In this document: positions 1-64,000 of the stretch, piece by piece
How positions within the stretch are numbered: position 1 is the first letter of the stretch
How the letters are laid out: each line of letters begins with the position of its first letter
Source of the DNA: Byssovorax sp.
GTDB lineage: Bacteria > Myxococcota_A > Polyangia > Polyangiales > Polyangiaceae
Length of the DNA: 64,000 bases
NCBI GenBank assembly: GCA_025362495.1
Contig: JANYGI010000026.1
Location: forward strand, 1 to 64,000
Reading direction: 5' to 3'
Notes under the pieces: model-generated
What the model saw: the letters and a program-made list of their open reading frames with translations, nothing else
Told to the model about the DNA's origin: nothing
Database searches by the model: none
Position numbers and translations under genes: made by a program

Positions 1-134
1 GCCACTCTTCGAGGGTGGCGGGGCGCGGCGAGCGGGGGGAACCGATTGGAGGGAGGGGGGCGGCGAGGGGCTGCACGGCGGGGAGGATAGCCGAAGCGCG
101 CCGAGCGGGGAGCGAACCGCGCGGAGGGAGCGGG

Positions 135-252
135 AATTCAACGCAAAGGCGCGGAGGCGCAGAGGCGCAAAAAGACGAGGGAAATGGCTTCGGAGCCCTG
201 AATTCCGCTCTCTTCCGACCGCGCCTCTGCGTCTTTGCTTCTTTGCGTTCAA
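135..252. repeat. Imperfect inverted repeat built from CGCAAAG/CGCAGAG units
   Basis: Left arm about 137-170 and right arm about 219-252 are imperfect reverse complements (roughly 26 of 34 positions agree by eye) separated by about 50 bases. Both arms are made of short related words such as CGCAAAG, CGCGGAG and CGCAGAG. Two GAATTC words (134-139 and 199-204) lie nearby. No convincing gene is seen in 1-415. Reading frames cross it but their translations are Arg/Gly-rich without domain features. The arms could form a cruciform or a long RNA stem; whether this is a dispersed genomic repeat needs the rest of the genome. Confidence 0.5.
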
Positions 253-415
253 CTCCGGCGCTCGTCGAGGGACAGCCCGCGAAAGAAGCTCGCGATTCCC
301 GCGTGGATTCGACCAATCGGACCGTCGGTCAGCAACGGCTTGTTCGGCAGTACCCTGGCATCATGCGCCAGCGCCGGCTACCGCGCGTTCGGGTCCGTGA
401 GTCTCACGCCCGTCG

Positions 416-676
416 CTAGCTAGCCTCACCCCGCCGGATGCGCTCCTCGACAGCCCGCGCCTTGCGATGATGCTCCCATGCCTTTGCGAAGAAGGCGATG
501 CTGAGCCCGCCGAGGATCAGAAGCGACAAGAAGCCGCTGGCCCTGAAATAGATCCCCAGGTTCATGCACACCACCGCCGTCCCCGATAGCTTCCATGCAA
601 GATCTCGATGAAATTTCCGCTCGTACAGATCGGCTCCCCGGTCGCTTGAATCCTTCTCTTGATTTTCTCGGTTCAT
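416..676 (-). CDS. Small membrane protein, 86 aa, unknown function
   Basis: I chose the ATG at 674-676 because GAGGAAATGAG lies directly upstream as a ribosome binding site. A longer open frame exists upstream but its extension is Arg-rich and not protein-like. The protein begins with a hydrophilic, charged 30-residue segment. Two adjacent hydrophobic stretches follow (about residues 31-45 and 48-64), and the tail is basic (HHRKARAVEERIRRGEAS). This fits a small inner-membrane protein with two membrane spans. I recognise no family. It sits downstream of the lipoprotein hydrolase on the same strand, separated by a gap that may hold a decayed gene. Confidence 0.6.
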   Translation of the reverse strand: MNRENQEKDSSDRGADLYERKFHRDLAWKLSGTAVVCMNLGIYFRASGFLSLLILGGLSIAFFAKAWEHHRKARAVEERIRRGEAS

Positions 677-800
677 CTCATTTCCTCGATTGCAATCACC
701 CGCGGGGGAATGCGCGCAGCGCGTGCGCCCGTCGGGTGCATTGCGCAGTTGGGCGGCGTCGGTCATGTGAGCGGGGTCGGAGTGCATGTGGCGGCCGCGC

Positions 801-951
801 TCAAGGCCAGCGCGCAACGATCGCGTCGAGGAAGTCCGGAACGAGCAGGGACCGAGCGTCGCGATCTTCTCTTTGCAGATCCGCTCGACGATGTCGCCCC
901 GGGCGAGGAAGGCGCCGATCGCCGCCGCGTGCGTGCGCCATTCCCCACCGA
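801..951 (-). pseudogene. Possible decayed C-terminal gene fragment
   Basis: On the minus strand one frame reads ...AAIGAFLARGDIVERI... and then a second frame continues with SLLVPDFLDAIVARWP followed by a stop at 801-803. Both pieces look like ordinary soluble protein, and they join if one or two bases are restored near position 860-870. No intact start is present because the 952-1935 gene lies immediately upstream in another frame. This could be the remnant of a gene tail or chance coding-like sequence in GC-rich DNA. The family is not recognised. Confidence 0.25.
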
Positions 952-1935
952 CTACTCTTTCTCGTGAAAGAACTCGATGCTCTGCCTCATTGCCTCCGCG
1001 ACGTGACTCATATGGTCCCCGGCCACGGGCACGGCGCGCACGTCGAGGCCTGCGCCCTGCGCGAGCTCGGCGAGCTTGGCGGTGGTAGCGGCGAAGAATT
1101 GCTCGGCGCTTCCATGATAGAGGCGCGTCGGGCACTGGAAGCTCGTGGCATAGGCGATCGGCGACCGGATGCGGAGCTCTCCCGCGTCGCTCGGATCAAA
1201 CGGTACGATCTCCGGCTGGCCTGCGCTCCAGCGAACCTGATCGGGTGAGCCCGAGAACGAGGCCGCGGCACGGAAGCGGCCGGAGCTCATCGCCGCGAAG
1301 ATCGTGAGTGTACCCCCGACACTGTGCCCCGCGACGTAGAGATGATCCGCGCGCACGTACGGGAGCGCGGCGAGCGTGTTGGCGGCCGCGAGGACGTCGT
1401 CGAGCTCGTCAAAGAACATGGAGTAGTCGCCGGGCAGGCCGTTCTCTCCGCGCAACATGGGCGCCAGTACCACGAAGCCTGCATCGCGATAGGGCTTCGT
1501 CATCTCCCAATCATCTTCGCCGAAGGCGAACCCACCGTGGAGGAAGAGGACGGCCGACCGGGGTTGCCCTTGCGGAGGAGGCGCGCTGACCCACGCCTTC
1601 AGCTTCATCCCCCCAGAGCTATACCGGATCTCGCGCGTGCCCGGCGGCGGCGAGATCGATCGATAACGCTGGGGCGCGGGTTCGTGGCGCACAAGGTGAG
1701 TCTTGAACTTCGCGCGCGCCTCGACGTAAGGCGAGGCTGGGAGACGAGCAGAGGGAGGCGCAGCGCTGGCGGCCGCGGGCGCGCGGCTCGCGAGCGGTTG
1801 ATTCAGCGCGGGCTCGGTGGGGGTGGATGGCGACGCTGCACTGGCAATGGAAGTGGCAGATCGGTCCCCGGTCTCGTGGCACCCGACAAAGAGGAGGGCG
1901 AGCGCCAACGTGATGTAGCCTGTCCCGATTCTCAT
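952..1935 (-). CDS. Alpha/beta hydrolase lipoprotein (dienelactone hydrolase / prolyl oligopeptidase-like)
   Basis: Residues 1-19 form a signal peptide ending in the lipobox LLFVGC, so the protein is probably anchored to a membrane. A Ser/Ala/Pro-rich linker (about 20-70) follows, then an alpha/beta hydrolase domain. The domain shows an oxyanion segment with LHGG, the nucleophile elbow GHSVGG, and a late HMSHV carrying the likely catalytic His. Length 327 aa fits the S9/dienelactone-type family. It likely cleaves esters or peptides in the periplasm or outer envelope; the substrate cannot be told. It is a single gene on the minus strand. Confidence 0.8.
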   Translation of the reverse strand: MRIGTGYITLALALLFVGCHETGDRSATSIASAASPSTPTEPALNQPLASRAPAAASAAPPSARLPASPYVEARAKFKTHLVRHEPAPQRYRSISPPPGTREIRYSSGGMKLKAWVSAPPPQGQPRSAVLFLHGGFAFGEDDWEMTKPYRDAGFVVLAPMLRGENGLPGDYSMFFDELDDVLAAANTLAALPYVRADHLYVAGHSVGGTLTIFAAMSSGRFRAAASFSGSPDQVRWSAGQPEIVPFDPSDAGELRIRSPIAYATSFQCPTRLYHGSAEQFFAATTAKLAELAQGAGLDVRAVPVAGDHMSHVAEAMRQSIEFFHEKE

Positions 1936-2619
1936 GAGATATTTATCTCGACACGGTCAGTGAAGTCAACATGCGAGCCGCCGAACACGACGCGAGCAGG
2001 GACATGTCCGACAGGTCTGTCCTGGTTACCGTCTGCGCGCTCAGTGTCCCGTTGATACGAACCGGGCAGCGCGCCGCCGCTCGGTAACCATCCGAGTACC
2101 GGCATGTTGAACGTAGGGGTCGAACGACGGAATACTACTTTAGTGGTAGGGCCCAGGAGGGAGGCATGCGGCCGGCCCAAGGGTCGCCGCAGGCGCCGAC
2201 GCTCCGATCTCCATCGCTCAGCTACCAGCAGGTGAGCCCGCGGGGTAGACCCGGCGTTGCCGTCGCTGCCCCCTCCTCGAAATCGGCGGGCAGGTCTGCC
2301 GAGCAGCGCAGCGCCCGGCTCGCGCGCTCTTGCGCTTTCCCGCCGCTACCGCCATTCCTCGGCATCGCGCCGCCCGATCCCGATCCCGATCCCGATCCCG
2401 ATCCCGATCCCGATCCCGATCCCGATCCCGATCCCGATCCCGATCGCCGACGCAGGACCTCGTCGAGCGGGCTCCGCACCCCGAGCCCGCCGCGATTCGT
2501 CACGTTACGCGGCCGATCGGGGGGCTCGTTGATGCCTGAGCGCCACGAAGGATCAAACCCTTGCGCGCTGCGCCGCAGCTCCGCTACCTTCCATCGCTGT
2601 TCACAACCTGGGAGGATTC
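1936..2619. other. Gene-poor interval with a hexanucleotide array
   Basis: The interval lies between the divergently placed hydrolase (minus) and the 258-aa gene (plus). Frames crossing it give low-complexity or basic translations with no domain signs. It contains the CCCGAT array at 2373-2444, and the ribosome binding site GGGAGG just before 2620. Upstream regulatory signals for both flanking genes probably lie here, but I could not identify a convincing promoter. Confidence 0.5.
2373..2444. repeat. Perfect tandem array (CCCGAT)12
   Basis: Twelve uninterrupted copies of the hexamer CCCGAT fill exactly 72 bases. Because the unit length is a multiple of three, every frame stays open through it (Pro-Ile, Asp-Pro or Arg-Ser dipeptides). 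Open frames crossing it therefore carry no coding evidence. The perfection of the copies suggests recent expansion by slippage, so the copy number is likely to vary between strains or be unstable in assembly. Confidence 0.95.
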
Positions 2620-3396
2620 ATGTCCAAGCCGCTCACCGATCGTCAAGGCGCGACCGAGATCGTCGCTTCTGCCGCCGAGACCCACGCCGCGCGCGCCGCC
2701 GAGAAGTTCACCGAGCTGTTCGCCGATTGCCTCGAAGGCAAGGAGAAGATCCCCGACATCGCTCTGGTCTTCCGGCTCCTCTCTCGCAAACAACGCAAGA
2801 TGACTGCGCTGGTCGCTGCCGCCGACGAGGCCTACGAGAAAGAGCTGGGCGACGACGCCGAGCCGCGCGAGCGCCGCGATACCGCCTCTGGCAAGCTCGC
2901 CTCCGAGATCGGCGAGATCCGCGACACGCTCGATAGCACCTTTGGCACGGTGTTCGTCAAGGAGATGGGACTCGACGGTCGGGTGGATACCGATCCCAAG
3001 GCGGTGCTGGAGAGGGCAAAGCGCCTCGTGACTGCGCTGTCGGATACCAAGCGAGTCTGGCCAAAGCCCAAGCGCAAAGGCATCAAGATCGATCACTCGG
3101 CGTGGCTCGACGATCTCAGCACGCCAATCGCCGTGCTGGAGACCGCGCTCGTCGACGTCGCCCGCGAGGTGCGCGAGGCCCAGGTCGCGAGCGACACGCG
3201 CAACCGCGCGCTCGGCGCCAACGACGACAGCTTCGCGCGCATCGCCGGGGCGACGTCAGCGCTGCTGCGGATCGTCGGCGACGACGCGCTCGCCGCGCGC
3301 GTGAGGCCGTCGACGCGCAAGCCCGGCCAGGTCGCCGCAGAGGAAGATCCCCCGCCGCCCGCGGCCGGAACCGCTGGAACGAGCGGCGGAGGCTGA
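2620..3396 (+). CDS. Hypothetical soluble protein, 258 aa
   Basis: The ATG start is supported by GGGAGG nine bases upstream. The protein is mostly charged and predicted alpha-helical, with no signal peptide or membrane segment. It ends in a Pro/Gly/Thr-rich tail (PPPPAAGTAGTSGGG). The middle (about 40-70) reads as a helical segment with SRKQRKMTALVAAADEAYEKE, and a basic patch KPKRKG lies near residue 148. I do not recognise a family. It resembles the uncharacterised helical proteins common in myxobacteria. It sits about 265 bases before the ATPase/DUF4276 pair on the same strand, but the distance gives no strong reason to join it to them. Confidence 0.75.
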   Translation: MSKPLTDRQGATEIVASAAETHAARAAEKFTELFADCLEGKEKIPDIALVFRLLSRKQRKMTALVAAADEAYEKELGDDAEPRERRDTASGKLASEIGEIRDTLDSTFGTVFVKEMGLDGRVDTDPKAVLERAKRLVTALSDTKRVWPKPKRKGIKIDHSAWLDDLSTPIAVLETALVDVAREVREAQVASDTRNRALGANDDSFARIAGATSALLRIVGDDALAARVRPSTRKPGQVAAEEDPPPPAAGTAGTSGGG

Positions 3397-3661
3397 TCCA
3401 CGCGTGCTGATGTGAGTCGACCCACGTGGAACGGCTGCGGGAAGCCGCAGGCGCGGGTCGTCTTACGTTGGGCGGCGCACGGTCGCCTGAAAAGTAGTTC
3501 GTCTCACGTTGCCCATGTTCCGTGATTTCCTGGGATCGTTCGGCGCGCTCGGGCCGCTTCGTACGGCGTCTCCGGTGCGCGACGAGCAATGCCAAACGGC
3601 CTGGACATCGTGGAAACCCGTCGCCAGGTGCGCCACGCGTACGTGGTACAAATCGTCCGCC

Positions 3662-4999
3662 ATGATCACGCGCATCGAGGTGGACGGCTTTAAGTCGCTG
3701 CGCGACTTCGCCCTGGATCTGGAGCCTTTCACCGTGCTCCTCGGGCCCAACAGCGCGGGAAAGTCGAACGTGCTGGAGGCGCTCGGCCTGGTCGCTCGTC
3801 TGGCGACCGAGCCCGTGGCGGAGGCCATGAAGCAGGGGCGCGGCCGGATCCTCGACCAGTTCACCCGGCATGAAGGCGACAGCGCGAAGGAGATCCGCCT
3901 GGCGGTCGAGGTGTTCCTTCACGGAGATGTTCCGCTGGCGGAGCCAGGCGCAAGCACCCGGCAGAATCGTTTCCGCTACGAGATCACGATCGAACGGGCG
4001 CCGCGCGGATCCGGCGTGGAGCGCCTCATCATTCGAGATGAACGTCTTCGGTGCATGCGCCGCGAGCGCGATGGCTGGATCGACGCGCACCCGAATTTCG
4101 CGCCGATCGCCGGTTACGCGGTTGGCGGGACGGACGACTTCATCACTCTGAAGCAGAACGAACGACGGGTGATCGAGAGCCCCTCCGCTTGGCCGGAGGA
4201 GCGGCAGGCTTCCGCGGCGCATGCGTATCTCAGCGGCGCTCGGAGCAGCAACGCTAACGCGGTGCGCCGCGATCTCTGGGGCTACCGGCTGCTTCAGCTC
4301 GATGCCAGCCGGCTGCGCGCGCCGAGTGAGGGAATCGACTCGGAGGCGCTCGCGGTGGACGCCTCCAACCTACCGACGATCCTCGCAGGGCTTCCTGCTC
4401 CGCGGCTCGGTGAAATCCGCGCAGACCTCGTGAGGCTCGTGCCGGGGATTGCGTCGTTCGAGGTCGTGCCGGAGGACGACGGGTTTCGAATCGATTTCGA
4501 GCTGTCCGGCGGCCAGCGTCTCCCGGCGCGATTGGTCTCCGACGGGACGCTGCGTGCGCTCGCGTTGCTGACCGCGTTGCGGCTGGACCCGCGGCCCTCA
4601 CTCATCGCGATCGAGGAGCCCGAGAATGGAATCTATCCGGGGAAGCTGCGCGCCCTGCTCTCGCTGCTGCGCGACGTGAGCGAGCGACGCTACGACGATC
4701 CAGATTCAATCGAGGAGATGATGGCGCCCGGGCGAGCAAGGGGCGCCGCGGGGATCTTGTTCGCGCACCTCCTCCCCACGCAGATCCTCCTCACGACGCA
4801 CTCCCCCGTGGTCCTCGCTGCTTTGCGTGCGCATCCGGAGCACCTGCGCTTCGTGGACACCGTGCGGCGCAACGGCGAGCGGATCACCCGCGTTCGCGGG
4901 GTCGGCGATGTCGCCGCCGGCGCGCAGGCTCGAATGATGATCTCGGAGCGCGAGATCGATGTGCTCCTTCACGCCGCGGACGCCGAGGACGCGGAGTGA
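3662..4999 (+). CDS. AAA-type ATPase (SMC/ABC-like head), predicted defence partner of DUF4276
   Basis: I chose the ATG at 3662 because the protein then begins MITRIEVDGFKSLRDF, the usual first strand of this family. Upstream in-frame codons look non-coding. Walker A is GPNSAGKS (residues 28-35), an ABC-like signature LSGGQR lies near residue 280, Walker B is LIAIEEPENG near 320, and the switch His is in LLTTHSP near 380. Length 445 aa fits AAA_21/OLD-type ATPases. The stop overlaps the GTG of the next gene by four bases, so the two are translated together. The family pairs with TOPRIM-like nucleases in phage-defence loci (PARIS, OLD and Gabija are relatives). The ATPase likely acts as a sensor, which is inference here. 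Confidence 0.85.
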   Translation: MITRIEVDGFKSLRDFALDLEPFTVLLGPNSAGKSNVLEALGLVARLATEPVAEAMKQGRGRILDQFTRHEGDSAKEIRLAVEVFLHGDVPLAEPGASTRQNRFRYEITIERAPRGSGVERLIIRDERLRCMRRERDGWIDAHPNFAPIAGYAVGGTDDFITLKQNERRVIESPSAWPEERQASAAHAYLSGARSSNANAVRRDLWGYRLLQLDASRLRAPSEGIDSEALAVDASNLPTILAGLPAPRLGEIRADLVRLVPGIASFEVVPEDDGFRIDFELSGGQRLPARLVSDGTLRALALLTALRLDPRPSLIAIEEPENGIYPGKLRALLSLLRDVSERRYDDPDSIEEMMAPGRARGAAGILFAHLLPTQILLTTHSPVVLAALRAHPEHLRFVDTVRRNGERITRVRGVGDVAAGAQARMMISEREIDVLLHAADAEDAE

Positions 5000-5643
5000 T
5001 CTACCTGCGGGCCGGCCTCTACGCCGAAGGACCTTCGGACTACGGGATCCTCGTCCCGCTGATCACACGCGTGCTCGCCGCGCTCGCAGCCTCGCTGTTT
5101 CCCGGCGCCTGGGAAGTAGGTGACACGCTCGGCATTGATGCGCCGGCGAGCGAGAAGAGCACGAGGCGCTCCGACAGGATCGCGGCGGCGGTCGCCGAGA
5201 GCTTCGATCTCTGCGAGTTCTTCATCATCCATTCCGACGGCGCCGGCGATCCCTCGGCGGCGCGGCGAACCTGCATCGATCCCGGCGTCGCCGCGGCCCA
5301 GGCCAGGCGCCCCGAGCGAGCCCTCGTCGCGATCGCGTGCGTCCCGGTGCGCGAGATCGAAGCTTGGCTGCTCGCTGACGCGGAGCCGTTTCGTCGCCTG
5401 CTCGGTCGCGCGGTGAACCCCGCGTTGCCCTCCGATCCCGAGCGCGATCTCGATCCCAAGGCGACGCTTCGAAGGATCCTTCTGGAGGGTGGAGCGCGCC
5501 GCGGTCCCGAATCCGTGTACGCGTTCATCGGCGAAAACGTCGCGTTGAACGCGCTGCGCGCGCTCCCGGCGTACCGATCGTTCGAGGAGGATCTTACGCA
5601 AGCGATCCACGCCGTGGCCGAGGCGCAAGGCCAGCGCGGGTGA
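4996..5643 (+). CDS. DUF4276-family TOPRIM-like protein, effector of the ATPase pair
   Basis: The start is GTG at 4996, inside a GTGA overlap with the ATPase stop. The 215-aa protein opens with a TOPRIM-like motif LYAEGPSDYG (acidic Glu then Asp). A central acidic DGAGD follows (about residue 80), then the diagnostic segment REIEAWLLAD (about 118-127) of DUF4276 proteins. The TOPRIM fold usually binds metal and cuts nucleic acid, so this is the likely effector and the ATPase the sensor. The N-terminal hydrophobic patch (VLAALAASLF) is part of a helix, not a signal peptide. The family assignment is good; defence activity is inferred from architecture. Confidence 0.8.
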   Translation: MIYLRAGLYAEGPSDYGILVPLITRVLAALAASLFPGAWEVGDTLGIDAPASEKSTRRSDRIAAAVAESFDLCEFFIIHSDGAGDPSAARRTCIDPGVAAAQARRPERALVAIACVPVREIEAWLLADAEPFRRLLGRAVNPALPSDPERDLDPKATLRRILLEGGARRGPESVYAFIGENVALNALRALPAYRSFEEDLTQAIHAVAEAQGQRG

Positions 5644-5718
5644 GCTCTCGTCGTCGCCGCGCATCACCGCGGTGAGCCCCTTTCACCTCGCGCCCGCCTC
5701 CCGTAGGCTCCCGGCTCC

Positions 5719-7557
5719 GTGCTGATCCCGTCGCGTCGCCTGGTCTTCCCGCTCTTCGCGGCCACCCTCGCCGCGTGCGCTGCGGCACCTCCGCCGCCGC
5801 CGTCGCCCGCGCCCGCGCCACGCGCCCCCGACTGGTCCGAGCCGACGCCGCCGCCGGCCGCCGCCGCGCCGCCGGTCGCCTCGCGCCAGATCGAGATCAC
5901 CCTCGGTCCGCAGCGCGATCCCGCGGGCGAGGTCACCTCGCTCGACGTCACGATCCGCCTGTCCGAGCCGCCCGGCGAGTTCGGCGAGGCCTCGCCGCTC
6001 AAGCTGATGCTCGAGGACTCGGAGCAGGGCGAGGCGGGCTGGCCCGACGGGATCGAGGAGGTCTACGCGCGCGACGGCGAGGGCGCGCTCTCGCTCAAGA
6101 CGCGGCCCGCGACGCTCGACGGCGATCCGTGCACGGAGTGGCGATCGGATCGGCACCCCTCGGGCGCGATCGTGATCACCTACCGCGTCAAGGTCGCGCG
6201 CGGCGACAACCACCGCTACCAGGGCATCCATGCGCACGGCGGCGGCGTCGAGGGCCTGGGCTCCACGTTTCTCCTGCTACCCGACGTCAACGATGTCTAC
6301 CGCGCCCGCGTGAAGTGGACGCTCGCGGGGGCGGGGGAGGGCGCAGCCGCGATGTCGTCGTTCGGGGCAGGCGACGTCGAGACGTCGGCGACGCTCGATC
6401 GGCTGCGGAGCGGCTTCTACATGGCCGGCCCGCTCGGGCTCCTCACCCTCGACGACGGGGCGACGCATTTTCGCGGCGCGTGGCTCGGACACCCGCTCTT
6501 CGATCCGGCCGAAGCTGCGGTGTGGGCCTCGAAGGCGCGCAGCGCGCAAAGGGCCTTCTTTCGCGACACCGATCCTGCGCCCTTCACGTTCTTCATCCGC
6601 CCCGTACCCGGGCTCGGGCCGGGCTGGGTCGGCAACGGCGGTCCGTCGAGCTTCCTGTTGATGCCCGGCGATGGCCTCGAGTGGTCGCGCCTCGCCCGCT
6701 TCGCCGTGGCGCACGAGATCGCGCACACCTGGATCGGGGTCGCCGGCAGCGGCGTGCGGCTCGACGGGCCCCCGGGCTCGGCCTACTGGTTCACCGAGGG
6801 CTTCACGGTGCACTACACCCGCGCGCTCCTCCTGCGCGCCGGCCTCGCGACGCCGGCCGAGTTCCTCGACGATCTCCGCGAGCGCACCGAGCGCTTCATC
6901 GTCAACCCCGACAAGGCCGCCTCCAACGAGGCCATCGCCGCGGGCTTCTTCAAGAGCGACACGCTCAACAAGCTGCCGTACGACCGGGGGATGCTCTACG
7001 CGGCCGAGGTCGACGCCGCCGTCCGCGCGAAGTCGGGAGGCAAGCGCTCGCTCGACGATCTCTTCCTCGCGCTGCTCGATCGCGCGCGCGCCCTGGGAAA
7101 GCAGGCCGGGGGCGAGGGGACGGCGACGCTCCCCGCGGACGCCTTGCGCGAGACCGTCGGCGCCGAGCTCGGGCCCGACGGGCTCGCGCGCTACGACGCC
7201 GTCATCGCCCGCGGCGAGCCGCCGGCCCCGCCGTCCGGTGCTTACGGGCCCTGCTTCAAGGCCGCGAAGAAGGCGATCCCGCGCTTCGAGCTCGGCTTCG
7301 ATCCCGCGTCGTACAAGGACGACAAGCTCGTCGGCCTCGTGCGCGGCTCGGCGGCGGAGCGCGCCGGCCTGCGCGAGGGCGATCACGTCAAGGGGAGCGG
7401 GGTGTCGATCGGGATCACGTGGAAGGCCGTGACGATGATCGTCGACCGCGATGGGAAAAAGAAGACGATCTCGTTCTTCCCGCAGGGCAAGACGGTCGAC
7501 GGATCGATCTGGATCCGCGAGCCGAAGGTGCCCGATACCGCCTGCGCGCGCTGGTGA
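5719..7557 (+). CDS. Lipoprotein zinc metallopeptidase (gluzincin, M61-like) with C-terminal PDZ-like domain
   Basis: The GTG start gives MLIPSRRLVFPLFAATLAAC, a lipoprotein signal with Cys at 20, followed by a Pro/Ala-rich linker. The N-terminal half is beta-rich. The catalytic zinc site is HEIAHTW (residues about 331-337), with the third ligand in FTEGF about 25 residues later, which is the gluzincin arrangement (HExxH...E). The last 100 residues contain GLVRGSAAERAGLREGD, a PDZ-like repeat that M61 glycyl aminopeptidases also carry. It probably degrades peptides at the cell surface. The 612-aa length suits the family. Confidence 0.85.
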   Translation: MLIPSRRLVFPLFAATLAACAAAPPPPPSPAPAPRAPDWSEPTPPPAAAAPPVASRQIEITLGPQRDPAGEVTSLDVTIRLSEPPGEFGEASPLKLMLEDSEQGEAGWPDGIEEVYARDGEGALSLKTRPATLDGDPCTEWRSDRHPSGAIVITYRVKVARGDNHRYQGIHAHGGGVEGLGSTFLLLPDVNDVYRARVKWTLAGAGEGAAAMSSFGAGDVETSATLDRLRSGFYMAGPLGLLTLDDGATHFRGAWLGHPLFDPAEAAVWASKARSAQRAFFRDTDPAPFTFFIRPVPGLGPGWVGNGGPSSFLLMPGDGLEWSRLARFAVAHEIAHTWIGVAGSGVRLDGPPGSAYWFTEGFTVHYTRALLLRAGLATPAEFLDDLRERTERFIVNPDKAASNEAIAAGFFKSDTLNKLPYDRGMLYAAEVDAAVRAKSGGKRSLDDLFLALLDRARALGKQAGGEGTATLPADALRETVGAELGPDGLARYDAVIARGEPPAPPSGAYGPCFKAAKKAIPRFELGFDPASYKDDKLVGLVRGSAAERAGLREGDHVKGSGVSIGITWKAVTMIVDRDGKKKTISFFPQGKTVDGSIWIREPKVPDTACARW

Positions 7558-7599
7558 TCCGCGGCGCGTCGCCGCCCCGCATGCGATACTCGCGGCCCC

Positions 7600-8463
7600 A
7601 TGGAGTTGAACGAGCTGTTCGCGGCGCCCTCGGTCGTCGCGGTGGTGATTTCCACGCTGGCGCTCGTGGCGGTGTTCCTCGTCGCGAACGGGATCGGGGC
7701 CTGGTACGACGAGCGCGCCAGGCGCGCCGTCGCCGTCGTGCGCAAGGGCGGGCAGCTCCCCGCGGGCTTCGGGACGTTCCGCGGCGTCGCGCAGAACCTC
7801 GACGCGCGCAGCGGCGGCGAGCTGGTGCGACGCGATCGGACCGAGGAGGTCACGGCGCGGGGACCGAGCGGTCCGTTCTGGCGCGCGATCAGCACCGCGA
7901 CGACGGGCCGCGCTTTCGTGCTGGTGCTCGAGAGCGGCGCCGAGATCGAGGTCGACGCGCGCGAGGCTTCGCTCGTCGGCTTTCGGGAGACGTCGCCGGG
8001 CGCGTACACCGCCGGGCCGGGGCAGTCGCCGCGCCGCGCAATGATCGCGCGCGTCTCCGCCGGCGACGAGATCTGGGCCACCGGCGTGCTCGTGCGCCCG
8101 GCCGAGGGCGGCGGCGGCGCGTACCGATCGAGCGTGTCGCGGCGCAAGCTGCGGGCTCCGCGCCGCGGGCCGATCGAGCTCTCGCACGAGTCGCCCGTCG
8201 CGCGCTGGGCGGCGCTCGGGGCGGCGCACAAGCGCGGAGCGTACGTCGCGTGCGGCGCGCTCGCCCTCCTGCACGGGCTCTGCTTCCGCACGGTCGATCA
8301 GCTGCTCTTCCACCCGGGCGCGGCGCTCGGCGATGATCCGATCTGGATCCTCCACCGCGTGCAGCCCCTCGTCGCGGGGCCCGCTTCGCTGGCGATCCTC
8401 GGCGTGGCGATGGTGTGGCTGCTCGGCGTTCGCCGCGCGAAGGCGCAGCACCGCACCCGCTAG
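7600..8463 (+). CDS. Membrane protein with N- and C-terminal spans, unknown function
   Basis: The protein has 287 aa. Residues 8-30 form a strong membrane span (VVAVVISTLALVAVFLVANGI). A soluble beta-rich central region follows (about 40-195). Two C-terminal hydrophobic segments lie near residues 210-225 and 260-275. The arrangement (span, soluble beta domain, span) resembles GIDE-like membrane proteins, but I see no decisive motif. It follows the metallopeptidase after 42 bases on the same strand and ends six bases before the stop of a convergent gene. Confidence 0.75.
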   Translation: MELNELFAAPSVVAVVISTLALVAVFLVANGIGAWYDERARRAVAVVRKGGQLPAGFGTFRGVAQNLDARSGGELVRRDRTEEVTARGPSGPFWRAISTATTGRAFVLVLESGAEIEVDAREASLVGFRETSPGAYTAGPGQSPRRAMIARVSAGDEIWATGVLVRPAEGGGGAYRSSVSRRKLRAPRRGPIELSHESPVARWAALGAAHKRGAYVACGALALLHGLCFRTVDQLLFHPGAALGDDPIWILHRVQPLVAGPASLAILGVAMVWLLGVRRAKAQHRTR

Positions 8464-8468
8464 AGCAC

Positions 8469-9368
8469 TCAGCGGCGCGGGAAGAGCCCGTGTCGCCCGG
8501 CGGCGCGGAGCTCGTCCATGGCGGCCTGCATCACGGAGCGGACGCGCTCGAACGCGGCCTCGACGGCGACGGGATCCTCGGCCGCGGACACCGGCAAATC
8601 GAGGTGAATCGGCGCGAGGAAGCGGGTGTGGATCTTCACGGGCGGGGGCAGGTGCGGGAGCGGCACGCCGACGATGAGGCCCCAGGGCAAGGCGAAGCCG
8701 AGCGGCGCCACGTTCGATCGGGCGCGGCGCGGCAGCCCGAGCGCGCGGGCGAGCTTGCTGCCGTCGGTGAAGATGTAGAGCGAGTCGTGCGCGCCGACGC
8801 TGACCACCGGCACGATCGGGACGCCGTGCCGGATCGCCGCGCGGATGAAGCCCCGACGCTTGCCGAAGGTGATCGCGTAGCGCTCCGACCAGGGCTTGCA
8901 CGCGTCGAGATCACCGCCGGGGAAGACCAGCACCGGGGCGCCGCTGTCGAGGGCGCGCCGGGCGTTGTCGCGGTGCGCGGCGAGGGCGCCGCTGGCGTTG
9001 AGCCACGCGCCCGCGGCCGGCACGTGGAAGGGTACGTCGTGCATCAGGCCGTAAGCGGGCCGATCGACCGAGGCGTGGCGCCAGAACGCGACCATGTGAC
9101 AGAACATGTCGGGGATCCCCGTCATCGCGTTGTGGTTCGCGACGGCCAGGAACGGCCCCTCCGGCAGCTCGGCGACGAGCTCGGTCTCGCAGCGAAAGTA
9201 GTCGTCGTAGAGCCAGCCGAGGAGCGGCATCACCCGGCGAATGAAATCCGGATCGCGCGCGTCGAGATCGTCCGGCCGCACCGGCGACGTGGCCTTCGAG
9301 CCGAGGGCGGCGAGGGCGTCGCGGAGGGCGGCGCCGTCAGGGCGAGGTTCGTGCGGGAGGGTCGGCAC
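8469..9368 (-). CDS. PlsC-like lysophospholipid/diacylglycerol acyltransferase family protein
   Basis: The 299-aa protein carries the acyltransferase block ANHNAMTGIPD (about residues 80-90), in which His and Asp match the catalytic pair of the LPLAT superfamily with slightly wider spacing than the HX4D form. FPGGDLDACKPW (about 150) and GVPIVPVVSVGAHD (about 185) follow in the order seen in the DGAT/LPLAT-like branch. It would transfer an acyl group to a glycerolipid at the inner face of the membrane. The cardiolipin synthase gene lies upstream on the same strand (68-base gap), so the two may serve phospholipid remodelling together. The start ATG follows from length; no better one is seen. 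Confidence 0.82.
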   Translation of the reverse strand: MPTLPHEPRPDGAALRDALAALGSKATSPVRPDDLDARDPDFIRRVMPLLGWLYDDYFRCETELVAELPEGPFLAVANHNAMTGIPDMFCHMVAFWRHASVDRPAYGLMHDVPFHVPAAGAWLNASGALAAHRDNARRALDSGAPVLVFPGGDLDACKPWSERYAITFGKRRGFIRAAIRHGVPIVPVVSVGAHDSLYIFTDGSKLARALGLPRRARSNVAPLGFALPWGLIVGVPLPHLPPPVKIHTRFLAPIHLDLPVSAAEDPVAVEAAFERVRSVMQAAMDELRAAGRHGLFPRR

Positions 9369-9436
9369 GGCTCGGATTTTCTAGAACGCGGCGGCCGCGA
9401 AGGGAAGAGGCGATGACGCTATGACGCGAGGGCGCG

Positions 9437-10936
9437 TCACATCATCGGGCTCAGCAGCCGCGCCGCGCCCTCGATCACCTTCTGGGTCCACGGCCGCGCC
9501 GCGAAGCTCACCGGATCGATCCGCGACGAGACGGCCAGATCGGCCTCGAAGCAGGCCTCGAGCTGCGCGGCGGTCGCCGCGTCGTGCACCAGCGCGTGGA
9601 CCTCGAAATTGAGGCGAAAGCTCCGCAGATCCATGTTGGCGCTGCCGACCATCGCCACCGTGCCGTCGACGACCATCGTCTTGGCGTGGATCATCCCCGG
9701 GCCGTACTCGTGGATCGCCACGCCCGCCCAGAGCAGGTCTTCGTAGAACGAGCGGCCCGCCTGGCCGACGAACGGGTGGTTGTTGAGCTTGGGCAGGAGC
9801 AGGCGCACGTCGACGCCGCGCATCGCCGCTGTCTGCAGCGCGACGATGATTGCCCGATCGGGGATGAAGTACGGCGTCGTCACGTACACGCGCGAGCGCG
9901 CCAGGGTGATGGCGCTGAAGAACAGGCGATGGATCGTCTCGCGCTGCATGCCGACGACGTCGGGCCCGCTGCGGACGATCGCTACGGTGGCGCCGCCGGG
10001 CTCGGCCGACGCGCGCGCGAGCGTCGTCGCCGCGGCCTCGGCGACGCGATCGTGCTTGATTTCTCGCCTGGTCGCGAAGTGCCAGTCGAGCTCGAAGACC
10101 TGGGCGAGCTCCTGCGCGGCGGGGCCGGTGACGCGGAGGTGGGTGTCGCGCCACGGGGCCTCGCCGCGGACCCCGCGGTACTCGTCCATCACGTTGATGC
10201 CGCCCGTGAACGCCGTCTCGCCGTCGACGACGACGATCTTCCGGTGGTTGCGCAGGTTCATCGGCTGGAAGAAGATCAGCCGCGCCGGCAGGAAGAACGC
10301 GACCTCGACGCCAGCCGCGCGGAGCGCCGCGACCCAGCGGCGGCCGATCCAGAACGAGCCGAAGCCGTCGAGGAGCAGCCGCACCGCGACGCCGCGCGCC
10401 GCCGCCGCCGCGAGCTTGCCCGAAAGCCAGTCGGCCGCGTCGCCGCGCGCGACGAGGTAGTACTCGGCGTGGACGTGGTGCGTCGCCGCGTCGATGGCCT
10501 CGCCGATCGCCGCGTACGTCGCCGCGCCGTCGACGAGCAGCAGCGCGGCGTTGCCGGTCGAGGCCTCGCCGCCGGGGAGCGCGCCGCTGATGCGAAAGAG
10601 CTCGCGATCCACGGCCGTGGGGATCCGCGCGAGGGCGTCACGCTGCGCCGGTGAGGCGTGCCGGTGGTGCGGCCGGCGGCGGAGCGCGAGGGCCTGATCG
10701 GCGTCGCGCTTCCACTGCACCGGGAGGCGCACGCGATCGCGACCGAAGAGCAGGAACAGCGTCGCGCCGAGCCCGGGCAGGAAGATCAGCGCGAGGATCC
10801 ACGCCGCGGTGCTCGACGGCTCTTTGCGGCGGAGGATCACCAGCGGGATCAGCGCGAGCGCGATGATCTCGACGAGGATCCCCGGCCAGATCGCCATCCG
10901 CGGGGCCGCCGCTGTCATCCACCCCACGGCGCTCAA
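9437..10936 (-). CDS. cls: Cardiolipin synthase (phospholipase D superfamily)
   Basis: Two N-terminal membrane spans (about residues 15-33 and 45-65) precede two phospholipase D domains. The two HKD motifs are visible: NHRKIVVVDGETAFTGG near residue 230 and HAKTMVVDGTVAMVGSAN near residue 412. Length 499 aa matches bacterial Cls enzymes (480-510). It condenses two phosphatidylglycerols into cardiolipin at the inner membrane. It is on the minus strand upstream of the acyltransferase gene. A rival start a few codons in (MTAAAPRM) would not change the domains. Confidence 0.93.
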   Translation of the reverse strand: MSAVGWMTAAAPRMAIWPGILVEIIALALIPLVILRRKEPSSTAAWILALIFLPGLGATLFLLFGRDRVRLPVQWKRDADQALALRRRPHHRHASPAQRDALARIPTAVDRELFRISGALPGGEASTGNAALLLVDGAATYAAIGEAIDAATHHVHAEYYLVARGDAADWLSGKLAAAAARGVAVRLLLDGFGSFWIGRRWVAALRAAGVEVAFFLPARLIFFQPMNLRNHRKIVVVDGETAFTGGINVMDEYRGVRGEAPWRDTHLRVTGPAAQELAQVFELDWHFATRREIKHDRVAEAAATTLARASAEPGGATVAIVRSGPDVVGMQRETIHRLFFSAITLARSRVYVTTPYFIPDRAIIVALQTAAMRGVDVRLLLPKLNNHPFVGQAGRSFYEDLLWAGVAIHEYGPGMIHAKTMVVDGTVAMVGSANMDLRSFRLNFEVHALVHDAATAAQLEACFEADLAVSSRIDPVSFAARPWTQKVIEGAARLLSPMM

Positions 10937-11051
10937 GGCTAGTGTTTCCCTTCCATGTTTGTGACAGGATCGTCACGAGTCCGGGGTTTCCCGGCCAAAC
11001 CCCCGGGCGTGGTCGATCGCGTGGGGCCCTACCTTGGTCTCTGGAGACGCC

Positions 11052-11705
11052 ATGCGCCGCTCATCCTTCGCTGTCTTCGCTCCGCTGGCGCTGGTGCTCG
11101 CCGCGCTCGTCGCGTCGCCGCTCGGCTGCGCTCACTCGGTCGAGGTCGTCACCGGCGGGAGCGACGTGGGGGGCGCCGGCGGGCAGGGCGGCACCTCGGC
11201 GATCGGCCCGAGCACGACCGACGGCCCGAGCACGAGCGACGGCCCGACCACCACCGACGCGGCTTCGACGACCGTCGGCGTGGGTCCGGTCACCACGGTC
11301 GGCGTGGGTCCGGTCACCACGGTCGGCGTCGGTCCGGTCACGACGGTCGGCGTCGGCCCGAGCAGCAGCGTCGCTCAGAGCAGCAGCGCGGGAGTCGGCC
11401 CGAGCACCAGCGTCGGCGTCACGTCGGGCGGCGGCCCCTGCGACAACTCGGGCAACTGCATGACGTGCAGCAGCTGCGCTGGCAACGGCGCGTGCTCGTC
11501 GCAGTACACCACCTGCATCAACGACGTCGACTGCCTCGACTACAGCGACTGCATCAACATGTGCGCGCCGAGCGACATGAGCTGCTTCCAGCTCTGCGGC
11601 CTCGACTTCCCGTTCGGCGAGCAGGAGTACTACGACTACGCGAGCTGCGTGGTCTGCGGCGCTTGCTACAACGACTGCGGCGGCGCCATGTCGGGCTGCC
11701 CGTGA
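11052..11705 (+). CDS. Lipoprotein with GVGPVTT repeats and Cys-rich C-terminal domain
   Basis: I chose ATG 11052 (MRRSSFAVFAPLALVL) with CTGGAGA upstream, not the earlier TTG. The signal ends SPLGC, so the protein is lipid-anchored. Residues about 30-120 are a low-complexity stalk including an eight-residue repeat TVGVGPVT. The C-terminal 85 residues hold about 15 cysteines (CDNSGNCMTCSSCAGNGAC... CVVCGACYNDCGG), spaced as in the paralogue at 16236-16811. It is probably a surface protein displayed on a flexible stalk with disulfide-bonded head. The function is unknown. Confidence 0.85.
   Translation: MRRSSFAVFAPLALVLAALVASPLGCAHSVEVVTGGSDVGGAGGQGGTSAIGPSTTDGPSTSDGPTTTDAASTTVGVGPVTTVGVGPVTTVGVGPVTTVGVGPSSSVAQSSSAGVGPSTSVGVTSGGGPCDNSGNCMTCSSCAGNGACSSQYTTCINDVDCLDYSDCINMCAPSDMSCFQLCGLDFPFGEQEYYDYASCVVCGACYNDCGGAMSGCP
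11271..11360 (+). repeat. 24-base in-frame repeat (about 3.7 copies) encoding TVGVGPVT
   Basis: Units start at 11271, 11295, 11319 and 11343. The first three differ at only a few third positions, and the fourth diverges after ACGGTCGGCGTCGG. The repeat is a whole number of codons and lies in the stalk of the lipoprotein, so copy-number change would alter stalk length without breaking the frame. Confidence 0.9.
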
Positions 11706-11709
11706 GCCG

Positions 11710-12375
11710 CTAGATCCCCTCGAGCTTGACCTTCTGGCCCGCGACGACGCCGTGGGCGCGGGTCCAGCCGGCGTTGAGCTCGAGGACGTACTTCGAGGCG
11801 CAGCCGACCGAGAACGTGTCGTCGCTCATCGTCGGGGTGCTCTCCTCGATGCCGACGATCATCCCGTCGTCGTCGATGAAGAGCATGTCGAGCGAGATGC
11901 AGGTGTTGTGCATCCAGAAGGTGTGATCGTCCTTCTCGCCGAAGGTGAAGATCATCCCCTTTTCGTCGCCCATCTTGGTGCGGTACATCAGGCCGCGCTG
12001 GCGATCGTGATCGTTCTCGGCGACCTCGATGGTGGTGACGGGGGCGCCCTTGGCCTCGGTGAAGACGATCTTGCCGCTGCGGAGCTTCGGCGGTGTCTCG
12101 GGATCGCGCGGGCAGCGCGCGTCGGGGCCGCCGGGAGGAGTGCGCTTCGGCTTCGCGGGCGTGCGCGTGATGCAGCGGCCCGCGGGCACGGCGCTGGCGA
12201 CGGCCGCGACGGACGCGGTCGGGATCGCGGGAACGGTGATCGACGAGGGATCCTTCGGCCGCGTGGGCGTCGGCTCTTCGACGGGGCGCTCGCACGCCGC
12301 GAGCAGCAGCGCCGATCCGAAGATCGCCGCCGTCGAGAAGGGAGCGAACGAGAAAACCTGGGGACGCCCTCGCAT
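11710..12375 (-). CDS. DUF192-family lipoprotein
   Basis: The ATG at 12373-12375 gives MRGRPQVFSFAPF... ending in LLLAACE, a lipobox. An upstream GTG would add a basic stretch before the signal. After a Pro/Thr-rich linker, the C-terminal 120 residues show the DUF192 hallmarks DRQRGLMYRTKM, GMIFTF, FWMHNTCISLDMLFID and GCASKYVLELNAGW. DUF192 proteins are small secreted beta proteins of unresolved role, often with exposed loops that may bind a ligand. It is convergent with the neighbouring Cys-rich lipoprotein gene, with stops four bases apart. Confidence 0.88.
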   Translation of the reverse strand: MRGRPQVFSFAPFSTAAIFGSALLLAACERPVEEPTPTRPKDPSSITVPAIPTASVAAVASAVPAGRCITRTPAKPKRTPPGGPDARCPRDPETPPKLRSGKIVFTEAKGAPVTTIEVAENDHDRQRGLMYRTKMGDEKGMIFTFGEKDDHTFWMHNTCISLDMLFIDDDGMIVGIEESTPTMSDDTFSVGCASKYVLELNAGWTRAHGVVAGQKVKLEGI

Positions 12376-12464
12376 GCGCTCGCTCTTACCACGACGGCCC
12401 CGGGAGCGGCTCGCCACGCGACGGACTTGACCTCGGCCGCGGTCGGTCGCAAAGCTCCGCCGCC

Positions 12465-13283
12465 GTGAGACACCCCACCTCGATCGCTGTGCCCGCTTCG
12501 CTCGTCTTCGCCCTCGCGCTCGCCGCGTGCAAGGCCACTCCGCCCGAGCCGACGCCCGACCCGTCGCGGACCACGACCGACAAGGATCAGGCTGGCACGC
12601 AGGCCAATGGTACGAAGAAGCCGGCCGACGACGCGCAGCGCACGCCGCCGGTGCGCCCGTCGCCGCCGCTGCCGCGCAAGGTCTCCGCGAAGCCGGTCGC
12701 CTCGGTAACCCCGTCGCCCGACGATCCGGTCAAGGGCGTGTGGTCGCTGGCGGACGCGACCAAGGGCCTGCCCGCGGGCAAGCAGCTCGTCGCGACGATC
12801 GAGACGAGCCTCGGCAACCTCGAGTGCAAGCTCTTCGACGACAAGGCGCCGATCACCGTGGCGAACTTCGTCGGCCTGGCGCGCGGAATTCGCCCCTGGA
12901 AGACGCCCGAGGGCACCTGGGACAAGAAGCCCGCGTACGACGGGACGCCGTTCCACCGCATCATCAAGGGCTTCATGATCCAGGGCGGCGACGCCAAGAA
13001 GAACGGCAGCGGCGAGGCCGGCTACGTCATCCCCGACGAGGTCTGGGAGGGCGCGACGCACGACAAGCCCGGCCTGCTCTGCATGGCCAACCGCGGGCCC
13101 AACACCAACTCGGCGCAGTTCTTCATCACCGACGCGGCCGCGTTCCACCTCGACAGCAGCTACACGATCTTCGGCGAATGCGGCCCGGAAGAGCAGGTCC
13201 ACAAGATCGCGTCGGTCGAGGTCGCGGGCGAGCGCCCGACGACGCCGGTGCTGATCAAGAAGGTCACCGTCACGCGAAAGTAG
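12465..13283 (+). CDS. Cyclophilin-type peptidyl-prolyl cis-trans isomerase, lipoprotein
   Basis: The GTG start gives MRHPTSIAVPASLVFALALAAC, a lipoprotein signal with Cys 22. A linker rich in Pro, Thr and Lys (23-85) precedes the cyclophilin fold (about 105-272). Fold motifs are FHRIIKGFMIQGGD, NTNSAQFFIT and FGECG, including the catalytic Arg in FHRI. It assists proline isomerisation of exported proteins in the periplasm. It is divergent from the DUF192 gene with a 90-base gap that probably carries both promoters. Confidence 0.92.
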   Translation: MRHPTSIAVPASLVFALALAACKATPPEPTPDPSRTTTDKDQAGTQANGTKKPADDAQRTPPVRPSPPLPRKVSAKPVASVTPSPDDPVKGVWSLADATKGLPAGKQLVATIETSLGNLECKLFDDKAPITVANFVGLARGIRPWKTPEGTWDKKPAYDGTPFHRIIKGFMIQGGDAKKNGSGEAGYVIPDEVWEGATHDKPGLLCMANRGPNTNSAQFFITDAAAFHLDSSYTIFGECGPEEQVHKIASVEVAGERPTTPVLIKKVTVTRK

Positions 13284-13379
13284 GCGTCGATCGGCCGGCC
13301 GTGACGATCGCGTGAAGGAAGCGCGCCCCCGCCGTCAACGTGGTGGGCACCGTCGCCCCGACCCGCTATCCTCGCCGCC

Positions 13380-13940
13380 ATGCGTAACCGCATCTTCCTT
13401 TTTCTCCTCGGTATTTCCTTGCCCGTGTCGCTCGCTGGCGTCGCGGGCGCCGGCTGTGGCAGCGTCAGCGTCGAGACCAACCCCGACGGGCTCGACGGCG
13501 GCGGCGGCGACGCCAAGCACGACGTGCACACCAGCGTGACGACGGGCGGGCCCGACGGCTCTGGCCCCGACGACGCGCTGCCGGACTACGTCGATCCCGG
13601 CTGCCCCGACTCGGGGCCTCCGATCACGCAGTACATGTGCGATCCGTTCAACCAGAACAACGGCGACTGCATGGGCGGCGAGGGCTGCTTCATCTTCGTG
13701 CAGTACCCGCAGGAGCCGTGCGGCCAGGAGGTCTACGGCGCCGCCTGCGCACCCCAGGGGCCGGGCGGGCAAGGCGATCCGTGCATGGGCTTCCAGGACT
13801 GCGGCGCGGGCTTCGTGTGCGTCGTCTCGGGCTCGGGCGACCAGTGCATCCAGCTCTGTCCGCTCACCGGGAAAGACGGCTGCGCTCCCGGCCTCTCCTG
13901 CGAGCCGATCGACGTCGAAGGGTTCGGAGGCTGTCTTTGA
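13380..13940 (+). CDS. Cys-rich secreted lipoprotein, 186 aa
   Basis: The N-terminus MRNRIFLFLLGISLPVSLAGVAGAGC is a lipoprotein-type signal. A Gly/Asp-rich linker follows, then about 110 residues with regularly spaced cysteines (YMCDPFNQNNGDCMGGEGC, CGQEVYGAAC, DPCMGFQDC, CIQLCPLTGKDGC). The pattern resembles small disulfide modules common in Polyangiales surface proteins. Its stop overlaps the TTG of the next gene, implying joint translation and perhaps a common surface complex. No enzyme motif is seen. Confidence 0.82.
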   Translation: MRNRIFLFLLGISLPVSLAGVAGAGCGSVSVETNPDGLDGGGGDAKHDVHTSVTTGGPDGSGPDDALPDYVDPGCPDSGPPITQYMCDPFNQNNGDCMGGEGCFIFVQYPQEPCGQEVYGAACAPQGPGGQGDPCMGFQDCGAGFVCVVSGSGDQCIQLCPLTGKDGCAPGLSCEPIDVEGFGGCL

Positions 13941-15568
13941 AGGCTCTGCGCATCGGGTTTCCGCACGCGGCGATGATCTCGGGGGTGCTGGGCCTCGTCG
14001 CCTGCGGGGCGCGCACCGGCCTCGAGGCGGGCCCGCCGAAGCCGCCGTCGCCCGAGTGCGTCGTCGACTCGGACTGCCCCACGTTCGGCGACCTCTGCAA
14101 CCCGGTCAAATGCGTGCCCAACGCGCCGGACGCGGGCACCAAGCCGCTCGGCGGCACCTGCGAGGACCAGCCCAAGGTCGACTGCAACGACAACGATCCG
14201 TGCACCACCGACACGTGCACCCCGGAGACGGGCGCCTGCGCGTACAAGATCGCGACGCTCGATCTCGACGGTGACGGCTACCGCGGCCCGATCCCCGGCA
14301 CCATCGCCGGGCAGCCGGGCTCGTGCGGCGACGACTGCGACGACACCAACGCCGCGGCCCACCCCGGCGGCACCGAGATCTGCGACGGCGTCGACAACGA
14401 CTGCAACGGGATCATCGACGACAACGCCACGTTCGTCCCCGTCTCGGGTGAGGTCGTCGTCTCGTCGCAGGGCCTCCAGCCGGCGAGCCCCGGCGGCCTC
14501 GCGTGGAGCGGCAAGGTCTACGCGTCGCTCTACTCGGGTAAGAGCAGCGGCGACCGCGTGTTCATGTCGATCCTCAACCCCGGCGGCGACAAGGTCACGC
14601 CCCCGGGCGAGCAGCCGTTCACCTTCGTCAACGCCGACTCGTTCGCCGGGCCGACGACCTGGGTCGGCGATCGCTTCGGCGTCATCTGGCAAGATCGCCG
14701 CGCCAACAACAACTACCAGATCTTCTTCAGCCTCCTCGGCGAGGACGGCGCGAAGAAGCTCGCCGACACCCAGATCTCGTTCGACGAAGACGGCGTCGTC
14801 GGCGCGGTCAACCCGTCGATGGCCTGGAACGGGACCGAGTTCCTCGTCGCCTGGCAGCTCGCGCCGGGCGGCATCTACAACCTCTTCGGCGCGCGCGTGA
14901 GCGTCGACGGCGCCCCGATCGGCGCGCCCGTCGCCCTCACCAATTCGGACAACGGCCTCGGCAACGAGTCGCCGAGCCTCACCGCGGGCAAGGACGGCGT
15001 CGGCGTCGCGTGGTTCGTCGGCGACGCGCTCAGCAAGACGGTGAGCTTCCAGATCTTCTCGACCGATCTCACCAAGCCCACGATCCCGCCGATGGTCCTC
15101 ACCGACGGCACCACCAACGCGGTGTACCCGACCGTGGTGTGGAACAAGGATCGCTACATCGTCGCCTGGGCCGACTGGTCGGCCAAGCCGCGCGCCATCT
15201 ACGCGACGGCGATCGGCCCGGACGGCACGATGCTCGTGGCGCCCAAGGCCATCACCAACCCGGGCCAGTTCCACTCGCGCTGGCCGTTCCTCAAGCCCCT
15301 CGGCGACCGGCTCCTGCTCGTCTACTCGGACGATCGCGACGATCAGAACGCGGGCTACGAGATCTACTCGCGGATGATCGACAACCAGCTCGGGCCGATC
15401 GGCAGCGAGCAGCGCATCACCAAGGCGCCGGGCGACAGCCTCCACCCCGTCGCGTCCTTCGGGCCGGACGGGAACGTCGGCGTGCTCTTCCGCGACGATC
15501 GCCTCGGCGAGCAGGACGTGTGGTTCGCCCGCCTGGCCTGCGTCGCCGGCGGGCCGCCGCCTCCCTGA
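13937..15568 (+). CDS. Lipoprotein with metal-binding repeats and a beta-propeller-like body
   Basis: I chose TTG 13937 (MKALRIGFPHAAMISGVLGLVAC), overlapping the previous stop as TTGA. Downstream ATG 13973 would leave a signal without positive charges. Residues about 30-90 are Cys-rich. Then come DLDGDGYRGP and CGDDCDDTNAAAHPGGTEICDGVDNDCNG, the putative metal-binding motif of myxobacterial surface proteins. Residues 190-540 form repeated beta segments (AWNGTEFLVAWQ, VVWNKDRYIVAWAD) typical of propellers. It probably sits on the cell surface in a pair with the preceding protein. Confidence 0.8.
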   Translation: MKALRIGFPHAAMISGVLGLVACGARTGLEAGPPKPPSPECVVDSDCPTFGDLCNPVKCVPNAPDAGTKPLGGTCEDQPKVDCNDNDPCTTDTCTPETGACAYKIATLDLDGDGYRGPIPGTIAGQPGSCGDDCDDTNAAAHPGGTEICDGVDNDCNGIIDDNATFVPVSGEVVVSSQGLQPASPGGLAWSGKVYASLYSGKSSGDRVFMSILNPGGDKVTPPGEQPFTFVNADSFAGPTTWVGDRFGVIWQDRRANNNYQIFFSLLGEDGAKKLADTQISFDEDGVVGAVNPSMAWNGTEFLVAWQLAPGGIYNLFGARVSVDGAPIGAPVALTNSDNGLGNESPSLTAGKDGVGVAWFVGDALSKTVSFQIFSTDLTKPTIPPMVLTDGTTNAVYPTVVWNKDRYIVAWADWSAKPRAIYATAIGPDGTMLVAPKAITNPGQFHSRWPFLKPLGDRLLLVYSDDRDDQNAGYEIYSRMIDNQLGPIGSEQRITKAPGDSLHPVASFGPDGNVGVLFRDDRLGEQDVWFARLACVAGGPPPP

Positions 15569-15588
15569 AATGGTTGGGGCTCAAACGA

Positions 15589-15610
15589 GATCGTTGCAGC
15601 TCAAACGATC
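15589..15610. terminator. Possible hairpin between convergent genes
   Basis: GATCGTT (15589-15595) and AACGATC (15604-15610) are exact reverse complements around an eight-base loop. The hairpin lies just after the propeller lipoprotein and over the last codons of the convergent roadblock gene. No T-tract follows on either side, so it is at best a weak terminator. Confidence 0.3.
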
Positions 15611-16026
15611 CGGGTGAGCCTCGCGGCCTGGCGCTTCGCCTCGAGGAGCACCAGGCCGACGCGGGCGTCGGGGGTGGTGAGGGCCGCCAGCGCCGCGTCG
15701 CGGCCGATGGCGCAGAGCACGAGCCAGCCGAGGCGGCCGCGCACCAGCGCCTGGGTGAGCTCGCCGCCGAGGACCTCGCCCGCGATGCGCTCGCCCGTGC
15801 CGAGGAGCGCCGCGGCCATCGCCGCGATCAGCTCCTCGTCGGCGTCGCGCGGCAGCGTGGACGCGAGGAGGAACCCGTCGGCGCTGACGACCGCTGCGCC
15901 GATCACGTCGGGAGCGGCGGAGCGGAGCTCGGCCAGCGCCGCCTCGATGCGCTCCACCCGGCTCTCCGCGGGCGCGTCGCCCTCACCGGAAGCGAGCGAC
16001 TCGATCTCGTGAGCCTCGGCGTTCAT
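15601..16026 (-). CDS. Roadblock/LC7-domain protein
   Basis: The ATG at 16024-16026 is preceded by AGGGGA; longer upstream frames lack a plausible protein. The 141-aa protein is a single roadblock/LC7 fold: RIEAALAELRSAAPDVIGAAVVSADG, then LPRDADEELIAAMAAALLGTGERI and GRLGWLVLCAIGRDAALAAL. Proteins of this family (MglB is the best-known in Myxococcus) bind Ras-like GTPases as dimers. No GTPase gene is adjacent, so a partner elsewhere is inferred. It is distant from MglB in detail and could equally belong to the more general family of regulators. Confidence 0.85.
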   Translation of the reverse strand: MNAEAHEIESLASGEGDAPAESRVERIEAALAELRSAAPDVIGAAVVSADGFLLASTLPRDADEELIAAMAAALLGTGERIAGEVLGGELTQALVRGRLGWLVLCAIGRDAALAALTTPDARVGLVLLEAKRQAARLTRIV

Positions 16027-16235
16027 GGCGATCGTCCCCTTCGGTCGCGCGCGGATGCCGGGATCGTACCACGGGGGCTCGATCGCCTTTCGCCACGTGG
16101 ATCGAATTTCTGGGCGCCGTTCTGAACACAGACGGCGACGACCGCAACACATCCGGCCACATGACATCGCGTCGCGCGGGCCGCTCCGGGGGAGCGATGG
16201 GCCGCGTGAAAAGGCGCGATCCGCTGGAGGATTCA

Positions 16236-16811
16236 ATGGCTCGCTCGACGCTCGGGTTGGTGGGGAAGCTCGTCTTTTTTTCGGCGCTCGGGCTGGGCTC
16301 GGCGGCGTGCGCGCACGCGGTCAGCGAGGGGACCGAGACGGTGATCGAGGGCCAGTACGCGAGCGATGGCGGCAGCACGAGCGGCGTCACCAGCGGCGCG
16401 GAGCCGGCCACCACGACGGGATCCGTCGCCTCGACCTCGGCGGGCACCGGCGGCGCGCCGGGGACGTCCGCGACGACCAGCGCGAGCAGCAGCGCACAGG
16501 TGAGCGCCACCTCGGGGGGGCCGTCGACGGGCTCGGGCGGCACCTGCGAAGCGTCGGGGGACTGCGGCGCGTGCGGCAACTGCGCGGTCAACGGCGCGTG
16601 CGCGGCCGCGGCCAATGGTTGCAGCTCAAACCAGTCGTGCGTGGGGCTGCTCGACTGCCTGAACACCTGCACGGATCAAGCGTGCGCCGACGCGTGCGCG
16701 AACAGCTACCCCGGCGGCCTCGATCTCTACCTGGCCGTGACGACGTGCGTGCTCTGCACGGCGTGCCCGGTCTCGTGCGACGGCCCGTCGTCCGGAGCGT
16801 GCGCGCCCTGA
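16236..16811 (+). CDS. Ser/Thr-stalk lipoprotein with Cys-rich head, paralogue of 11052-11705
   Basis: ATG 16236 follows GGAGG at 16226-16230. The signal peptide ends GLGSAAC. Residues about 30-105 are Thr/Ser/Gly-rich. The last 85 residues share the cysteine spacing of the 11052 protein (CxxxGxCxxCxxCxxxGxC, later CVLCTACPVSCDG). The two genes are therefore recent or ancient duplicates within 5 kb. It is probably surface-exposed; the function is unknown. It converges with the SUMF1 gene. Confidence 0.85.
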   Translation: MARSTLGLVGKLVFFSALGLGSAACAHAVSEGTETVIEGQYASDGGSTSGVTSGAEPATTTGSVASTSAGTGGAPGTSATTSASSSAQVSATSGGPSTGSGGTCEASGDCGACGNCAVNGACAAAANGCSSNQSCVGLLDCLNTCTDQACADACANSYPGGLDLYLAVTTCVLCTACPVSCDGPSSGACAP

Positions 16812-16818
16812 GCTGCGC

Positions 16819-17568
16819 TCACTTGCAGCAGCGAAAGCCCGTCGAGTAGTCGTGGTAGGTCGGCGCGTGCGCCGTCGTGCGGTAGTCGCAGCCCGCGCCG
16901 TTGATCTGCGTGTCGAGGTAGTAGCCGCCGCGGAACGTGCCGGCCTTCGCGGCCGTCCACTCGTGGAGGTTGCCCACCATGTCGAAGACGCCGAACGCGT
17001 TCTTGCAGCTCTTGAACGAGCCCGTCGGCGCGAGCGATCCCTTCACCTGGTTGAGACGCGGATCGTTCATGTTGACGAAGGTGTACATCTCCTGCGGCGG
17101 CTCCGCGCCAGCGGAGCCGTAGTACAAATTGAACGACGAGACGCCGGTGTCGTTGCAGCGGCCCGCGTGCCGCTCGTCGCCGTACGGGTACTGCGTGGCC
17201 TTCTTGCCCTTGCAGGCGAGGAGCCACTCGTCGTCGGAGCAGAGGCGCTTGCCCGCGTTCTGGCACGCGGACTCGGCCTGATCGCGGCTGATGTGGCCCT
17301 GGGGCTTCACCCCGCGCCTGGTCACGGCCTTGACCTTGAGCGAGTCGACGGCGAGGAACGCCGAGTGCGGCCGCGTCTTGCCCTTGCCCAGGAGCTCGAC
17401 CGTCGTCGCCTCGAACTTGTCGATGCAGAACTTGCCGAGGATCGACGCCATCCCGTCGGTGCAGCCGCGGCCCTTGGCCTCGGCCTCGTCGCTCCCGGGC
17501 ACGCCCGCCACCAGGAACGCGGCGGCCGCAGCGGCGCAGAGGAGCGGGGGCAGGGAAAGCTTGGGCAT
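16819..17568 (-). CDS. SUMF1/formylglycine-generating-enzyme-like secreted protein
   Basis: ATG 17566-17568 gives the signal MPKLSLPPLLCAAAAAAFLVAG. The mature part has the SUMF1 fold. Signs are GKFCIDKFEAT, GKRLCSDDEWLLACKG, YPYGDE, NAFGVFDMVGNLHEWTA and a final TGFRCCK. Length 249 aa is typical. In sulfatase-activating enzymes a Cys pair does the chemistry; in most bacterial relatives the fold serves as a binding domain or performs other oxidations. I cannot tell which applies. It stands alone, convergent with the Cys-rich lipoprotein gene. Confidence 0.87.
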   Translation of the reverse strand: MPKLSLPPLLCAAAAAAFLVAGVPGSDEAEAKGRGCTDGMASILGKFCIDKFEATTVELLGKGKTRPHSAFLAVDSLKVKAVTRRGVKPQGHISRDQAESACQNAGKRLCSDDEWLLACKGKKATQYPYGDERHAGRCNDTGVSSFNLYYGSAGAEPPQEMYTFVNMNDPRLNQVKGSLAPTGSFKSCKNAFGVFDMVGNLHEWTAAKAGTFRGGYYLDTQINGAGCDYRTTAHAPTYHDYSTGFRCCK

Positions 17569-17694
17569 GCGAAGATCCAGGCGAAAAACTGGAGTCCCCA
17601 CCCATAGCGGGGCGAGGGCGGGATGGCAAATCGCCACCCGGGCGCGTCGCCGACATTGGAAGCGAACGGGTTTTCGGTCAGTGTGCGCGCCCCC

Positions 17695-18825
17695 ATGAAC
17701 GCCGAGACGAGCGACCTTCCCGAGGCGGTGATCCGCACGAGCCCCGAGGATTTCGTCGTGGAGGAGCTGCCGGCCTACGCCGCGAGCGGCAAGGGCGAGC
17801 ACCTCTTCGTGACCTTCCGCAAGCGCGGGCTGACGACGCCCGACGCGGTGCGCGCGCTGGGCCGGGCGCTCGGCGTCGATCCGCGCTTCGCCGGCTGGGC
17901 GGGCATGAAGGATCGCCACGCGGTGACGACGCAGACGGTGAGCTTCTCGCTCCCGATGGCGCGCGACGCCGAGGCCGCGGCGGCGAAGATCTCCATCCCG
18001 GGCCTCGAGGTGATCGAGGCCAAGCGGCACGACAACAAGCTCAAGCCGGGGCACCTCATCGGCAACCGCTTCTCGCTGATCCTCCGGGGGATCCCGGCCG
18101 ATCGCGTCGCCGCGGCGATCGCCGTGCTGGAAGAGGCGGGGCGCGTCGGCGTCCCCAACGCGTTCGGGCCGCAGCGCTTCGGCCGCGACGGCGAGAACCC
18201 CGAGCGGGCGCTGGCGTGGCTCGCCGGCAAAGAGCGCGGGCCGCGCGACAAGCGCGATCAGCGGATGCTGTTCTCGGCGCTGCAATCGCTGCTCTTCAAC
18301 GAGGTCCTGGAGAAGCGGATCGCCTCGAATACGTGGGCATCGGTGCTCGCCGGCGACGTCGCGAAGAAGCACGACAGCGGCGGCCTCTTCGACGTGCCGC
18401 TCGAGGGCGCCGAGCTCGACGACGCGCGCGCCCGCGCCGTTGGCGGTGGTATCACCGCCACAGGCCCGATGTACGGCGCGAAGATGCGCTGGCCGCAGGG
18501 CGAGCCGCTGGCGATCGAGCGCGCGGTCCTCGACGCTTCGGCGATCGACGACGCCCTCCTCGAAGCGCGCAAGGCGCTCGGCGAAGGTACCCGCCGGGCT
18601 CTGCGCCTCGAGGTCAAAGAGATGAGCGCGACCCCGGAAATAGTCGGCGACCACGGCACGAAAGCCGCGGGATCGGTCGGTTCTCCGCCGGGTATCGTCG
18701 TGCGATTCGTGCTACCGAAGGGGGGCTACGCCACGACGGTGCTTGGTCGCGCTTTCCGCCTTCGCGACGCCGCCCAAGAAAGGCCCTCGGACGCCGAGCC
18801 CGAGGCCGAAGAAGAGCCGGCCTGA
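17695..18825 (+). CDS. truD: tRNA pseudouridine(13) synthase TruD
   Basis: ATG 17695 gives MNAETSDLPEAVIRTSPEDFVVEELPAY, the normal family N-terminus; the upstream in-frame extension is dropped. The catalytic motif GMKDRHAVTTQ lies near residue 66-76 with the active Asp. NRFSLILRG and NAFGPQRFG follow in the expected order, with the TRUD insertion near QRMLFSALQSLLFNEVLEKR. It isomerises U13 of tRNA-Glu. The C-terminal 30 residues are acidic and likely disordered. It belongs to the chromosomal backbone. Confidence 0.94.
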   Translation: MNAETSDLPEAVIRTSPEDFVVEELPAYAASGKGEHLFVTFRKRGLTTPDAVRALGRALGVDPRFAGWAGMKDRHAVTTQTVSFSLPMARDAEAAAAKISIPGLEVIEAKRHDNKLKPGHLIGNRFSLILRGIPADRVAAAIAVLEEAGRVGVPNAFGPQRFGRDGENPERALAWLAGKERGPRDKRDQRMLFSALQSLLFNEVLEKRIASNTWASVLAGDVAKKHDSGGLFDVPLEGAELDDARARAVGGGITATGPMYGAKMRWPQGEPLAIERAVLDASAIDDALLEARKALGEGTRRALRLEVKEMSATPEIVGDHGTKAAGSVGSPPGIVVRFVLPKGGYATTVLGRAFRLRDAAQERPSDAEPEAEEEPA

Positions 18826-18954
18826 AACAAAGCGACGACGTCGCGGGTTCCCCGGCAAAACTGCGCTGTCCGCCTTCCCGCGGGCCGATTTCGCCCCTGA
18901 CTCCCCCCGAATCCCTCTCGTAGAGAGGCCCCGCCCGAAAGGCTCCAGGAGAAG

Positions 18955-19739
<785 letters not shown>

Positions 19740-19740
<1 letters not shown>

Positions 19741-20225
19741 TGGCCGCTGGCCCTTCGGGCGACGACGACGGGATGGTGTCGGGGATCAACGTCACCCCGC
19801 TCGTCGACATCACCCTCGTGCTCCTGATAATCTTCATGGTGACGGCGAAGATCATCGTCTCGCAGTCGCTCCCGCTCGATCTCCCGAAGGCCGCGAACGG
19901 CCAGGAAATCCAGCTGATCTTCGGGCTCGAGCTCCACGCCAACGGCGACACGATCGTCGACGGCAAGCCCGTCAAGAACGACGACGCGATCTTCCCGCTC
20001 GCGAAGGAAGCCATCGCGCGGACGCCGGATCTCCGCGCGGTGATCCGCGCCGACACGGCGGTGCAGCACGGGCGGGTGATCCGCGCGCTCGATCTGCTCA
20101 AGCAGGCGGGCATCGCCAAGATCGCGTTCGGCGTGACGCCGGTGGCGGCAGAGCCGGGCGCCGCGCCCGCGACCGGCGTAGCGCCCGCGCCGAAGGCCCC
20201 CGAGCCCGCGCCGGCGAACAAGTAG
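19740..20225 (+). CDS. ExbD/TolR family biopolymer transport protein
   Basis: The ATG overlaps the ExbB stop by one base. The N-terminus reads SGINVTPLVDITLVLLIIFMVTAKI, with the essential membrane Asp in LVDI. A periplasmic domain follows (VDGKPVKNDDAIFPLAKEA..., VIRADTAVQHGRVIRALDLLKQAGI), matching the TolR fold. Length 161 aa. It is the rod subunit driven by the ExbB ring, with the TonB protein encoded eight bases further on. Confidence 0.93.
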
Positions 20226-20232
20226 GCGCACC

Positions 20233-21165
20233 ATGGCGGAGGTCGCGAGCAACCCGATCGACACGAGCCCCCTCGGCCCCAGCGCCTCGGGGGCGCGCCG
20301 ACGCCAGCCGCTTTCGAACGAGGCGCTCGCGGCGATCCTCGGGCCGAAACGCCGCGGGTTCGACTGGTTTTACGTCAACCTCAGCGCCGCGCTCGCGCTG
20401 CACATCGTGATCGTGCTCCTGGCGATGCGCGCGCATCTTCTCCATGAAATGAAGGCGCTCCTCGTCGACACCCGCGCCTGGGTGCACGAGTATTTCTGGC
20501 AGATGTACGAGGTGGTGCCGGAGAACAAGCCGCCGCCGCCGAAGCCGATCGACTCGCCGCCGCCGCCCGAAGCGCCGCCGGAGCCGCCCGCGCCCGCGCC
20601 GAAGGCCGCGCCCGCGCCGAAGGATCCGTACGACGCTCCGCCGCCCCCCGCGCAGGCCGCGAAGGTGCTCACGCAGAAAGACGATCCCGATAAAATCGAG
20701 GATCTCACCGGCAACACCATCGTGAACGGGGAGGGGACGGCGGCCTTCGGGCAGCAGTCCGCGGCGGGCAAGGGCGACAAGCCGGTGCTCAACCCGGCCG
20801 CCTCGCTCACCGGCGTCCCGGGAGGCACCGGGTCCAGCAAGGGGCCTCCGGCGCCGCCTCCGCCGCCCACCGGGCCCGATCTCTCGCGCGGGGCCACGAC
20901 GCTCGGCGGATCGAGCTGGAACTGCCCGTTCCCGCCCGAGGCCGACGCCGATCAGATCGACGAGGCCCGCGCCTCGGTGGTCGTCACGGTGCGCCCGGAT
21001 GGGACGCCGCTCTCGGTCACGGTCGCGCTCGATCCCGGACATGGCTTCGGCCGCGCCGCGCGGATGTGTGCGCTCACCCGCCGTTATACGCCCGCGCTCG
21101 ACAGGACCGGCCAGCCGATCACCAGCACCACGCCGCCGATCGGCGTCAACTTTCGCAGGCAGTGA
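20233..21165 (+). CDS. TonB-family energy transducer with Pro-rich spacer
   Basis: A single membrane span (FYVNLSAALALHIVIVLLAM, about residues 37-56) is followed by a Pro-rich region with PPPPKPIDSPPPPEAPPEPP and Ala/Lys-Pro repeats. The C-terminal domain (about 215-310) reads ASVVVTVRPDGTPLSVTVAL and GFGRAARMCALTRRYTPA, as in TonB_C domains. It should span the periplasm and transmit the ExbB/ExbD force to an outer-membrane receptor or motility/uptake complex. No receptor gene is nearby, so the partner is unknown. Confidence 0.87.
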   Translation: MAEVASNPIDTSPLGPSASGARRRQPLSNEALAAILGPKRRGFDWFYVNLSAALALHIVIVLLAMRAHLLHEMKALLVDTRAWVHEYFWQMYEVVPENKPPPPKPIDSPPPPEAPPEPPAPAPKAAPAPKDPYDAPPPPAQAAKVLTQKDDPDKIEDLTGNTIVNGEGTAAFGQQSAAGKGDKPVLNPAASLTGVPGGTGSSKGPPAPPPPPTGPDLSRGATTLGGSSWNCPFPPEADADQIDEARASVVVTVRPDGTPLSVTVALDPGHGFGRAARMCALTRRYTPALDRTGQPITSTTPPIGVNFRRQ

Positions 21166-21259
21166 TCGGCGAGCGCGCCCGCCGCTTTCTTCTCGCGGCG
21201 GGCGACTCTCCGGTATCGTGCTCGACGCTGAGGCGCCATGCGCGCGCCCGGGAGCTCAC

Positions 21260-21733
21260 GTGGACGTCGCCGAACGCATTGCCCAGCTCGGAAAGGTGCC
21301 GCTCTTCGCGGGCCTGACCCCCGTCGCGCTCGAGCTGATCTCGCGCGTCGCCACCGAGGAGTCTCACGCGCTCGGCACCAAGATTTTCCAGCACGGCGAT
21401 CCGGGCGACAAGCTCTACATCATCATGGACGGCAAGGTCCGCATCAGCCGCGACGTGCCCGGCATGGGCGAGGAAGCGCTGGCGGTGCTCGGCCCCGGCG
21501 CCGTCTTCGGCGAGATGGCCCTGCTCGACGAGGCGCCGCGCTCCGCCGACGCCCGCGTGCACGAGCGCTGCCGCCTCCTCGCGCTGCCGAAGGACGCCTT
21601 CGAGGACCTGCTGTTCTTGCACAAAGATCTCGCGTACGAGGTGCTGTGGAGCGTCGTCCGCATGCTGACGGGGCGGCTCCGCGAGACCAACGACAAGCTG
21701 ACCTTCCTCTCGGTCACCGGTAAATTCGAATAA
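21260..21733 (+). CDS. Cyclic nucleotide-binding domain protein
   Basis: GTG 21260 is backed by GGGAG just upstream; the longer in-frame extension runs into the tonB gene and is not credible. The 157-aa protein is one cNMP-binding fold: LAQ/LGKVPLFAGLTPVALELIS, KIFQHGDPGDKLYIIMDGKVRI, then the phosphate-binding cassette FGEMALLDEAPRSADARV, which retains the Gly-Glu and Arg expected for cyclic nucleotide contact. There is no HTH, so it is not a Crp-type regulator. It may regulate the Ton motor or the next gene's cytochrome, which is inference from order. Confidence 0.88.
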   Translation: MDVAERIAQLGKVPLFAGLTPVALELISRVATEESHALGTKIFQHGDPGDKLYIIMDGKVRISRDVPGMGEEALAVLGPGAVFGEMALLDEAPRSADARVHERCRLLALPKDAFEDLLFLHKDLAYEVLWSVVRMLTGRLRETNDKLTFLSVTGKFE

Positions 21734-21741
21734 GGGATCGC

Positions 21742-22452
21742 ATGTACACGCGCTCGCGGCTCACGACCTCCGCCCTCACGCTCTCCCTCGGCTTCGCGGC
21801 CCTTGTCGCGGCGTGCGGCCCGCCGCCGCCCGTCGACGCGCCTCCTTCGCCCACGAGCGCGCCGAGCGCCGTCGAGGCGCCCACCGCCATGCCGTCGACA
21901 ACACCGAGCGCGACGCCGACCGCAGCGCCGACGGTCGCCCCCACCGCCGCGCCGATCGCGCTGCCCCCGGGCATGCCCGCGACGAGCGCGCCGCTCTCCG
22001 CGACGAAGTTCGCCGACGAGCTCAAGAAGCTCGGCCTCGACGGCAAGAAGGCGATGCCCGATCTCGAGAAGATGGATCTCGCGGCCAAGAAGAAGCTGAT
22101 GCCGCTCTTCACGAAGGCCCTCGGCTACACCGAGTGCACCGGCTGCCACGCGTCCGACGGCGACTACCACACGTCGACGCGCAACATGAAGATCTCCCGC
22201 AAGATGTGGAGCCAGTTCGTCGCCGCGCTGCGCGACGACAAGGGCGGGGCCGTTTTCTGCGACAGCTGCCACAACGGCGCGAACAAGGTCCTGAACCGCA
22301 TGGATCACAAGACCGTCGGCAAGTTCATGCACGAGAACTACGTCGCCAGGCTCACGCGGGCAGACAAGGCCGACAACGGCTGCGCCACGTGCCACGGCAC
22401 GCCCATGCAGCCCGACATCATCGCGAAGCTCTGGGGCATCGGGGCGAAGTAG
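21742..22452 (+). CDS. Triheme cytochrome c-like lipoprotein
   Basis: The signal MYTRSRLTTSALTLSLGFAALVAAC is lipoprotein-type. A Pro/Thr/Ala linker runs to about residue 85. The C-terminal part has three heme c attachment sites, CTGCH (about 131), CDSCH (about 172) and CATCH (about 213). Additional His residues (DYHTSTRN, DHKTVGKFMHENY) are possible axial ligands. It is an envelope electron carrier. It follows the cNMP-binding protein after eight bases, so the two are probably one transcript. Confidence 0.88.
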   Translation: MYTRSRLTTSALTLSLGFAALVAACGPPPPVDAPPSPTSAPSAVEAPTAMPSTTPSATPTAAPTVAPTAAPIALPPGMPATSAPLSATKFADELKKLGLDGKKAMPDLEKMDLAAKKKLMPLFTKALGYTECTGCHASDGDYHTSTRNMKISRKMWSQFVAALRDDKGGAVFCDSCHNGANKVLNRMDHKTVGKFMHENYVARLTRADKADNGCATCHGTPMQPDIIAKLWGIGAK

Positions 22453-22497
22453 CGGGGTCTGTCGCGCGGCTCCGCGATCCGTACTATGAAGCCGCGC

Positions 22498-23940
22498 ATG
22501 TGCGGCATCTTCGGGATCCACGGTCACGCCGAGGCGGCGAACCTCACTTACCTCGGGTTGCATGCGCTCCAGCATCGCGGGCAAGAGTCCGCGGGCATCG
22601 TCGCCAGCGACGGCGAGCGGCTCTACGCGCACCGGGCGATGGGCCTCGTCCAGGCCGTGTTCAGCCCGCCCGATCTCGCGGCGCTGCCCGGCTCGGCCGC
22701 CATTGGCCACGTGCGCTACTCCACGGCGGGCGGCTCGCACCTCAAGAACGTGCAGCCCCTCGCCGTCGACTACGCGCGCGGCTCGATCGCCGTCGCCCAC
22801 AACGGCAACCTCACCAACCACACCCAGCTCCGCGAGCAGCTCGAGGCCCGCGGCTCGATCTTCCAGAGCGCCGCCGACACCGAGGCCATCGTCCACCTCA
22901 TCGCGATGAGCATGCAGCGCGGCGCCGCCGAGCAGATCGCCGACGCGCTCAAGCAGGTCGAGGGCGCCTACTCGCTGCTCTTCCTCACCGAGCGCGAGAT
23001 GATCGCCGTCCGCGATCCGATGGGCATCCGCCCGCTCGTCCTCGGCCGCATCGATCAGGGCGAGGGCGTCGCGCCGGCCTGGGTCGTCGCCAGCGAGCCC
23101 GTCAGCTTCGACCTCATCGGCGCCGAGCTGGTGCGCGACGTCGAGCCGGGCGAGATGATCATCGTCGACGAGAGCGGCCTGCGCAGCGTCAAGCCGTTCG
23201 CCCAGAAAGAGCGCAAGATGTGCCTCTTCGAGTACGTCTACTTCGCGCGGCCCGACGCGCGCCTCGAGCAGTCGAGCGTGTACGAGGTGCGCAAGGCCCT
23301 CGGTCGTCGCCTCGCCGAAGAGCAGCCGATCCCCGGCGGCACCGACGACCTCGTGGTGATCCCCGTCCCTGACTCCGGCGTCCCCGCGGCCATCGGGTTC
23401 GCCGAACGCTCTGGCGCCGCGTTCGAGATGGGCTTGATCCGCAGCCATTACGTGGGCCGCACCTTCATCGAGCCGCAGCAGTCGATCCGCCACTTCGGCG
23501 TGCGCCTCAAGCTCAGCCCCAACCGGCCCGTCATCGCCGGCAAGCGCGTCGTCGTCGTCGACGACTCGATCGTCCGCGGCACCACCAGCCGCAAGATCAT
23601 GAAGATGGTCCGCGACGCCGGCGCGCGCGAGGTCCACCTCCGCATCTCGAGCCCGCCGACGCAGTGGCCGTGCTTCTACGGCATCGACACGCCGACGCGC
23701 TCGGAGCTGATCGCGGCGACGCACACCGTGGACGAGATCGGCCGGTACGTCACCGCGGACTCCATCGGCTACCTCTCGCTCGAAGGCCTGATCGCGTCGG
23801 TGCGATCGGTCGAGCGCCGCGCCACGGGCGGCGAAGGGCCCGCCCCGACGAGCTACTGCCACGCTTGTTTTTCCGGCGAGTACGCCATCCCGTTCGCCCC
23901 GAGCGCCCAGGGCCGCCACCTCCGTCTGGTCGGTGGTTGA
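22498..23940 (+). CDS. purF: Amidophosphoribosyltransferase
   Basis: I prefer ATG 22498 so that the mature protein begins with the catalytic Cys ([10 protein letters not shown]). The ATG at 22486 would add four residues as a short propeptide and cannot be excluded. The N-terminal glutaminase domain shows HRGQESAGI and VRYSTAG. The C-terminal phosphoribosyltransferase domain has [17 protein letters not shown], the PRPP loop. Cysteines in [25 protein letters not shown] and [15 protein letters not shown] match the iron-sulfur Bacillus-type enzyme. It makes phosphoribosylamine, the first step of purine synthesis. Confidence 0.95.
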
Positions 23941-23971
23941 CGCGGCGCCCCGAGCGCGCTGAGGTTCGATC

Positions 23972-24931
23972 ATGGCGACCATGACGCACGGCGAAGCCTC
24001 GCCCGATCTCTTCGGCCAGGTGCCGGATCGAGCCTCGGTCTACGAGGTCAGCCCGCGGGATGGCCTCCAGAACGAGGACGCGATGATCCCCCTCGACGGG
24101 AAGCGCCGCCTCATCGCCGCGCTCGTCGAAGCCGGCCTCACCCGGATCGAGATCACCAGCTTCGTTTCGCCGAAGTGGGTCCCGCAGCTCTCCGACGCCG
24201 AGGAGCTCGCGCGATCGATCAAGCCGCCGCCGGGCGTCAGCTTCAGCGCGCTCTGCCCCAACGCGCGCGGCCTCGAGCGCGCGCTCGCCGTCGGCCTCGA
24301 AGAGATCGCCGTCTTCCTCAGCTCGAGCGAGGCCCACAACAAGGCCAACATCAACAAGACGATCGCCGACACGCTCAGCGTGTTCGAGGAGATCGTCCCG
24401 CCCGCGCGCGAGGCGGGGCTGCGCGTGCGCGCCTACCTCTCGACGGTGTGGGGCTGCCCCTACGAGGGCGACGTCGATCCGAAGGTGGCGCTCCGCATCT
24501 CGCAGCAGCTCCTCGCGCTCGGCTGCTACCAGGTCTCCCTCGGCGACACGATCGGCGTGGGAAACCCCCGCCAAACCCGGGAAATAGTGCGCCTTTTCCA
24601 GGGCGAGATGCCCTCGTCGAGCTTCGCGCTCCACCTCCACGACACCCGCGGCACCGCGCTCGCGAACGCCCTCGTCGGGCTCGAGCTCGGCGTGCGCGAC
24701 TTCGACGCCTCGGTCGGCGGCGTCGGCGGCTGCCCGTACGCGCCGGGCGCCGCGGGCAACCTCGCCACCGAGGACCTCGTGTACCTGCTCCACGGCATGG
24801 GCGTGCAGACGGGGATCGATCTCGACAAGCTGATCCTCGCGGGCAACGTCGCCGAGCAGGTCATCGGACATCCGCTCCCGGGCAAGGTCCACAAGGCCGG
24901 TCCGTTCCGCCTCCGCAAGGCGCGCGGTTGA
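23972..24931 (+). CDS. mvaB: Hydroxymethylglutaryl-CoA lyase
   Basis: The 319-aa TIM-barrel protein carries the HMG-CoA lyase signature VGGVGGCPYAPGAAGNLATE with the active Cys. EVSPRDGLQNED near residue 27 supplies the metal-binding Asp, and LHLHDTRG (about 228) the metal-binding His residues. It cleaves HMG-CoA to acetoacetate and acetyl-CoA in leucine breakdown. In myxobacteria the leucine/isovaleryl pathway feeds branched fatty acids, so this fits lineage metabolism. It is separated from purF by 31 bases and may be co-transcribed. Confidence 0.93.
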   Translation: MATMTHGEASPDLFGQVPDRASVYEVSPRDGLQNEDAMIPLDGKRRLIAALVEAGLTRIEITSFVSPKWVPQLSDAEELARSIKPPPGVSFSALCPNARGLERALAVGLEEIAVFLSSSEAHNKANINKTIADTLSVFEEIVPPAREAGLRVRAYLSTVWGCPYEGDVDPKVALRISQQLLALGCYQVSLGDTIGVGNPRQTREIVRLFQGEMPSSSFALHLHDTRGTALANALVGLELGVRDFDASVGGVGGCPYAPGAAGNLATEDLVYLLHGMGVQTGIDLDKLILAGNVAEQVIGHPLPGKVHKAGPFRLRKARG

Positions 24932-24999
24932 TCGATCCGACGCCGGATCGTCGAGGTCGTGCCCCCCGCGAATTGCGCGGAGTGATAGTCTCGGGCTCG

Positions 25000-26175
25000 A
25001 TGCGCACCCTGCCGATCGCCGGATCGTTTCTCACGTTGCTCGCCGGGTTCACCGCGTACGGCTGCGCGCTCGACCTTACCGGGATCCAGCCGGGCACATC
25101 GAGCGCGGGCGGCGTCGATCCGAGCACCTCGGCCGTCTCGGGATCGGGCGGTACGACCGCGACCACGACCACGAGCACGACCACCACGAGCAGCGCGGGC
25201 GGCGCTGGCGGGAGCACCGTCGCGGTCACCGCGTCCAGCACCGGCACGTGCATGCCCACGCAAGAGGTGTGCGACGACGGCCTCGACAACGACTGCGACG
25301 GCGACACCGACTGCGCTGACAGCGACTGCAGCGGGCCGACGGACGGCCGCGCCTGCGTCCCCGCCGCGCCCGCCGGCTGGACGCTCACCGCAGTCGCACC
25401 CGACGCGGGCGGCAGCTGCCCGGCCGGCTACGACGCCCCGGTCACGGTCGCCGCTGCCCCGACCTCCGCCGCCGCCACGTGCGATTGCACCTGCGGCGCG
25501 ACGCTCTCGAACCCGTGCACCCAGGGCTCGCTCACCGTGAAGAGCGGGATGACCTGCACCATCGTCACGATCACCTCGACCGTCACCGGCGCCTGCGACG
25601 CGTTCGGCACGACGCTCGTCGGACCGCACAAGAGCTTCGGAGGGCCGGCGCTCGCGGCCACGCCGGTGGCGTGCGGCGTCACGCTGAAGAAGCCGGGTCA
25701 GGTGTCGTCCAGCGCCGAGCTGCTCTGCGCGCCGACCGCGAGCGCCGCGGGCGGGTGCGCGGGAAACCAGGCCTGTTTGCCCAAGGCCACCTCGGCCAAG
25801 CTCTGTATTCAGACGATGGGAGACAAGCCCTGTCCCTCGGGCGCGCCGTTCACCAGTCGCAGCGTGGTGGGGAGCCCCGGCGACGTGAGCGATCAACGGA
25901 GCTGCGGCGCCTGCACGTGCATGTCGAACGCGTCCACCTGCTCCGGCTGCACGCTCACCGCCTACACCGACGTCAACTGCATGATGAACCCGGTGTCGGC
26001 CACCATCGACGGCTCCTGCTCGGCCGGAAACAACGGCCAGTCGTTCCAGAACGACACTCACTTCGTCTACCAGGCGACTCCCAACGTCACGACGTGCTCG
26101 CCGTCGAGCGCGAAGCCCGCGCTGACGGGGACGATCGAGCCGAACAACCCGATCACCGTCTGCTGCCAGCCGTGA
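25000..26175 (+). CDS. Cys-rich surface lipoprotein, 391 aa
   Basis: ATG 25000 gives MRTLPIAGSFLTLLAGFTAYGC, a lipoprotein signal. Residues 25-75 are Ser/Thr/Gly repeats (TATTTTSTTTTSSAGG). A metal-binding motif CDDGLDNDCDGDTDCADSDC comes next, then about 270 residues with many cysteines (DCTCGATLSNPC, CGACTCMSNASTCSGC). It is a surface or secreted protein of the kind enriched in Polyangiales. Its stop overlaps the GTG of the carboxypeptidase gene (GTGA), so both may be exported together. I recognise no enzyme motif. Confidence 0.82.
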   Translation: MRTLPIAGSFLTLLAGFTAYGCALDLTGIQPGTSSAGGVDPSTSAVSGSGGTTATTTTSTTTTSSAGGAGGSTVAVTASSTGTCMPTQEVCDDGLDNDCDGDTDCADSDCSGPTDGRACVPAAPAGWTLTAVAPDAGGSCPAGYDAPVTVAAAPTSAAATCDCTCGATLSNPCTQGSLTVKSGMTCTIVTITSTVTGACDAFGTTLVGPHKSFGGPALAATPVACGVTLKKPGQVSSSAELLCAPTASAAGGCAGNQACLPKATSAKLCIQTMGDKPCPSGAPFTSRSVVGSPGDVSDQRSCGACTCMSNASTCSGCTLTAYTDVNCMMNPVSATIDGSCSAGNNGQSFQNDTHFVYQATPNVTTCSPSSAKPALTGTIEPNNPITVCCQP

Positions 26176-27614
26176 CGCGCGCCGCGCGCCTGGCGGCCCT
26201 CGCGCTCGCGGCGCTCTCGACCCACTGTGGAGCCGAGTCGCCGCCGTCCGGTCCTCCTGCTCCGCCGACTCCCTCGCTCCCGATGCCGCCCGAGGCGGGC
26301 TTCCTCGACCTCGCCCCGCGCGACGTGACCACGAAAGGGCACCTCGTCCACCTGGCGACGACAGCGCGCCTCTTCTACAACCTCCGCCCGGCCGACGACG
26401 ATCCCGAGAGTAAACCCATCTTCATCGCGTTCAACGGCTTCGCGGCCGAGATCGTCCGTGGCTTCGGCACCGGGCCGACGACCGTCGCCGAGGGCGGCGC
26501 CGTCGTCGACAACCCCGCTTCGCTCACCAGGATTGCCAATCTCGTCTACCTCGATCCCCGGCAATCGGGGTTCTCGTACGACGTGCCCGCGGGCGGGGCG
26601 CCCACGGCGGCCGACTGCTCCAGCGGCGTCTTCAACGAGTACGTCGACGCCGCCGACATCCTCCTCGCCACGCTGAAATTCCTCGATGCGCATCCCACGC
26701 TCCGTGGCCCGGTGTACTGGCTCGGCGAGAGCTACGCGGGCGTCCGCATCCAGTGGATCCTGGCCTATCTCCGCGGCCGCTGGGATCTCGCGAGCTACCA
26801 CGACGACGCGCTCGCGGCGGCGATCGCGGCCTCGAAGCGCCAGACCTCCCTCCGCGCCGGGCAGATATTGATTCAACCCTGGCTCGCCGGCAAAGCCCAC
26901 ACCGACGCCATCGCGGCGGCCTGCCTCGATCCAGCCGAGATCGCTGGCGTCTCATCGAGCCTCGCCGCCCCGTGCGAAGGCGACAGCGCCTGTGCCTGCG
27001 CCGACGCCCACCACCTCAGTCGCTACAACACCACCTATCCGGTGATCCGGCAGAGCGCGCGCGAGCTCGAGGCCTCGCAGGCCCATGTCCTCCCGGATCG
27101 CGCCGAGAAGCTCCTCGGCGTGGCGGTCGATTCCATCGCCGGACTCGGCTCCACCGAACGCGCGAAGGGCTTCAAATGCAGCCCACCCGACGCCGACGTC
27201 CCGGATCAAGCGGCCTTGAACGCCGCGCTCGGCGCGCTGCCCGCGGGGCAAGTCTACTACGTGCCTTACTCACCATTGCTCCCCGGGAAGGAGACGGCGC
27301 CCACCAAGCTCGACTGGCGCGAAGAGAATTACCTCGGCGCGGCGTTCCTCGACAATCTCCGCGAAGTCCCGGCCTTCGTGACCGACGGCGCGCGCGATCT
27401 CGTGGTGCCGACTCGCGCCCTCGTCCCCGCGCTGCGCGCCCTCGTCGGCGACGCCGGCGTCACGCTGCTCACGCCGCCGCGCGTGCGCGTGAGCACCCCC
27501 GACGGCGATCACTTCCTCGATCTAGGCGCGTACCCCGACGCCGGGCACATGGTGACGATGATCGACGCCAAGGGCTTCACGCGCGACGTGAGCGCCTGGC
27601 TCGCGTCGCGCTGA
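26172..27614 (+). CDS. Serine carboxypeptidase (S10-like) lipoprotein
   Basis: The GTG start lies in a GTGA overlap with the previous gene, and MTRAARLAALALAALSTHC is a lipoprotein signal. The S10 family landmarks are in order: YLDPRQSGFSY (about residue 131), nucleophile GESYAG (about 187), acidic residue in VTDGARDLVVP (about 405), and His in YPDAGHMV (about 459). Length 480 aa fits the family. It trims residues from peptide C-termini outside the cell. The paired Cys-rich protein upstream may be a partner, which is only inferred. Confidence 0.87.
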   Translation: MTRAARLAALALAALSTHCGAESPPSGPPAPPTPSLPMPPEAGFLDLAPRDVTTKGHLVHLATTARLFYNLRPADDDPESKPIFIAFNGFAAEIVRGFGTGPTTVAEGGAVVDNPASLTRIANLVYLDPRQSGFSYDVPAGGAPTAADCSSGVFNEYVDAADILLATLKFLDAHPTLRGPVYWLGESYAGVRIQWILAYLRGRWDLASYHDDALAAAIAASKRQTSLRAGQILIQPWLAGKAHTDAIAAACLDPAEIAGVSSSLAAPCEGDSACACADAHHLSRYNTTYPVIRQSARELEASQAHVLPDRAEKLLGVAVDSIAGLGSTERAKGFKCSPPDADVPDQAALNAALGALPAGQVYYVPYSPLLPGKETAPTKLDWREENYLGAAFLDNLREVPAFVTDGARDLVVPTRALVPALRALVGDAGVTLLTPPRVRVSTPDGDHFLDLGAYPDAGHMVTMIDAKGFTRDVSAWLASR

Positions 27615-27624
27615 AGCGGCCCTC

Positions 27625-29229
27625 TCAGCCCTCGGCGTGCTCGGCGCCGTGGCGCTCGAGGAAGTCGTCGTAGGAGCCGTTGAAGAGGCGCGGCCCCTTG
27701 GAGGAGAGCGCCAGGATCCGCGTCGCCAGCTTGCCGACGAAGTGCCGATCGTGGCTCGTGCACACCACGGTGCCCTTGAACTCGATCAGCGCTTGCAACA
27801 GGGCGTCGATGCTCTCGACGTCGAGGTGGTTGGTCGGCTCGTCGAGCACCACCACGTTGTTCTTGAGCAGGATAAGCTTGGCGAGCACCAGCCGAGCGGC
27901 CTCTCCGCCCGAGAGGTTCTCCGTCATCTTCAGGCCGGCGTCGCCGGTGAAGAGCAGCCGCCCGAGCACGCCGCGCACCTGCTCGACCTGCGCCGTCGGA
28001 TCGAAGCGATAGAGCCACTCGTAGGCCCGAAAGCCCGACTCCAGCGACTCGTGGTGGTCCTGGGCGAAGTACCCGACGTTGGTCTCGTGGCCCCAGATCA
28101 GCGTCCCGGCGTCGGGCGCGTACTCGCCCACGAGGAGCTTGAGCAGCGTGGATTTACCGATGCCGCTCGGCCCGATGATCGCGAGCTTGTCGCCGCGATC
28201 GATGTTGAACGAGAGGCCGTCGAAGATGACCTTCTCGCCGAAGGCCTTCTTCAGCCCCTCGACGCGCATCACGTCGCGGCCCGAGGCCTTGTCGATCTCG
28301 AACTTGATGAACGGGCGCACGACGCTGGAGCGCCGCGTCTGGATGCCGTCCTGGAGCTTCTCTATCTCCTTCACGCGCGACTGCGCCTGGCTCGACCGGC
28401 TCGCGCTCGCGCCGAAGCGCGCCACGAAGTCTTTCAGCTCCGAGATCTTCTTCTTCTTCTGGCTCGCGTCGGCCTCGACCTGGCGGCGGCCCGTCGTCTT
28501 CTGCTCGACGAAATCGTCGTAATCGCCCGTGTAGACCGTGACCGTCTGGTAGTCGACGTCGGCCACGTGGGTGGCGATGGCGTTCATGAAGTGACGATCG
28601 TGGCTGACGACGAGGAGCGTCCCGGTGAACTCGTCCACCAGGTAGTTCTCGAGCCAGCGGATCGAGTCGAGATCGAGATGGTTGGTCGGCTCGTCGAGCA
28701 GGAGCACGTCGGCCCCGGCGAAGAGCGTCTGGGCGATGAGCACGCGGAGCTTGTAGCCGCCCGCGAGCGAGCTCATCTCATCGAGGTGGCGCGAGGTGTC
28801 GATGCCGAGGCCCTCGAGCAGCGCGGCGGCGCGCGACTCGGCGGTGTACCCGTCCTCCTCGCCGACGACGCCCTCGAGCTCGGCCAGCTGCATGCCGATC
28901 TCGTCCGTCATCTCGAGCTCGAGCAGGCGCTCTTTCTCCTGCATGGCGTTCCAGAGCGTCTGGTTGCCCATCAGCACGCTGTCGAGGATCCGCCTGTTCT
29001 CGTAGGCGAAGTGGTCCTGCTTGAGCACGCCGATCTTCAGCTTCTTCGGGATCTCGACGGCGCCCTGATCGGACTCCTGCTCGCCCGAGATGACCTTGAG
29101 CAGCGTCGATTTACCGGCCCCGTTCGCCCCGACGAGCGAGTAGCGCTTGCCGGGATCGAAGCGCATCGAGACGTTCTCGAAGAGGATTTTCGGGCCGAAC
29201 CGTTTGGTGAGCTTGTCGAGCGTGATCAT
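27625..29229 (-). CDS. ybiT: ABC-F family ATPase, YbiT-like
   Basis: ATG 29227-29229 gives MITLDKLTKRFGPKILFENVS, the normal start; the longer frame is basic and unlikely. Two nucleotide-binding domains without membrane spans are visible. Walker A motifs are GANGAGKST and GPSGIGKST. The first domain has the unusual signature LAGGYKLR in place of LSGGE, which also occurs in YbiT (there as VAPGWKLR). The second has LSGGEAARL. Walker B motifs are LLLDEPTNHLD and VVLDEPTNHLD. Length 534 aa equals YbiT. ABC-F proteins act on the ribosome in translation, and some give antibiotic protection. Confidence 0.92.
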   Translation of the reverse strand: MITLDKLTKRFGPKILFENVSMRFDPGKRYSLVGANGAGKSTLLKVISGEQESDQGAVEIPKKLKIGVLKQDHFAYENRRILDSVLMGNQTLWNAMQEKERLLELEMTDEIGMQLAELEGVVGEEDGYTAESRAAALLEGLGIDTSRHLDEMSSLAGGYKLRVLIAQTLFAGADVLLLDEPTNHLDLDSIRWLENYLVDEFTGTLLVVSHDRHFMNAIATHVADVDYQTVTVYTGDYDDFVEQKTTGRRQVEADASQKKKKISELKDFVARFGASASRSSQAQSRVKEIEKLQDGIQTRRSSVVRPFIKFEIDKASGRDVMRVEGLKKAFGEKVIFDGLSFNIDRGDKLAIIGPSGIGKSTLLKLLVGEYAPDAGTLIWGHETNVGYFAQDHHESLESGFRAYEWLYRFDPTAQVEQVRGVLGRLLFTGDAGLKMTENLSGGEAARLVLAKLILLKNNVVVLDEPTNHLDVESIDALLQALIEFKGTVVCTSHDRHFVGKLATRILALSSKGPRLFNGSYDDFLERHGAEHAEG

Positions 29230-30072
29230 CGAAGCGCGGCCGTATAGCACACCGAGGGCCGCGCGGAAGGGAGCGGACGCGCGGCGAGCGGACACGTCGG
29301 CGTTTTTGTCACGGTAGTCGGTTATTCGTGATGCGACCGAGCTCGTCTGGGCCCCTCCGCCTCACGTCGCTCTCGCCGACGTTCGTCGCGCGGCTCGGGT
29401 GCAGGCCGGCCATCGAGACGACGGCTTCGACGTCGACCACGGCCGCGACGGGCGCGACGGGCGCGGAAGCGGCCAGCGGGAGGCGTAGGCCCAGGCGCGA
29501 TCGAAAAGGCGGCCGGGAGCGTCCTCACCTTCGTCGGGGCGCTCACGAGCGCGTTCGGGCGCCTCGAAGGCATCACGGTCGCCATCGTCGAGCCGCATGA
29601 GCCCCGATGCCCCCGCGTGAACAGCAATGATTATCGTCGAGATGAAGTTCCGCCGCGCGATTTACAGCCTGCTCGTCCAGGTCTAATCGAGCTTCGGTGA
29701 TCGGATCGTGGACGATCTGGCCATCGAGTATGCGCTGCGGCCGCCGGTGTGGACGGAGGGGTGGCACACGGGCTTCGTCGTCGACCACGTGACCACGTTC
29801 GGCGTTCATGCGTCGGAGTTCAAACTCATCTTCTCGCGGACGGGGCCACTGTCGATTGCAATCCCGCGTTGAAGCCATTGGCCATCGCGCCGACGATTGC
29901 GGACCGCGGCCCACGCGCGAGTCGGCTCTTCATCGGCGAGGGACAGCACTTCCCATTCATCGTATTCGCCAGCGGTCGTCCCCGCCGGCGCCAAGGGAAT
30001 TTGCTCATCGACCGGGCGTTCCCATCGTGATATTCGTACTCCCGCGCCGCGCTGAACCGCCGTGCATCCCAT
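29230..30072. other. Gene-poor interval with decayed coding sequence
   Basis: About 840 bases lie between the ABC-F gene and the export genes. A plausible protein frame from about 29480 (GAIEKAAGSVLTFVGALTSAF) drifts into nonsense, and another begins at 29627. No intact gene, repeat or terminator is recognised. The interval marks the left boundary of the peptide island, and the decay suggests past insertion or deletion there. Confidence 0.55.
29627..29872 (+). pseudogene. Decayed gene with in-frame TAA
   Basis: From ATG 29627 the frame reads MIIVEMKFRRAIYSLLVQV, meets TAA at 29684-29686, and then continues as SSFGDRIVDDLAIEYALRPP and later HTGFVVDHVTTFGVHASEF to a TGA at 29870-29872. The part after the stop is good protein-like sequence without Arg/Pro bias, so it was probably coding. 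A second frame downstream (about 29870-30030, with LAIAPTIADRGPRASRLF) may be a frameshifted continuation, although the opposite strand is also open there. The family is not recognised. Confidence 0.45.
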
Positions 30073-31368
30073 ATGACCCCCGACCAGAATGCACCGACCG
30101 GCGAGGAAGCTCGCGTCGACGAGACCGCCGCCGCGGCGCCCGGAGCGCCGTCGAGCTCCTCTGGATCGGACGAGCCGAAGGTCGCATCGTTTCCCGGATC
30201 AGCGCTCTTTCGTGAAGAGGCAGTGAATGCTTATCTTCGCGGCGATCGCGAGAGCAACGTGCTGCGCGCTGCTCCTCCGTGGACATCCACGATACTCGTG
30301 GTGGCCGCGAGCCTGGTGACAACGGCGCTGGTGATCGCGGTGGTGGGGAGAGTCGAGATCACGAGCAGAGGTCGCGGCGTGCTGCGGGCGCGCGGCAATG
30401 CGTTGACGCTCGCCGCGCCGAGCGCAGGACTCGTGGACGACGTCCGCGCGAGCTCCGACGACGTGGTCAATGCCGGCGACGTCGTCTTGACGATGCATCG
30501 CATCGACCGAAAGGCCTCCGGGCTCGACGCAGTGCGGAGAGTTGCGGCGATCGAGGCGTCGATGGAGGCCGTCGAACGGCGGCGCAGCGAGCCCCACCCG
30601 ACGCGCCGAGCGCTCCTCACCAAGCGCGTCGCGCTGCTCGAGCTGCGCATCGACAGCGAGAAGAAGAGCGCGGTGCGACTCGAAGGCAAGGCGCCCCGCC
30701 CCGCCGCATCGGCGCCAGCCGACCAGCGCGTCGAGCTCGAAACCGTCAAGAACCAGGAGCTGCTCCTCGAAGACGAGCTCCTGACGACGAAAAACCAGCT
30801 AGCAAACCTGGATTCCGAGATCGACGCGGAGCTGCGGGACCCGGCGAACGAAGCGCTGGAGGCGCGGGTGAAGCACGCCGCGATCCCCGGCGCGCAGGAA
30901 CGGATCGAGGTCATCGCCCCGCGCGCTGGCCGCCTCGAGGCCACGCCTCTTCGGGTCGGCGACAGCCTCACCGCCGGTGCGACGATTGGCAAGCTCATTC
31001 CCCTCGATCTTCCGACTCGGGTGGTCTCGTTCATTCCGGAGCGCGATCGTGCTTTCCTGGCGGAGGGGGCGGCAGCTCGCATCGAGATCGATCAACTACC
31101 GGTTTCGGAGTTCGGCGCATTCCAGGGGCGAATCACACGCATCGGGAGCGACCTGGCGTCGGCCGAGGAGATCCGCGAGGCGCTGGGCGATCAAGCGCAG
31201 CTCACCGGACCTCTGGTGCGCGTCGAGGTCGCGCTCGACGATGACGCTCACTCGCGACGGATGGCGCACCATCTGCACTCCAACAGCCTGCTGAGCGTCC
31301 GTTACACGCTCCGCCAGCGTCGGTTGATCACGCTGTTCGTCGAGCCGTTGCGACGGTGGCTGAACTAG
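30073..31368 (+). CDS. HlyD-family membrane-fusion protein of a peptide exporter
   Basis: The 431-aa protein has a disordered Ala/Ser/Glu-rich N-terminus, a membrane span near residues 75-97 (TSTILVVAASLVTTALVIAVVG), a biotinyl-lipoyl-like segment LAAPSAGLVDDVRASSDDVVNAGDVV, a helical hairpin (about 150-260), and a closing beta domain with VIAPRAGRLEATPLRVGD and VVSFIPERDRAFLAEG. This is the HlyD/NHLM adaptor architecture. It links the inner-membrane ABC exporter to an outer-membrane channel encoded elsewhere. It ends at 31368, only a few bases before the C39 exporter's ATG, so they form one operon. Confidence 0.88.
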   Translation: MTPDQNAPTGEEARVDETAAAAPGAPSSSSGSDEPKVASFPGSALFREEAVNAYLRGDRESNVLRAAPPWTSTILVVAASLVTTALVIAVVGRVEITSRGRGVLRARGNALTLAAPSAGLVDDVRASSDDVVNAGDVVLTMHRIDRKASGLDAVRRVAAIEASMEAVERRRSEPHPTRRALLTKRVALLELRIDSEKKSAVRLEGKAPRPAASAPADQRVELETVKNQELLLEDELLTTKNQLANLDSEIDAELRDPANEALEARVKHAAIPGAQERIEVIAPRAGRLEATPLRVGDSLTAGATIGKLIPLDLPTRVVSFIPERDRAFLAEGAAARIEIDQLPVSEFGAFQGRITRIGSDLASAEEIREALGDQAQLTGPLVRVEVALDDDAHSRRMAHHLHSNSLLSVRYTLRQRRLITLFVEPLRRWLN

Positions 31369-31373
31369 CATCG

Positions 31374-33512
31374 ATGCTGTCGTTCGCTCGTGTCGCGCGT
31401 CGCGTGCCGTACATCCCGCAGATGGAAGCCACGGAGTGCGGCGCTGCGTGTCTGGCAATGGTGCTCGCCTATTACGAGCACCACGCGCCGCTCGCCGAGG
31501 TACGCCAGCAATGTCGGACATCCCGCGATGGCGTGACGGCGCTCGACATCGCCGCGGCGGCGACCCGATATGGTCTCGACGTGACCCCCGTGCGCCTCGA
31601 AGTGGACGAGCTCCTCAGCGCCACTGGGCCGGCCATCCTGCACTGGCGTCTCAACCACTTCGTCGTCTTCGATCACGCCGCGTCCGACCGCGTGTTCATC
31701 GTCGATCCCGCCGGTGCTCCCAGCGAGGTGTCGATGGAGCAGCTCCGCGAGGAGTTCTCCGGCGTCGCCTTGTTCCTCGAGCCCGATGCAGACTTCGTGC
31801 GCCGGCGCGAAGTGAGCCCGAGCCTCTCGCGCCATGCGTCCGCGTTTCGTGCCGTCGCCCGGCCAGCCGCTCTGCTCATTATCGCGATTTTCATGCTGGA
31901 GGTGCTGTCTTTCATCTTTCCTGCGGCGACTCAGGTGGTGATCGATCTCGTCATCAAGCCGGGCCAGGATCAGTGGCTATCGTTCGTCGCGGCAGGGCTG
32001 CTCGTCGTCACCGCCCTGCGGTTTGCCGTCTCCGCCGCGCGCGATCGGATCATCACGGGGATGCGCATCGTCCTCGACACGAAGCTGATGGGCAGCTTCA
32101 TGGACCACCTGCTCGCGCTGCCTCTCGGCTTCTTTGAGCAGCGCTCGACAGGCGATCTCATGGACCGCGTGCGGGGGAACATCGCGCTGCGCGACGCCAC
32201 GATCCAGGCGACTTACTCGCTGATGGACAGCTTCCTCGTCATCTCGTACTCCCTCTTGATGCTCGGGTACAACGCGCGGCTCGGCGCCGCCGTCATCGCC
32301 ACGGCGCTCGTGCAGGTGCTTGTGATCGCTCGGATACGCAAGCGCGCGCGCGATCTCACCGCCTTCGAGCTCGTGGCGGGAGGTCGTGAGGCGACAACGC
32401 TGGTGGAGGCTCTCTCCTACCCCGAAGCGACGAAGGCGTTCTGCGCCGAGCACCAGCAAATCGAGCGCTATGCGCAGCGCACGGCGACGCGACTCAACGC
32501 CACGCTGACGCGCCGCGCCTACGTGGAGGGGGCCGCACAGCTGATGCCGGTGCTGAGCGGCCTCAGTCGCGCCATTGTCTTCTGGATCGGCGGAAACGCC
32601 GTCATCCGTGACAACATGACGGTCGGGGTCTTTGCCTCGTTCCTGGTCATTGAAGCCCTGCTGGCGCGGCCCCTCGACAACCTGCTGGGCACGTTCTATC
32701 AATTGCAGCAGATCCGCCAGCAGCTCATCAGACTCGACGACGTGTGGTCCACCGAGCGGGAGCCCCAGGGGACGCTCTGCCCACGCGAGCTGCGTGGCGC
32801 CATCCAGCTGACCGACGTCCGCTTTCGATACGACAAGACCGGACCATACGTGGTGGACGGCGTGAGCATCTCGATCGAATCCGGCGCGAAGATCGCCATC
32901 GTGGGCCGCTCGGGTGCTGGCAAGTCGACGATCGCCAAGCTGCTGATCGGGATGCTACAGCCCGAGGAAGGCACCGTCGCCATCGACGGACACGACCTGC
33001 GAGCTCTCGACATGGGTCGGCTCCGCAAGCAGGTGGGCGTCGTCCTTCAGGACGCCTATCTCTTCGACGACACCGTTCGCAACAACCTGTGCCTCGGCGA
33101 AGATGTGTCTCTCTCTCTCCTGCGACGCGCGACGGACGTCGCGTGCCTCAGCGCCGTGATTGATGGCTTGCCGAAGGGCTTCGAGACCCGCCTCGGCGCG
33201 AACGCAGGTCGCCTGTCCGGAGGCCAGCGTCAGCGCCTCGTGCTCGCACGCGCGCTGGTCAAGAACCCACGCATCCTGCTCCTCGACGAGGCGACCAGCT
33301 CGCTCGATCTGCCCGTGGAAGCTCGCTTGCACGAAAATCTCACGGCGCTCTGCTGCACGCGCGTGGTCATCGCGCACCGCCTCGCGACCGTGCGAGACGC
33401 CGATCGCATCGTCGTCGTCGACGCCGGCCGCGTCGTGCAGACAGGGACCTACGACGAGCTCGCCTGCCAGCCGGGGATATTCCAGCGGATGGTCGCCACC
33501 CTGAGCCACTGA
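31374..33512 (+). CDS. Peptidase-containing ABC transporter (C39, bacteriocin-type exporter)
   Basis: The ATG at 31374 gives MLSFARVARRVPYIPQMEATECGAAC; a GTG at 31356 overlapping the hlyD end is a possible earlier start. The N-terminal C39 protease has its catalytic Cys 22 in ECGAAC, His in HWRLNHFVVFD and Asp in FIVDPAG. Six membrane spans follow (about 150-450). The ATPase has Walker A GRSGAGKST, signature LSGGQRQRL, Walker B ILLLDEATSSLD and switch IAHRLAT. It cuts double-glycine leaders while exporting the core. The GG precursor at 41045 is the natural substrate (inference). Confidence 0.93.
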   Translation: MLSFARVARRVPYIPQMEATECGAACLAMVLAYYEHHAPLAEVRQQCRTSRDGVTALDIAAAATRYGLDVTPVRLEVDELLSATGPAILHWRLNHFVVFDHAASDRVFIVDPAGAPSEVSMEQLREEFSGVALFLEPDADFVRRREVSPSLSRHASAFRAVARPAALLIIAIFMLEVLSFIFPAATQVVIDLVIKPGQDQWLSFVAAGLLVVTALRFAVSAARDRIITGMRIVLDTKLMGSFMDHLLALPLGFFEQRSTGDLMDRVRGNIALRDATIQATYSLMDSFLVISYSLLMLGYNARLGAAVIATALVQVLVIARIRKRARDLTAFELVAGGREATTLVEALSYPEATKAFCAEHQQIERYAQRTATRLNATLTRRAYVEGAAQLMPVLSGLSRAIVFWIGGNAVIRDNMTVGVFASFLVIEALLARPLDNLLGTFYQLQQIRQQLIRLDDVWSTEREPQGTLCPRELRGAIQLTDVRFRYDKTGPYVVDGVSISIESGAKIAIVGRSGAGKSTIAKLLIGMLQPEEGTVAIDGHDLRALDMGRLRKQVGVVLQDAYLFDDTVRNNLCLGEDVSLSLLRRATDVACLSAVIDGLPKGFETRLGANAGRLSGGQRQRLVLARALVKNPRILLLDEATSSLDLPVEARLHENLTALCCTRVVIAHRLATVRDADRIVVVDAGRVVQTGTYDELACQPGIFQRMVATLSH

Positions 33513-33517
33513 CGCCG

Positions 33518-35491
33518 ATGCAGCCTCAGGCCTCCCAATCGCTCGGTCCCCAGCATCTCATCACCCTGCGGCGCTTCTTCTTGCGCCTCGGCATCGAGGC
33601 GAGCCTCGAGGTGCTCCGGGAGTCGTTTGCTCCCATCTTCACGCTCAGCGCGGTTGCGCAGCACCTCCGGGAGCATGGGATCGCGGCTCGCGTTCATCGC
33701 ATCGCGACGGAAGATCTCGACGGCTTGACGCTCCCGACGCTGATCACGTTGAAGGAGAACGGGTGCGCGCTCCTCGTCGCGGTCGACCGATTCTCCGTCA
33801 CCGTGGAGGACGGGGTCGGCGCGACGAAGAGGCTATCACGCAGCGAAGCCGACCGGATCCTCGAGGGCCACGCGCTCGACGTGTTTCCGGCGCTCCCGCG
33901 GCTCGGAGGCCTGGTTCAGCGCATTCTCGATCTCTCCTCCGCGTCCGGGCCGCTCCAGGCTGCCATCGTGAAGCTCATCGTGTTGAGCCTCCTCGTCAAC
34001 TCATTCGGCCTGGTCACGCCGATCATCTCGCGCATCGCGCTCGACGACGCGCTCCCTGGAGGCGACCGTGGGCTGTTGAAGGTGATCGCGCTCGGCACGA
34101 TCGCACTGGCGATCCACGGCGCGTGGACCAGCTGGCTGCGGGCAAAGACGGTGCGTTACCTCGAGGCGCGCCTCCGTCACCGCACGACGCAAGACCTCTT
34201 CGAGTACACGCTGCGGTTGCCCTTCTCGGTCTTGCAAGATCGAGACATCGGTCAGAGCTACCAGGCCATCAGCTCTGGCGAGATGCTGAGCCAGCTGCTC
34301 GTCTCGCAGATCATCGTGCCAGTTCTCGACGGCGCCATGGCCCTCGGCTATCTGGTGATCCTCTTCGCGAGCGAGGGGGTCATCGGCGCGGTCACGGTCG
34401 CGGCCGCAGCGATCCTCGGTGTGCTCGGATATGTCGCCGGCAAGCTCGTCGCGGCCCGCAACGCCAGGCTCCTCGAGGCGCAGCGCCGCCAGCAAAACGA
34501 GCTTCGTCAGCTGCTCGCCGGCGCGCCCACGATCAAGGTCGCGTCGGCAGAGCGCGCCTTCGTGGCGAAGTGGCTGTCGGCGCTGATCGATGAGCAGCTC
34601 GCCGCGCTCGATCGACAATCGGTCGAGCTCGGATTCCAGCGCTTCGTCGACTTCATCGTTCAGGTGGTGAACTGCGGAGTGCTCGTGTGGAGCGCGCAGA
34701 GGTGCCTGGCCGGCGAGATGTCGCTCGGGCAGGTGATGGCCGGTCTCCAGGCGAGCAGCAGCTTTCTCGCTCTGTCCGTGCGGCTCGCGACCGTGCCGAT
34801 CCGGCTCGGGTCCGCGCGGCATCACCTCGATCGAGTGAACGAGCTGCTCGCGACGACCGGCGAGCCGCCGATCCCGACGGGGGCCTCCGTCAAGGTGGGG
34901 AATTCCGCGGACGCGATCACGTTCGACGACGTGTGGTTCCGGCACTCCTCGGACTCCCCATGGATCTTCGAGCGCCTGAATCTCAGCGTGAAATTCGGCG
35001 AGACACTGGAGCTCTCGTGGCCTTCCGGCGCGGGGAAGACGACGCTGATGCGTCTCGTCGCGGGGCTTTACGAGCCTGATCGCGGCACGATCACCGTCGC
35101 GGGCCACGCGCCTCGGCTCGCGCGGCCGCTCGTCGCGTACCTGCCTCAGACGACACATCTATTCAACGAGTCGGTCCTTGAAAACCTGCGCATCCTCTCG
35201 GGCGGCGCCGACTTCAAACGTCTGATGGCTGCCGCCGAGGCGACCGGCCTGAAGAGCCTCGTCGAGGAATGGCCCATGCGCTTCGACACGCGCGTCACGG
35301 CGGGGGGCACGAACGTGTCGAGCGGGCAACGGCAGCTGATCGTGCTCACGGCCTGCGTGGCGTCACCGCGCCCGATCTTGCTGCTCGACGAGTCGATGGC
35401 GCACCTGGATCGGCTTGCGCGGGCGCGCCTGCGAGGAGCGGATCTGTTCGCGGGGCGCACGATCGTCAGCATCGGTCATGAGCCAGGCTGA
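33518..35491 (+). CDS. Second ABC exporter subunit, C39-like domain without catalytic Cys and altered Walker A
   Basis: The gene begins five bases after the first exporter. The N-terminal 130 residues resemble a C39 domain in fold pattern (LRRFFLRLGIEASLEVL, then ALLVAVDRFSVTVEDG) but no ECGxxC motif is present, so it is likely a leader-binding relic. Six membrane spans follow (about 150-420). The ATPase has ELSWPSGAGKTT in place of the usual GxSGAGKT (the leading Gly is Trp), signature VSSGQRQL, Walker B ILLLDESMAHLD and IGHEPG. Its length is 657 aa. The pair suggests a heterodimeric exporter with one weakened site, as in NHLM-type loci. Confidence 0.88.
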   Translation: MQPQASQSLGPQHLITLRRFFLRLGIEASLEVLRESFAPIFTLSAVAQHLREHGIAARVHRIATEDLDGLTLPTLITLKENGCALLVAVDRFSVTVEDGVGATKRLSRSEADRILEGHALDVFPALPRLGGLVQRILDLSSASGPLQAAIVKLIVLSLLVNSFGLVTPIISRIALDDALPGGDRGLLKVIALGTIALAIHGAWTSWLRAKTVRYLEARLRHRTTQDLFEYTLRLPFSVLQDRDIGQSYQAISSGEMLSQLLVSQIIVPVLDGAMALGYLVILFASEGVIGAVTVAAAAILGVLGYVAGKLVAARNARLLEAQRRQQNELRQLLAGAPTIKVASAERAFVAKWLSALIDEQLAALDRQSVELGFQRFVDFIVQVVNCGVLVWSAQRCLAGEMSLGQVMAGLQASSSFLALSVRLATVPIRLGSARHHLDRVNELLATTGEPPIPTGASVKVGNSADAITFDDVWFRHSSDSPWIFERLNLSVKFGETLELSWPSGAGKTTLMRLVAGLYEPDRGTITVAGHAPRLARPLVAYLPQTTHLFNESVLENLRILSGGADFKRLMAAAEATGLKSLVEEWPMRFDTRVTAGGTNVSSGQRQLIVLTACVASPRPILLLDESMAHLDRLARARLRGADLFAGRTIVSIGHEPG

Positions 35492-35604
35492 CGGACGATG
35501 CCTCGGTGTCCGTCGCGGGCCGCCCCCGAGCGTCACTTTCGCGTCGAGGCGGCAGCCGCCTCGACTCCCTGGACAGCGACGCTGGCGACTTGTAGTCTGA
35601 ACTG

Positions 35605-36390
35605 ATGCATTTCGTGGTCGGCCACCCTCGTTCCGGAACAGCAATGATGACTCACCTCTTGAATGCGAGTGGGGGGGAGGTGGCCAGGCACGAGTACCTG
35701 ATCGACCAGTCCGGGCAAGCCCTGGTCGAGGGAGCTTCGCGCTACTACGAGGGCCTCTGCTCCGGTGAAGACATCAAGAGACTGCTCGCAGACTGCTACC
35801 TATCACCGGCCATCGAGATCGATTGTAACTGGAAGAACACCTGGATCCTGCCGCCTCTGATCGAGCTCTTCGCCGACGCCCGGTTTCTCCACCTCGTCCG
35901 CGATCCGCGGGTCAACGTGATCGCCTGCCACAACCTCGATTACTACGGCCAGAGCGCGTCGCTCCCGGCCGAAGCGGGGTACGAGGTCATGGTCCAGTGG
36001 CTCCGGGCGCTCCCGAGAATTCGGCGGTCCGAGTGGGAGACGCTCTCTCCTTTCGCGCGCAATTGTGTGTTCTGGGTGGAGACCCACCGCCTGATTCTCG
36101 CCGCTCTCTCTTCGCAGCCCGAACGCTATCTCCTGCGCCGGCTCGAGGATCTGAGCGACGATGAGGCGATCCGGGGTATCTATCGCTTCTTCGCTCTTCC
36201 GGTGGCCTCGATGGAAGACGTGCGACGGGCTCTGGCGACGCGGGTCAACACCAAGGTGGATGAGAAGAAAACCATCGCACGGACCAAGAGCGACATCCTC
36301 CCCCGCTTCGACGCGTGCGACGACGAAACTCAGGGGACTCTGCGCCGGATCTGCGGCCCCATCGCGGCGCAGCTCGGATACCTGATCTGA
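35605..36390 (+). CDS. Sulfotransferase-family protein
   Basis: The 261-aa protein opens with the PAPS-binding P-loop VGHPRSGTAMMTHLLN (residues 4-19). The 3'-phosphate contact LHLVRDPRVNVIACHN follows near residue 97. The rest is helical, ending ICGPIAAQLGYLI as in many family members. It would transfer a sulfo group to a hydroxyl or sugar. A 113-base gap separates it from the second exporter, same strand. In this island it is a candidate tailoring enzyme of the peptide or its sugar. The fold is clear; the substrate is unknown. Confidence 0.8.
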   Translation: MHFVVGHPRSGTAMMTHLLNASGGEVARHEYLIDQSGQALVEGASRYYEGLCSGEDIKRLLADCYLSPAIEIDCNWKNTWILPPLIELFADARFLHLVRDPRVNVIACHNLDYYGQSASLPAEAGYEVMVQWLRALPRIRRSEWETLSPFARNCVFWVETHRLILAALSSQPERYLLRRLEDLSDDEAIRGIYRFFALPVASMEDVRRALATRVNTKVDEKKTIARTKSDILPRFDACDDETQGTLRRICGPIAAQLGYLI

Positions 36391-36566
36391 ATCGGCGGCG
36401 GGCGGCGGGCCGGGCCATCGACGCACCAGGCCGATGGTGTTTCTCCCGGCGAGCTCGCGCCGCTCGTCTGGAACCACGTTGATCCGTTCGAGAGGCCACG
36501 ATCGAAAGACCCCGTGATGCCGGGGAAGCATCATCATCATTTACACGCCGCTCGATATTTGCGAGC

Positions 36567-37994
36567 ATGCGCGCCATGCGTGTCTTGAGCGTCCTGACAA
36601 CCATCCTCGTTTCGATGCTCCCCTCGGGCGGTCTGGCTGGATGCACGTCGAGCTCAGGACGGCCACCGTCACCATCGTCTCCGGTGGTCGCGCAGACTCC
36701 ACAGATGAGACTCCCTGGCCCCGAGCCGGTCCGCCGCTCCGCGCTCCACGTCGCCCGATTATTCGACGGCTCGGCGCGCGTTGAGGGACGTCGTCCCACG
36801 GTGTTCGTGGAAGGAGCCATCATTGTCGCCGTGGACCCCGACGGGGGAGCGCGGGAGGGCTTCGAGGACATCGATCTCGGCGACGTGACGATGCTGCCGG
36901 GGCTGATCGACGCGCACACGCACGTCATGCTCGAGAGCGATCCGGCCCTCTCCGGAAACCGGGATATCCTCCTCACCGTGCTGGAGGTGCCAATGGCAAC
37001 TCGTGTGTTGAGAGCCGTCCCCGTCGTCCGAGATCTCCTGATGGCCGGCTTCACCACCGTGCGCGACGTGGGCAACTCGGGCGATGGAGGCGATGTGGCG
37101 CTGCGTGACGCCATCGCGGCGGGCTGGATGGACGGCCCACGCATGGTCGTTTCGACTCGAGCGCTCGCTCCGGTCGGGGGCCAGTTTTCGCCGCTCGCGC
37201 CGGAGGCGGAGCCGCTCATCGCCACCGAGTACGCTGTCGTCCGAGGCGCCGAGGACGCTCGACAGGCCGTGCGTCGCGCGCTCCAGCGGCGGGCCGACTG
37301 GATCAAGGTGATCGTGAGCGAGGAGAACAGCATCCTCTCGCTGGCGGAGCTGACGGCGATCACCGAGGAGGCGCACCGAGCTCACGTGCAGGTCGCAGCA
37401 CATGCAATAGGAGAGCTATCGACCGAGATCGCCGTCGCGGCGGGCGTCGATTCCCTCGAGCACGGGCGCCTCATCTCCGAAAAGACGCTGACGCGCATGG
37501 CGGCGCAAGGGACGTGGCTCGTGCCGACAGCTCACTCGGTCCAGCTGTCACTGGCACGCTTCAGCGCGACCGGCCGGCCGACCGCCGACGAGGTTCGGGC
37601 GCGCGAAACGGGGATCCGGACGCGCCGAGCGGGGCTCCGCCGAGATCTGGAGCTCGCCCGTCGGCTGAACGTGCCGCTCGCCTTCGGATCGGACTTCTAC
37701 AATCGCGTCGAGGACCTCGGATATACCCGCGGCCAGGCCATCGTTCAGCAGCTGATCGAGTACGGCGATCTGGGCTTCTCGGCGGAAGAGGTGCTTCGTC
37801 TGGCGACACGGGACACCGCTCGTATGCTCCGTTTTCAAGGCCGCTTGGGCACCGTGGCGCCGAGCGCGATTGCTGATCTGGTGGCGGTGCGCGGGGACCC
37901 GATGCACGATCTGCGGGCGCTGGCCGAGCCGGTCTTCGTCATGAAGGAAGGGCGCGTCGTGCGCGACGAACGGCGGGCGCCGACGCATCACTGA
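36567..37994 (+). CDS. Amidohydrolase-family lipoprotein (imidazolonepropionase-like)
   Basis: The signal MRAMRVLSVLTTILVSMLPSGGLAGC ends in a Cys, suggesting an exported lipoprotein. The metal-dependent barrel shows LPGLIDAHTHVML (HxH), WIKVIVSEENS (Lys), HVQVAAHAIG, VDSLEHG, and the catalytic Asp in AFGSDFYN. Length 475 aa fits the family. It hydrolyses an amide or cyclic amide outside the cytoplasm. Its place between the export genes and the carbamoyltransferase could reflect a role in the pathway, or it may be a passenger; the periplasmic signal argues against a core tailoring role. Confidence 0.83.
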   Translation: MRAMRVLSVLTTILVSMLPSGGLAGCTSSSGRPPSPSSPVVAQTPQMRLPGPEPVRRSALHVARLFDGSARVEGRRPTVFVEGAIIVAVDPDGGAREGFEDIDLGDVTMLPGLIDAHTHVMLESDPALSGNRDILLTVLEVPMATRVLRAVPVVRDLLMAGFTTVRDVGNSGDGGDVALRDAIAAGWMDGPRMVVSTRALAPVGGQFSPLAPEAEPLIATEYAVVRGAEDARQAVRRALQRRADWIKVIVSEENSILSLAELTAITEEAHRAHVQVAAHAIGELSTEIAVAAGVDSLEHGRLISEKTLTRMAAQGTWLVPTAHSVQLSLARFSATGRPTADEVRARETGIRTRRAGLRRDLELARRLNVPLAFGSDFYNRVEDLGYTRGQAIVQQLIEYGDLGFSAEEVLRLATRDTARMLRFQGRLGTVAPSAIADLVAVRGDPMHDLRALAEPVFVMKEGRVVRDERRAPTHH

Positions 37995-38060
37995 GGGATG
38001 AATCGAGCCTGGACCGAGTGGCCGTGGTCGACGTGGGGTGCCAGGCTATCCCGGCGCTCG

Positions 38061-38795
38061 TCAGGGGAGGCGCTCGCGGAACGCTCGGGTTGTCCACAGG
38101 TGCTCACCGCCGCGGTCGAGCAGGGCGCGGGCGATACACAGCACCTCGTGGTTGGTGAACTGGGACTCGTGGAATCTCACGGCGGTGTACCACGCGCTGA
38201 GTCGATCGTCGTCGAAAGGCGTCTCGAGCAGGTTCAGCTCCAGTCCGGTCGCGCGCATGATCTCGCCGACGGACCGGCAAATCTCTTCCGGAGCTCTGGG
38301 GAGCGCATACGGTATGTCCTCGAAGAACGCGATTGGCGAATCTGCGGCGAGCTGAAGCCCCGCTTCGCGCGTGATGACGTGATCGACGTGCCCACCAAGG
38401 CCCATTGGAAGGACCCACAGATCGTGTCGATGATCCGCGACGACGGGCTGAAGCGCCTCGACGAGCGCGCGCGCCTCGGAGCGGATCGTCTCCTCGTCGT
38501 GGTCGAAGACTCCGGTGCCGGGGCGGCGGAGCGGGGCGTCCAGGCAGCCGAGGTTCGTGGCTCGAGTGTGCCCTCCCAACGAGGAGAGGAACGCTTCGTC
38601 CTCGCGGCAGCGCAGCGAAGAGACCGCCTCCACGCTCCCGTGTGTCTCCGAGCAAGGTGCCCACGCGCTTCGTGTGAAGCAGTTGACCACGTGGATGGGA
38701 ATCGGGGCGCCGGCCCAGGTCCACAGCGTGGAGCCGAGAGAGAGAGCCGTGTCGTCGTGGTGGGGCGCGAGCACGAGCACGCGAGGAAGCGGCAT
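38061..38795 (-). CDS. PIG-L-type deacetylase (LmbE-like)
   Basis: ATG 38793-38795 gives MPLPRVLVLAPHHDDTALSLG. The zinc site is APHHDD near residue 10 with the third ligand in GGHVDHVI near 150, both hallmarks of the LmbE/PIG-L fold. Length 244 aa. These enzymes remove acetyl groups from GlcNAc-type sugars or bacillithiol/mycothiol precursors. It lies 10 bases after the carbamoyltransferase gene on the same strand and so is co-transcribed with it, which points to a shared sugar-tailoring job. The substrate in this island is unknown. Confidence 0.88.
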   Translation of the reverse strand: MPLPRVLVLAPHHDDTALSLGSTLWTWAGAPIPIHVVNCFTRSAWAPCSETHGSVEAVSSLRCREDEAFLSSLGGHTRATNLGCLDAPLRRPGTGVFDHDEETIRSEARALVEALQPVVADHRHDLWVLPMGLGGHVDHVITREAGLQLAADSPIAFFEDIPYALPRAPEEICRSVGEIMRATGLELNLLETPFDDDRLSAWYTAVRFHESQFTNHEVLCIARALLDRGGEHLWTTRAFRERLP

Positions 38796-38805
38796 GTCGC
38801 CGGCC

Positions 38806-40461
38806 TCAGGCTCCGGGCACGAACGGCGGGGCGACACGTTTTCGAATGAAGTACGGGGGGGCGACGAGTGCGTGCAGAGGGCTCGTACGAAAGAGCGCGA
38901 GCGCCTCCTCGAACGTCTCGACGAGCGGCCCGCCGGGGCCGTTGAGCGAGGTGTTGATGAGTACCGGCATTCCTGTTCGCCGATGAAACGCCGACAGGAT
39001 ATCGTGGGCGAAAGGGTTGGTCGCGCGATCGACCGTTTGAATCCGCGCGCTCCCATCAACGTGAGTTATCGCCGGGAGCTTCGCGCGGTAGTCCGCGCGT
39101 ACAGCGGCAGCGAACTGCATGAAAGGCAAAGCTCGGTCGGTCTCGAAAATTTCACTCGCGTGCTCGAGCAGGACGAGGGGGGCGAGCGGACGAAACCACT
39201 CCCGGCCCTTGACATGCTGATTGATCCAGCTCGTCGCGCCCGGTGACCGGGCGTCGGCGAGCATGCTGCGGTGACCTAGCGCGCGTGGCCCGGACTCACT
39301 GCGCCCATGGAAGGTCCCGATCACCTGGCCGTTCTGGAGCGCCTCGGCGGTCCGCTCCGCCAGGTTCTCGGGCTGCTCGACGATGAGGTCCTCTTGCTCG
39401 CGAAGAGAGCTCGGGGACGCTGGGCCGGGGTCGGGGCCGAGAAAGTCGTCTTTCCAAATGAAATCGGGTCGCTCTCCGCGGAGCGCGATGGCCCCGAACA
39501 GCGCGCATCCAAGAGCGGTTCCACCGTCGTGAGGCGACGGAGGGACGAAGATCTCGCGAAACGGCGTCTCGCGCAGGAGGCGCCCATTCGCGACGCAGTT
39601 GAGCGCGGTACCTCCGGCGAAGCAGAGACGCGATCTTCCCGTGGTCGCATGGAGCCAGCGCGCAACCTGCACGAGCGCGGTCTCGAAGACGGCTTGACCG
39701 GCCGCCGCGAGGTCGGCCGCGCGCTGGAACTGGGCGCGATCGTCGCCGGAGTACTGGTAACTTGAGCGGCCGAGCAGCACCTCTGCCCACTCGGGCGTGA
39801 GAAACACGCTGTGATCTTCCACGACGAGGTCGGGGAGATCGAGCGCCATCGGATCGCCGTAAGGTGCCATCCCCATGACCTTGCCTTCTTGACCTTCGCC
39901 GTCAGGAAAAATCGCTTGCGTCAGCAGGAGGTAGAAGAAGCCGAGTCCGACGGGCAGCCCACGATCGCCGTCCCACAGCTGCTTGGCTACGCATCTCAAC
40001 GTCATCCCTTCGGCGTCGTACATGCTGTTGACCTCGAGCCAGCCTGGATCGATGGCATCGGGAGCTGACCACTGCTCGCGGAAGTCGCGCACCGGGCTAC
40101 CCTGACAATCGACGACGAGCACGGCTGCGTCGGTGAACCCGGACGGAAAGAACGCCGAGTACGCGTGCGCCAGGTGATGCGAGATGGTGGCGTGCTCGCA
40201 GGGGCCGAGGACCGCTCGGATCTCGTCGGCGTAGGCTGCTTGGTTCTCGACCTCGGCATCGGACGAGTAGCACTCGACCACGAGATCGACGGGGCGAACG
40301 CCCAGCTTGAGGCGCTCCGCATAGCGCGGCAGATCTCCGAGACGTCCCCAGTCGTGCTTGCGCCGCGTGATACGCTCTTTCTGTAGAAGCGTCGGATTGC
40401 CATCGTCGAGAAGGCACACGCTGGCGTCCTGGGTTCGATTGATGCCGATTATTCGACTCAT
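38806..40461 (-). CDS. O-carbamoyltransferase (TobZ/NodU family)
   Basis: ATG 40459-40461 starts MSRIIGINRTQDASVCLL, the family N-terminus. The Kae1-like domain has the metal-binding HHLAHAYSAFF (about 105-115) and later LCFAGGTALNCVANG. The C-terminal domain contains SESGPRALGHRSMLAD and TSLNGPGGPLVE. Length 551 aa matches TobZ (570). It uses carbamoyl phosphate to make a carbamoyl-AMP and transfers the carbamoyl to a hydroxyl, usually of a sugar. The nearby heptose genes suggest the sugar as acceptor (inference). It is the first gene of a two-gene minus-strand operon. Confidence 0.92.
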   Translation of the reverse strand: MSRIIGINRTQDASVCLLDDGNPTLLQKERITRRKHDWGRLGDLPRYAERLKLGVRPVDLVVECYSSDAEVENQAAYADEIRAVLGPCEHATISHHLAHAYSAFFPSGFTDAAVLVVDCQGSPVRDFREQWSAPDAIDPGWLEVNSMYDAEGMTLRCVAKQLWDGDRGLPVGLGFFYLLLTQAIFPDGEGQEGKVMGMAPYGDPMALDLPDLVVEDHSVFLTPEWAEVLLGRSSYQYSGDDRAQFQRAADLAAAGQAVFETALVQVARWLHATTGRSRLCFAGGTALNCVANGRLLRETPFREIFVPPSPHDGGTALGCALFGAIALRGERPDFIWKDDFLGPDPGPASPSSLREQEDLIVEQPENLAERTAEALQNGQVIGTFHGRSESGPRALGHRSMLADARSPGATSWINQHVKGREWFRPLAPLVLLEHASEIFETDRALPFMQFAAAVRADYRAKLPAITHVDGSARIQTVDRATNPFAHDILSAFHRRTGMPVLINTSLNGPGGPLVETFEEALALFRTSPLHALVAPPYFIRKRVAPPFVPGA

Positions 40462-40541
40462 GAGAATGAAAACCCTCGCAGGTGCATGGATTCGTGACGA
40501 GGCCAGTTCTCCCATCGGCGGGCTCGTTGGCGGCTCGGTCA

Positions 40542-40570
40542 CGAATAAAGGCGATCCATTACGCTGTCAA
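40542..40570 (-). promoter_or_regulatory. Sigma-70-like promoter for the carbamoyltransferase operon
   Basis: On the minus strand a perfect TTGACA (plus-strand TGTCAA, 40565-40570) is followed after 17 bases by TATTCG (plus-strand CGAATA, 40542-40547). Transcription would start near 40535, giving about 75 bases of leader to ATG 40461. The -10 box matches only half of TATAAT, so confidence is moderate. Confidence 0.45.
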
Positions 40571-40794
40571 TTTCAAAGTGCGGAGCGACGAGCCCCGTTG
40601 CATTACCTACCGAGGTGGCAGCAAACTAGCTGGGCTGGCTCGGTGCCAGTCGACGCTCGCGCCGGGCTCGGCGTTGACGGCCCCTCGTTATGTGATCCAT
40701 GTGAAAGTAACGATGACTCTGGTGTGCTGGATTGTGGCATATCTGGTGACAGAAGCAGATAGCCAGTTCTGGCCGTGGCGCCGGTCAGCTCATC

Positions 40795-40809
40795 TGGCAC
40801 GGATGTTGC
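40795..40809 (+). promoter_or_regulatory. Sigma-54 (-24/-12) promoter of the peptide operon
   Basis: TGGCACGGATGTTGC matches the sigma-54 consensus TGGCACG-N4-TTGC at every fixed position, with the required ten bases between GG (-24) and GC (-12). The start point would be near 40821. Sigma-54 promoters need an enhancer-binding ATPase activator, a regulator type expanded in myxobacteria. None is encoded in the window. The element points at the precursor gene and nothing else. Confidence 0.8.
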
Positions 40810-41044
40810 GACGTCGCGCGACTGTGCCACTGAAGCAGTGAAGCGCGTTGAGTGGCATTGCGGCGCGTCTCCAGAAGGGGAGGTTTGAGCGCTGTTTATC
40901 TCGTTTTCTTCGCCATGGCGCGGCGAGCAAGTGTGCCATCCGAGCGCACGTTGCGATCTCGCGACGCGAACCCGAAATAGGTAGTGCGAATTTCTTCTGA
41001 CGAGTGTAGTCTCGTATTTCACGATTCTTGGGAGGTACTTTCAC

Positions 41045-41236
41045 ATGAACGACGAACAGAAGAAGACGCGCACTCCTGGCCGCAAGCTCGCGAAGGAGGA
41101 TCTCGAGCGAGTTGTCGGAGGCTTACCGCCCGTCAAGGGGTGTGGCACCCAGGGGTGTCCGGGCGGCGCCGGCAGCGCTTCACCGACGGCTGCAGACGCG
41201 CAGCCTTCGGTCAAGGGCTTCGGCTGGAACGAGTGA
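41045..41236 (+). CDS. Double-glycine RiPP precursor peptide, 63 aa
   Basis: ATG 41045 has GGGAGG at 41030-41035. Residues 1-26 are a leader rich in Lys, Glu and Arg that ends KEDLERVVGG, the double-glycine type cut by C39 proteases, predicted after Gly 26 (base 41122). The 37-residue core (27-63) reads LPPVKGCGTQGCPGGAGSAS then PTAADAQPSVKGFGWNE. It has two Cys (33, 38), Thr 35 and 48, Ser 44, 46 and 55, and a repeated P-x-VKG-x-G unit. The first core codon is TTA, rare in this DNA. No lanthionine or YcaO genes are near, so Cys/Ser/Thr are glycosylation candidates. Confidence 0.85.
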   Translation: MNDEQKKTRTPGRKLAKEDLERVVGGLPPVKGCGTQGCPGGAGSASPTAADAQPSVKGFGWNE

Positions 41237-41325
41237 CGTGCTCGTCGACGACGCCGTGAAGCTTGCGGCGGCGGACCCAGGTCTCGAGTGAAGTCGTCGA
41301 TCCACTGGACTCTCGACAGGATTTC

Positions 41326-41940
41326 ATGAGCGCGAAATCCAGCGACGTTTTATTCACTGCGGCGCGAGAGCTCTCCGGAGACGGAGTGACTTTCGGGGTC
41401 GTCGAGGAGCACTTCCTGGTTGTGTCGAACACTCTCCAGGGAGTGCTCCTCGAATCGGTTTGTTCTGTCGTCGCCTCTCTGCGGCGCGCCCGCGATGACG
41501 GGGCATCGGTCTTCGTGTTTGGCAATGGGGGCAGCGCGGCCACTGCGCTGCATCTGGCGAACGATCTCACCATGGCATGCGCGGTCGGCCGGCCTGGTCT
41601 CCGGGTGACCTGCTTGAGCGCGAACCTGAGCCTTATCACCGCCATCGCGAACGATTTCGGATATGACCAGGTCTTCTCGAGGCAGCTCGCTTCGCTGGTT
41701 CGCCGGGGCGACGTGGTCATTGGTATCTCCGGCTCCGGGAATTCGCCCAATTGTGTGAATGCCTTTGATTGCGCGCGCCGGGCTGGCGCGACATGCGTCG
41801 GGATATTGGGCTTCGACGGCGGCAGAATGCTCGCGCAGAGCGACGTGTCCGTGCATGTGCGGTGCGATGATTACCTCGTCGTCGAGGACGTGCACATGGT
41901 GGTCGCACACAGCCTCGCCCGCGCCCTCAGGCGCGGCTGA
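41326..41940 (+). CDS. gmhA: SIS-domain sedoheptulose-7-phosphate isomerase
   Basis: ATG 41326 has AGGA four bases upstream; an earlier TTG frame runs back toward the precursor and looks less good. The 204-aa protein has the SIS fold: VFGNGGSAATALHLANDLT, then VVIGISGSGNSPNCVNAF, and a C-terminal HMVVAHSLARAL. GmhA converts sedoheptulose 7-phosphate to D-glycero-D-manno-heptose 7-phosphate. The assignment is supported by the HddA and GmhB/HddC-type genes that follow, although the SIS family also contains other sugar isomerases. It is 89 bases downstream of the precursor, co-directional. Confidence 0.82.
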   Translation: MSAKSSDVLFTAARELSGDGVTFGVVEEHFLVVSNTLQGVLLESVCSVVASLRRARDDGASVFVFGNGGSAATALHLANDLTMACAVGRPGLRVTCLSANLSLITAIANDFGYDQVFSRQLASLVRRGDVVIGISGSGNSPNCVNAFDCARRAGATCVGILGFDGGRMLAQSDVSVHVRCDDYLVVEDVHMVVAHSLARALRRG

Positions 41941-41988
41941 GCGGCTTCGAGCTCCGCGCGCATAACACTTCTTTCCAAAGGCATCCGA

Positions 41989-43614
41989 ATGTGTGACTCG
42001 AAGTACTGGTGGCCGCTCGACCTGATCGGCGAGGAGCGGACTGCATTCGGTGCCTTCCAGGCCCGTATGCGCGAGGAGCCGGTGGTTCTCGATCAGGTGG
42101 CGGCGAGCGCCACGATTGGCATGCTGACGATGGGAATGCGCCATCACATCCAGGGCCTCGCCGTCGACGATAGGCTCGGCAGCTTTTGCCATCTGCTGAA
42201 TGGGTGGGGCGACTTGATCGTGAACGGCGCGAAGCTGACCGCGTCGCTCGCCAACTTCACGCAGCGTGGCCCTGGAGGCGGCTGGTGCCTCCTCCAGATG
42301 AACCCCGAGGGGGAAGTTCACCCCTGGCAGACCTTTGCCTATGCCACCATGGCTGGCATCGCGCCGGCCCGGATCCTCTACGACGGAGGTCCCACGTTGC
42401 GCGACCTCGCTCTGGGATCGCGTGCGCTCCCCACGCGCGACGCCGACGAGTTCGGGCACCTGCTTTACGCGCTCGCGACAATCGAGCCGGACGCCGGCGT
42501 CCACTTCTCGCTGGAAGGGGAGCGTCACACCACCAGGCAACTCGTTGCGATGGCCGTTCGCGCCCATCACGAGGGCACTTTTCGCGTCTGTCGGAAGTTT
42601 CACCTCACCGAGGGATTGTGCGCCGTGGCCGCGCGCATAGAAGGGCTGAGCGAGTACCGCGAGGCCGCACAGGGCTTCCTCGAAGGCCAGATGGACGTCT
42701 TGTTCGCGGTGGGCGCGCTCCTGGAGCATGCTGTCGCGCTCCACGACGCGCGGCGGTCACCCGACGCAGGTGGGCTTGTCGAGCGCCTGTGGGACAAGCT
42801 CGCGATCAACCCCCTCATCGAGAATCATGCCTACTTGGCGGGACACCTGATGGAGCTGGCCTGCCTTGCACACGGCCTCGGGTATACCGTGTCTCTCGCG
42901 CATCGACGCGCAATGGCGTATATCGCGAATGCACTCAATCGACTCTTGCCAGTCTTCGCGGGCGGGATAGCATGGCCCCTTTGTTTCCTCCATCTGGGGC
43001 ACTATCGGCGCGGGCTCAGCTTGCTGTCCTTGCTCGAGGATCGCGGCTTTGTAGGCGAGCTTTCTCCCGGTGATCTGTCGGCGTTCTCGGTCAACTTCGA
43101 CGCCGTGGCTCCGGCTCGGTTGCCGGAGAGCCCCCCGGAGGATGCTCAGCGCGTGTTTCGCCTCTTGGCGCAACCGGCGGTGCCGCGGCCGCGATTTGCT
43201 GCGACCATCGAGTGCTTTCGGGCCATCGCGCCGGCCGGTTTGCATCCACGAGGCGTGCTCGCGCACTTCCGGCGTGCGGCGCCGCAAGGCTGGCCACGCG
43301 CCCTCCATTACGAGTTACTCGACGATGGCGACGAGGTCGGCGTGGAGATCCACCTGGAGGACGCGTCGCTTCGCCCTCTCGCCGAGCCGTTGCGCGGCCT
43401 GCTGGTGGAGGGGCGCGCGCGCTTCCCCGATGCGCGGGTGGACTGGGACGACGCCTGGATGGCGGGGCGCTTTCGTGTGCGTTTCCCTTCCGAGACGGCG
43501 CCGGAGCGCGTGGCTCAAGCGATGGTCGACCTGATCCACGGCACCTCGCGCTCCCTCACGGAGGCCGTCGAGCAGCTTCGTGGCCACTCGTCGGCTGTTG
43601 CGCTGAGCCCATGA
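41989..43614 (+). CDS. Unrecognised 541-aa protein of the peptide island, possible alpha/alpha-toroid
   Basis: I do not recognise a family. The first 170 residues include NFTQRGPGGGWCLLQMNPEGEV and HPWQTFAYATMAGI. Residues 170-360 have repeated pairs of helices with conserved aromatic and His residues (AHHEGTFRVCRKFHLTEGLC, IENHAYLAGHLMELACLAHG, HLGHYRRGLSLLSLLED), the look of an alpha/alpha barrel or toroid. Residues 370-541 may be a second domain with beta strands. There is no signal peptide. Its stop overlaps the next ATG (ATGA), so it is produced stoichiometrically with the heptose enzymes. A role in modifying the peptide or joining sugar to it is only a hypothesis. Confidence 0.75.
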   Translation: MCDSKYWWPLDLIGEERTAFGAFQARMREEPVVLDQVAASATIGMLTMGMRHHIQGLAVDDRLGSFCHLLNGWGDLIVNGAKLTASLANFTQRGPGGGWCLLQMNPEGEVHPWQTFAYATMAGIAPARILYDGGPTLRDLALGSRALPTRDADEFGHLLYALATIEPDAGVHFSLEGERHTTRQLVAMAVRAHHEGTFRVCRKFHLTEGLCAVAARIEGLSEYREAAQGFLEGQMDVLFAVGALLEHAVALHDARRSPDAGGLVERLWDKLAINPLIENHAYLAGHLMELACLAHGLGYTVSLAHRRAMAYIANALNRLLPVFAGGIAWPLCFLHLGHYRRGLSLLSLLEDRGFVGELSPGDLSAFSVNFDAVAPARLPESPPEDAQRVFRLLAQPAVPRPRFAATIECFRAIAPAGLHPRGVLAHFRRAAPQGWPRALHYELLDDGDEVGVEIHLEDASLRPLAEPLRGLLVEGRARFPDARVDWDDAWMAGRFRVRFPSETAPERVAQAMVDLIHGTSRSLTEAVEQLRGHSSAVALSP

Positions 43615-44873
43615 GGGCTCGCGGAGCGATCGTCGCTGGCGGACGCGCGGCGAGGATGGGCGCACTGGCTGGTTCGCTTCCCAAATCGTTGTTCGTGGTC
43701 GGCGGTCGCCCGGTGCTCGACCATCAGCTCGAGATACTCGACGCCGCCGGTATCGACGAGATCACGGTCTTCGTGGGGTACCTCGGCGACGCCATCGAGG
43801 CGCACCTCGCGCGTCGGGAGCCGACGTCCGCTCGCACGACGGTCGTATGCGAGCCGACGCCGCGCGGCTCAGGCGGATGCCTCTCGGCCGCGCCCGACGA
43901 TCGGACCCTCGTCGTCCTGCTCGGCGACGTCATGATGCACATGGACCTCACGGCGCTGCTCGATTCCCACCGGCGGAGCGGGGCGGAAGCGACCATCGCC
44001 GTCCACCCCAACGATCACCCCTGGGACAGCGATCTGGTCGACCACGACGCCGCCGGGCGAGTCCGTCGGATCCACCGCAAGCCGCACGCGGCGGGCCTCC
44101 TGGCCCGCAACGCGGTGGTTGCCGGGGTGTACGTTTTGGAGCCGTCCATCCTTCGACGCATCCCCCGACATGCGGCTGCCGACCTGACCCACGACATCAT
44201 CGCCACGGCGGTCGACGGGGGCGCGCGAGTGCATGCTTACGCCACGGCGGAGTACTTGAAGGACATGGGGACCCCGGATCGCTACCGACGCGTCACGGAG
44301 GATTACTCGAGCGGGCGGGTGCTCGCCTGCCACCGGTCCCAGCGGCGCCGCGCCGCCTTCATCGATCGTGATGGCACGCTGAACCAGCACGTTGGGCACC
44401 TTCGCCGCGCCGATCACATCGAGCTGCTCCCCATGGCCGCTCGCGCGATTCGACGGCTCAACGAGGCCGGCGTCCTCGCCGTCTGTGTCACGAATCAACC
44501 GGTTCTGGCCCGCGGCGAGTGCAGTGAAGCGGAGCTCGAGCGGATCCACGCGCAGCTCGAGATGGCGCTCGGCAACGAGGGGGCTTTCCTCGACGCGATC
44601 TATGTTTGCCCTCATCACCCCGAGTCTGGTCACCTCGGGGAGGTGTCGGCGCTCAAGATCGAGTGCGCTTGTCGCAAGCCGGGGACCGGGATGGTCGACA
44701 CTGCGCTCCTCGACCTGAACATCGATCGCGATCGCTCCGCCGTATTTGGCGACACCTGGCGGGACCTGGCGATGGCCGAAAACGCGCGGATGCCTGGCTT
44801 CCTGGTGAGCGACACGGCCCCGCTCGAAGATGCCGTGAAGGCCTGGCTGGCGCAAAGCGAGACCTCGTGCTGA
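43611..44873 (+). CDS. Fused sugar-1-phosphate nucleotidyltransferase and heptose-bisphosphate phosphatase (HddC-GmhB)
   Basis: ATG 43611 overlaps the previous stop. Residues 1-235 are a nucleotidyltransferase: GAIVAGGRAARMG, LPKSLFVVGGRPVLDHQLE, VVLLGDVMMHMD and EYLKDMGTPDRYRRV. Residues 240-420 are a HAD phosphatase: AFIDRDGTLN (catalytic DxD), CVTNQPVLARGE, then CPHHPE...CACRKPGTGM, the zinc-binding Cys/His set of GmhB, and FGDTWRDLAMAENA. GmhB removes the 7-phosphate from heptose 1,7-bisphosphate and HddC then makes a nucleotide heptose, so the fusion joins two consecutive steps. The nucleotide (GDP by analogy with HddC) cannot be read from sequence. Confidence 0.88.
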   Translation: MRARGAIVAGGRAARMGALAGSLPKSLFVVGGRPVLDHQLEILDAAGIDEITVFVGYLGDAIEAHLARREPTSARTTVVCEPTPRGSGGCLSAAPDDRTLVVLLGDVMMHMDLTALLDSHRRSGAEATIAVHPNDHPWDSDLVDHDAAGRVRRIHRKPHAAGLLARNAVVAGVYVLEPSILRRIPRHAAADLTHDIIATAVDGGARVHAYATAEYLKDMGTPDRYRRVTEDYSSGRVLACHRSQRRRAAFIDRDGTLNQHVGHLRRADHIELLPMAARAIRRLNEAGVLAVCVTNQPVLARGECSEAELERIHAQLEMALGNEGAFLDAIYVCPHHPESGHLGEVSALKIECACRKPGTGMVDTALLDLNIDRDRSAVFGDTWRDLAMAENARMPGFLVSDTAPLEDAVKAWLAQSETSC

Positions 44874-45838
44874 TCACCCGGACGCCGCTTCGTGTCAGCT
44901 TGCTCGGCGGCGGGACCGATCTCCCCGCCGTGTACAGTCGCGGCGGTGGCGCCACGGTTGGAGCCGCGCTCGCCGCCTGGATCGACGTCGCCGTTCGGCC
45001 GCGCCTCGAACACGAGCCCCACCGCTTCGTCGTGGCGTGTGGAGGCTACGAGACCGCTGATTGCGTCGGCGCGATAGCGCATCCGATCGTGCGTGAGGCG
45101 CTTCGGTTCACACAGACGGACGAGCCGCTGGAGATCCATTCCATGGCTTCGGTGCCCGCGGGAACCGGTCTGGGGTCGTCTTCATCGTTCACCGTTGGCC
45201 TGTTGCACGCGCTGTACGCTCGACGCGACCAGGCCGTGACGCCGATGCAGCTCGCTCGCGACGCCTTCTGCGTCGAGGCGGAGCGGGTGGGGTGTCCAAT
45301 TGGCCGGCAAGATCACGCGTTTGCAGCGCTCGGTGGGTTACGCGAGCTGAGGTTCGACGCCGACGGCGGCGTGCGCTCGCGCGTGCTGTCGGGCGCCGGT
45401 TTGGCGCGCCTGCAGTCGTCGTTCCTTCTGTTCCGGCTCGCGGGAACGCGGTCAGCGGCCGAGGTCCTCCGTCGCCTCGATCTGGCGGCGGACCATCGCC
45501 AGGAAATCCTCGGACGCATGCGCGATTCCGTCAGCGATCTCGTCCGCGAGATCGAAGACGGGTGCAGTCTCGCTCGGATCGGAGAGATGCTTCATCGCGG
45601 CTGGATCTTGAAGCGTGAGCTCGGAGCTTCCACGCCCGAGGTCGACGCGGCCTACGCCCTGGCGCGCGAACATGGAGCGCTTGGCGGGAAGCTCCTCGGG
45701 GCGGGGCAGACGGGGACTCTGCTGCTCGTGGCGCCGGTGGAGCGCGCCCCGGCGCTCCGCCGCGCGCTCGCCGGACAGGGGGAGCTTCGCTTCGCGATCG
45801 ATCCCGTCGGGAGCCGGGTGCTCTTGCGCGCCCCCTGA
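44867..45838 (+). CDS. hddA: GHMP kinase, D-glycero-D-manno-heptose 7-phosphate kinase-like
   Basis: GTG 44867 overlaps the previous stop by seven bases and gives MLITRTPLRVSLLGGGTDLPAVY, the HddA-type N-terminus. The GHMP loop VPAGTGLGSSSSFTVGLLHAL lies near residue 95. GRQDHAFAALGG and GKLLGAGQTGTLLL follow. Length 323 aa. HddA phosphorylates the anomeric position of heptose 7-phosphate, feeding the phosphatase/nucleotidyltransferase fusion. With GmhA upstream this is a full route to an activated heptose. Convergent with the glycosyltransferase gene, stops one base apart. Confidence 0.9.
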   Translation: MLITRTPLRVSLLGGGTDLPAVYSRGGGATVGAALAAWIDVAVRPRLEHEPHRFVVACGGYETADCVGAIAHPIVREALRFTQTDEPLEIHSMASVPAGTGLGSSSSFTVGLLHALYARRDQAVTPMQLARDAFCVEAERVGCPIGRQDHAFAALGGLRELRFDADGGVRSRVLSGAGLARLQSSFLLFRLAGTRSAAEVLRRLDLAADHRQEILGRMRDSVSDLVREIEDGCSLARIGEMLHRGWILKRELGASTPEVDAAYALAREHGALGGKLLGAGQTGTLLLVAPVERAPALRRALAGQGELRFAIDPVGSRVLLRAP

Positions 45839-45839
45839 T

Positions 45840-46700
45840 TCACGGCGTGCTCCCGGTGCTCCCGGGCGCTCCACACCTGTCGCGGAAGGCGGCTCGGTAG
45901 CACGCGGATTCATCGCCCCAGAGCTGGTCGACCGTCGCTTCGATGTTGAGCTCGAGCTGGATATCTTTGCGAAGTGTACGGAGTAGATGAGCCGGTGAGA
46001 TGGAGTAGATCAGGCCAACGTGATACGGATTGTCCGCCCCGCTCAGCCAGTCGATACTCTCCACGGCCTCGCTCGCTGCGGGGGGCGAGACGACGGCGCT
46101 TCGCCCTTCGTGTCCGTTGTTGCCGACCAGGCTGGCCAGTGGAGCGCCGTGTTCGACGAGCCCGCGTGCGTGCCAGATGCGTCGGTGATGCGCCATTGCC
46201 CAGAGATCGATGCGCGCGTCCTCGGGCAAGGCCTGCTCTTCGGGAACGATGGCCGCGTCTTGCCAGCTCAGGAACTCTAGCAAGCGTGCGCGCGGGATGG
46301 CGCAGGCGACGGTGACGAAGCCATCGTCGGACGTCCACCACGACTCGTTCGCCTCGGTGGCGTCGAGCTCCGTCTCGTGGTTCGCGTAGAAGCACACCAG
46401 ATCGTCGCTGCGCACCGCCAGGGCGGCGTGAACGGCCTCGACGAAGAGCGGACATGGAAGCGCGTCGTCGTTGAGGAGCACGACATGCGAGGCATCCTGG
46501 CGGAGCCCCCATTCCCAGCATGCCCTGGCCACGCTCCAGACGCCGCGACGCGTCGTATCGCGCTCGATGTGCAACGCGTCTCCGGGCCGGAGCTGCGCCG
46601 TCAGCGTCGCGCTCAGGGTCGCGGTCATGCTCACCCGCGCCGGCTCGAACGCGGCATGCATGACTGCGAATGCGAAGTGAGATGCCGGAGGCGTGCTCAT
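45840..46700 (-). CDS. Glycosyltransferase-like protein (GT-A fold, small)
   Basis: ATG 46698-46700 overlaps the previous stop as ATGA. The 286-aa protein shows an acidic motif VVLLNDDALPCPLF near residue 75 (the DxD-like donor/metal site of GT-A enzymes), then VACAIPRARLLEFLSW and LPEDARIDLWAMAHH. The C-terminal 90 residues are variable and end with a Cys. It may transfer a sugar, but the motif set is weaker than in the two other island glycosyltransferases, so confidence in function is moderate. It is the last gene of a three-gene minus-strand operon. Confidence 0.65.
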   Translation of the reverse strand: MSTPPASHFAFAVMHAAFEPARVSMTATLSATLTAQLRPGDALHIERDTTRRGVWSVARACWEWGLRQDASHVVLLNDDALPCPLFVEAVHAALAVRSDDLVCFYANHETELDATEANESWWTSDDGFVTVACAIPRARLLEFLSWQDAAIVPEEQALPEDARIDLWAMAHHRRIWHARGLVEHGAPLASLVGNNGHEGRSAVVSPPAASEAVESIDWLSGADNPYHVGLIYSISPAHLLRTLRKDIQLELNIEATVDQLWGDESACYRAAFRDRCGAPGSTGSTP

Positions 46701-48433
46701 CGGGTCTTGCGCAGCCACACGCTCTGCCCTCCGCCGCCGAGGCTTGGCGACGTTTGCTCCGCGAGGTCGTCGCCGTGAGCGCGCGCCGTAGGGTCGGTGT
46801 GATAGACGATCTCGAAGGTGCGGTTGTACTGGAGGAATGCACGGGCAAGGAGCGGGGCTGTCCGGGCGCGGGCGTCGAGGAGGTCGTTCGAGGACGGGAG
46901 CGGATCGAGGGCCGCGTGCACGTGGATGTACACACCGGGCTGCAGGCTCGGCAGAATTTCGTGGAGGATCCGGATCATGTCACGCTCGTCGGTCGACGTC
47001 GTGAACAGGATGTCGCCCGGACGAAGTGCAGCAAAGAGGCCGAGATCCACGTCTTGCAGCTTCGTCGAAAGCAGCTCGACCCGCTCGCGATCTCCGGGCT
47101 TGAACCACGAGAACAGGTGAACCGGAGCGGGATCGATCAGCGTCATGTGCATGGTGCCGCCCAGGAAGCGATCGTTCACGTCGACCGCCGCCGCGAAGGC
47201 GAACCCGGCGCCGATCGCGACATATCGGCCAGGGCGCAGGTGGCGCAGCATGAATTGCAGCGCCAGCGCGTCTGCGCGCGGGAAGGAGCCATTGTCGAAG
47301 TAGTAACGCAGCCCTGGTTGCGGGCGCGCCGAGAACGGTTGATCGGCGTGAAATTCGCGAAAATGCTCGATCAGAGCCAGTTGCGCCGGGTGGTTCAAGT
47401 CCACGCCGGGGATGTTCTCGGTGCCGGGGGTGAAGGTGATCGCGATCCGCGGGGCGGGGGCGTCGCGATCCGGTGTCGAGGAAGGATCGTGAGACGCAGG
47501 CGCGCCCGCGCGCGTAGCCGGATTCACGCGCAACGGCTCGACGCGGGGGACGACGGCGATCCCCCCGGCGCTCGAGCCCTCCACCGCGCCGTGCGGTTCG
47601 ACCGAAGCGCGCGTTTCTGCGCCGAGCTGCATGCGCGCTTGCCACGTTGCGACGTCGTCCTCGTAGGTGCCCAGAAAATGGCCGAGCCCGTAGTTGTGAA
47701 TGCAGGTTGCAAAGTTCAAGCTCTCCGTCGCGGCGCGCGTGCTCCCGGCGAGCGCGCGCACGTCGTCGCCGTGCGTGAGGTGCAGCACGGCGCCCGCGCG
47801 CCGATGTTCGAGCCCACGCGCGAGCTTCAAGCGGGCCACCAGATCGAGATCTTCCCAGCCCCAGCCTTCCAGATCGGAGTTCATACCGCCCACGGCGACG
47901 AAGTCGTCCCGGTGCATCACGATGAGGCCGGGGCCGCTGCGACTCCCGTCTTCGAGGTGGGTACGGTTCGTCTCGAGGTCGAGCGCGAGCCGCGGGCCGA
48001 GGAGCTTCACCGAGTGCGCGATCGTGTGTAGGCCTTGCGACTCGCGAGGCGGAGCGGCGAGCGCGGCGGACTCGTGGACACGGTCGACGGTGACGAACGT
48101 TCCGGGCGCGAGGCTCGCGCGCATCTCGTCGAAGAATCCTCGGCGGAGCACGACATCGGCGTCCAGGAACGCGAGCAGGCCGGTGCGGGCGAGGCTCGCG
48201 CCGAGGTTGAGCGCGAGGCACTTGTTGAAGGCCGTGTCGACGCGTATCCGACGGAGCGATGGCAGCTCGATTCCCGTCGTGAGGCTCGCGAGGTGATCCT
48301 CGGCGCCGCCGCAGTCGACGACTATCACCTCCGCGCGCGCTGAAGCCAGCTCGCCTCGATTGCGTCGGAGCGTCTCCCGGAGCTCGGCGCGGTCGCACCA
48401 CGCGATCACCACGGTGAGGGACCGCTCAGGCAT
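46697..48433 (-). CDS. Fusion of a GT2-like glycosyltransferase with a methyltransferase-like domain
   Basis: ATG 48431-48433 lies in an overlap with the next gene. The N-terminal part (about 1-230) is a GT-A enzyme: TVVIAWCDRAELRETLRR, VIVVDCGG, GLLAFLDADVVLRRGFFDEM (DxD), and GMNSDLEGWGWEDLDLVARL, the ED motif of polymer-type enzymes. Residues about 330-570 follow a class I methyltransferase pattern (YVAIGAGFAFAAAVDVNDRF, MHMTLIDPAPVHLF, RPGDILFTTSTDERD, YIHVHAALD), yet several polar residues I expect in active members of that family are replaced. It may be a degenerate or non-SAM domain. It probably adds sugar to the peptide or its glycan. Confidence 0.78.
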   Translation of the reverse strand: MPERSLTVVIAWCDRAELRETLRRNRGELASARAEVIVVDCGGAEDHLASLTTGIELPSLRRIRVDTAFNKCLALNLGASLARTGLLAFLDADVVLRRGFFDEMRASLAPGTFVTVDRVHESAALAAPPRESQGLHTIAHSVKLLGPRLALDLETNRTHLEDGSRSGPGLIVMHRDDFVAVGGMNSDLEGWGWEDLDLVARLKLARGLEHRRAGAVLHLTHGDDVRALAGSTRAATESLNFATCIHNYGLGHFLGTYEDDVATWQARMQLGAETRASVEPHGAVEGSSAGGIAVVPRVEPLRVNPATRAGAPASHDPSSTPDRDAPAPRIAITFTPGTENIPGVDLNHPAQLALIEHFREFHADQPFSARPQPGLRYYFDNGSFPRADALALQFMLRHLRPGRYVAIGAGFAFAAAVDVNDRFLGGTMHMTLIDPAPVHLFSWFKPGDRERVELLSTKLQDVDLGLFAALRPGDILFTTSTDERDMIRILHEILPSLQPGVYIHVHAALDPLPSSNDLLDARARTAPLLARAFLQYNRTFEIVYHTDPTARAHGDDLAEQTSPSLGGGGQSVWLRKTR

Positions 48434-49883
48434 TCGAGGGCTCGGTGCGGCTCGCGATGAGCAGGCCTGACTCAAGCATGGCCTGGAGGGCCTCGTCGCT
48501 GCCGAGTTGCCCGGCGCGAAGGCTCTCGAGCGTCCCGCCCGCGACGAGGTGGTCGACGATCGCTCGCGCGGTCCCGTCGAGCTCGAAGCGCGCCGGCCAG
48601 GCGGGATCCAGCAGTCGGAACCGCGTGTCCGCCTCTTGCTCCAGCGGTGCGGCGAGTCGGATCGACGCAGCCTCGGCAATCCGCGGGGCGGGGCCGCTCA
48701 CGTAATGGGCCACGACATCACGGTAGTGCTCCCAGGGCTCGTTGGGCACGCGCGGGAGCAAGCCCGCCTCGGGGTGGGGGATCCGCGGCGTCGCGGTGAC
48801 GACGGGGCGCGAGCGCCCGCTCCACCGCATCTCGACCCCGTCGCGGACGGCGCTCCTCAGCGCTTCTCCACACGTTTCAACGGAATATCGAGCGCGCATC
48901 CGCTCGACGCCCGCCGCGCCGCAGCGCGCGGCCAGCGAGGCGTCTTCGAGCAGTCGCTGCGTCGCAGCGATGGCACGCGCGACATCCAGGCGGATCCCGC
49001 TGTCCGTGATCCAGGTGTCTACGAGAAAGCCCGTCTCGCCGTCGCCGATCGTGTCTTTCAATCCACCGTACGCCGCGCCCACCACCGGTACTCCGCAGGC
49101 CATCGCCTCGACGGGGGCATAGCCGAAGTTTTCGTCGATCGAGGTCGTTGGGTGCACGAGGACATCCATCGCGTTGTAGGCGGTGGCCAGATCGTCGTTC
49201 GACAGGTTCGCCGGCAGATAGATGACATCGTCAGCGATCCTCAGCGACCCGAGGAGCTTGCTGATGATGTTCGGATAGTCGGCGGTCACGTAGGGGAGCA
49301 CTGGATAGTCGACCCAGTAATTGCCAATCACGACGGCGCACGCCGTCCTGGGGGCAATGCGGCGCTTCACCTCCGCGAACATTCGCAAGAAGCCGTGAAG
49401 GTTCTTCTGCGGGAGCAAGCGCCCGACGAACCCCACGACGTGGTCGGTGGGGTGAAGCGGCAGAAGATCGCGCGCCTTGGCCTTGTCCTGCCGGTGAAAG
49501 ACCGAGGTGTCCACCGGCAGTGGAAGATGCCGAAGGAGGGGACCTTCGCCGTTCACCATGGCGGCGAGAATGCGCATGTCCGAGAGACAGTTGACCAGCA
49601 AGACATCCGAGGTTTCGAGCTTGCCGATGCTGTTTTGCAGCATGTCGTGATCGAGGATTGGTCCGCCGTGCATGGCGAGGACGAGCGGCCAGTCCGGGTG
49701 CGCGTCGACTCGCCAGGAGGCGCCGCCGGAAAAATGAAGAGACGCGTCAGGAGCCTTCGTCGCCGGATCCGAGGCGTGGCGGAGCTCGAACGACTCCTCG
49801 AGGGCGCGGAGATAGAATCTTCGCGTTCGCTCGACGCTGGGCCACGGGTGTGGGCCGGCGCCGTGAAGCTCGATAATCGGCAT
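48426..49883 (-). CDS. GT4-type glycosyltransferase with C-terminal winged-helix-like tail
   Basis: ATG 49881-49883 has GGAG eight bases upstream; earlier frames are excluded as non-protein-like. The GT-B body (about 1-345) shows VVGFVGRLLPQKNLHGFLRM, DVLVHPTTSIDENFGYAPVEAMACGVPVV and GDGETGFLVD, the GT4 donor-site signature (E-x7-E). The last 75 residues (ARFELDGTARAIVDHLVAGG ... ALQAMLESGLLI) resemble a winged-helix/PqqD-like module. It begins the minus-strand operon. In a RiPP locus the tail could bind the leader peptide, which would bring the enzyme to the precursor; this is inference. Confidence 0.8.
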   Translation of the reverse strand: MPIIELHGAGPHPWPSVERTRRFYLRALEESFELRHASDPATKAPDASLHFSGGASWRVDAHPDWPLVLAMHGGPILDHDMLQNSIGKLETSDVLLVNCLSDMRILAAMVNGEGPLLRHLPLPVDTSVFHRQDKAKARDLLPLHPTDHVVGFVGRLLPQKNLHGFLRMFAEVKRRIAPRTACAVVIGNYWVDYPVLPYVTADYPNIISKLLGSLRIADDVIYLPANLSNDDLATAYNAMDVLVHPTTSIDENFGYAPVEAMACGVPVVGAAYGGLKDTIGDGETGFLVDTWITDSGIRLDVARAIAATQRLLEDASLAARCGAAGVERMRARYSVETCGEALRSAVRDGVEMRWSGRSRPVVTATPRIPHPEAGLLPRVPNEPWEHYRDVVAHYVSGPAPRIAEAASIRLAAPLEQEADTRFRLLDPAWPARFELDGTARAIVDHLVAGGTLESLRAGQLGSDEALQAMLESGLLIASRTEPSNA

Positions 49884-50254
49884 TCGCGTCTCCAGTTGAG
49901 GGATCGAGTGTCGCCCCGATCGATCGGCGTGCGCACCCAGCAGCGTTGACCCTTCGCACGGGTCATGATGAATGTAAAGACACTGACCCCGGATCCTCGA
50001 TGGCTCCACGGAGTCCGGGCAGAGACGCCGGGGTGGCCTCTGCCGAGCAAGATTTCGAGCTTCTCTGGCCGCGCGTGGAGTATCTTGCCGCTCCGTGTTC
50101 AGTCGCAGACCGTCGAGACCAGAGCCGTATCACTCCGACCGGCCGCGCCGCTCGCGATTCGCTCGATCCGAGGGGCGCCCCGTGCCCGGGATCGCCCGGA
50201 GCGCCCTTCTGCCCGAGGGGCTCGAGGTCGAGGCGATGGCGCGATGATATCGAG
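49884..50254. promoter_or_regulatory. Divergent intergenic region, glycosyltransferase operon / DNA methyltransferase
   Basis: The 371 bases separate the leftward glycosyltransferase operon from the rightward methyltransferase gene and must hold both promoters. A frame open through the interval into the methyltransferase lacks protein-like content and was not used. I could find no clean -35/-10 pair or sigma-54 element. Several GC-rich inverted stretches lie around 50160-50230 (GGGGCGCCCC type), which could fold in RNA. Confidence 0.45.
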
Positions 50255-52921
50255 ATGATGTCGACCAGCACACGTCCGTCCATCGATCCCCCGGGCCATG
50301 GCGCCACGCTCTCGAAGGCGCTCCGGGGACAGGCGCTCTCCTCGCTGCGCGAACTGCTCCTCGGCCTCCGCGGCGCGAATCTCCCTGCGTCGCGAGGGCC
50401 GCTCGCGGCGCACGTAGAGGCGGCTACTGCGGGCCTCGTCTCGGTCGTCCTCCGCCTCTGCTTCGTGCTCTTCGCGGAGGACCGCCGGCTCCTCCCGATG
50501 GAGTCCGAGGTCTACGCGCGATCGTGGTCGCTCACCGGCCTTCACGCCCAGCTCCGCGCGGACGCGGCGCGCCTCGGCGCCGGCCTCGAAGACCGCGTCG
50601 GCGCGTGGGAGCGGATCCTTTCCCTCTTTCGCGCGCTCCACGATGGCTCCGGGACCGCGGGGGATTTCACCTTGCCAGCGCGGTATGGAGCGCTCTTCGA
50701 TCCCGACGCCTATCCGATGGAGCTCCCGCGCCTCTCCGACGGCGCCGTGCTCCGCGCGCTCGATCCGCTCCTGGTGCTCGACGGCGAGCCCCTGCGCTAC
50801 GGCGACCTCGACGTCGAGCACCTCGGGACCGTCTACGAAGGACTGATGGGCTACGAGGTGAAGGTAGCGCAGGGGCCGTGTCTGACCCTCAGGCCCGCGG
50901 ACGTGGTCGTCGATCTCGAGCAGCTCTTGGCGCTGCCCGGCGAGGGCCGGATCGAGCGCCTCGCCGAGGAGGCAGGGCTCGAGATCAAAGGCAAGGTCGC
51001 CCGGGCCGTCGAGGCCGCGACGACGCCGGAGGCCCTCGTGGCGGCCCTCGCTTCAAAGGCCTCTCCGCGCCGCCGCGAGCCGATCGGCGCGGGCGAGGTC
51101 TTTCTCCAGCCCGGCGAGGATCGCCGTCGCTCCGGCGCGCACTACACCTCGCGCGCCGTCACTCGCGTCCTCGTCGAGCGCGCTCTCGCTCCGCTCCTCG
51201 CCGAGGCCACCTCGCCCGAGGCTACCCTGGCCTTGAAGATCTGCGATCCCGCGATGGGCGGGGGCGCGCTCCTGATCGAGGCCTGTCGGCAGCTCGGCGA
51301 CCACCTCGCCGGCGCCTGGCAGCGCGCGGGGGCAGGGGACGATCCCGCTTCGATTCCCGGGGATCTGCGCCTCACCGAGGCCCGCCTTCGCGTGGCCACG
51401 AGCTGCCTTCACGGCGTCGACAGGAACCCTCTCGCGGTCCACCTCGCGCGGCTCTCGCTCTGGCTCGTCGCCGCGTCACCGGATGAGCCGTTCACCTTCG
51501 TCGATCACGCCCTCCGGCACGGGGACTCCCTCGTGGGGCTCCCGGCCGAGCCCGTCGCCGGCGCCCTGATCGCGCCGCTCGCCGGCGCCGACGAACAGGC
51601 ACTCTCCGCGGCGCGCGCGCGCGGCGATCTGGCGCTCTCGGCGTTCTTCAGCACCCGGGACAAGCGCGCCCGGGCCCAGGCGATCACGGCGATCGCGGCG
51701 GAGGCCAGCGAGGATCCCCACGCGCCGGCGCTCGCGGCGAGGCTCGCCGACGTCCGGGCGCGCTATGCCCCCTTCCACTGGAGCGTCGAGTTCCCCGCGG
51801 TCTTCGCCGGGGCCGCGCCAGGCTTCGACGCCATCGTCGGAAACCCACCGTGGGTATCGTACTCCGGCCGCGCCGCGCAGCCTCTCGCGGACGAGCTCCG
51901 CGATTTCTACGCGGCCACGAGCCCTGCATTCCACGGGTTTCGCAACCTTCAAGGCCTCTTCGTCCATCGCTTCGCCGCCATGCTCCGCCCGGGCGGACGC
52001 CTCGGCCTGGTGCTCCCCACCTCGACCTCGGATCTCGGTGGCTACGAGCCCACGCGCCGCGCTCACGACGCGCTCTCGGTCTGCGACGACGAGCTGCCCG
52101 ACTTCGGCGAGAAGGCCTTCGACGGCGTCTTTCAGCCCTCGATGGGGCTGCTCTCCACCCGTCGGCGCGAGCGCGTGTCGATCGAGTCGGCCTCTCCCTG
52201 GCCGCTCGAACGCGGGGATATCGACGCCGACACCCGCGCTGTCGTCGAGCGGTTGAGCGCGCTCCCGCCGCTGCCGGCGCGGCTGTTCGGCGAGCGAGGA
52301 TTCCAGTCCACCGGCGCCGATCTCCGCCACTTTCACGCCCTCCGCGCCCCGGAAGCGAGCTTCACCGTCCCGGTCCGCGTCGGGGGCGACATCGCTCCTT
52401 TCCTGCGACGACCGGCCGAGATCCACTGCGATCCAGAGGCCTTTGCGGGGCGGCTCCGGCCGGCGGCCGAATGGCAGACCGTGAAGCTCCTGTTCCGCCA
52501 GACCGCGCGCTACCCGATGGCGGTCCTCTCCGACGGCGCGGCCTTCCGCAACTCGATCCTCGCGGGCTTCGCCGACGAAGCGTGGAGCGCTCACCTGCTC
52601 CTCGCGTACCTCAACTCCACGCCCGTGCGCTGGCTCCATTACACGCGTCACCGGGACGCGCGCCAGGGGATGCCTCAGCTCAAGATAGCGCACCTCCGCG
52701 CCGTCCCGGCTCCGCCGCTCTCCGGCGACGCCGGAGAGGCCCTGACCCGGATCGGCCGGGACCTCGGCGAGCGCAACCGCGGGATCTCCGCCGCGGAGCA
52801 GGACGACCTCGACGCGATCGTGGCCGGGCTCTTCGGGCTCGACGCGGCCACGCAGGGCCGGATCCGCGCGTTTCGCGCCGCGATGGCGCCGTTCGTGCGG
52901 GCGTCCCCGCCCCGCGAATGA
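50255..52921 (+). CDS. Adenine-specific DNA methyltransferase (Eco57I/PglX-like)
   Basis: The start is one of two adjacent ATGs (50255, 50258); upstream residues are not protein-like. The 888-aa protein opens directly with the segment LRLCFVLFAEDRRLLP common to these enzymes near residue 65. The motif SGAHYTSRAVTRVLVE, motif I DPAMGGGALLIEACR (about 330), motif IV VGNPPWVSYSG (about 530) and a target-recognition region C-terminal follow. These are N6-adenine methyltransferases of type IIG, BREX or DISARM systems. The N-terminal nuclease seen in type IIG enzymes seems absent and no helicase or nuclease gene is adjacent. Confidence 0.85.
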   Translation: MMSTSTRPSIDPPGHGATLSKALRGQALSSLRELLLGLRGANLPASRGPLAAHVEAATAGLVSVVLRLCFVLFAEDRRLLPMESEVYARSWSLTGLHAQLRADAARLGAGLEDRVGAWERILSLFRALHDGSGTAGDFTLPARYGALFDPDAYPMELPRLSDGAVLRALDPLLVLDGEPLRYGDLDVEHLGTVYEGLMGYEVKVAQGPCLTLRPADVVVDLEQLLALPGEGRIERLAEEAGLEIKGKVARAVEAATTPEALVAALASKASPRRREPIGAGEVFLQPGEDRRRSGAHYTSRAVTRVLVERALAPLLAEATSPEATLALKICDPAMGGGALLIEACRQLGDHLAGAWQRAGAGDDPASIPGDLRLTEARLRVATSCLHGVDRNPLAVHLARLSLWLVAASPDEPFTFVDHALRHGDSLVGLPAEPVAGALIAPLAGADEQALSAARARGDLALSAFFSTRDKRARAQAITAIAAEASEDPHAPALAARLADVRARYAPFHWSVEFPAVFAGAAPGFDAIVGNPPWVSYSGRAAQPLADELRDFYAATSPAFHGFRNLQGLFVHRFAAMLRPGGRLGLVLPTSTSDLGGYEPTRRAHDALSVCDDELPDFGEKAFDGVFQPSMGLLSTRRRERVSIESASPWPLERGDIDADTRAVVERLSALPPLPARLFGERGFQSTGADLRHFHALRAPEASFTVPVRVGGDIAPFLRRPAEIHCDPEAFAGRLRPAAEWQTVKLLFRQTARYPMAVLSDGAAFRNSILAGFADEAWSAHLLLAYLNSTPVRWLHYTRHRDARQGMPQLKIAHLRAVPAPPLSGDAGEALTRIGRDLGERNRGISAAEQDDLDAIVAGLFGLDAATQGRIRAFRAAMAPFVRASPPRE

Positions 52922-53027
52922 CGGTCAGAGCGTCGAGCAGACGCTCGACAAGTGGAAGGACGGGCAGACGTACCCGGCCTCCGTCAGTTCAAGTAGTCGA
53001 CGCGTGAAGGGCCCGGAAGAACCGTTG

Positions 53028-54143
53028 ATGCTCGAACTAGCGACTCCCGGCGCCTCGCCCTCGCGCGCCCAGGTGGCGCGCCTCGTCGCGGCCACGAACA
53101 CCGCGCCCAGCGCCGACAACTGCCAGCCTTTCCGCTTCGCGTGGGACGGCGAGGCGCTGACGATCTTCCACGACGAGGACCGCGCGCGGAACATCCTCGA
53201 TCACCGCGGGCGAGCCAGCCAGATCACGCTCGGCGGCGTGGCGGCGGCGCTCAGCATCGCAGCCTCTGCCGAGGGCTTCACGGCGCGCCTCGATCTGACT
53301 CCCGGTCTCCCCGGCACCGCCTGGGCGACCGCGCGATTCGAGCCCCTCGGCGAGGCCGCGCCGCACGAGCTCCACGGCTGGCTCGAGCGTCGCTGCACCG
53401 ACCGACGGCTCTACCAGGGAGGCTCCGTCCCCGCGTCGGTGCGGTCCGCCATCGAGGGCGACGCGGCGGGCGATCCGGGCTGCCACGTGCGCTTCGTCGA
53501 GGGCTGCCCACCCGCGCTCCGCGACTACCTCCTTCGCGGCGACGGCTACGTCTGGCATCACGACCGCGTCTATCGCGACATCATGCGCTGGTTCCGCTTC
53601 ACCCAGCGCGAGATCGACGCGACCCGCGACGGCGCCCCCTGGCGAAGCCTCGGCCTCGACATCCCGGAGCTGCCCGGCCTCGGCTTCGCGCGCTCGCGCC
53701 TGGTGCAAACCCTCCTCGATCGCGGGGGCCTCTCGCGGATCTGGCGGTATCGCCTGCAAACCCAGCTCGACTCGTCGGCGGGCCTGTTCTGCGTCACCGC
53801 GCCTTCGGGCTCACCGATCGACTTCGTGCGCGCGGGGCGACTCGGGCTCTTCGCCTGGCTGCGGCTCAACGGAGCTGGCTTCGGCGTCCAGCCGTACATC
53901 GTGCAATCGCTCTTCGCTCATGCCTTCGCCGAGGGCGATCCCGCGCCCGGGACGCTCCCCGAGTTCGTCGAGCTCTTCCGCGGCGGCCCGGCGACGATCG
54001 CGCGCGCCTTCGGGCTCGCCGCGAATGAACGGCCGCTCTGGCTCTTTCGCGTGGGCCTCTCGCCCGCGATGCCCGCCCTCCTGCGCACGAAGCGGCTGCC
54101 GGTGGAGAAGGTCTTGAGCATTCTCGACTCGGCACCTCCCTGA
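53028..54143 (+). CDS. Acg-type nitroreductase-fold protein
   Basis: I prefer ATG 53028 (MLELATPGASPSRAQVARLV) with GGAAGA upstream; GTG 53004 is an alternative. The 371-aa protein has a tandem nitroreductase pattern: AATNTAPSADNCQPFRFAWDG at the front (FMN contact), REIDATRDGAPWRSLGLDIP in the middle, and a long C-terminal lobe with FAWLRLNGAGFGVQPY. Acg-family proteins of actinobacteria lack the usual dimer interface and may bind but not turn over FMN. Short gap from the methyltransferase gene, same strand, but no obvious link in function. Confidence 0.78.
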   Translation: MLELATPGASPSRAQVARLVAATNTAPSADNCQPFRFAWDGEALTIFHDEDRARNILDHRGRASQITLGGVAAALSIAASAEGFTARLDLTPGLPGTAWATARFEPLGEAAPHELHGWLERRCTDRRLYQGGSVPASVRSAIEGDAAGDPGCHVRFVEGCPPALRDYLLRGDGYVWHHDRVYRDIMRWFRFTQREIDATRDGAPWRSLGLDIPELPGLGFARSRLVQTLLDRGGLSRIWRYRLQTQLDSSAGLFCVTAPSGSPIDFVRAGRLGLFAWLRLNGAGFGVQPYIVQSLFAHAFAEGDPAPGTLPEFVELFRGGPATIARAFGLAANERPLWLFRVGLSPAMPALLRTKRLPVEKVLSILDSAPP

Positions 54144-54298
54144 CGCGCGGCCGGCGCCGCCCGCCCTGGCGCCGCCACCCCCTTCAGGCCTCGTTCTCCC
54201 TCGATTTGCAGGGAAATCAGGCTCTCGCGCGCGCGGCCCGTCGCTTGCTGAAGGGGCCAGCACGCCGCAATGTCGCGGCGCTTTCCAGGGAGCCTCTC

Positions 54299-55396
54299 AT
54301 GAAACTCGACTCGACCCTTGCTCGCGCCCTCTTCGCCTCGCTCCTCGCCGCCCTCCCGGCGTGCGCCCCCGCCGCCGACTCCACCGATCCTGCGGCCGAG
54401 AGCGACGACATCATCGCTGGTACGGGCGCGCAGGCGTACCCCGAGGCGGTGCTCGTCAACATGCTCCAGGGCGGCCAGGTGGTCGCCGCGTGCTCGGGCT
54501 CGCTGATCGCGCCGACCGTGGTGCTCACGGCGGGACACTGCGTCCACGGCTGGAGCTCGTGGCACGTGATCGCGCCGCACGCCGGCGCGCAGCAGGCCAG
54601 CGGGGCCTCGGGCGCCACCTACGACTGGAATGCTGCGGGCGAGGGCGTCGATCCCGGCGAGCACGACATCGGCCTGGTGTTCCTCTCGTCGCCGATCACC
54701 CTCTCGGCCTATCCGCAGATTGCGCAGAAGCCCGTCGCCGCGGGCGCGAAGATCCTCAACCTCGGCCGCATTCACCAGGGGCAGGTCTCGAACAGCTCTC
54801 TTTACGTTAGCAAGCCCGTCACCGTGACTCCCGGCCAGAGCCTGGGCTTCCCCTACGATTATGCGGCCGTCGATCGGATCGAGTCCGGCGACTCGGGTGG
54901 TCCCGACGTGCTCCCCGGCGCGGCGCCGCACACCATCGTCGCGGTGAACTCCGGCGCCAACAGCTCGACCGAGGTCCTGGCGCGCGTCGATCTGGTGGCC
55001 TCGTGGCTCGCCGGTCAGATGAGCTCCCACGCCGCCGGCGCCAAGCCGGTCAAGCCGGGCGCCCCGAAGAAGCCCGCGAGCTGCAGCCACGATGTCTGCT
55101 CCGCCGGAGGCCACCTCGACGCGAGCTGCGATCCCTGCGTCGCCGAGGTCTGCGCGGCGGACTCGTTCTGCTGCGCGGGCCAGTGGGACGCCCGGTGCGC
55201 GAGCGAGGTGAAGTCCGTCTGTCCGGCCGCCTGTGGCGGGAAACCGAGCTCGGCGTGCGGCAACGTGCCGGCCGAGGGTGCCTGTCACGGCGAGGTGCTG
55301 ATGTGGTGCGACGGCAGCGTCCAGTCGATCGACTGCGCCAAGAGTGGCCTCCTCTGCGGCGTGGACCCCTCGACGCAGGAGAGCGGCTGCTATTGA
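54299..55396 (+). CDS. Trypsin-like serine protease lipoprotein with Cys-rich tail
   Basis: ATG 54299 has GGGAG upstream and gives MKLDSTLARALFASLLAALPAC. The protease domain (about 35-245) carries the triad: His in TAGHC (about 78), Asp in GEHDIGLVFL (about 123), Ser in SGDSGGPDV (about 200). The C-terminal 110 residues hold a Cys-rich module (SCSHDVCSAGGHLDASCDPC, FCCAGQWDARC, CPAACGG) and a second short one (CHGEVLMWCDG). The module is common on secreted proteases of this lineage and may bind substrate or cell wall. Likely a predatory or nutritional exoprotease. Confidence 0.9.
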   Translation: MKLDSTLARALFASLLAALPACAPAADSTDPAAESDDIIAGTGAQAYPEAVLVNMLQGGQVVAACSGSLIAPTVVLTAGHCVHGWSSWHVIAPHAGAQQASGASGATYDWNAAGEGVDPGEHDIGLVFLSSPITLSAYPQIAQKPVAAGAKILNLGRIHQGQVSNSSLYVSKPVTVTPGQSLGFPYDYAAVDRIESGDSGGPDVLPGAAPHTIVAVNSGANSSTEVLARVDLVASWLAGQMSSHAAGAKPVKPGAPKKPASCSHDVCSAGGHLDASCDPCVAEVCAADSFCCAGQWDARCASEVKSVCPAACGGKPSSACGNVPAEGACHGEVLMWCDGSVQSIDCAKSGLLCGVDPSTQESGCY

Positions 55397-55424
55397 GTCG
55401 CGCGCCGGGACGCCGGGCGGAGGA

Positions 55425-56495
55425 TCAGATCCCGCCCGTCGTCACGCGGTCGCCTGGCAGGAGGAAATCGCGCACCACGCCCATGTGCTGCATGCCCACC
55501 GCGCCGCTGTCGGCGATCTGGGCCGGGGCGATGTCGCCGAGCGGCGTGTAGACGCGGGTGTCGACGACGAGCCCCGCGTCGAAATGCGCGGCGCCGATGA
55601 GCACGGAAGTCCCGAGCGCGTGGAGCGCGGGCGAGACCAGCACCCAGTCGTGAGGCTTCGATCGAGGACCGTTGGTGAAGCCGTTCCCGAGGCCGTCGAC
55701 GGGGTAGGGGGCCGTCACCGTGAAGCGCGCGGCGAGCGTCCCGAGCGCGGGCTCGTCGCGAACCGTGGTGTTGAAGTCGCCGCCCAGCACCAGGAAATCG
55801 CCGGGCGGCACCATCGTGCTCATCAGGGCGACGAGCGCCATCGCCTCGGCGTTGCGCTCGCTCGCGTTCGACGTCAGCAGGTGGACGCTCACGGCCCAGA
55901 GATCGACCGGGCCGGGGACGTCGAGGCGCGCCCAGGCGAAGTCGCGGTTACCGACCTGCGGATCGATCCACACGCCGCTGTCGAGGACCGGGTAGCGGCT
56001 GATGACGGCGTTGGGGATCTCGCCGCCGCCGCGCGCCATCGTGCACTCCGTCCCGCAGACCTCGTCGGTGAGCTGGCGGAGATCGTCGACCGCGTTGATG
56101 CCGAAATTCGTCTCCTGCATCAGCACGACGTCGGCGTGAACGCCCTGAAGGATCCGGATCCCGTCGCCGGGATCGTACGACTGCGAGTTGCCGCTCGTGA
56201 GGTTGGCCGCGACGATGCGCATCCGGGTCCCTGCCGGGCCGCCGCCCGCGCCGCCCGCGCCGCCGCCGCTGCTGGTCGACGCCGCGCTGCCGGTGCTGGC
56301 GCTCGCGCTGCTGCTCGCGCCGCCCGCGCCGCCGACGCTGCCGGTGCTCGCGCCGCTGCCGCCTGCGCCGCCGCTGCCGCCGGAGCCGGTCGCGGTCGTC
56401 GTGACGAGGGGCGTGATCGTCTCGTTCGAGCTGCATGCGGCCCAGGCGAGGGGGAGGACGACGAGCCAGCGCAGCGCGCGCAACGGGGGCACCAT
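55425..56495 (-). CDS. Endonuclease/exonuclease/phosphatase-fold lipoprotein
   Basis: ATG 56493-56495 has AGGGAG directly upstream and gives MVPPLRALRWLVVLPLAWAAC. A long Gly/Ser/Thr/Ala linker (about 30-90) comes next. The catalytic fold shows RIVAANLTSG, VVLMQETN (metal Glu), VHLLTSNA, GGDFNTT (Asp/Asn) and HDWVLVS. These are the EEP family landmarks in order, which include DNase I-like nucleases and phosphodiesterases. It acts outside the cytoplasm, attached by lipid. It is convergent with the protease gene, so the two are co-located but not co-transcribed. Confidence 0.85.
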   Translation of the reverse strand: MVPPLRALRWLVVLPLAWAACSSNETITPLVTTTATGSGGSGGAGGSGASTGSVGGAGGASSSASASTGSAASTSSGGGAGGAGGGPAGTRMRIVAANLTSGNSQSYDPGDGIRILQGVHADVVLMQETNFGINAVDDLRQLTDEVCGTECTMARGGGEIPNAVISRYPVLDSGVWIDPQVGNRDFAWARLDVPGPVDLWAVSVHLLTSNASERNAEAMALVALMSTMVPPGDFLVLGGDFNTTVRDEPALGTLAARFTVTAPYPVDGLGNGFTNGPRSKPHDWVLVSPALHALGTSVLIGAAHFDAGLVVDTRVYTPLGDIAPAQIADSGAVGMQHMGVVRDFLLPGDRVTTGGI

Positions 56496-56542
56496 GGCTC
56501 CCTTTATAGCCGGAGTTCGCGCGCGGCGCCCCTGATCCAGCG

Positions 56543-57766
56543 TCAGCGGTCCGCGAGGATGACGATGTTGCGCGGCGTGACCGCGCGTTCCACAAAGGTC
56601 GCCACCGTGACCCGCGCGCCGCTCTCGACGAGGGCCGCGGCGCGATCGAGCACGACGGCGACTTCGACCAGGCGCGCGAGCATGCTGCGCGGCAGCGAGA
56701 GCCGGCGGATGACGCCGTAGAGTCGGCGCGACGCCTCGGTGTGATGGGCGATCTCGGCGTCGGTGGGCGCGGGCAGATCGCGCAGCGCGAGCGCCATGGT
56801 CGCGACGTCGCGCAGGCCCTTGCGGGCGCGGCGCCGGTTGATGCCGCGCATCTCCTCGCCGGGATCGAGCACCACCCCGCGCGCGCGCAGCAGCTGCAGC
56901 AACGCGAAGCGGACCTGCCGCGCCGCGATCGTCGCCTCGATCGTCGTCTCGACGCCGACGGGCTGCGCGGTGAGGTTGGTGAGCCCGAGCGTGTCCGTGC
57001 GGAGCGCGAGGCGCGCGGCGGCGCGCGAGAGCGGCGCGCGCACCGATCCGGCGATTTTCTGCAAGCAGCACGAGACGAGCGCGACCTCGCAGCGGGCGTC
57101 GGCCGCGGCGGTGATCAGGCGATCGCCGACCTCGCCGCACGCGTGCAGTCCGACGGCGAGATCGTCGCGCGCGAAGCGGAGCTCTTCGCGGCAGGCGTCG
57201 TACGCGACGAAGCGCGCCACGCTGCCGGGCGCGTCGATCTCGTGCGCGCGCGAAGCGGCGCGGGCCGTCGCGGAGGCCACGCTGACGGCGCTGCGCTCGA
57301 TCCCGAGGGCCTCGCGATCGAAGAGCTCGGCCGCGAGGCGCGTGAAGTGTCCTTCGCCCGCGCCGACGTCGACGATGCGCGCCGCGCGCGCGGCCATCGG
57401 CGCGACGGCGCCGAGCAGCGCCGCGAGCTGCTCGCGCTTGCGCTCGCGCACCGAGCGCAGCGCCGACGCCGGCGGCGCGTGGCGAGCGGCGTCGAGGACG
57501 GGGATCTGCGTCGAGGTCGTCACGGCCGCGGCGAGCGCGACGAGGCTCGCTGGCGCGCCGTCGAGATCCGGCGCGCGCTCCGCGAGCCCTCCGGCTTCGC
57601 AGCGCGCGAGCTCGTCGTCGCCGAGCCCGAGCAGGAAATCGACCCATCCACGATCGACGCACCACGCAGGCGGATCGACGTCGTCGACGCGACCGTCGAG
57701 GATGTCGTGCACGGGGAGCAGCGCGCGGAGCGCGTCGTCGAGGGCGCTCGGGACGTCGAGGGGCAT
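56543..57766 (-). CDS. METTL25/RRNAD1-like methyltransferase
   Basis: ATG 57764-57766 gives MPLDVPSALDDALRALLPVHD; a longer frame upstream is not protein-like. The 407-aa protein has the SAM site RIVDVGAGEGHFTRLAAELF (about 145-165), acidic GIERSAVSV, then VGLHACGEVGD and VSCCLQK, which match the HACG and CC motifs of METTL25/RRNAD1 relatives. The rest is helical, with basic INRRRARKGLRD. It likely methylates a protein or RNA; the substrate is not known. It is separated by 47 bases from the EEP gene on the same strand and may share its transcript. Confidence 0.8.
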   Translation of the reverse strand: MPLDVPSALDDALRALLPVHDILDGRVDDVDPPAWCVDRGWVDFLLGLGDDELARCEAGGLAERAPDLDGAPASLVALAAAVTTSTQIPVLDAARHAPPASALRSVRERKREQLAALLGAVAPMAARAARIVDVGAGEGHFTRLAAELFDREALGIERSAVSVASATARAASRAHEIDAPGSVARFVAYDACREELRFARDDLAVGLHACGEVGDRLITAAADARCEVALVSCCLQKIAGSVRAPLSRAAARLALRTDTLGLTNLTAQPVGVETTIEATIAARQVRFALLQLLRARGVVLDPGEEMRGINRRRARKGLRDVATMALALRDLPAPTDAEIAHHTEASRRLYGVIRRLSLPRSMLARLVEVAVVLDRAAALVESGARVTVATFVERAVTPRNIVILADR

Positions 57767-57897
57767 GGCGCGCGCAGAGAACGAGGCAATCGCCCCGCGG
57801 TCAAGCCCGCCTTCGCGCGGCGGATTGCGAAGATCACGCATGTCGATTTGGTGTCTACCGTCGGTGGGTGGTACGGTCCCCGACGCACCCGCGAACC

Positions 57898-58374
57898 ATG
57901 CCTCGAACCACCCTTCAAATCAGCAGCAGCGACGTACCCCAGGCTCCGAACCTCGCGCGCGTCCGGCTCGTGATCGCCGCGATCGCCGGCGGCGCCGCGA
58001 CGATCGACGAGATCGCGGAGGAGACCGACATCTCCGCGCGCCACCTCGGCTACGCCCTGCGCGCAGCCCAGACGCTCGATCTCCTCGACAGCGCGCGCCG
58101 GCCCACGACGGCGGGCCTCGCGCTGATCGAGACGGATCAGGAGAGCGAGGCGGAGCGCGGGGCCTTCCGCGCGAGCATCGAGCAGAGCGCGATCCTTCAG
58201 GCGATCGCGCCGACGCTCCTCTCGCCGACGCCCCCGACGAAGAAGGTGCTGGCCGGCCGGATCGAGAAGCTCACCGGCCTCTCGACGGCGACCGCCGCGC
58301 ACCGCGCGAGCGACTTGCTCGCGTGGCGCGATCAGCTCCTCGACGAAGAGCCGGAAGCCCCCGCGGCGAGCTGA
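57898..58374 (+). CDS. HTH-like small protein, 158 aa
   Basis: ATG 57898 was taken; an earlier GTG 57868 would add ten residues. The protein has a winged-helix-type segment near residues 25-80: RLVIAAIAGGAATIDEIAEE followed by TDISARHLGYALRAAQTLDLL, with a wing GLALIETD. A C-terminal helical half (about 100-150) repeats a shorter segment of similar style. This looks like a DNA- or protein-binding module akin to those that accompany AAA proteins. No family name can be given with confidence. It is divergent from the methyltransferase gene. Confidence 0.7.
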   Translation: MPRTTLQISSSDVPQAPNLARVRLVIAAIAGGAATIDEIAEETDISARHLGYALRAAQTLDLLDSARRPTTAGLALIETDQESEAERGAFRASIEQSAILQAIAPTLLSPTPPTKKVLAGRIEKLTGLSTATAAHRASDLLAWRDQLLDEEPEAPAAS

Positions 58375-58426
58375 TTCCGGGCCGCGGCGAGCGTCGGAGC
58401 TCGCCGCACGGCTCACGGCACTGACG

Positions 58427-59572
58427 CTACACCGCGGCTTCGCCTTCCGGCGCGACTGGCGCCGTCTCGACGTCGGGGCGCCCGAGCTTGCGCAGCAGGC
58501 GGTAGTGCGATGCGATGGCGTCGCCGAGCGTACGGTTCTCGCGGTAGCTGACGCCGTGCTCGGCGGCGACCTCCTGCACGATGCGCGAGAGCGCCGGGTA
58601 GTGCAGGTGGCAGACCTTGGGGAACAGGTGGTGCTCGACCTGGAAGTTGAGGCCGCCGAAGTACCACGAGGCGATCGCGTTCTCGCGCGCGAAGCTCACG
58701 CTCGTCGCGAGCTGGTGCTCGGCGACGCACATCGCGAGCGCGTCGCCGCGCCGCGGGAGCGGGAAGAACGCCACCTCTTCGACGACGTGCGCGAGCTGGA
58801 ACACGCTCGACAGCGTGACGCCGAGGGCCATCACCATCACGAAGTGGAACAAGGCCACCTGCCAGAGCGGGTGGTAGAGCGCGGGGATGATGATCGACCA
58901 CGCCGCGAAGAACGCCTTGCCGAAGGCGAACATCGCGAGGTCGCCGCGGCTCGGCTTGCCGAGGTGGTGCGGGCCGGCGCGGCGCGTGCGCAGATGGTTC
59001 CAGTCGTCGACGAACACCCACTTCGGCAGGAGCAGCCCGTAGAGCGCCCACAGATACACGTGCTGGAAGCGGTGCCCGAAGCGCCGAGTCTGCTCCGGCG
59101 ACAGGCGCGCGACGGGCGCGAAATCGAGGTCGAAATCGATGCCCTCGATGTTGGTGAAGGTGTGATGAAAAACGTTGTGCTTCTGCCGCCAGATGAACGA
59201 CGCCACGCCCATGATGTCGAGCGAGAGGCGGAACGCTTTGTTGATGATCGGGTGGCTCGAGTACGCGCCGTGGTTGGCGTCGTGCTGGATGCTCATGCCG
59301 ACACCGGCGATCGAGAGGCCGAGCGACATGGCCAGGAGCGTGGCTTGCCACCAGGTCGTCGCGAAGAACACGAGCAGCACCCACGAGCCCACGAACCACG
59401 TGAGGATCACGGCCGACTTCAGGTACATCGCCGGGAGATCGCGGCGCCTCCCGCCGGGCCCATCGAAGTACGCGTCGGTGCGGCGCTTGAGCTCGCGCGA
59501 GAACGGGCTGCTGGCGGCGAAGCGGACGCGGGGCGGCGCAGCGGGCGTCGGAGCGAGGGCGTCTTGATCCAT
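58427..59572 (-). CDS. Front-end-type fatty acid desaturase
   Basis: ATG 59570-59572 gives [14 protein letters not shown]. The three histidine boxes are HDANHG (about 105), HNVFHH (about 141) and QVEHH (about 312). The QxxHH third box marks front-end (delta-5/delta-6 type) desaturases. Membrane spans flank the first box and lie again near 220-270. Length 381 aa lacks the cytochrome b5 domain found in eukaryotic relatives. It introduces a double bond near the carboxyl end of a phospholipid-bound acyl chain using ferredoxin-type electrons. Some myxobacteria make polyunsaturated fatty acids, which fits. Confidence 0.92.
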
Positions 59573-59725
59573 GGATTGCAGATTGGACTCTCTTTCGCCC
59601 CCGACGAGTGTCACGATTGGGTTGTAACTGAGCCGAGTCAGCGAGCGTACCCGACCATGCCTGAAGAACGGGGATCGATCGCGCCCGGGTTCGATCATTC
59701 ACCAACGTCACTGTAGAGTTCTCGC

Positions 59726-60064
59726 TTGGCTACCGACGAAACCCATTTCGAGAAGCTCGCGCCGCGGCGACAGACGGAGTTTCGCGACGCGACCGAGTTC
59801 GATCGAATCGCCTTCGCGATGCGGGCGCTGCGGCGCCTGCGCACCCGGCAGATGCGCGTCGTCGTCTACACGACGATGTCGACGCTCCAGATCGAGCGGG
59901 GCAATGATCCGCGCCGCGGCAAAGGGGCGACGTTCGCGCTGGTGGGGATCCCGCCGCACGCCAGCCGGGAGCACATCGCTTATGCGCTGGCCGAGCTCGC
60001 GGGGGTTGCGTCGGTGCCGTATGCCGTGCAAGCGCTGCTCGCCGACAGCGGCGGCGACTCCTGA
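59726..60064 (+). CDS. Hypothetical protein, 112 aa
   Basis: The start is TTG 59726 ([16 protein letters not shown]). The protein is charged with a basic central patch ([19 protein letters not shown]). A beta-alpha end [22 protein letters not shown] is followed by a hydrophobic tail helix. There is no signal or membrane span. It is divergent from the desaturase gene and ends 11 bases before the convergent DUF2293 gene. The translation looks protein-like with normal composition, but I do not recognise a family. Confidence 0.6.
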
Positions 60065-60074
60065 TCGGGAGCGG

Positions 60075-60758
60075 TCAGCGCGGCGGCGACGCGAGCGCGA
60101 CGCATAGCGGACAGCCCGTCGGCCCGTGCCCGTCGTCGCGGCGATGTCGATCGAGCACGCCGCGCGAGATCTCCGCCAGCTCGCGGCGCACCTCGCGGCG
60201 CTTGCCCTTGATGTTCGGGATCGCGAGGTTGTCGTACGCCGTGGTCTGGTGGCGCATCCAGGCGATGACGGCGGACTCGGCGCGCTGCTCGACGGGGATG
60301 CGCTCGGTGCGCGCCACGGTGCCGCTCCCGACCGGCGTGGCGTGCGCCGTCACCCGCGCCGCGAGCTCCGTCGCGAGCTCGGTCCAGCGCGAGGCGAAGC
60401 GCAGGAACGCCGTCACCTCGGCGCCGAACTCGACGACGTAATCGGCCTGCTCACGCGCGCGTCGCGCGGTGCTCGACGCGCGCTTCTTCGCGTATGCCTC
60501 GGTGGATCGCTCGACGTCGAGCCCCGCGCGCGCAGCCTCGATGTTCGCCGCGGGCGCCCACAGGCCCTTCGAGAACAGCTTGCGTCCGCGCTTCTCGAGC
60601 ACGGCCCACGAAGGGCCCGCGGCCTTCACGCGGCGGGTGAGCCCGGCGTCGCCGGGAGGCAGGCACGCCCACCCGGCCGGGGCGGTGAGCAGGGTTCCGT
60701 CGGGCGCGCGAAACACCCGAGGATCGGCGGTCGGAGCGAGCGTGAGGGCGTCGGACAT
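60075..60758 (-). CDS. DUF2293-domain protein
   Basis: ATG 60756-60758 gives MSDALTLAPTADPRVFRAPDG. The 227-aa protein has the DUF2293 block in its C-terminal half: RIPVEQRAESAVIAWMRHQT, TAYDNLAIPNIKGKRREVRR and ISRGVLDRHR, which conserve the basic residues of the family. The last 15 residues GPTGCPLCVALASPPR have a CxxC-like pair. Family members are cytoplasmic and uncharacterised. It stands between a convergent small gene and a divergent extensin-like gene. Confidence 0.82.
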   Translation of the reverse strand: MSDALTLAPTADPRVFRAPDGTLLTAPAGWACLPPGDAGLTRRVKAAGPSWAVLEKRGRKLFSKGLWAPAANIEAARAGLDVERSTEAYAKKRASSTARRAREQADYVVEFGAEVTAFLRFASRWTELATELAARVTAHATPVGSGTVARTERIPVEQRAESAVIAWMRHQTTAYDNLAIPNIKGKRREVRRELAEISRGVLDRHRRDDGHGPTGCPLCVALASPPR

Positions 60759-60830
60759 GGCGGCGCCGGCTCCTGTACACGATCTTCTTCGGCGTTGCGC
60801 CGCGGAGTGCGCTCCCGCATTCTCTTCGCG

Positions 60831-61541
60831 ATGATCCGACGCGCGCTGTTGCTCCTGGGTGCCTCGCTCGCGACGTTCACCCTCGACGCGGTCGCCGTCG
60901 CCTCGCCCACCGCCGAGGCCCCGTATCCGCTCGACGCCATCTCGCGGCAGCTCGCGCCCGGCATCCCCTTCGGCTGTCCGCCCGTCGATCTCGTCGATTA
61001 CCGCGGTGACACGATCCGCTTCCGCCCGCCCGCCAAGGTGATCTCCGAGTTCCGGGAGCGCCTCGAGAAGCTGTCGGCCGTCGTCGCGACGGTGGCCACC
61101 GAGGTCTACGGCAGGCCGCCGCTCTCGCTCGTCGATCTCGGCACCTTCGCCTGCCGCCGCATGGAAGGTCACCCGCGCTATCTCAGCGAGCACGGCCTCG
61201 GCAACGCCATCGACGTCGCCGGCTTCGACTTCGGTCCTCTCCCGAAGGGGGCCACTCTGCCCGCCGGCCTCGATCGCGCCTTCAAGAACGGCTTCGAGGT
61301 CCGCGTGCAAACGCACTGGAACGCAAAGAACGGTCACGCCGCCGTCCACGCCCGCTTCCTGAAGACGCTCGCGCGTCGCCTCATCGCCCGCAACGACATC
61401 TTCCGGGTGCTCCTCGGCCCGGGCTATCCCGCGCACGGGAGCCACTTCCACTTCGACATGGCCCCCTTCCGCCTCGTGCAAATCTTCGACGACGGCGTGG
61501 TCCTGGAGGGCGAGGCCGCGCCGCCGTCGCCATCGCCGTAG
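60831..61541 (+). CDS. Extensin-like C-terminal (M15-like) secreted protein
   Basis: The signal peptide (MIRRALLLLGASLATFTLDAVAVAS) has no lipobox, so the protein is secreted or periplasmic. The domain (about 40-225) shows CRRMEGHPRYLSEHGLGNAIDVAGFDF and GSHFHFDMAPF, the His, Asp and His positions of M15-type D-Ala-D-Ala-cutting enzymes and their extensin-like relatives. A zinc peptidase acting on peptidoglycan peptide stems is likely. Length 236 aa. It converges with the membrane-protein gene. Confidence 0.85.
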   Translation: MIRRALLLLGASLATFTLDAVAVASPTAEAPYPLDAISRQLAPGIPFGCPPVDLVDYRGDTIRFRPPAKVISEFRERLEKLSAVVATVATEVYGRPPLSLVDLGTFACRRMEGHPRYLSEHGLGNAIDVAGFDFGPLPKGATLPAGLDRAFKNGFEVRVQTHWNAKNGHAAVHARFLKTLARRLIARNDIFRVLLGPGYPAHGSHFHFDMAPFRLVQIFDDGVVLEGEAAPPSPSP

Positions 61542-61549
61542 AGTGCCAA

Positions 61550-62581
61550 TCACTTCACGTTGCGCCAGCCGGTGACCCGCGTCTTCGGCGGCCGCACCGT
61601 GGTTCGTCGGGCCAGGCCGAGCACGCCGCGAGGCAGATCCGCGATCGAGGTGATCTCCGCGCCGGAGCGCTTGAGGGCGCGCCACACCGGCGGCCCCTTG
61701 CCGAGATCGCATTGCAGCAAGAGCACCTCGGGCGCTCCGACGGGCAAGGCGTGGAGCGAGAACGCATAGGCTTCATCGGCCTTGTAGAAGGCGGCGAGCT
61801 GCTCCTCGGCCCGATCGAGCGCGTCGCCCTCGACCCAGCCCTCGGCGTCGGTCGACTCTTTCAGCTCGGGCGCGTTGGCCCAGACCACCTTCAAGGCCTG
61901 GAGCTGAGCGGCCTTGGCGGCGCTCGGGGCCGACTTCGTGCGCAGGCGGACGCGCTGCGTGGTGACCCACGAGACGAGGTGGCCGTGCCGGTGCTCGATC
62001 CCCACGACAGCCACCGTGACCGAGAGCGCCGCGGTGCCGAAGAGGACCCAGAGGGCCTTGAAGCGGCGCTCGGCGTGGAGCTTCACCACCGTCGTGGCGA
62101 TGGGCAAGAGGAACAGGAAGATACAGAGTGTCTGGACGCCGAAGAGCAGCATCCAGGTGAACAGGAACTCGCCGAAGCCGAGGTGAGGGAGCCAGTTGCG
62201 CCAGTAATCGAGCCCCGCCGCCGCGATGAGGATACCGACGCCACCGCCGGTGAAGCCCCGGTAAAGCCAGAGCTCCTTGCGCATGTCGGCGCGGAAGAGC
62301 ACGTAAGGCAGCAGCAGAGGATAGAAGACGTAGAAGAGAAACTGCCGGGGCGGGTTCTCGCGATAGTGGGCCTCGAAGGCCAGGTGGCGCTTGACCACCC
62401 GCGCGAGGAGGGGTGATCGCTCGGCGCGCTCGCGGATGGCCTCCGCGGTCGCGAAGATCGCCAGCGTGATCGCCACGTTGACGAGCACGGCGGTCATCGG
62501 GAACAGCGCCGAGATCCACGTCGCGAGGAAGGGCACGATCGCGAAGAAGGCGAAACGCAGGGCAAAATCGGCGGAGCGCAT
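61550..62581 (-). CDS. Polytopic membrane protein with cytoplasmic tail, unknown function
   Basis: ATG 62579-62581 gives MRSADFALRFAFFAIVPFLA. The N-terminal 210 residues contain about six hydrophobic spans (e.g. FLFYVFYPLLLPYVLF, GVGILIAAAG, FTWMLLFGVQTLCIFLFLLPI, ALSVTVAVVGI). The C-terminal 130 residues are soluble and include GKGPPVWRALKRSGAEITSI. No family is recognised. Its convergent neighbour is the extensin-like gene, eight bases away. It is divergent from 62687. Confidence 0.75.
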   Translation of the reverse strand: MRSADFALRFAFFAIVPFLATWISALFPMTAVLVNVAITLAIFATAEAIRERAERSPLLARVVKRHLAFEAHYRENPPRQFLFYVFYPLLLPYVLFRADMRKELWLYRGFTGGGVGILIAAAGLDYWRNWLPHLGFGEFLFTWMLLFGVQTLCIFLFLLPIATTVVKLHAERRFKALWVLFGTAALSVTVAVVGIEHRHGHLVSWVTTQRVRLRTKSAPSAAKAAQLQALKVVWANAPELKESTDAEGWVEGDALDRAEEQLAAFYKADEAYAFSLHALPVGAPEVLLLQCDLGKGPPVWRALKRSGAEITSIADLPRGVLGLARRTTVRPPKTRVTGWRNVK

Positions 62582-62686
62582 CGGTGCGGCGGGGCGTAAG
62601 CCAGCGGCCCGGCCGCGTCCATCGCGGCGGACGTAGCGCGTGGCCGTCCTCGCCGGCGTCGACGGGTGCGCTACCCTGCGCCGACG

Positions 62687-63982
62687 ATGTCCGAGCCGAC
62701 CCTGCGGATCCAGAGCGACGGGCTCGCTGTCGAGCGCCGCGGGCGCTCTGCCAGGGTCGCCGCAGGAGTCGCCGTCGTTGCCCTCGGGATCTTCACGGCG
62801 GCGGCGTGGCGCTTCTTCGGCGCCGGCCCGCCGACCGCGGACGCCCTCTGGACGCTGCTGGCGGCGCTCTTCGTCGGGCTCGGCGGCGCGACGGTGGTCC
62901 TCCGCCATCGCTTCAATCCGCCTCGATCCGCCGCGGCGCACGAGCGATCGCGCGGCGAGCTCAGCGTCGGCCGCGAGGGCCTGACCGTTCACTCGCGCCG
63001 CGCGAATCGAGCCTATGGCCCGGGCAGCGTCGTCGACGGCTGGATCGACGACGCAGGCGAGGTCGTCTCCGTCGTGCTCCGCATGCGCGGCGGCGACGTG
63101 ATCTCGATCGAAGCGCCGACGCTGAAGGAAGCGCGGGCCGTGCTGCGGTCCGCGGGCGTCGGCGCCGATCAGCAGGTCTTGCGGATGCGCCTCGCCAACG
63201 CGATGTCGCAGGTGCCGGTCGGCGGCTGCATCGCGGCGCTCGGCAGCTTCGCCCTCCCGATCGTGGCGATCATCGCCGGGATCGCCATCGTCAGCGCGCC
63301 CGCGGGCGACACAGCGCGCGGCACCGCCGTGCTGATCCTGGCGATGGCGACGATGGTGTTCACGCTCCTCGTGCGCGCGTTGATCCCGAGGCAGGTGGTG
63401 ATCGGCACCGACGGGATCGCGGTCGAACGCATCCTCGGGCGGACGTTCGTGCCGCACGCGCGGATCACCGACGTGGTCTCGACCGGAGGCGCCGTCGTGC
63501 TCCAGATCCGCGGCGGACGCCCCCTGTGGTTGCCCACGGGATCGCGCTACGCGAGCGCGCGCACCCGCGCCGACGAGTCTCCGCACAGCGCGCTGCTCAA
63601 CCGGATCGAGGAGGCCCGCGCCGCCGGCCGCGCCGGATCGAGCCGCGGCGCCCGGGCCGTCGATCTCGATCGCGCCGGCCGCACCCTCGACGGCTGGCGC
63701 GAGCACCTGCGCGGCCTCACGTCGGGCGCCTCGTACCGCCGGCCCGCCGTCGTCAACGACGAGATCGCCTCCGTCCTCGAGGACGCGGGCGCCCCGCCCG
63801 AGCGCCGGATCGCCGCGGCGCTGGCCCTCGCGCCGATCGGCGATCCAGCGGTCCGCTTACGGATCGAGGGCGTCGTCCGCGCCTGCGCCGACGACCGCCT
63901 GCGCGTCGCGCTCCAGGCCGCCGTCGACGACGAGCTCACCGAGGCCGAGCTCTCACCGATCCTTCGCCGGAAGGTGCTTTGA
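62687..63982 (+). CDS. Membrane protein, 431 aa, unknown function
   Basis: ATG 62687 was chosen; GTG 62666 would add seven residues. Spans lie near 26-45 (VAAGVAVVALGIFTAAAW), 50-72 (LWTLLAALFVGLGGATVV), 180-203 (CIAALGSFALPIVAIIAG) and 218-240 (AVLILAMATMVFTLLV). Two soluble beta-rich regions, about 75-160 and 245-300, could be PH-like (RANRAYGPGSVVDGWIDD, GGRPLWLPTGSRYAS). A helical tail follows. Duplicated layout (pair of spans then PH-like domain) suggests internal duplication. The gene ends 18 bases before the window edge. Confidence 0.75.
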   Translation: MSEPTLRIQSDGLAVERRGRSARVAAGVAVVALGIFTAAAWRFFGAGPPTADALWTLLAALFVGLGGATVVLRHRFNPPRSAAAHERSRGELSVGREGLTVHSRRANRAYGPGSVVDGWIDDAGEVVSVVLRMRGGDVISIEAPTLKEARAVLRSAGVGADQQVLRMRLANAMSQVPVGGCIAALGSFALPIVAIIAGIAIVSAPAGDTARGTAVLILAMATMVFTLLVRALIPRQVVIGTDGIAVERILGRTFVPHARITDVVSTGGAVVLQIRGGRPLWLPTGSRYASARTRADESPHSALLNRIEEARAAGRAGSSRGARAVDLDRAGRTLDGWREHLRGLTSGASYRRPAVVNDEIASVLEDAGAPPERRIAAALALAPIGDPAVRLRIEGVVRACADDRLRVALQAAVDDELTEAELSPILRRKVL

Positions 63983-64000
63983 GAGCGCGGCCCGTCACCC

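Follow-up and report, generated by a model that had tools for sequence, protein, structure and literature searches.

Gene content of the island

The island described here occupies positions 30073-49883 of Byssovorax sp. contig JANYGI010000026.1 and lies within a window of 64,000 nt, the whole stretch of DNA that was analysed. The host genome is assembled in 240 contigs that total 10.8 Mb. Gene calling and domain scans recovered, each in its place, all of the genes that a sequence-only reading of this DNA had listed for the interval, and added three features that were missing from the list: an amidohydrolase, a 541-aa orphan protein (U541) encoded between GmhA and HddC, and an RRE-like tail on a GT4 glycosyltransferase. 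The GC3 of the island genes is mostly ~0.73-0.86, as compared with ~0.9 in most of the flanking genes, and this distinct composition suggests that the island may have been acquired. An Eco57I-type DNA methylase (49946-52921) immediately adjoins the right edge of the island.

The left part of the island is devoted to export. An HlyD-family membrane-fusion protein (30073..31368, + strand; PF13437, 2.4e-12; weak match to NHLM_micro_HlyD) is followed by a C39 peptidase-ABC exporter (31356..33512, +; PF03412, 1.7e-34) that matches PCAT1 (4ry2) and ComA over its full length. Its catalytic Cys, His and Asp are intact, as had been claimed (QMEATECG...LNHFVVF...VDP), and the protein is predicted from its sequence to cut after GG and to export the peptide. 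This is the sole C39 domain of the host genome, and the presence of a leader-processing peptidase and exporter inside the cluster is a general hallmark of RiPP loci. A second, accessory ABC exporter (ABC2; 33518..35491, +; PF00664/PF00005) has a degenerate C39-like N-terminus that lacks the catalytic Cys and His and gives no C39 match; ABC2 was not found on the Enhygromyxa contigs described below. As a cluster marker ABC2 was set aside, its matches being general exporters with the exception of one set in genome G260, where the HlyD-C39-ABC2 combination is again found, next to genes for a GG peptide and a radical SAM enzyme. That locus (contig C778, L051, 1593-8605) encodes a precursor, a radical SAM/SPASM-like enzyme, a C39 exporter, a second exporter, a TolC-like protein and HlyD, with the two exporters arranged as in the window.

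The precursor gene (41045..41236, +) encodes 63 aa, with a leader, TRTPGRKLAKEDLERVVGG, that terminates in VVGG and a 37-residue core, LPPVKGCGTQGCPGGAGSASPTAADAQPSVKGFGWNE, of monoisotopic mass 3498.63 Da. A clear ribosome-binding site, GGGAGG, lies ~10 nt upstream of the ATG, and a scan of the upstream region for promoters and terminators found none. The precursor matched none of the Pfam or NCBIfam leader families. The identification of this ORF as a double-glycine precursor is borne out by a homologue at the equivalent place of the Enhygromyxa cluster (tblastn E 3e-6 against a 7.9-kb contig).

Downstream of the precursor are the genes for a complete set of enzymes of the GDP-D-glycero-D-manno-heptose pathway, GmhA, HddA, GmhB and HddC, among which the identity of HddC is the weakest. 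The sedoheptulose-7-phosphate isomerase GmhA (41326..41940, +; PF13580, 7e-18) has solved phosphoheptose isomerases as its best matches (PDB GmhA, 1e-32). An HddC-like nucleotidyltransferase is fused to the GmhB phosphatase (43611..44873, +; PF00483, 1.4e-22; GmhB models, 1e-34), and the PDB matches of the fusion are GmhB (4e-25), mannose-1-P guanylyltransferase (3e-19) and C. jejuni HddC (3e-14). Because the HddC domain scores 29 bits, far under the NCBIfam HddC cut-off of 300, it is uncertain which nucleotide is used and even which sugar results. The D-glycero-D-manno-heptose-7-phosphate kinase HddA (44867..45838, +) matches WcbL and C. jejuni HddA in the PDB at ~1e-17. U541 (41989..43614, +), which has no Pfam or NCBIfam match, lies between GmhA and the HddC-GmhB fusion, and its gene and that of the fusion have overlapping starts.

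Three genes with overlapping starts follow on the minus strand. The GT4 protein (48426..49883; PF00534, 7.3e-26) bears the RRE-like domain at residues ~404-480. The second is a GT2/GT7C-type glycosyltransferase (46697..48433; PF10111, 6.8e-10; PF02709, 2.1e-9) with a weakly methyltransferase-like C-terminus (PF13578, 1.6e-3); an ARAGORN call of a 97-base tRNA-Asp antisense within this gene (47732-47828) is probably a false positive. The third is a 286-aa orphan (45840..46700) that is possibly GT-A-like on account of an LLNDDA motif and has no convincing Pfam or PDB match. The sequence-only reading had counted three glycosyltransferase-type proteins; GT4 and GT2 fit known families, but the 286-aa protein fits none, and it was also discarded as a marker since no convincing homologue was found in the class.

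Between the exporters and the precursor lie a sulfotransferase (35605..36390, +; PF13469, 7.7e-10), a lipoprotein-like amidohydrolase (36567..37994, +; PF01979, 3.7e-32), a PIG-L type N-deacetylase (38061..38795, -; PF02585, 1.1e-10; ATG at 38795) and an O-carbamoyltransferase of the NovN/GdmN/TobZ type (38806..40461, -; PF16861, 1.7e-60; PF02543, 5.5e-28), whose PDB matches are NovN (5.6e-69), GdmN and TobZ.

Counterpart of the island in Enhygromyxa salina SWB005

A homologous cluster was found in Enhygromyxa salina SWB005, a member of the same class as the Byssovorax host but of another family. There, a 9-kb contig (L096/L105) carries, in order, U541, HddC-GmhB, HddA, GT4 and GT2, at 37-50% identity to the island proteins, and a 7.9-kb contig (L125) carries the C39 exporter, HlyD, the precursor and gmhA, the last at the contig end. 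The gmhA gene stops 21 nt short of the end of its contig and U541 begins ~23 nt inside the other, and the contig ends, which nearly match, fall where the spacer between gmhA and U541 would be expected; the junction of the split cluster is proposed on this basis, and two clusters are known in total. The order precursor-GmhA-U541-HddC/GmhB-HddA is identical in both, whereas the GT4-GT2 pair is inverted and the orientation of the exporter genes differs. Common to the two clusters are HlyD, C39, the precursor, GmhA, U541, HddC-GmhB, HddA, GT4 and GT2, with 50% identity for GmhA and for the HddC-GmhB fusion, 44% for the GT part of GT2 and 42% for GT4. The second exporter, the sulfotransferase, the amidohydrolase, PIG-L, the carbamoyltransferase, the 286-aa orphan and the methyltransferase-like tail of GT2 are found in the window and not on the SWB005 contigs, which are short, so that absence from them does not prove absence from the genome. 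A polysaccharide deacetylase adjoins GT2 in SWB005.

The Enhygromyxa precursor has 62 aa (MKRINDHIASRRTRTPGAKLEQDQLGSAVGG/GCCVQGCSGCDLPGIGDLPKFPPGGALPVFP), with a calculated mass of 3000.40 Da for the core GCCVQGCSGCDLPGIGDLPKFPPGGALPVFP, and lies directly before gmhA. Alignment of the two precursors showed that TRTPGxKL, an L, VGG and a GC..QGC.G segment are common to both, and that the cores share the Cys, Gln and Gly of the CxxQGC region and no Ser or Thr position. An HMM built from both detected the pair at E 1e-36 and 3e-33 in 310 genomes of the class, the next match being at 0.004, and hence no further convincing precursor homologue was found in those genomes. A short leader-plus-core precursor conserved between two related clusters is another general feature of RiPP loci. 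The conservation of TRTPGxKL, which extends beyond the GG site, suggests that some partner other than the C39 peptidase also binds the leader. Another genome of the same class, G375, encodes a 58-aa GG-leader peptide, MNKRMKQDSEKKLPKFEARTLGADELGRVTGG/FPPESAGCVSVCHADGIYDGDGAPVS (L147, 1471-1647, minus strand).

The heptose genes appear to be dedicated to the cluster. The island gmhA is the only gmhA found in the host genome, and the only gmhA of Enhygromyxa likewise lies in its cluster. With HddA as the query, 280 genomes of the class gave a large number of ordinary copies, 35-44% identical, and a closer one in SWB005 (47%). In a tree of 31 HddA sequences, the island and Enhygromyxa copies group together (100/99) apart from the other sampled HddAs, although the grouping joins two long branches and the clade should be viewed with caution; a second HddA of the host, on contig C193, was placed among copies of its own family. 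On that contig (L098, 9783-11986), the second hddA-hddC pair is accompanied by an epimerase and a methyltransferase, with no gmhA nearby. The HddA of genome G494 (43% identity) was set aside; it resides in an exopolysaccharide-type locus in which no precursor was seen.

Full-length U541 was found only in the island and in Enhygromyxa, that is, in 2 of 318 genomes of the class, and no relatives were detected in viral contigs and plasmids. Its N-terminal half is predicted to be an alpha/alpha toroid resembling transcobalamin, terpene cyclase, GH105 and PL5 types with Z up to 14, values in a range in which helical toroids match without kinship; the C-terminal half is predicted to resemble type III secretion chaperones (Z ~8). 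The protein has numerous conserved His, Cys and Glu residues. In both clusters U541 retains its place between GmhA and HddC, for which reason we regard it as a probable pathway enzyme and as a candidate second tailoring enzyme. Its C-terminal domain could not serve as a family marker because it is found on nuclease-like and AAA proteins too, and the full-length match was used instead. In other myxobacteria this domain stands at the C- or N-terminus of nuclease-like and AAA (McrB-like) proteins (L017, 9141-10187; L018, 9670-10884; L020, 1057-2349; L021, 8259-9938), and it is possibly a general binding domain.

The RRE-like tail of GT4 and the proposed pathway

AlphaFold modelling of the two GT4 sequences gave a confident C-terminal domain, with pLDDT mostly 80-86, and a poor GT part. 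The predicted fold of the tail consists of four short strands, three helices and a final strand, and its two best structural (VIA) matches are residues 3-86 of TigE (Z 6.0) and 3-89 of ThcOx (Z 5.2), Z values of 5-6 being modest and obtained from a model with a poor GT part. Both of these N-terminal regions, of 86-89 residues, are RREs of RiPP enzymes. At the sequence level support is not clear: the tail has no Pfam PqqD match, and hhalign against three PqqD-like sequences returned the expected register with a probability of 2.3%, which is weak. If the fold is as modelled, the RRE-like tail is the most direct sign that this glycosyltransferase acts on the leader-bearing peptide, and GT4 is likely the peptide heptosyltransferase.

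We consider it probable that the island is a RiPP cluster for a heptosylated peptide. In the pathway that we propose, GmhA, HddA, GmhB and HddC would start from sedoheptulose-7-phosphate and make a nucleotide-activated D-glycero-D-manno-heptose, with GDP as the probable nucleotide. The C-terminal RRE-like domain of GT4 would bind the TRTPGxKL leader of the 63-aa precursor, and GT4 would transfer the sugar to the core, where a Cys within the conserved GC-xx-QGC segment is the most plausible acceptor. GT2 would then extend the glycan on the core peptide, U541 would add a further modification, and C39 would cleave after VGG, the product being exported with HlyD. The genes, their order, the homologous precursors and the dedicated heptose genes are given by the sequence, the RRE-like fold and the toroid are predictions, and we infer the heptose on the peptide, the residue that carries it and each tailoring step. 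Since the residues common to the two cores are Cys, Gln and Gly, with no position of Ser or Thr among them, our favoured guess is a sugar S-linked to a core Cys; disulfides together with an O-linked sugar are a possible alternative.

The sequence-only reading had proposed a heptose-modified RiPP that is further carbamoylated or sulfated. The heptose part is strongly supported by the synteny, the confinement of gmhA to the cluster, the separate HddA clade and the RRE-like domain of GT4. Carbamoylation and sulfation did not fare as well, as only adjacency speaks for them: the SWB005 contigs lack the carbamoyl-, sulfo- and PIG-L genes, which are therefore accessory or coincidental. By their position, the carbamoyltransferase, sulfotransferase, deacetylase and methyltransferase-like parts may decorate the product further in the strain of the window.

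One could envision that the peptide and its exporter are only by chance the neighbours of heptose and glycosyltransferase genes that form part of an LPS, capsule or exopolysaccharide locus. GmhA, HddA, HddC and GmhB normally serve LPS or capsule, many members of the class have HddA with GmhA/HddC neighbours, and PIG-L, sulfotransferase and carbamoyltransferase genes are found in polysaccharide loci, too. We think that this is very unlikely, because the precursor and the hdd block stay together, with C39 and HlyD, in two families of the class; the island HddA clade stands apart from the other sampled copies, and the host has another hddA-hddC pair (C193); GT4 bears its RRE-like tail; and none of the island proteins scanned was recognised as a polymerase, flippase or polysaccharide export protein. 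The sequence-only reading had itself named conservation of the heptose genes with an LPS or capsule locus, in relatives without the precursor, as an observation that would speak against it; as far as genomes can tell, the closest HddA accompanies a precursor and does not lie in an LPS locus.

Alternatively, the product could be a glycosylated RiPP with a sugar other than plain heptose, either through an altered nucleotide sugar or through use of common hexoses by GT4 and GT2, with heptose a minor or later addition. The weak HddC subfamily call, with mannose-1-P types as the closest guanylyltransferases, is in line with such a product, as are the several additional tailoring genes of the window's island and the polysaccharide deacetylase beside GT2 in Enhygromyxa. 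However, the joint presence and co-conservation of GmhA, HddA and GmhB point to a heptose phosphate substrate, and none of the island proteins scanned was recognised as an epimerase, dehydratase or reductase of sugar conversion, so that we view this possibility as unlikely. A bacteriocin-like or signalling peptide that leaves the cell unmodified, with the hdd and GT genes making an immunity or receptor glycan, is in our view highly improbable. GG peptides that contain Cys can leave the cell with disulfides and no other modification, yet the RRE-like domain on GT4 and the conservation of the leader at TRTPGxKL, beyond the GG site, speak against this reading. A heptosylated RiPP is the reading that we retain.

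Relation to known systems

The sequence-only reading had put the island forward as a candidate new class of RiPP. This is possible and not proven, and a variant of the glycosylated RiPPs is the safer label. A class defined by S-heptosylation of a core Cys by a GT4-RRE protein, with U541 (a toroid with a possibly peptide-binding, chaperone-like domain) as the second enzyme, is a tentative proposal that we hold at somewhat less than even odds. The two homologous clusters provide a directly testable system: they combine a leader motif with a glycosyltransferase that is a candidate for binding the leader, all the genes of a sugar-donor pathway and the conserved U541. Few RiPP glycosyltransferases are known, and we know of no RiPP carrying a heptose made by its own cluster. 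If the proposal is true, peptide engineering would gain from the clusters both a new sugar and a glycosyltransferase of new architecture.

The HlyD, C39 ABC and second ABC genes resemble those of NHLM/NHLP export (TIGR03794/03796/03797), but the island genes do not reach the cut-offs of these three NHLM bacteriocin export models, scoring under the equivalog values (582 vs 853 bits for ABC1), and the precursor has no leader-family match. The GmhA, HddA, GmhB and HddC set is that of the GDP-D-glycero-D-manno-heptose pathway of the Campylobacter capsule and of Burkholderia WcbL; in the island, unlike in those systems, HddC is fused to GmhB, and it is a peptide precursor, not a capsule locus, that accompanies the genes. 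With the glycocins (sublancin, glycocin F, pallidocin, enterocin F4-9), the island shares a small Cys-containing GG-leader peptide, a glycosyltransferase in the cluster and a C39 exporter. Glycocins employ SunS-type GT2 enzymes and ordinary hexose or GlcNAc donors, whereas the island has a GT4 with an RRE-like tail, a dedicated heptose pathway and U541, and the matches listed for its GT2 among PDB sequences at E<=1 are of GT7/chondroitin synthase types with no SunS entry.

No description of a heptosylated RiPP was found in the titles and abstracts of the papers listed from the open-access collection searched, and such a product is likely, though not certainly, new to the literature. RRE-glycosyltransferase fusions were predicted earlier in candidate RiPP clusters by RRE-Finder (PMC7470986, PMC12710340). 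The fusion named in PMC12710340 concerns PF00535 (GT2) proteins, and the string "heptos" is absent from its text. In contrast to the fusions of these two reports, that of the island joins the RRE-like tail to a GT4 protein (PF00534) and is accompanied by dedicated hdd genes and a conserved precursor.
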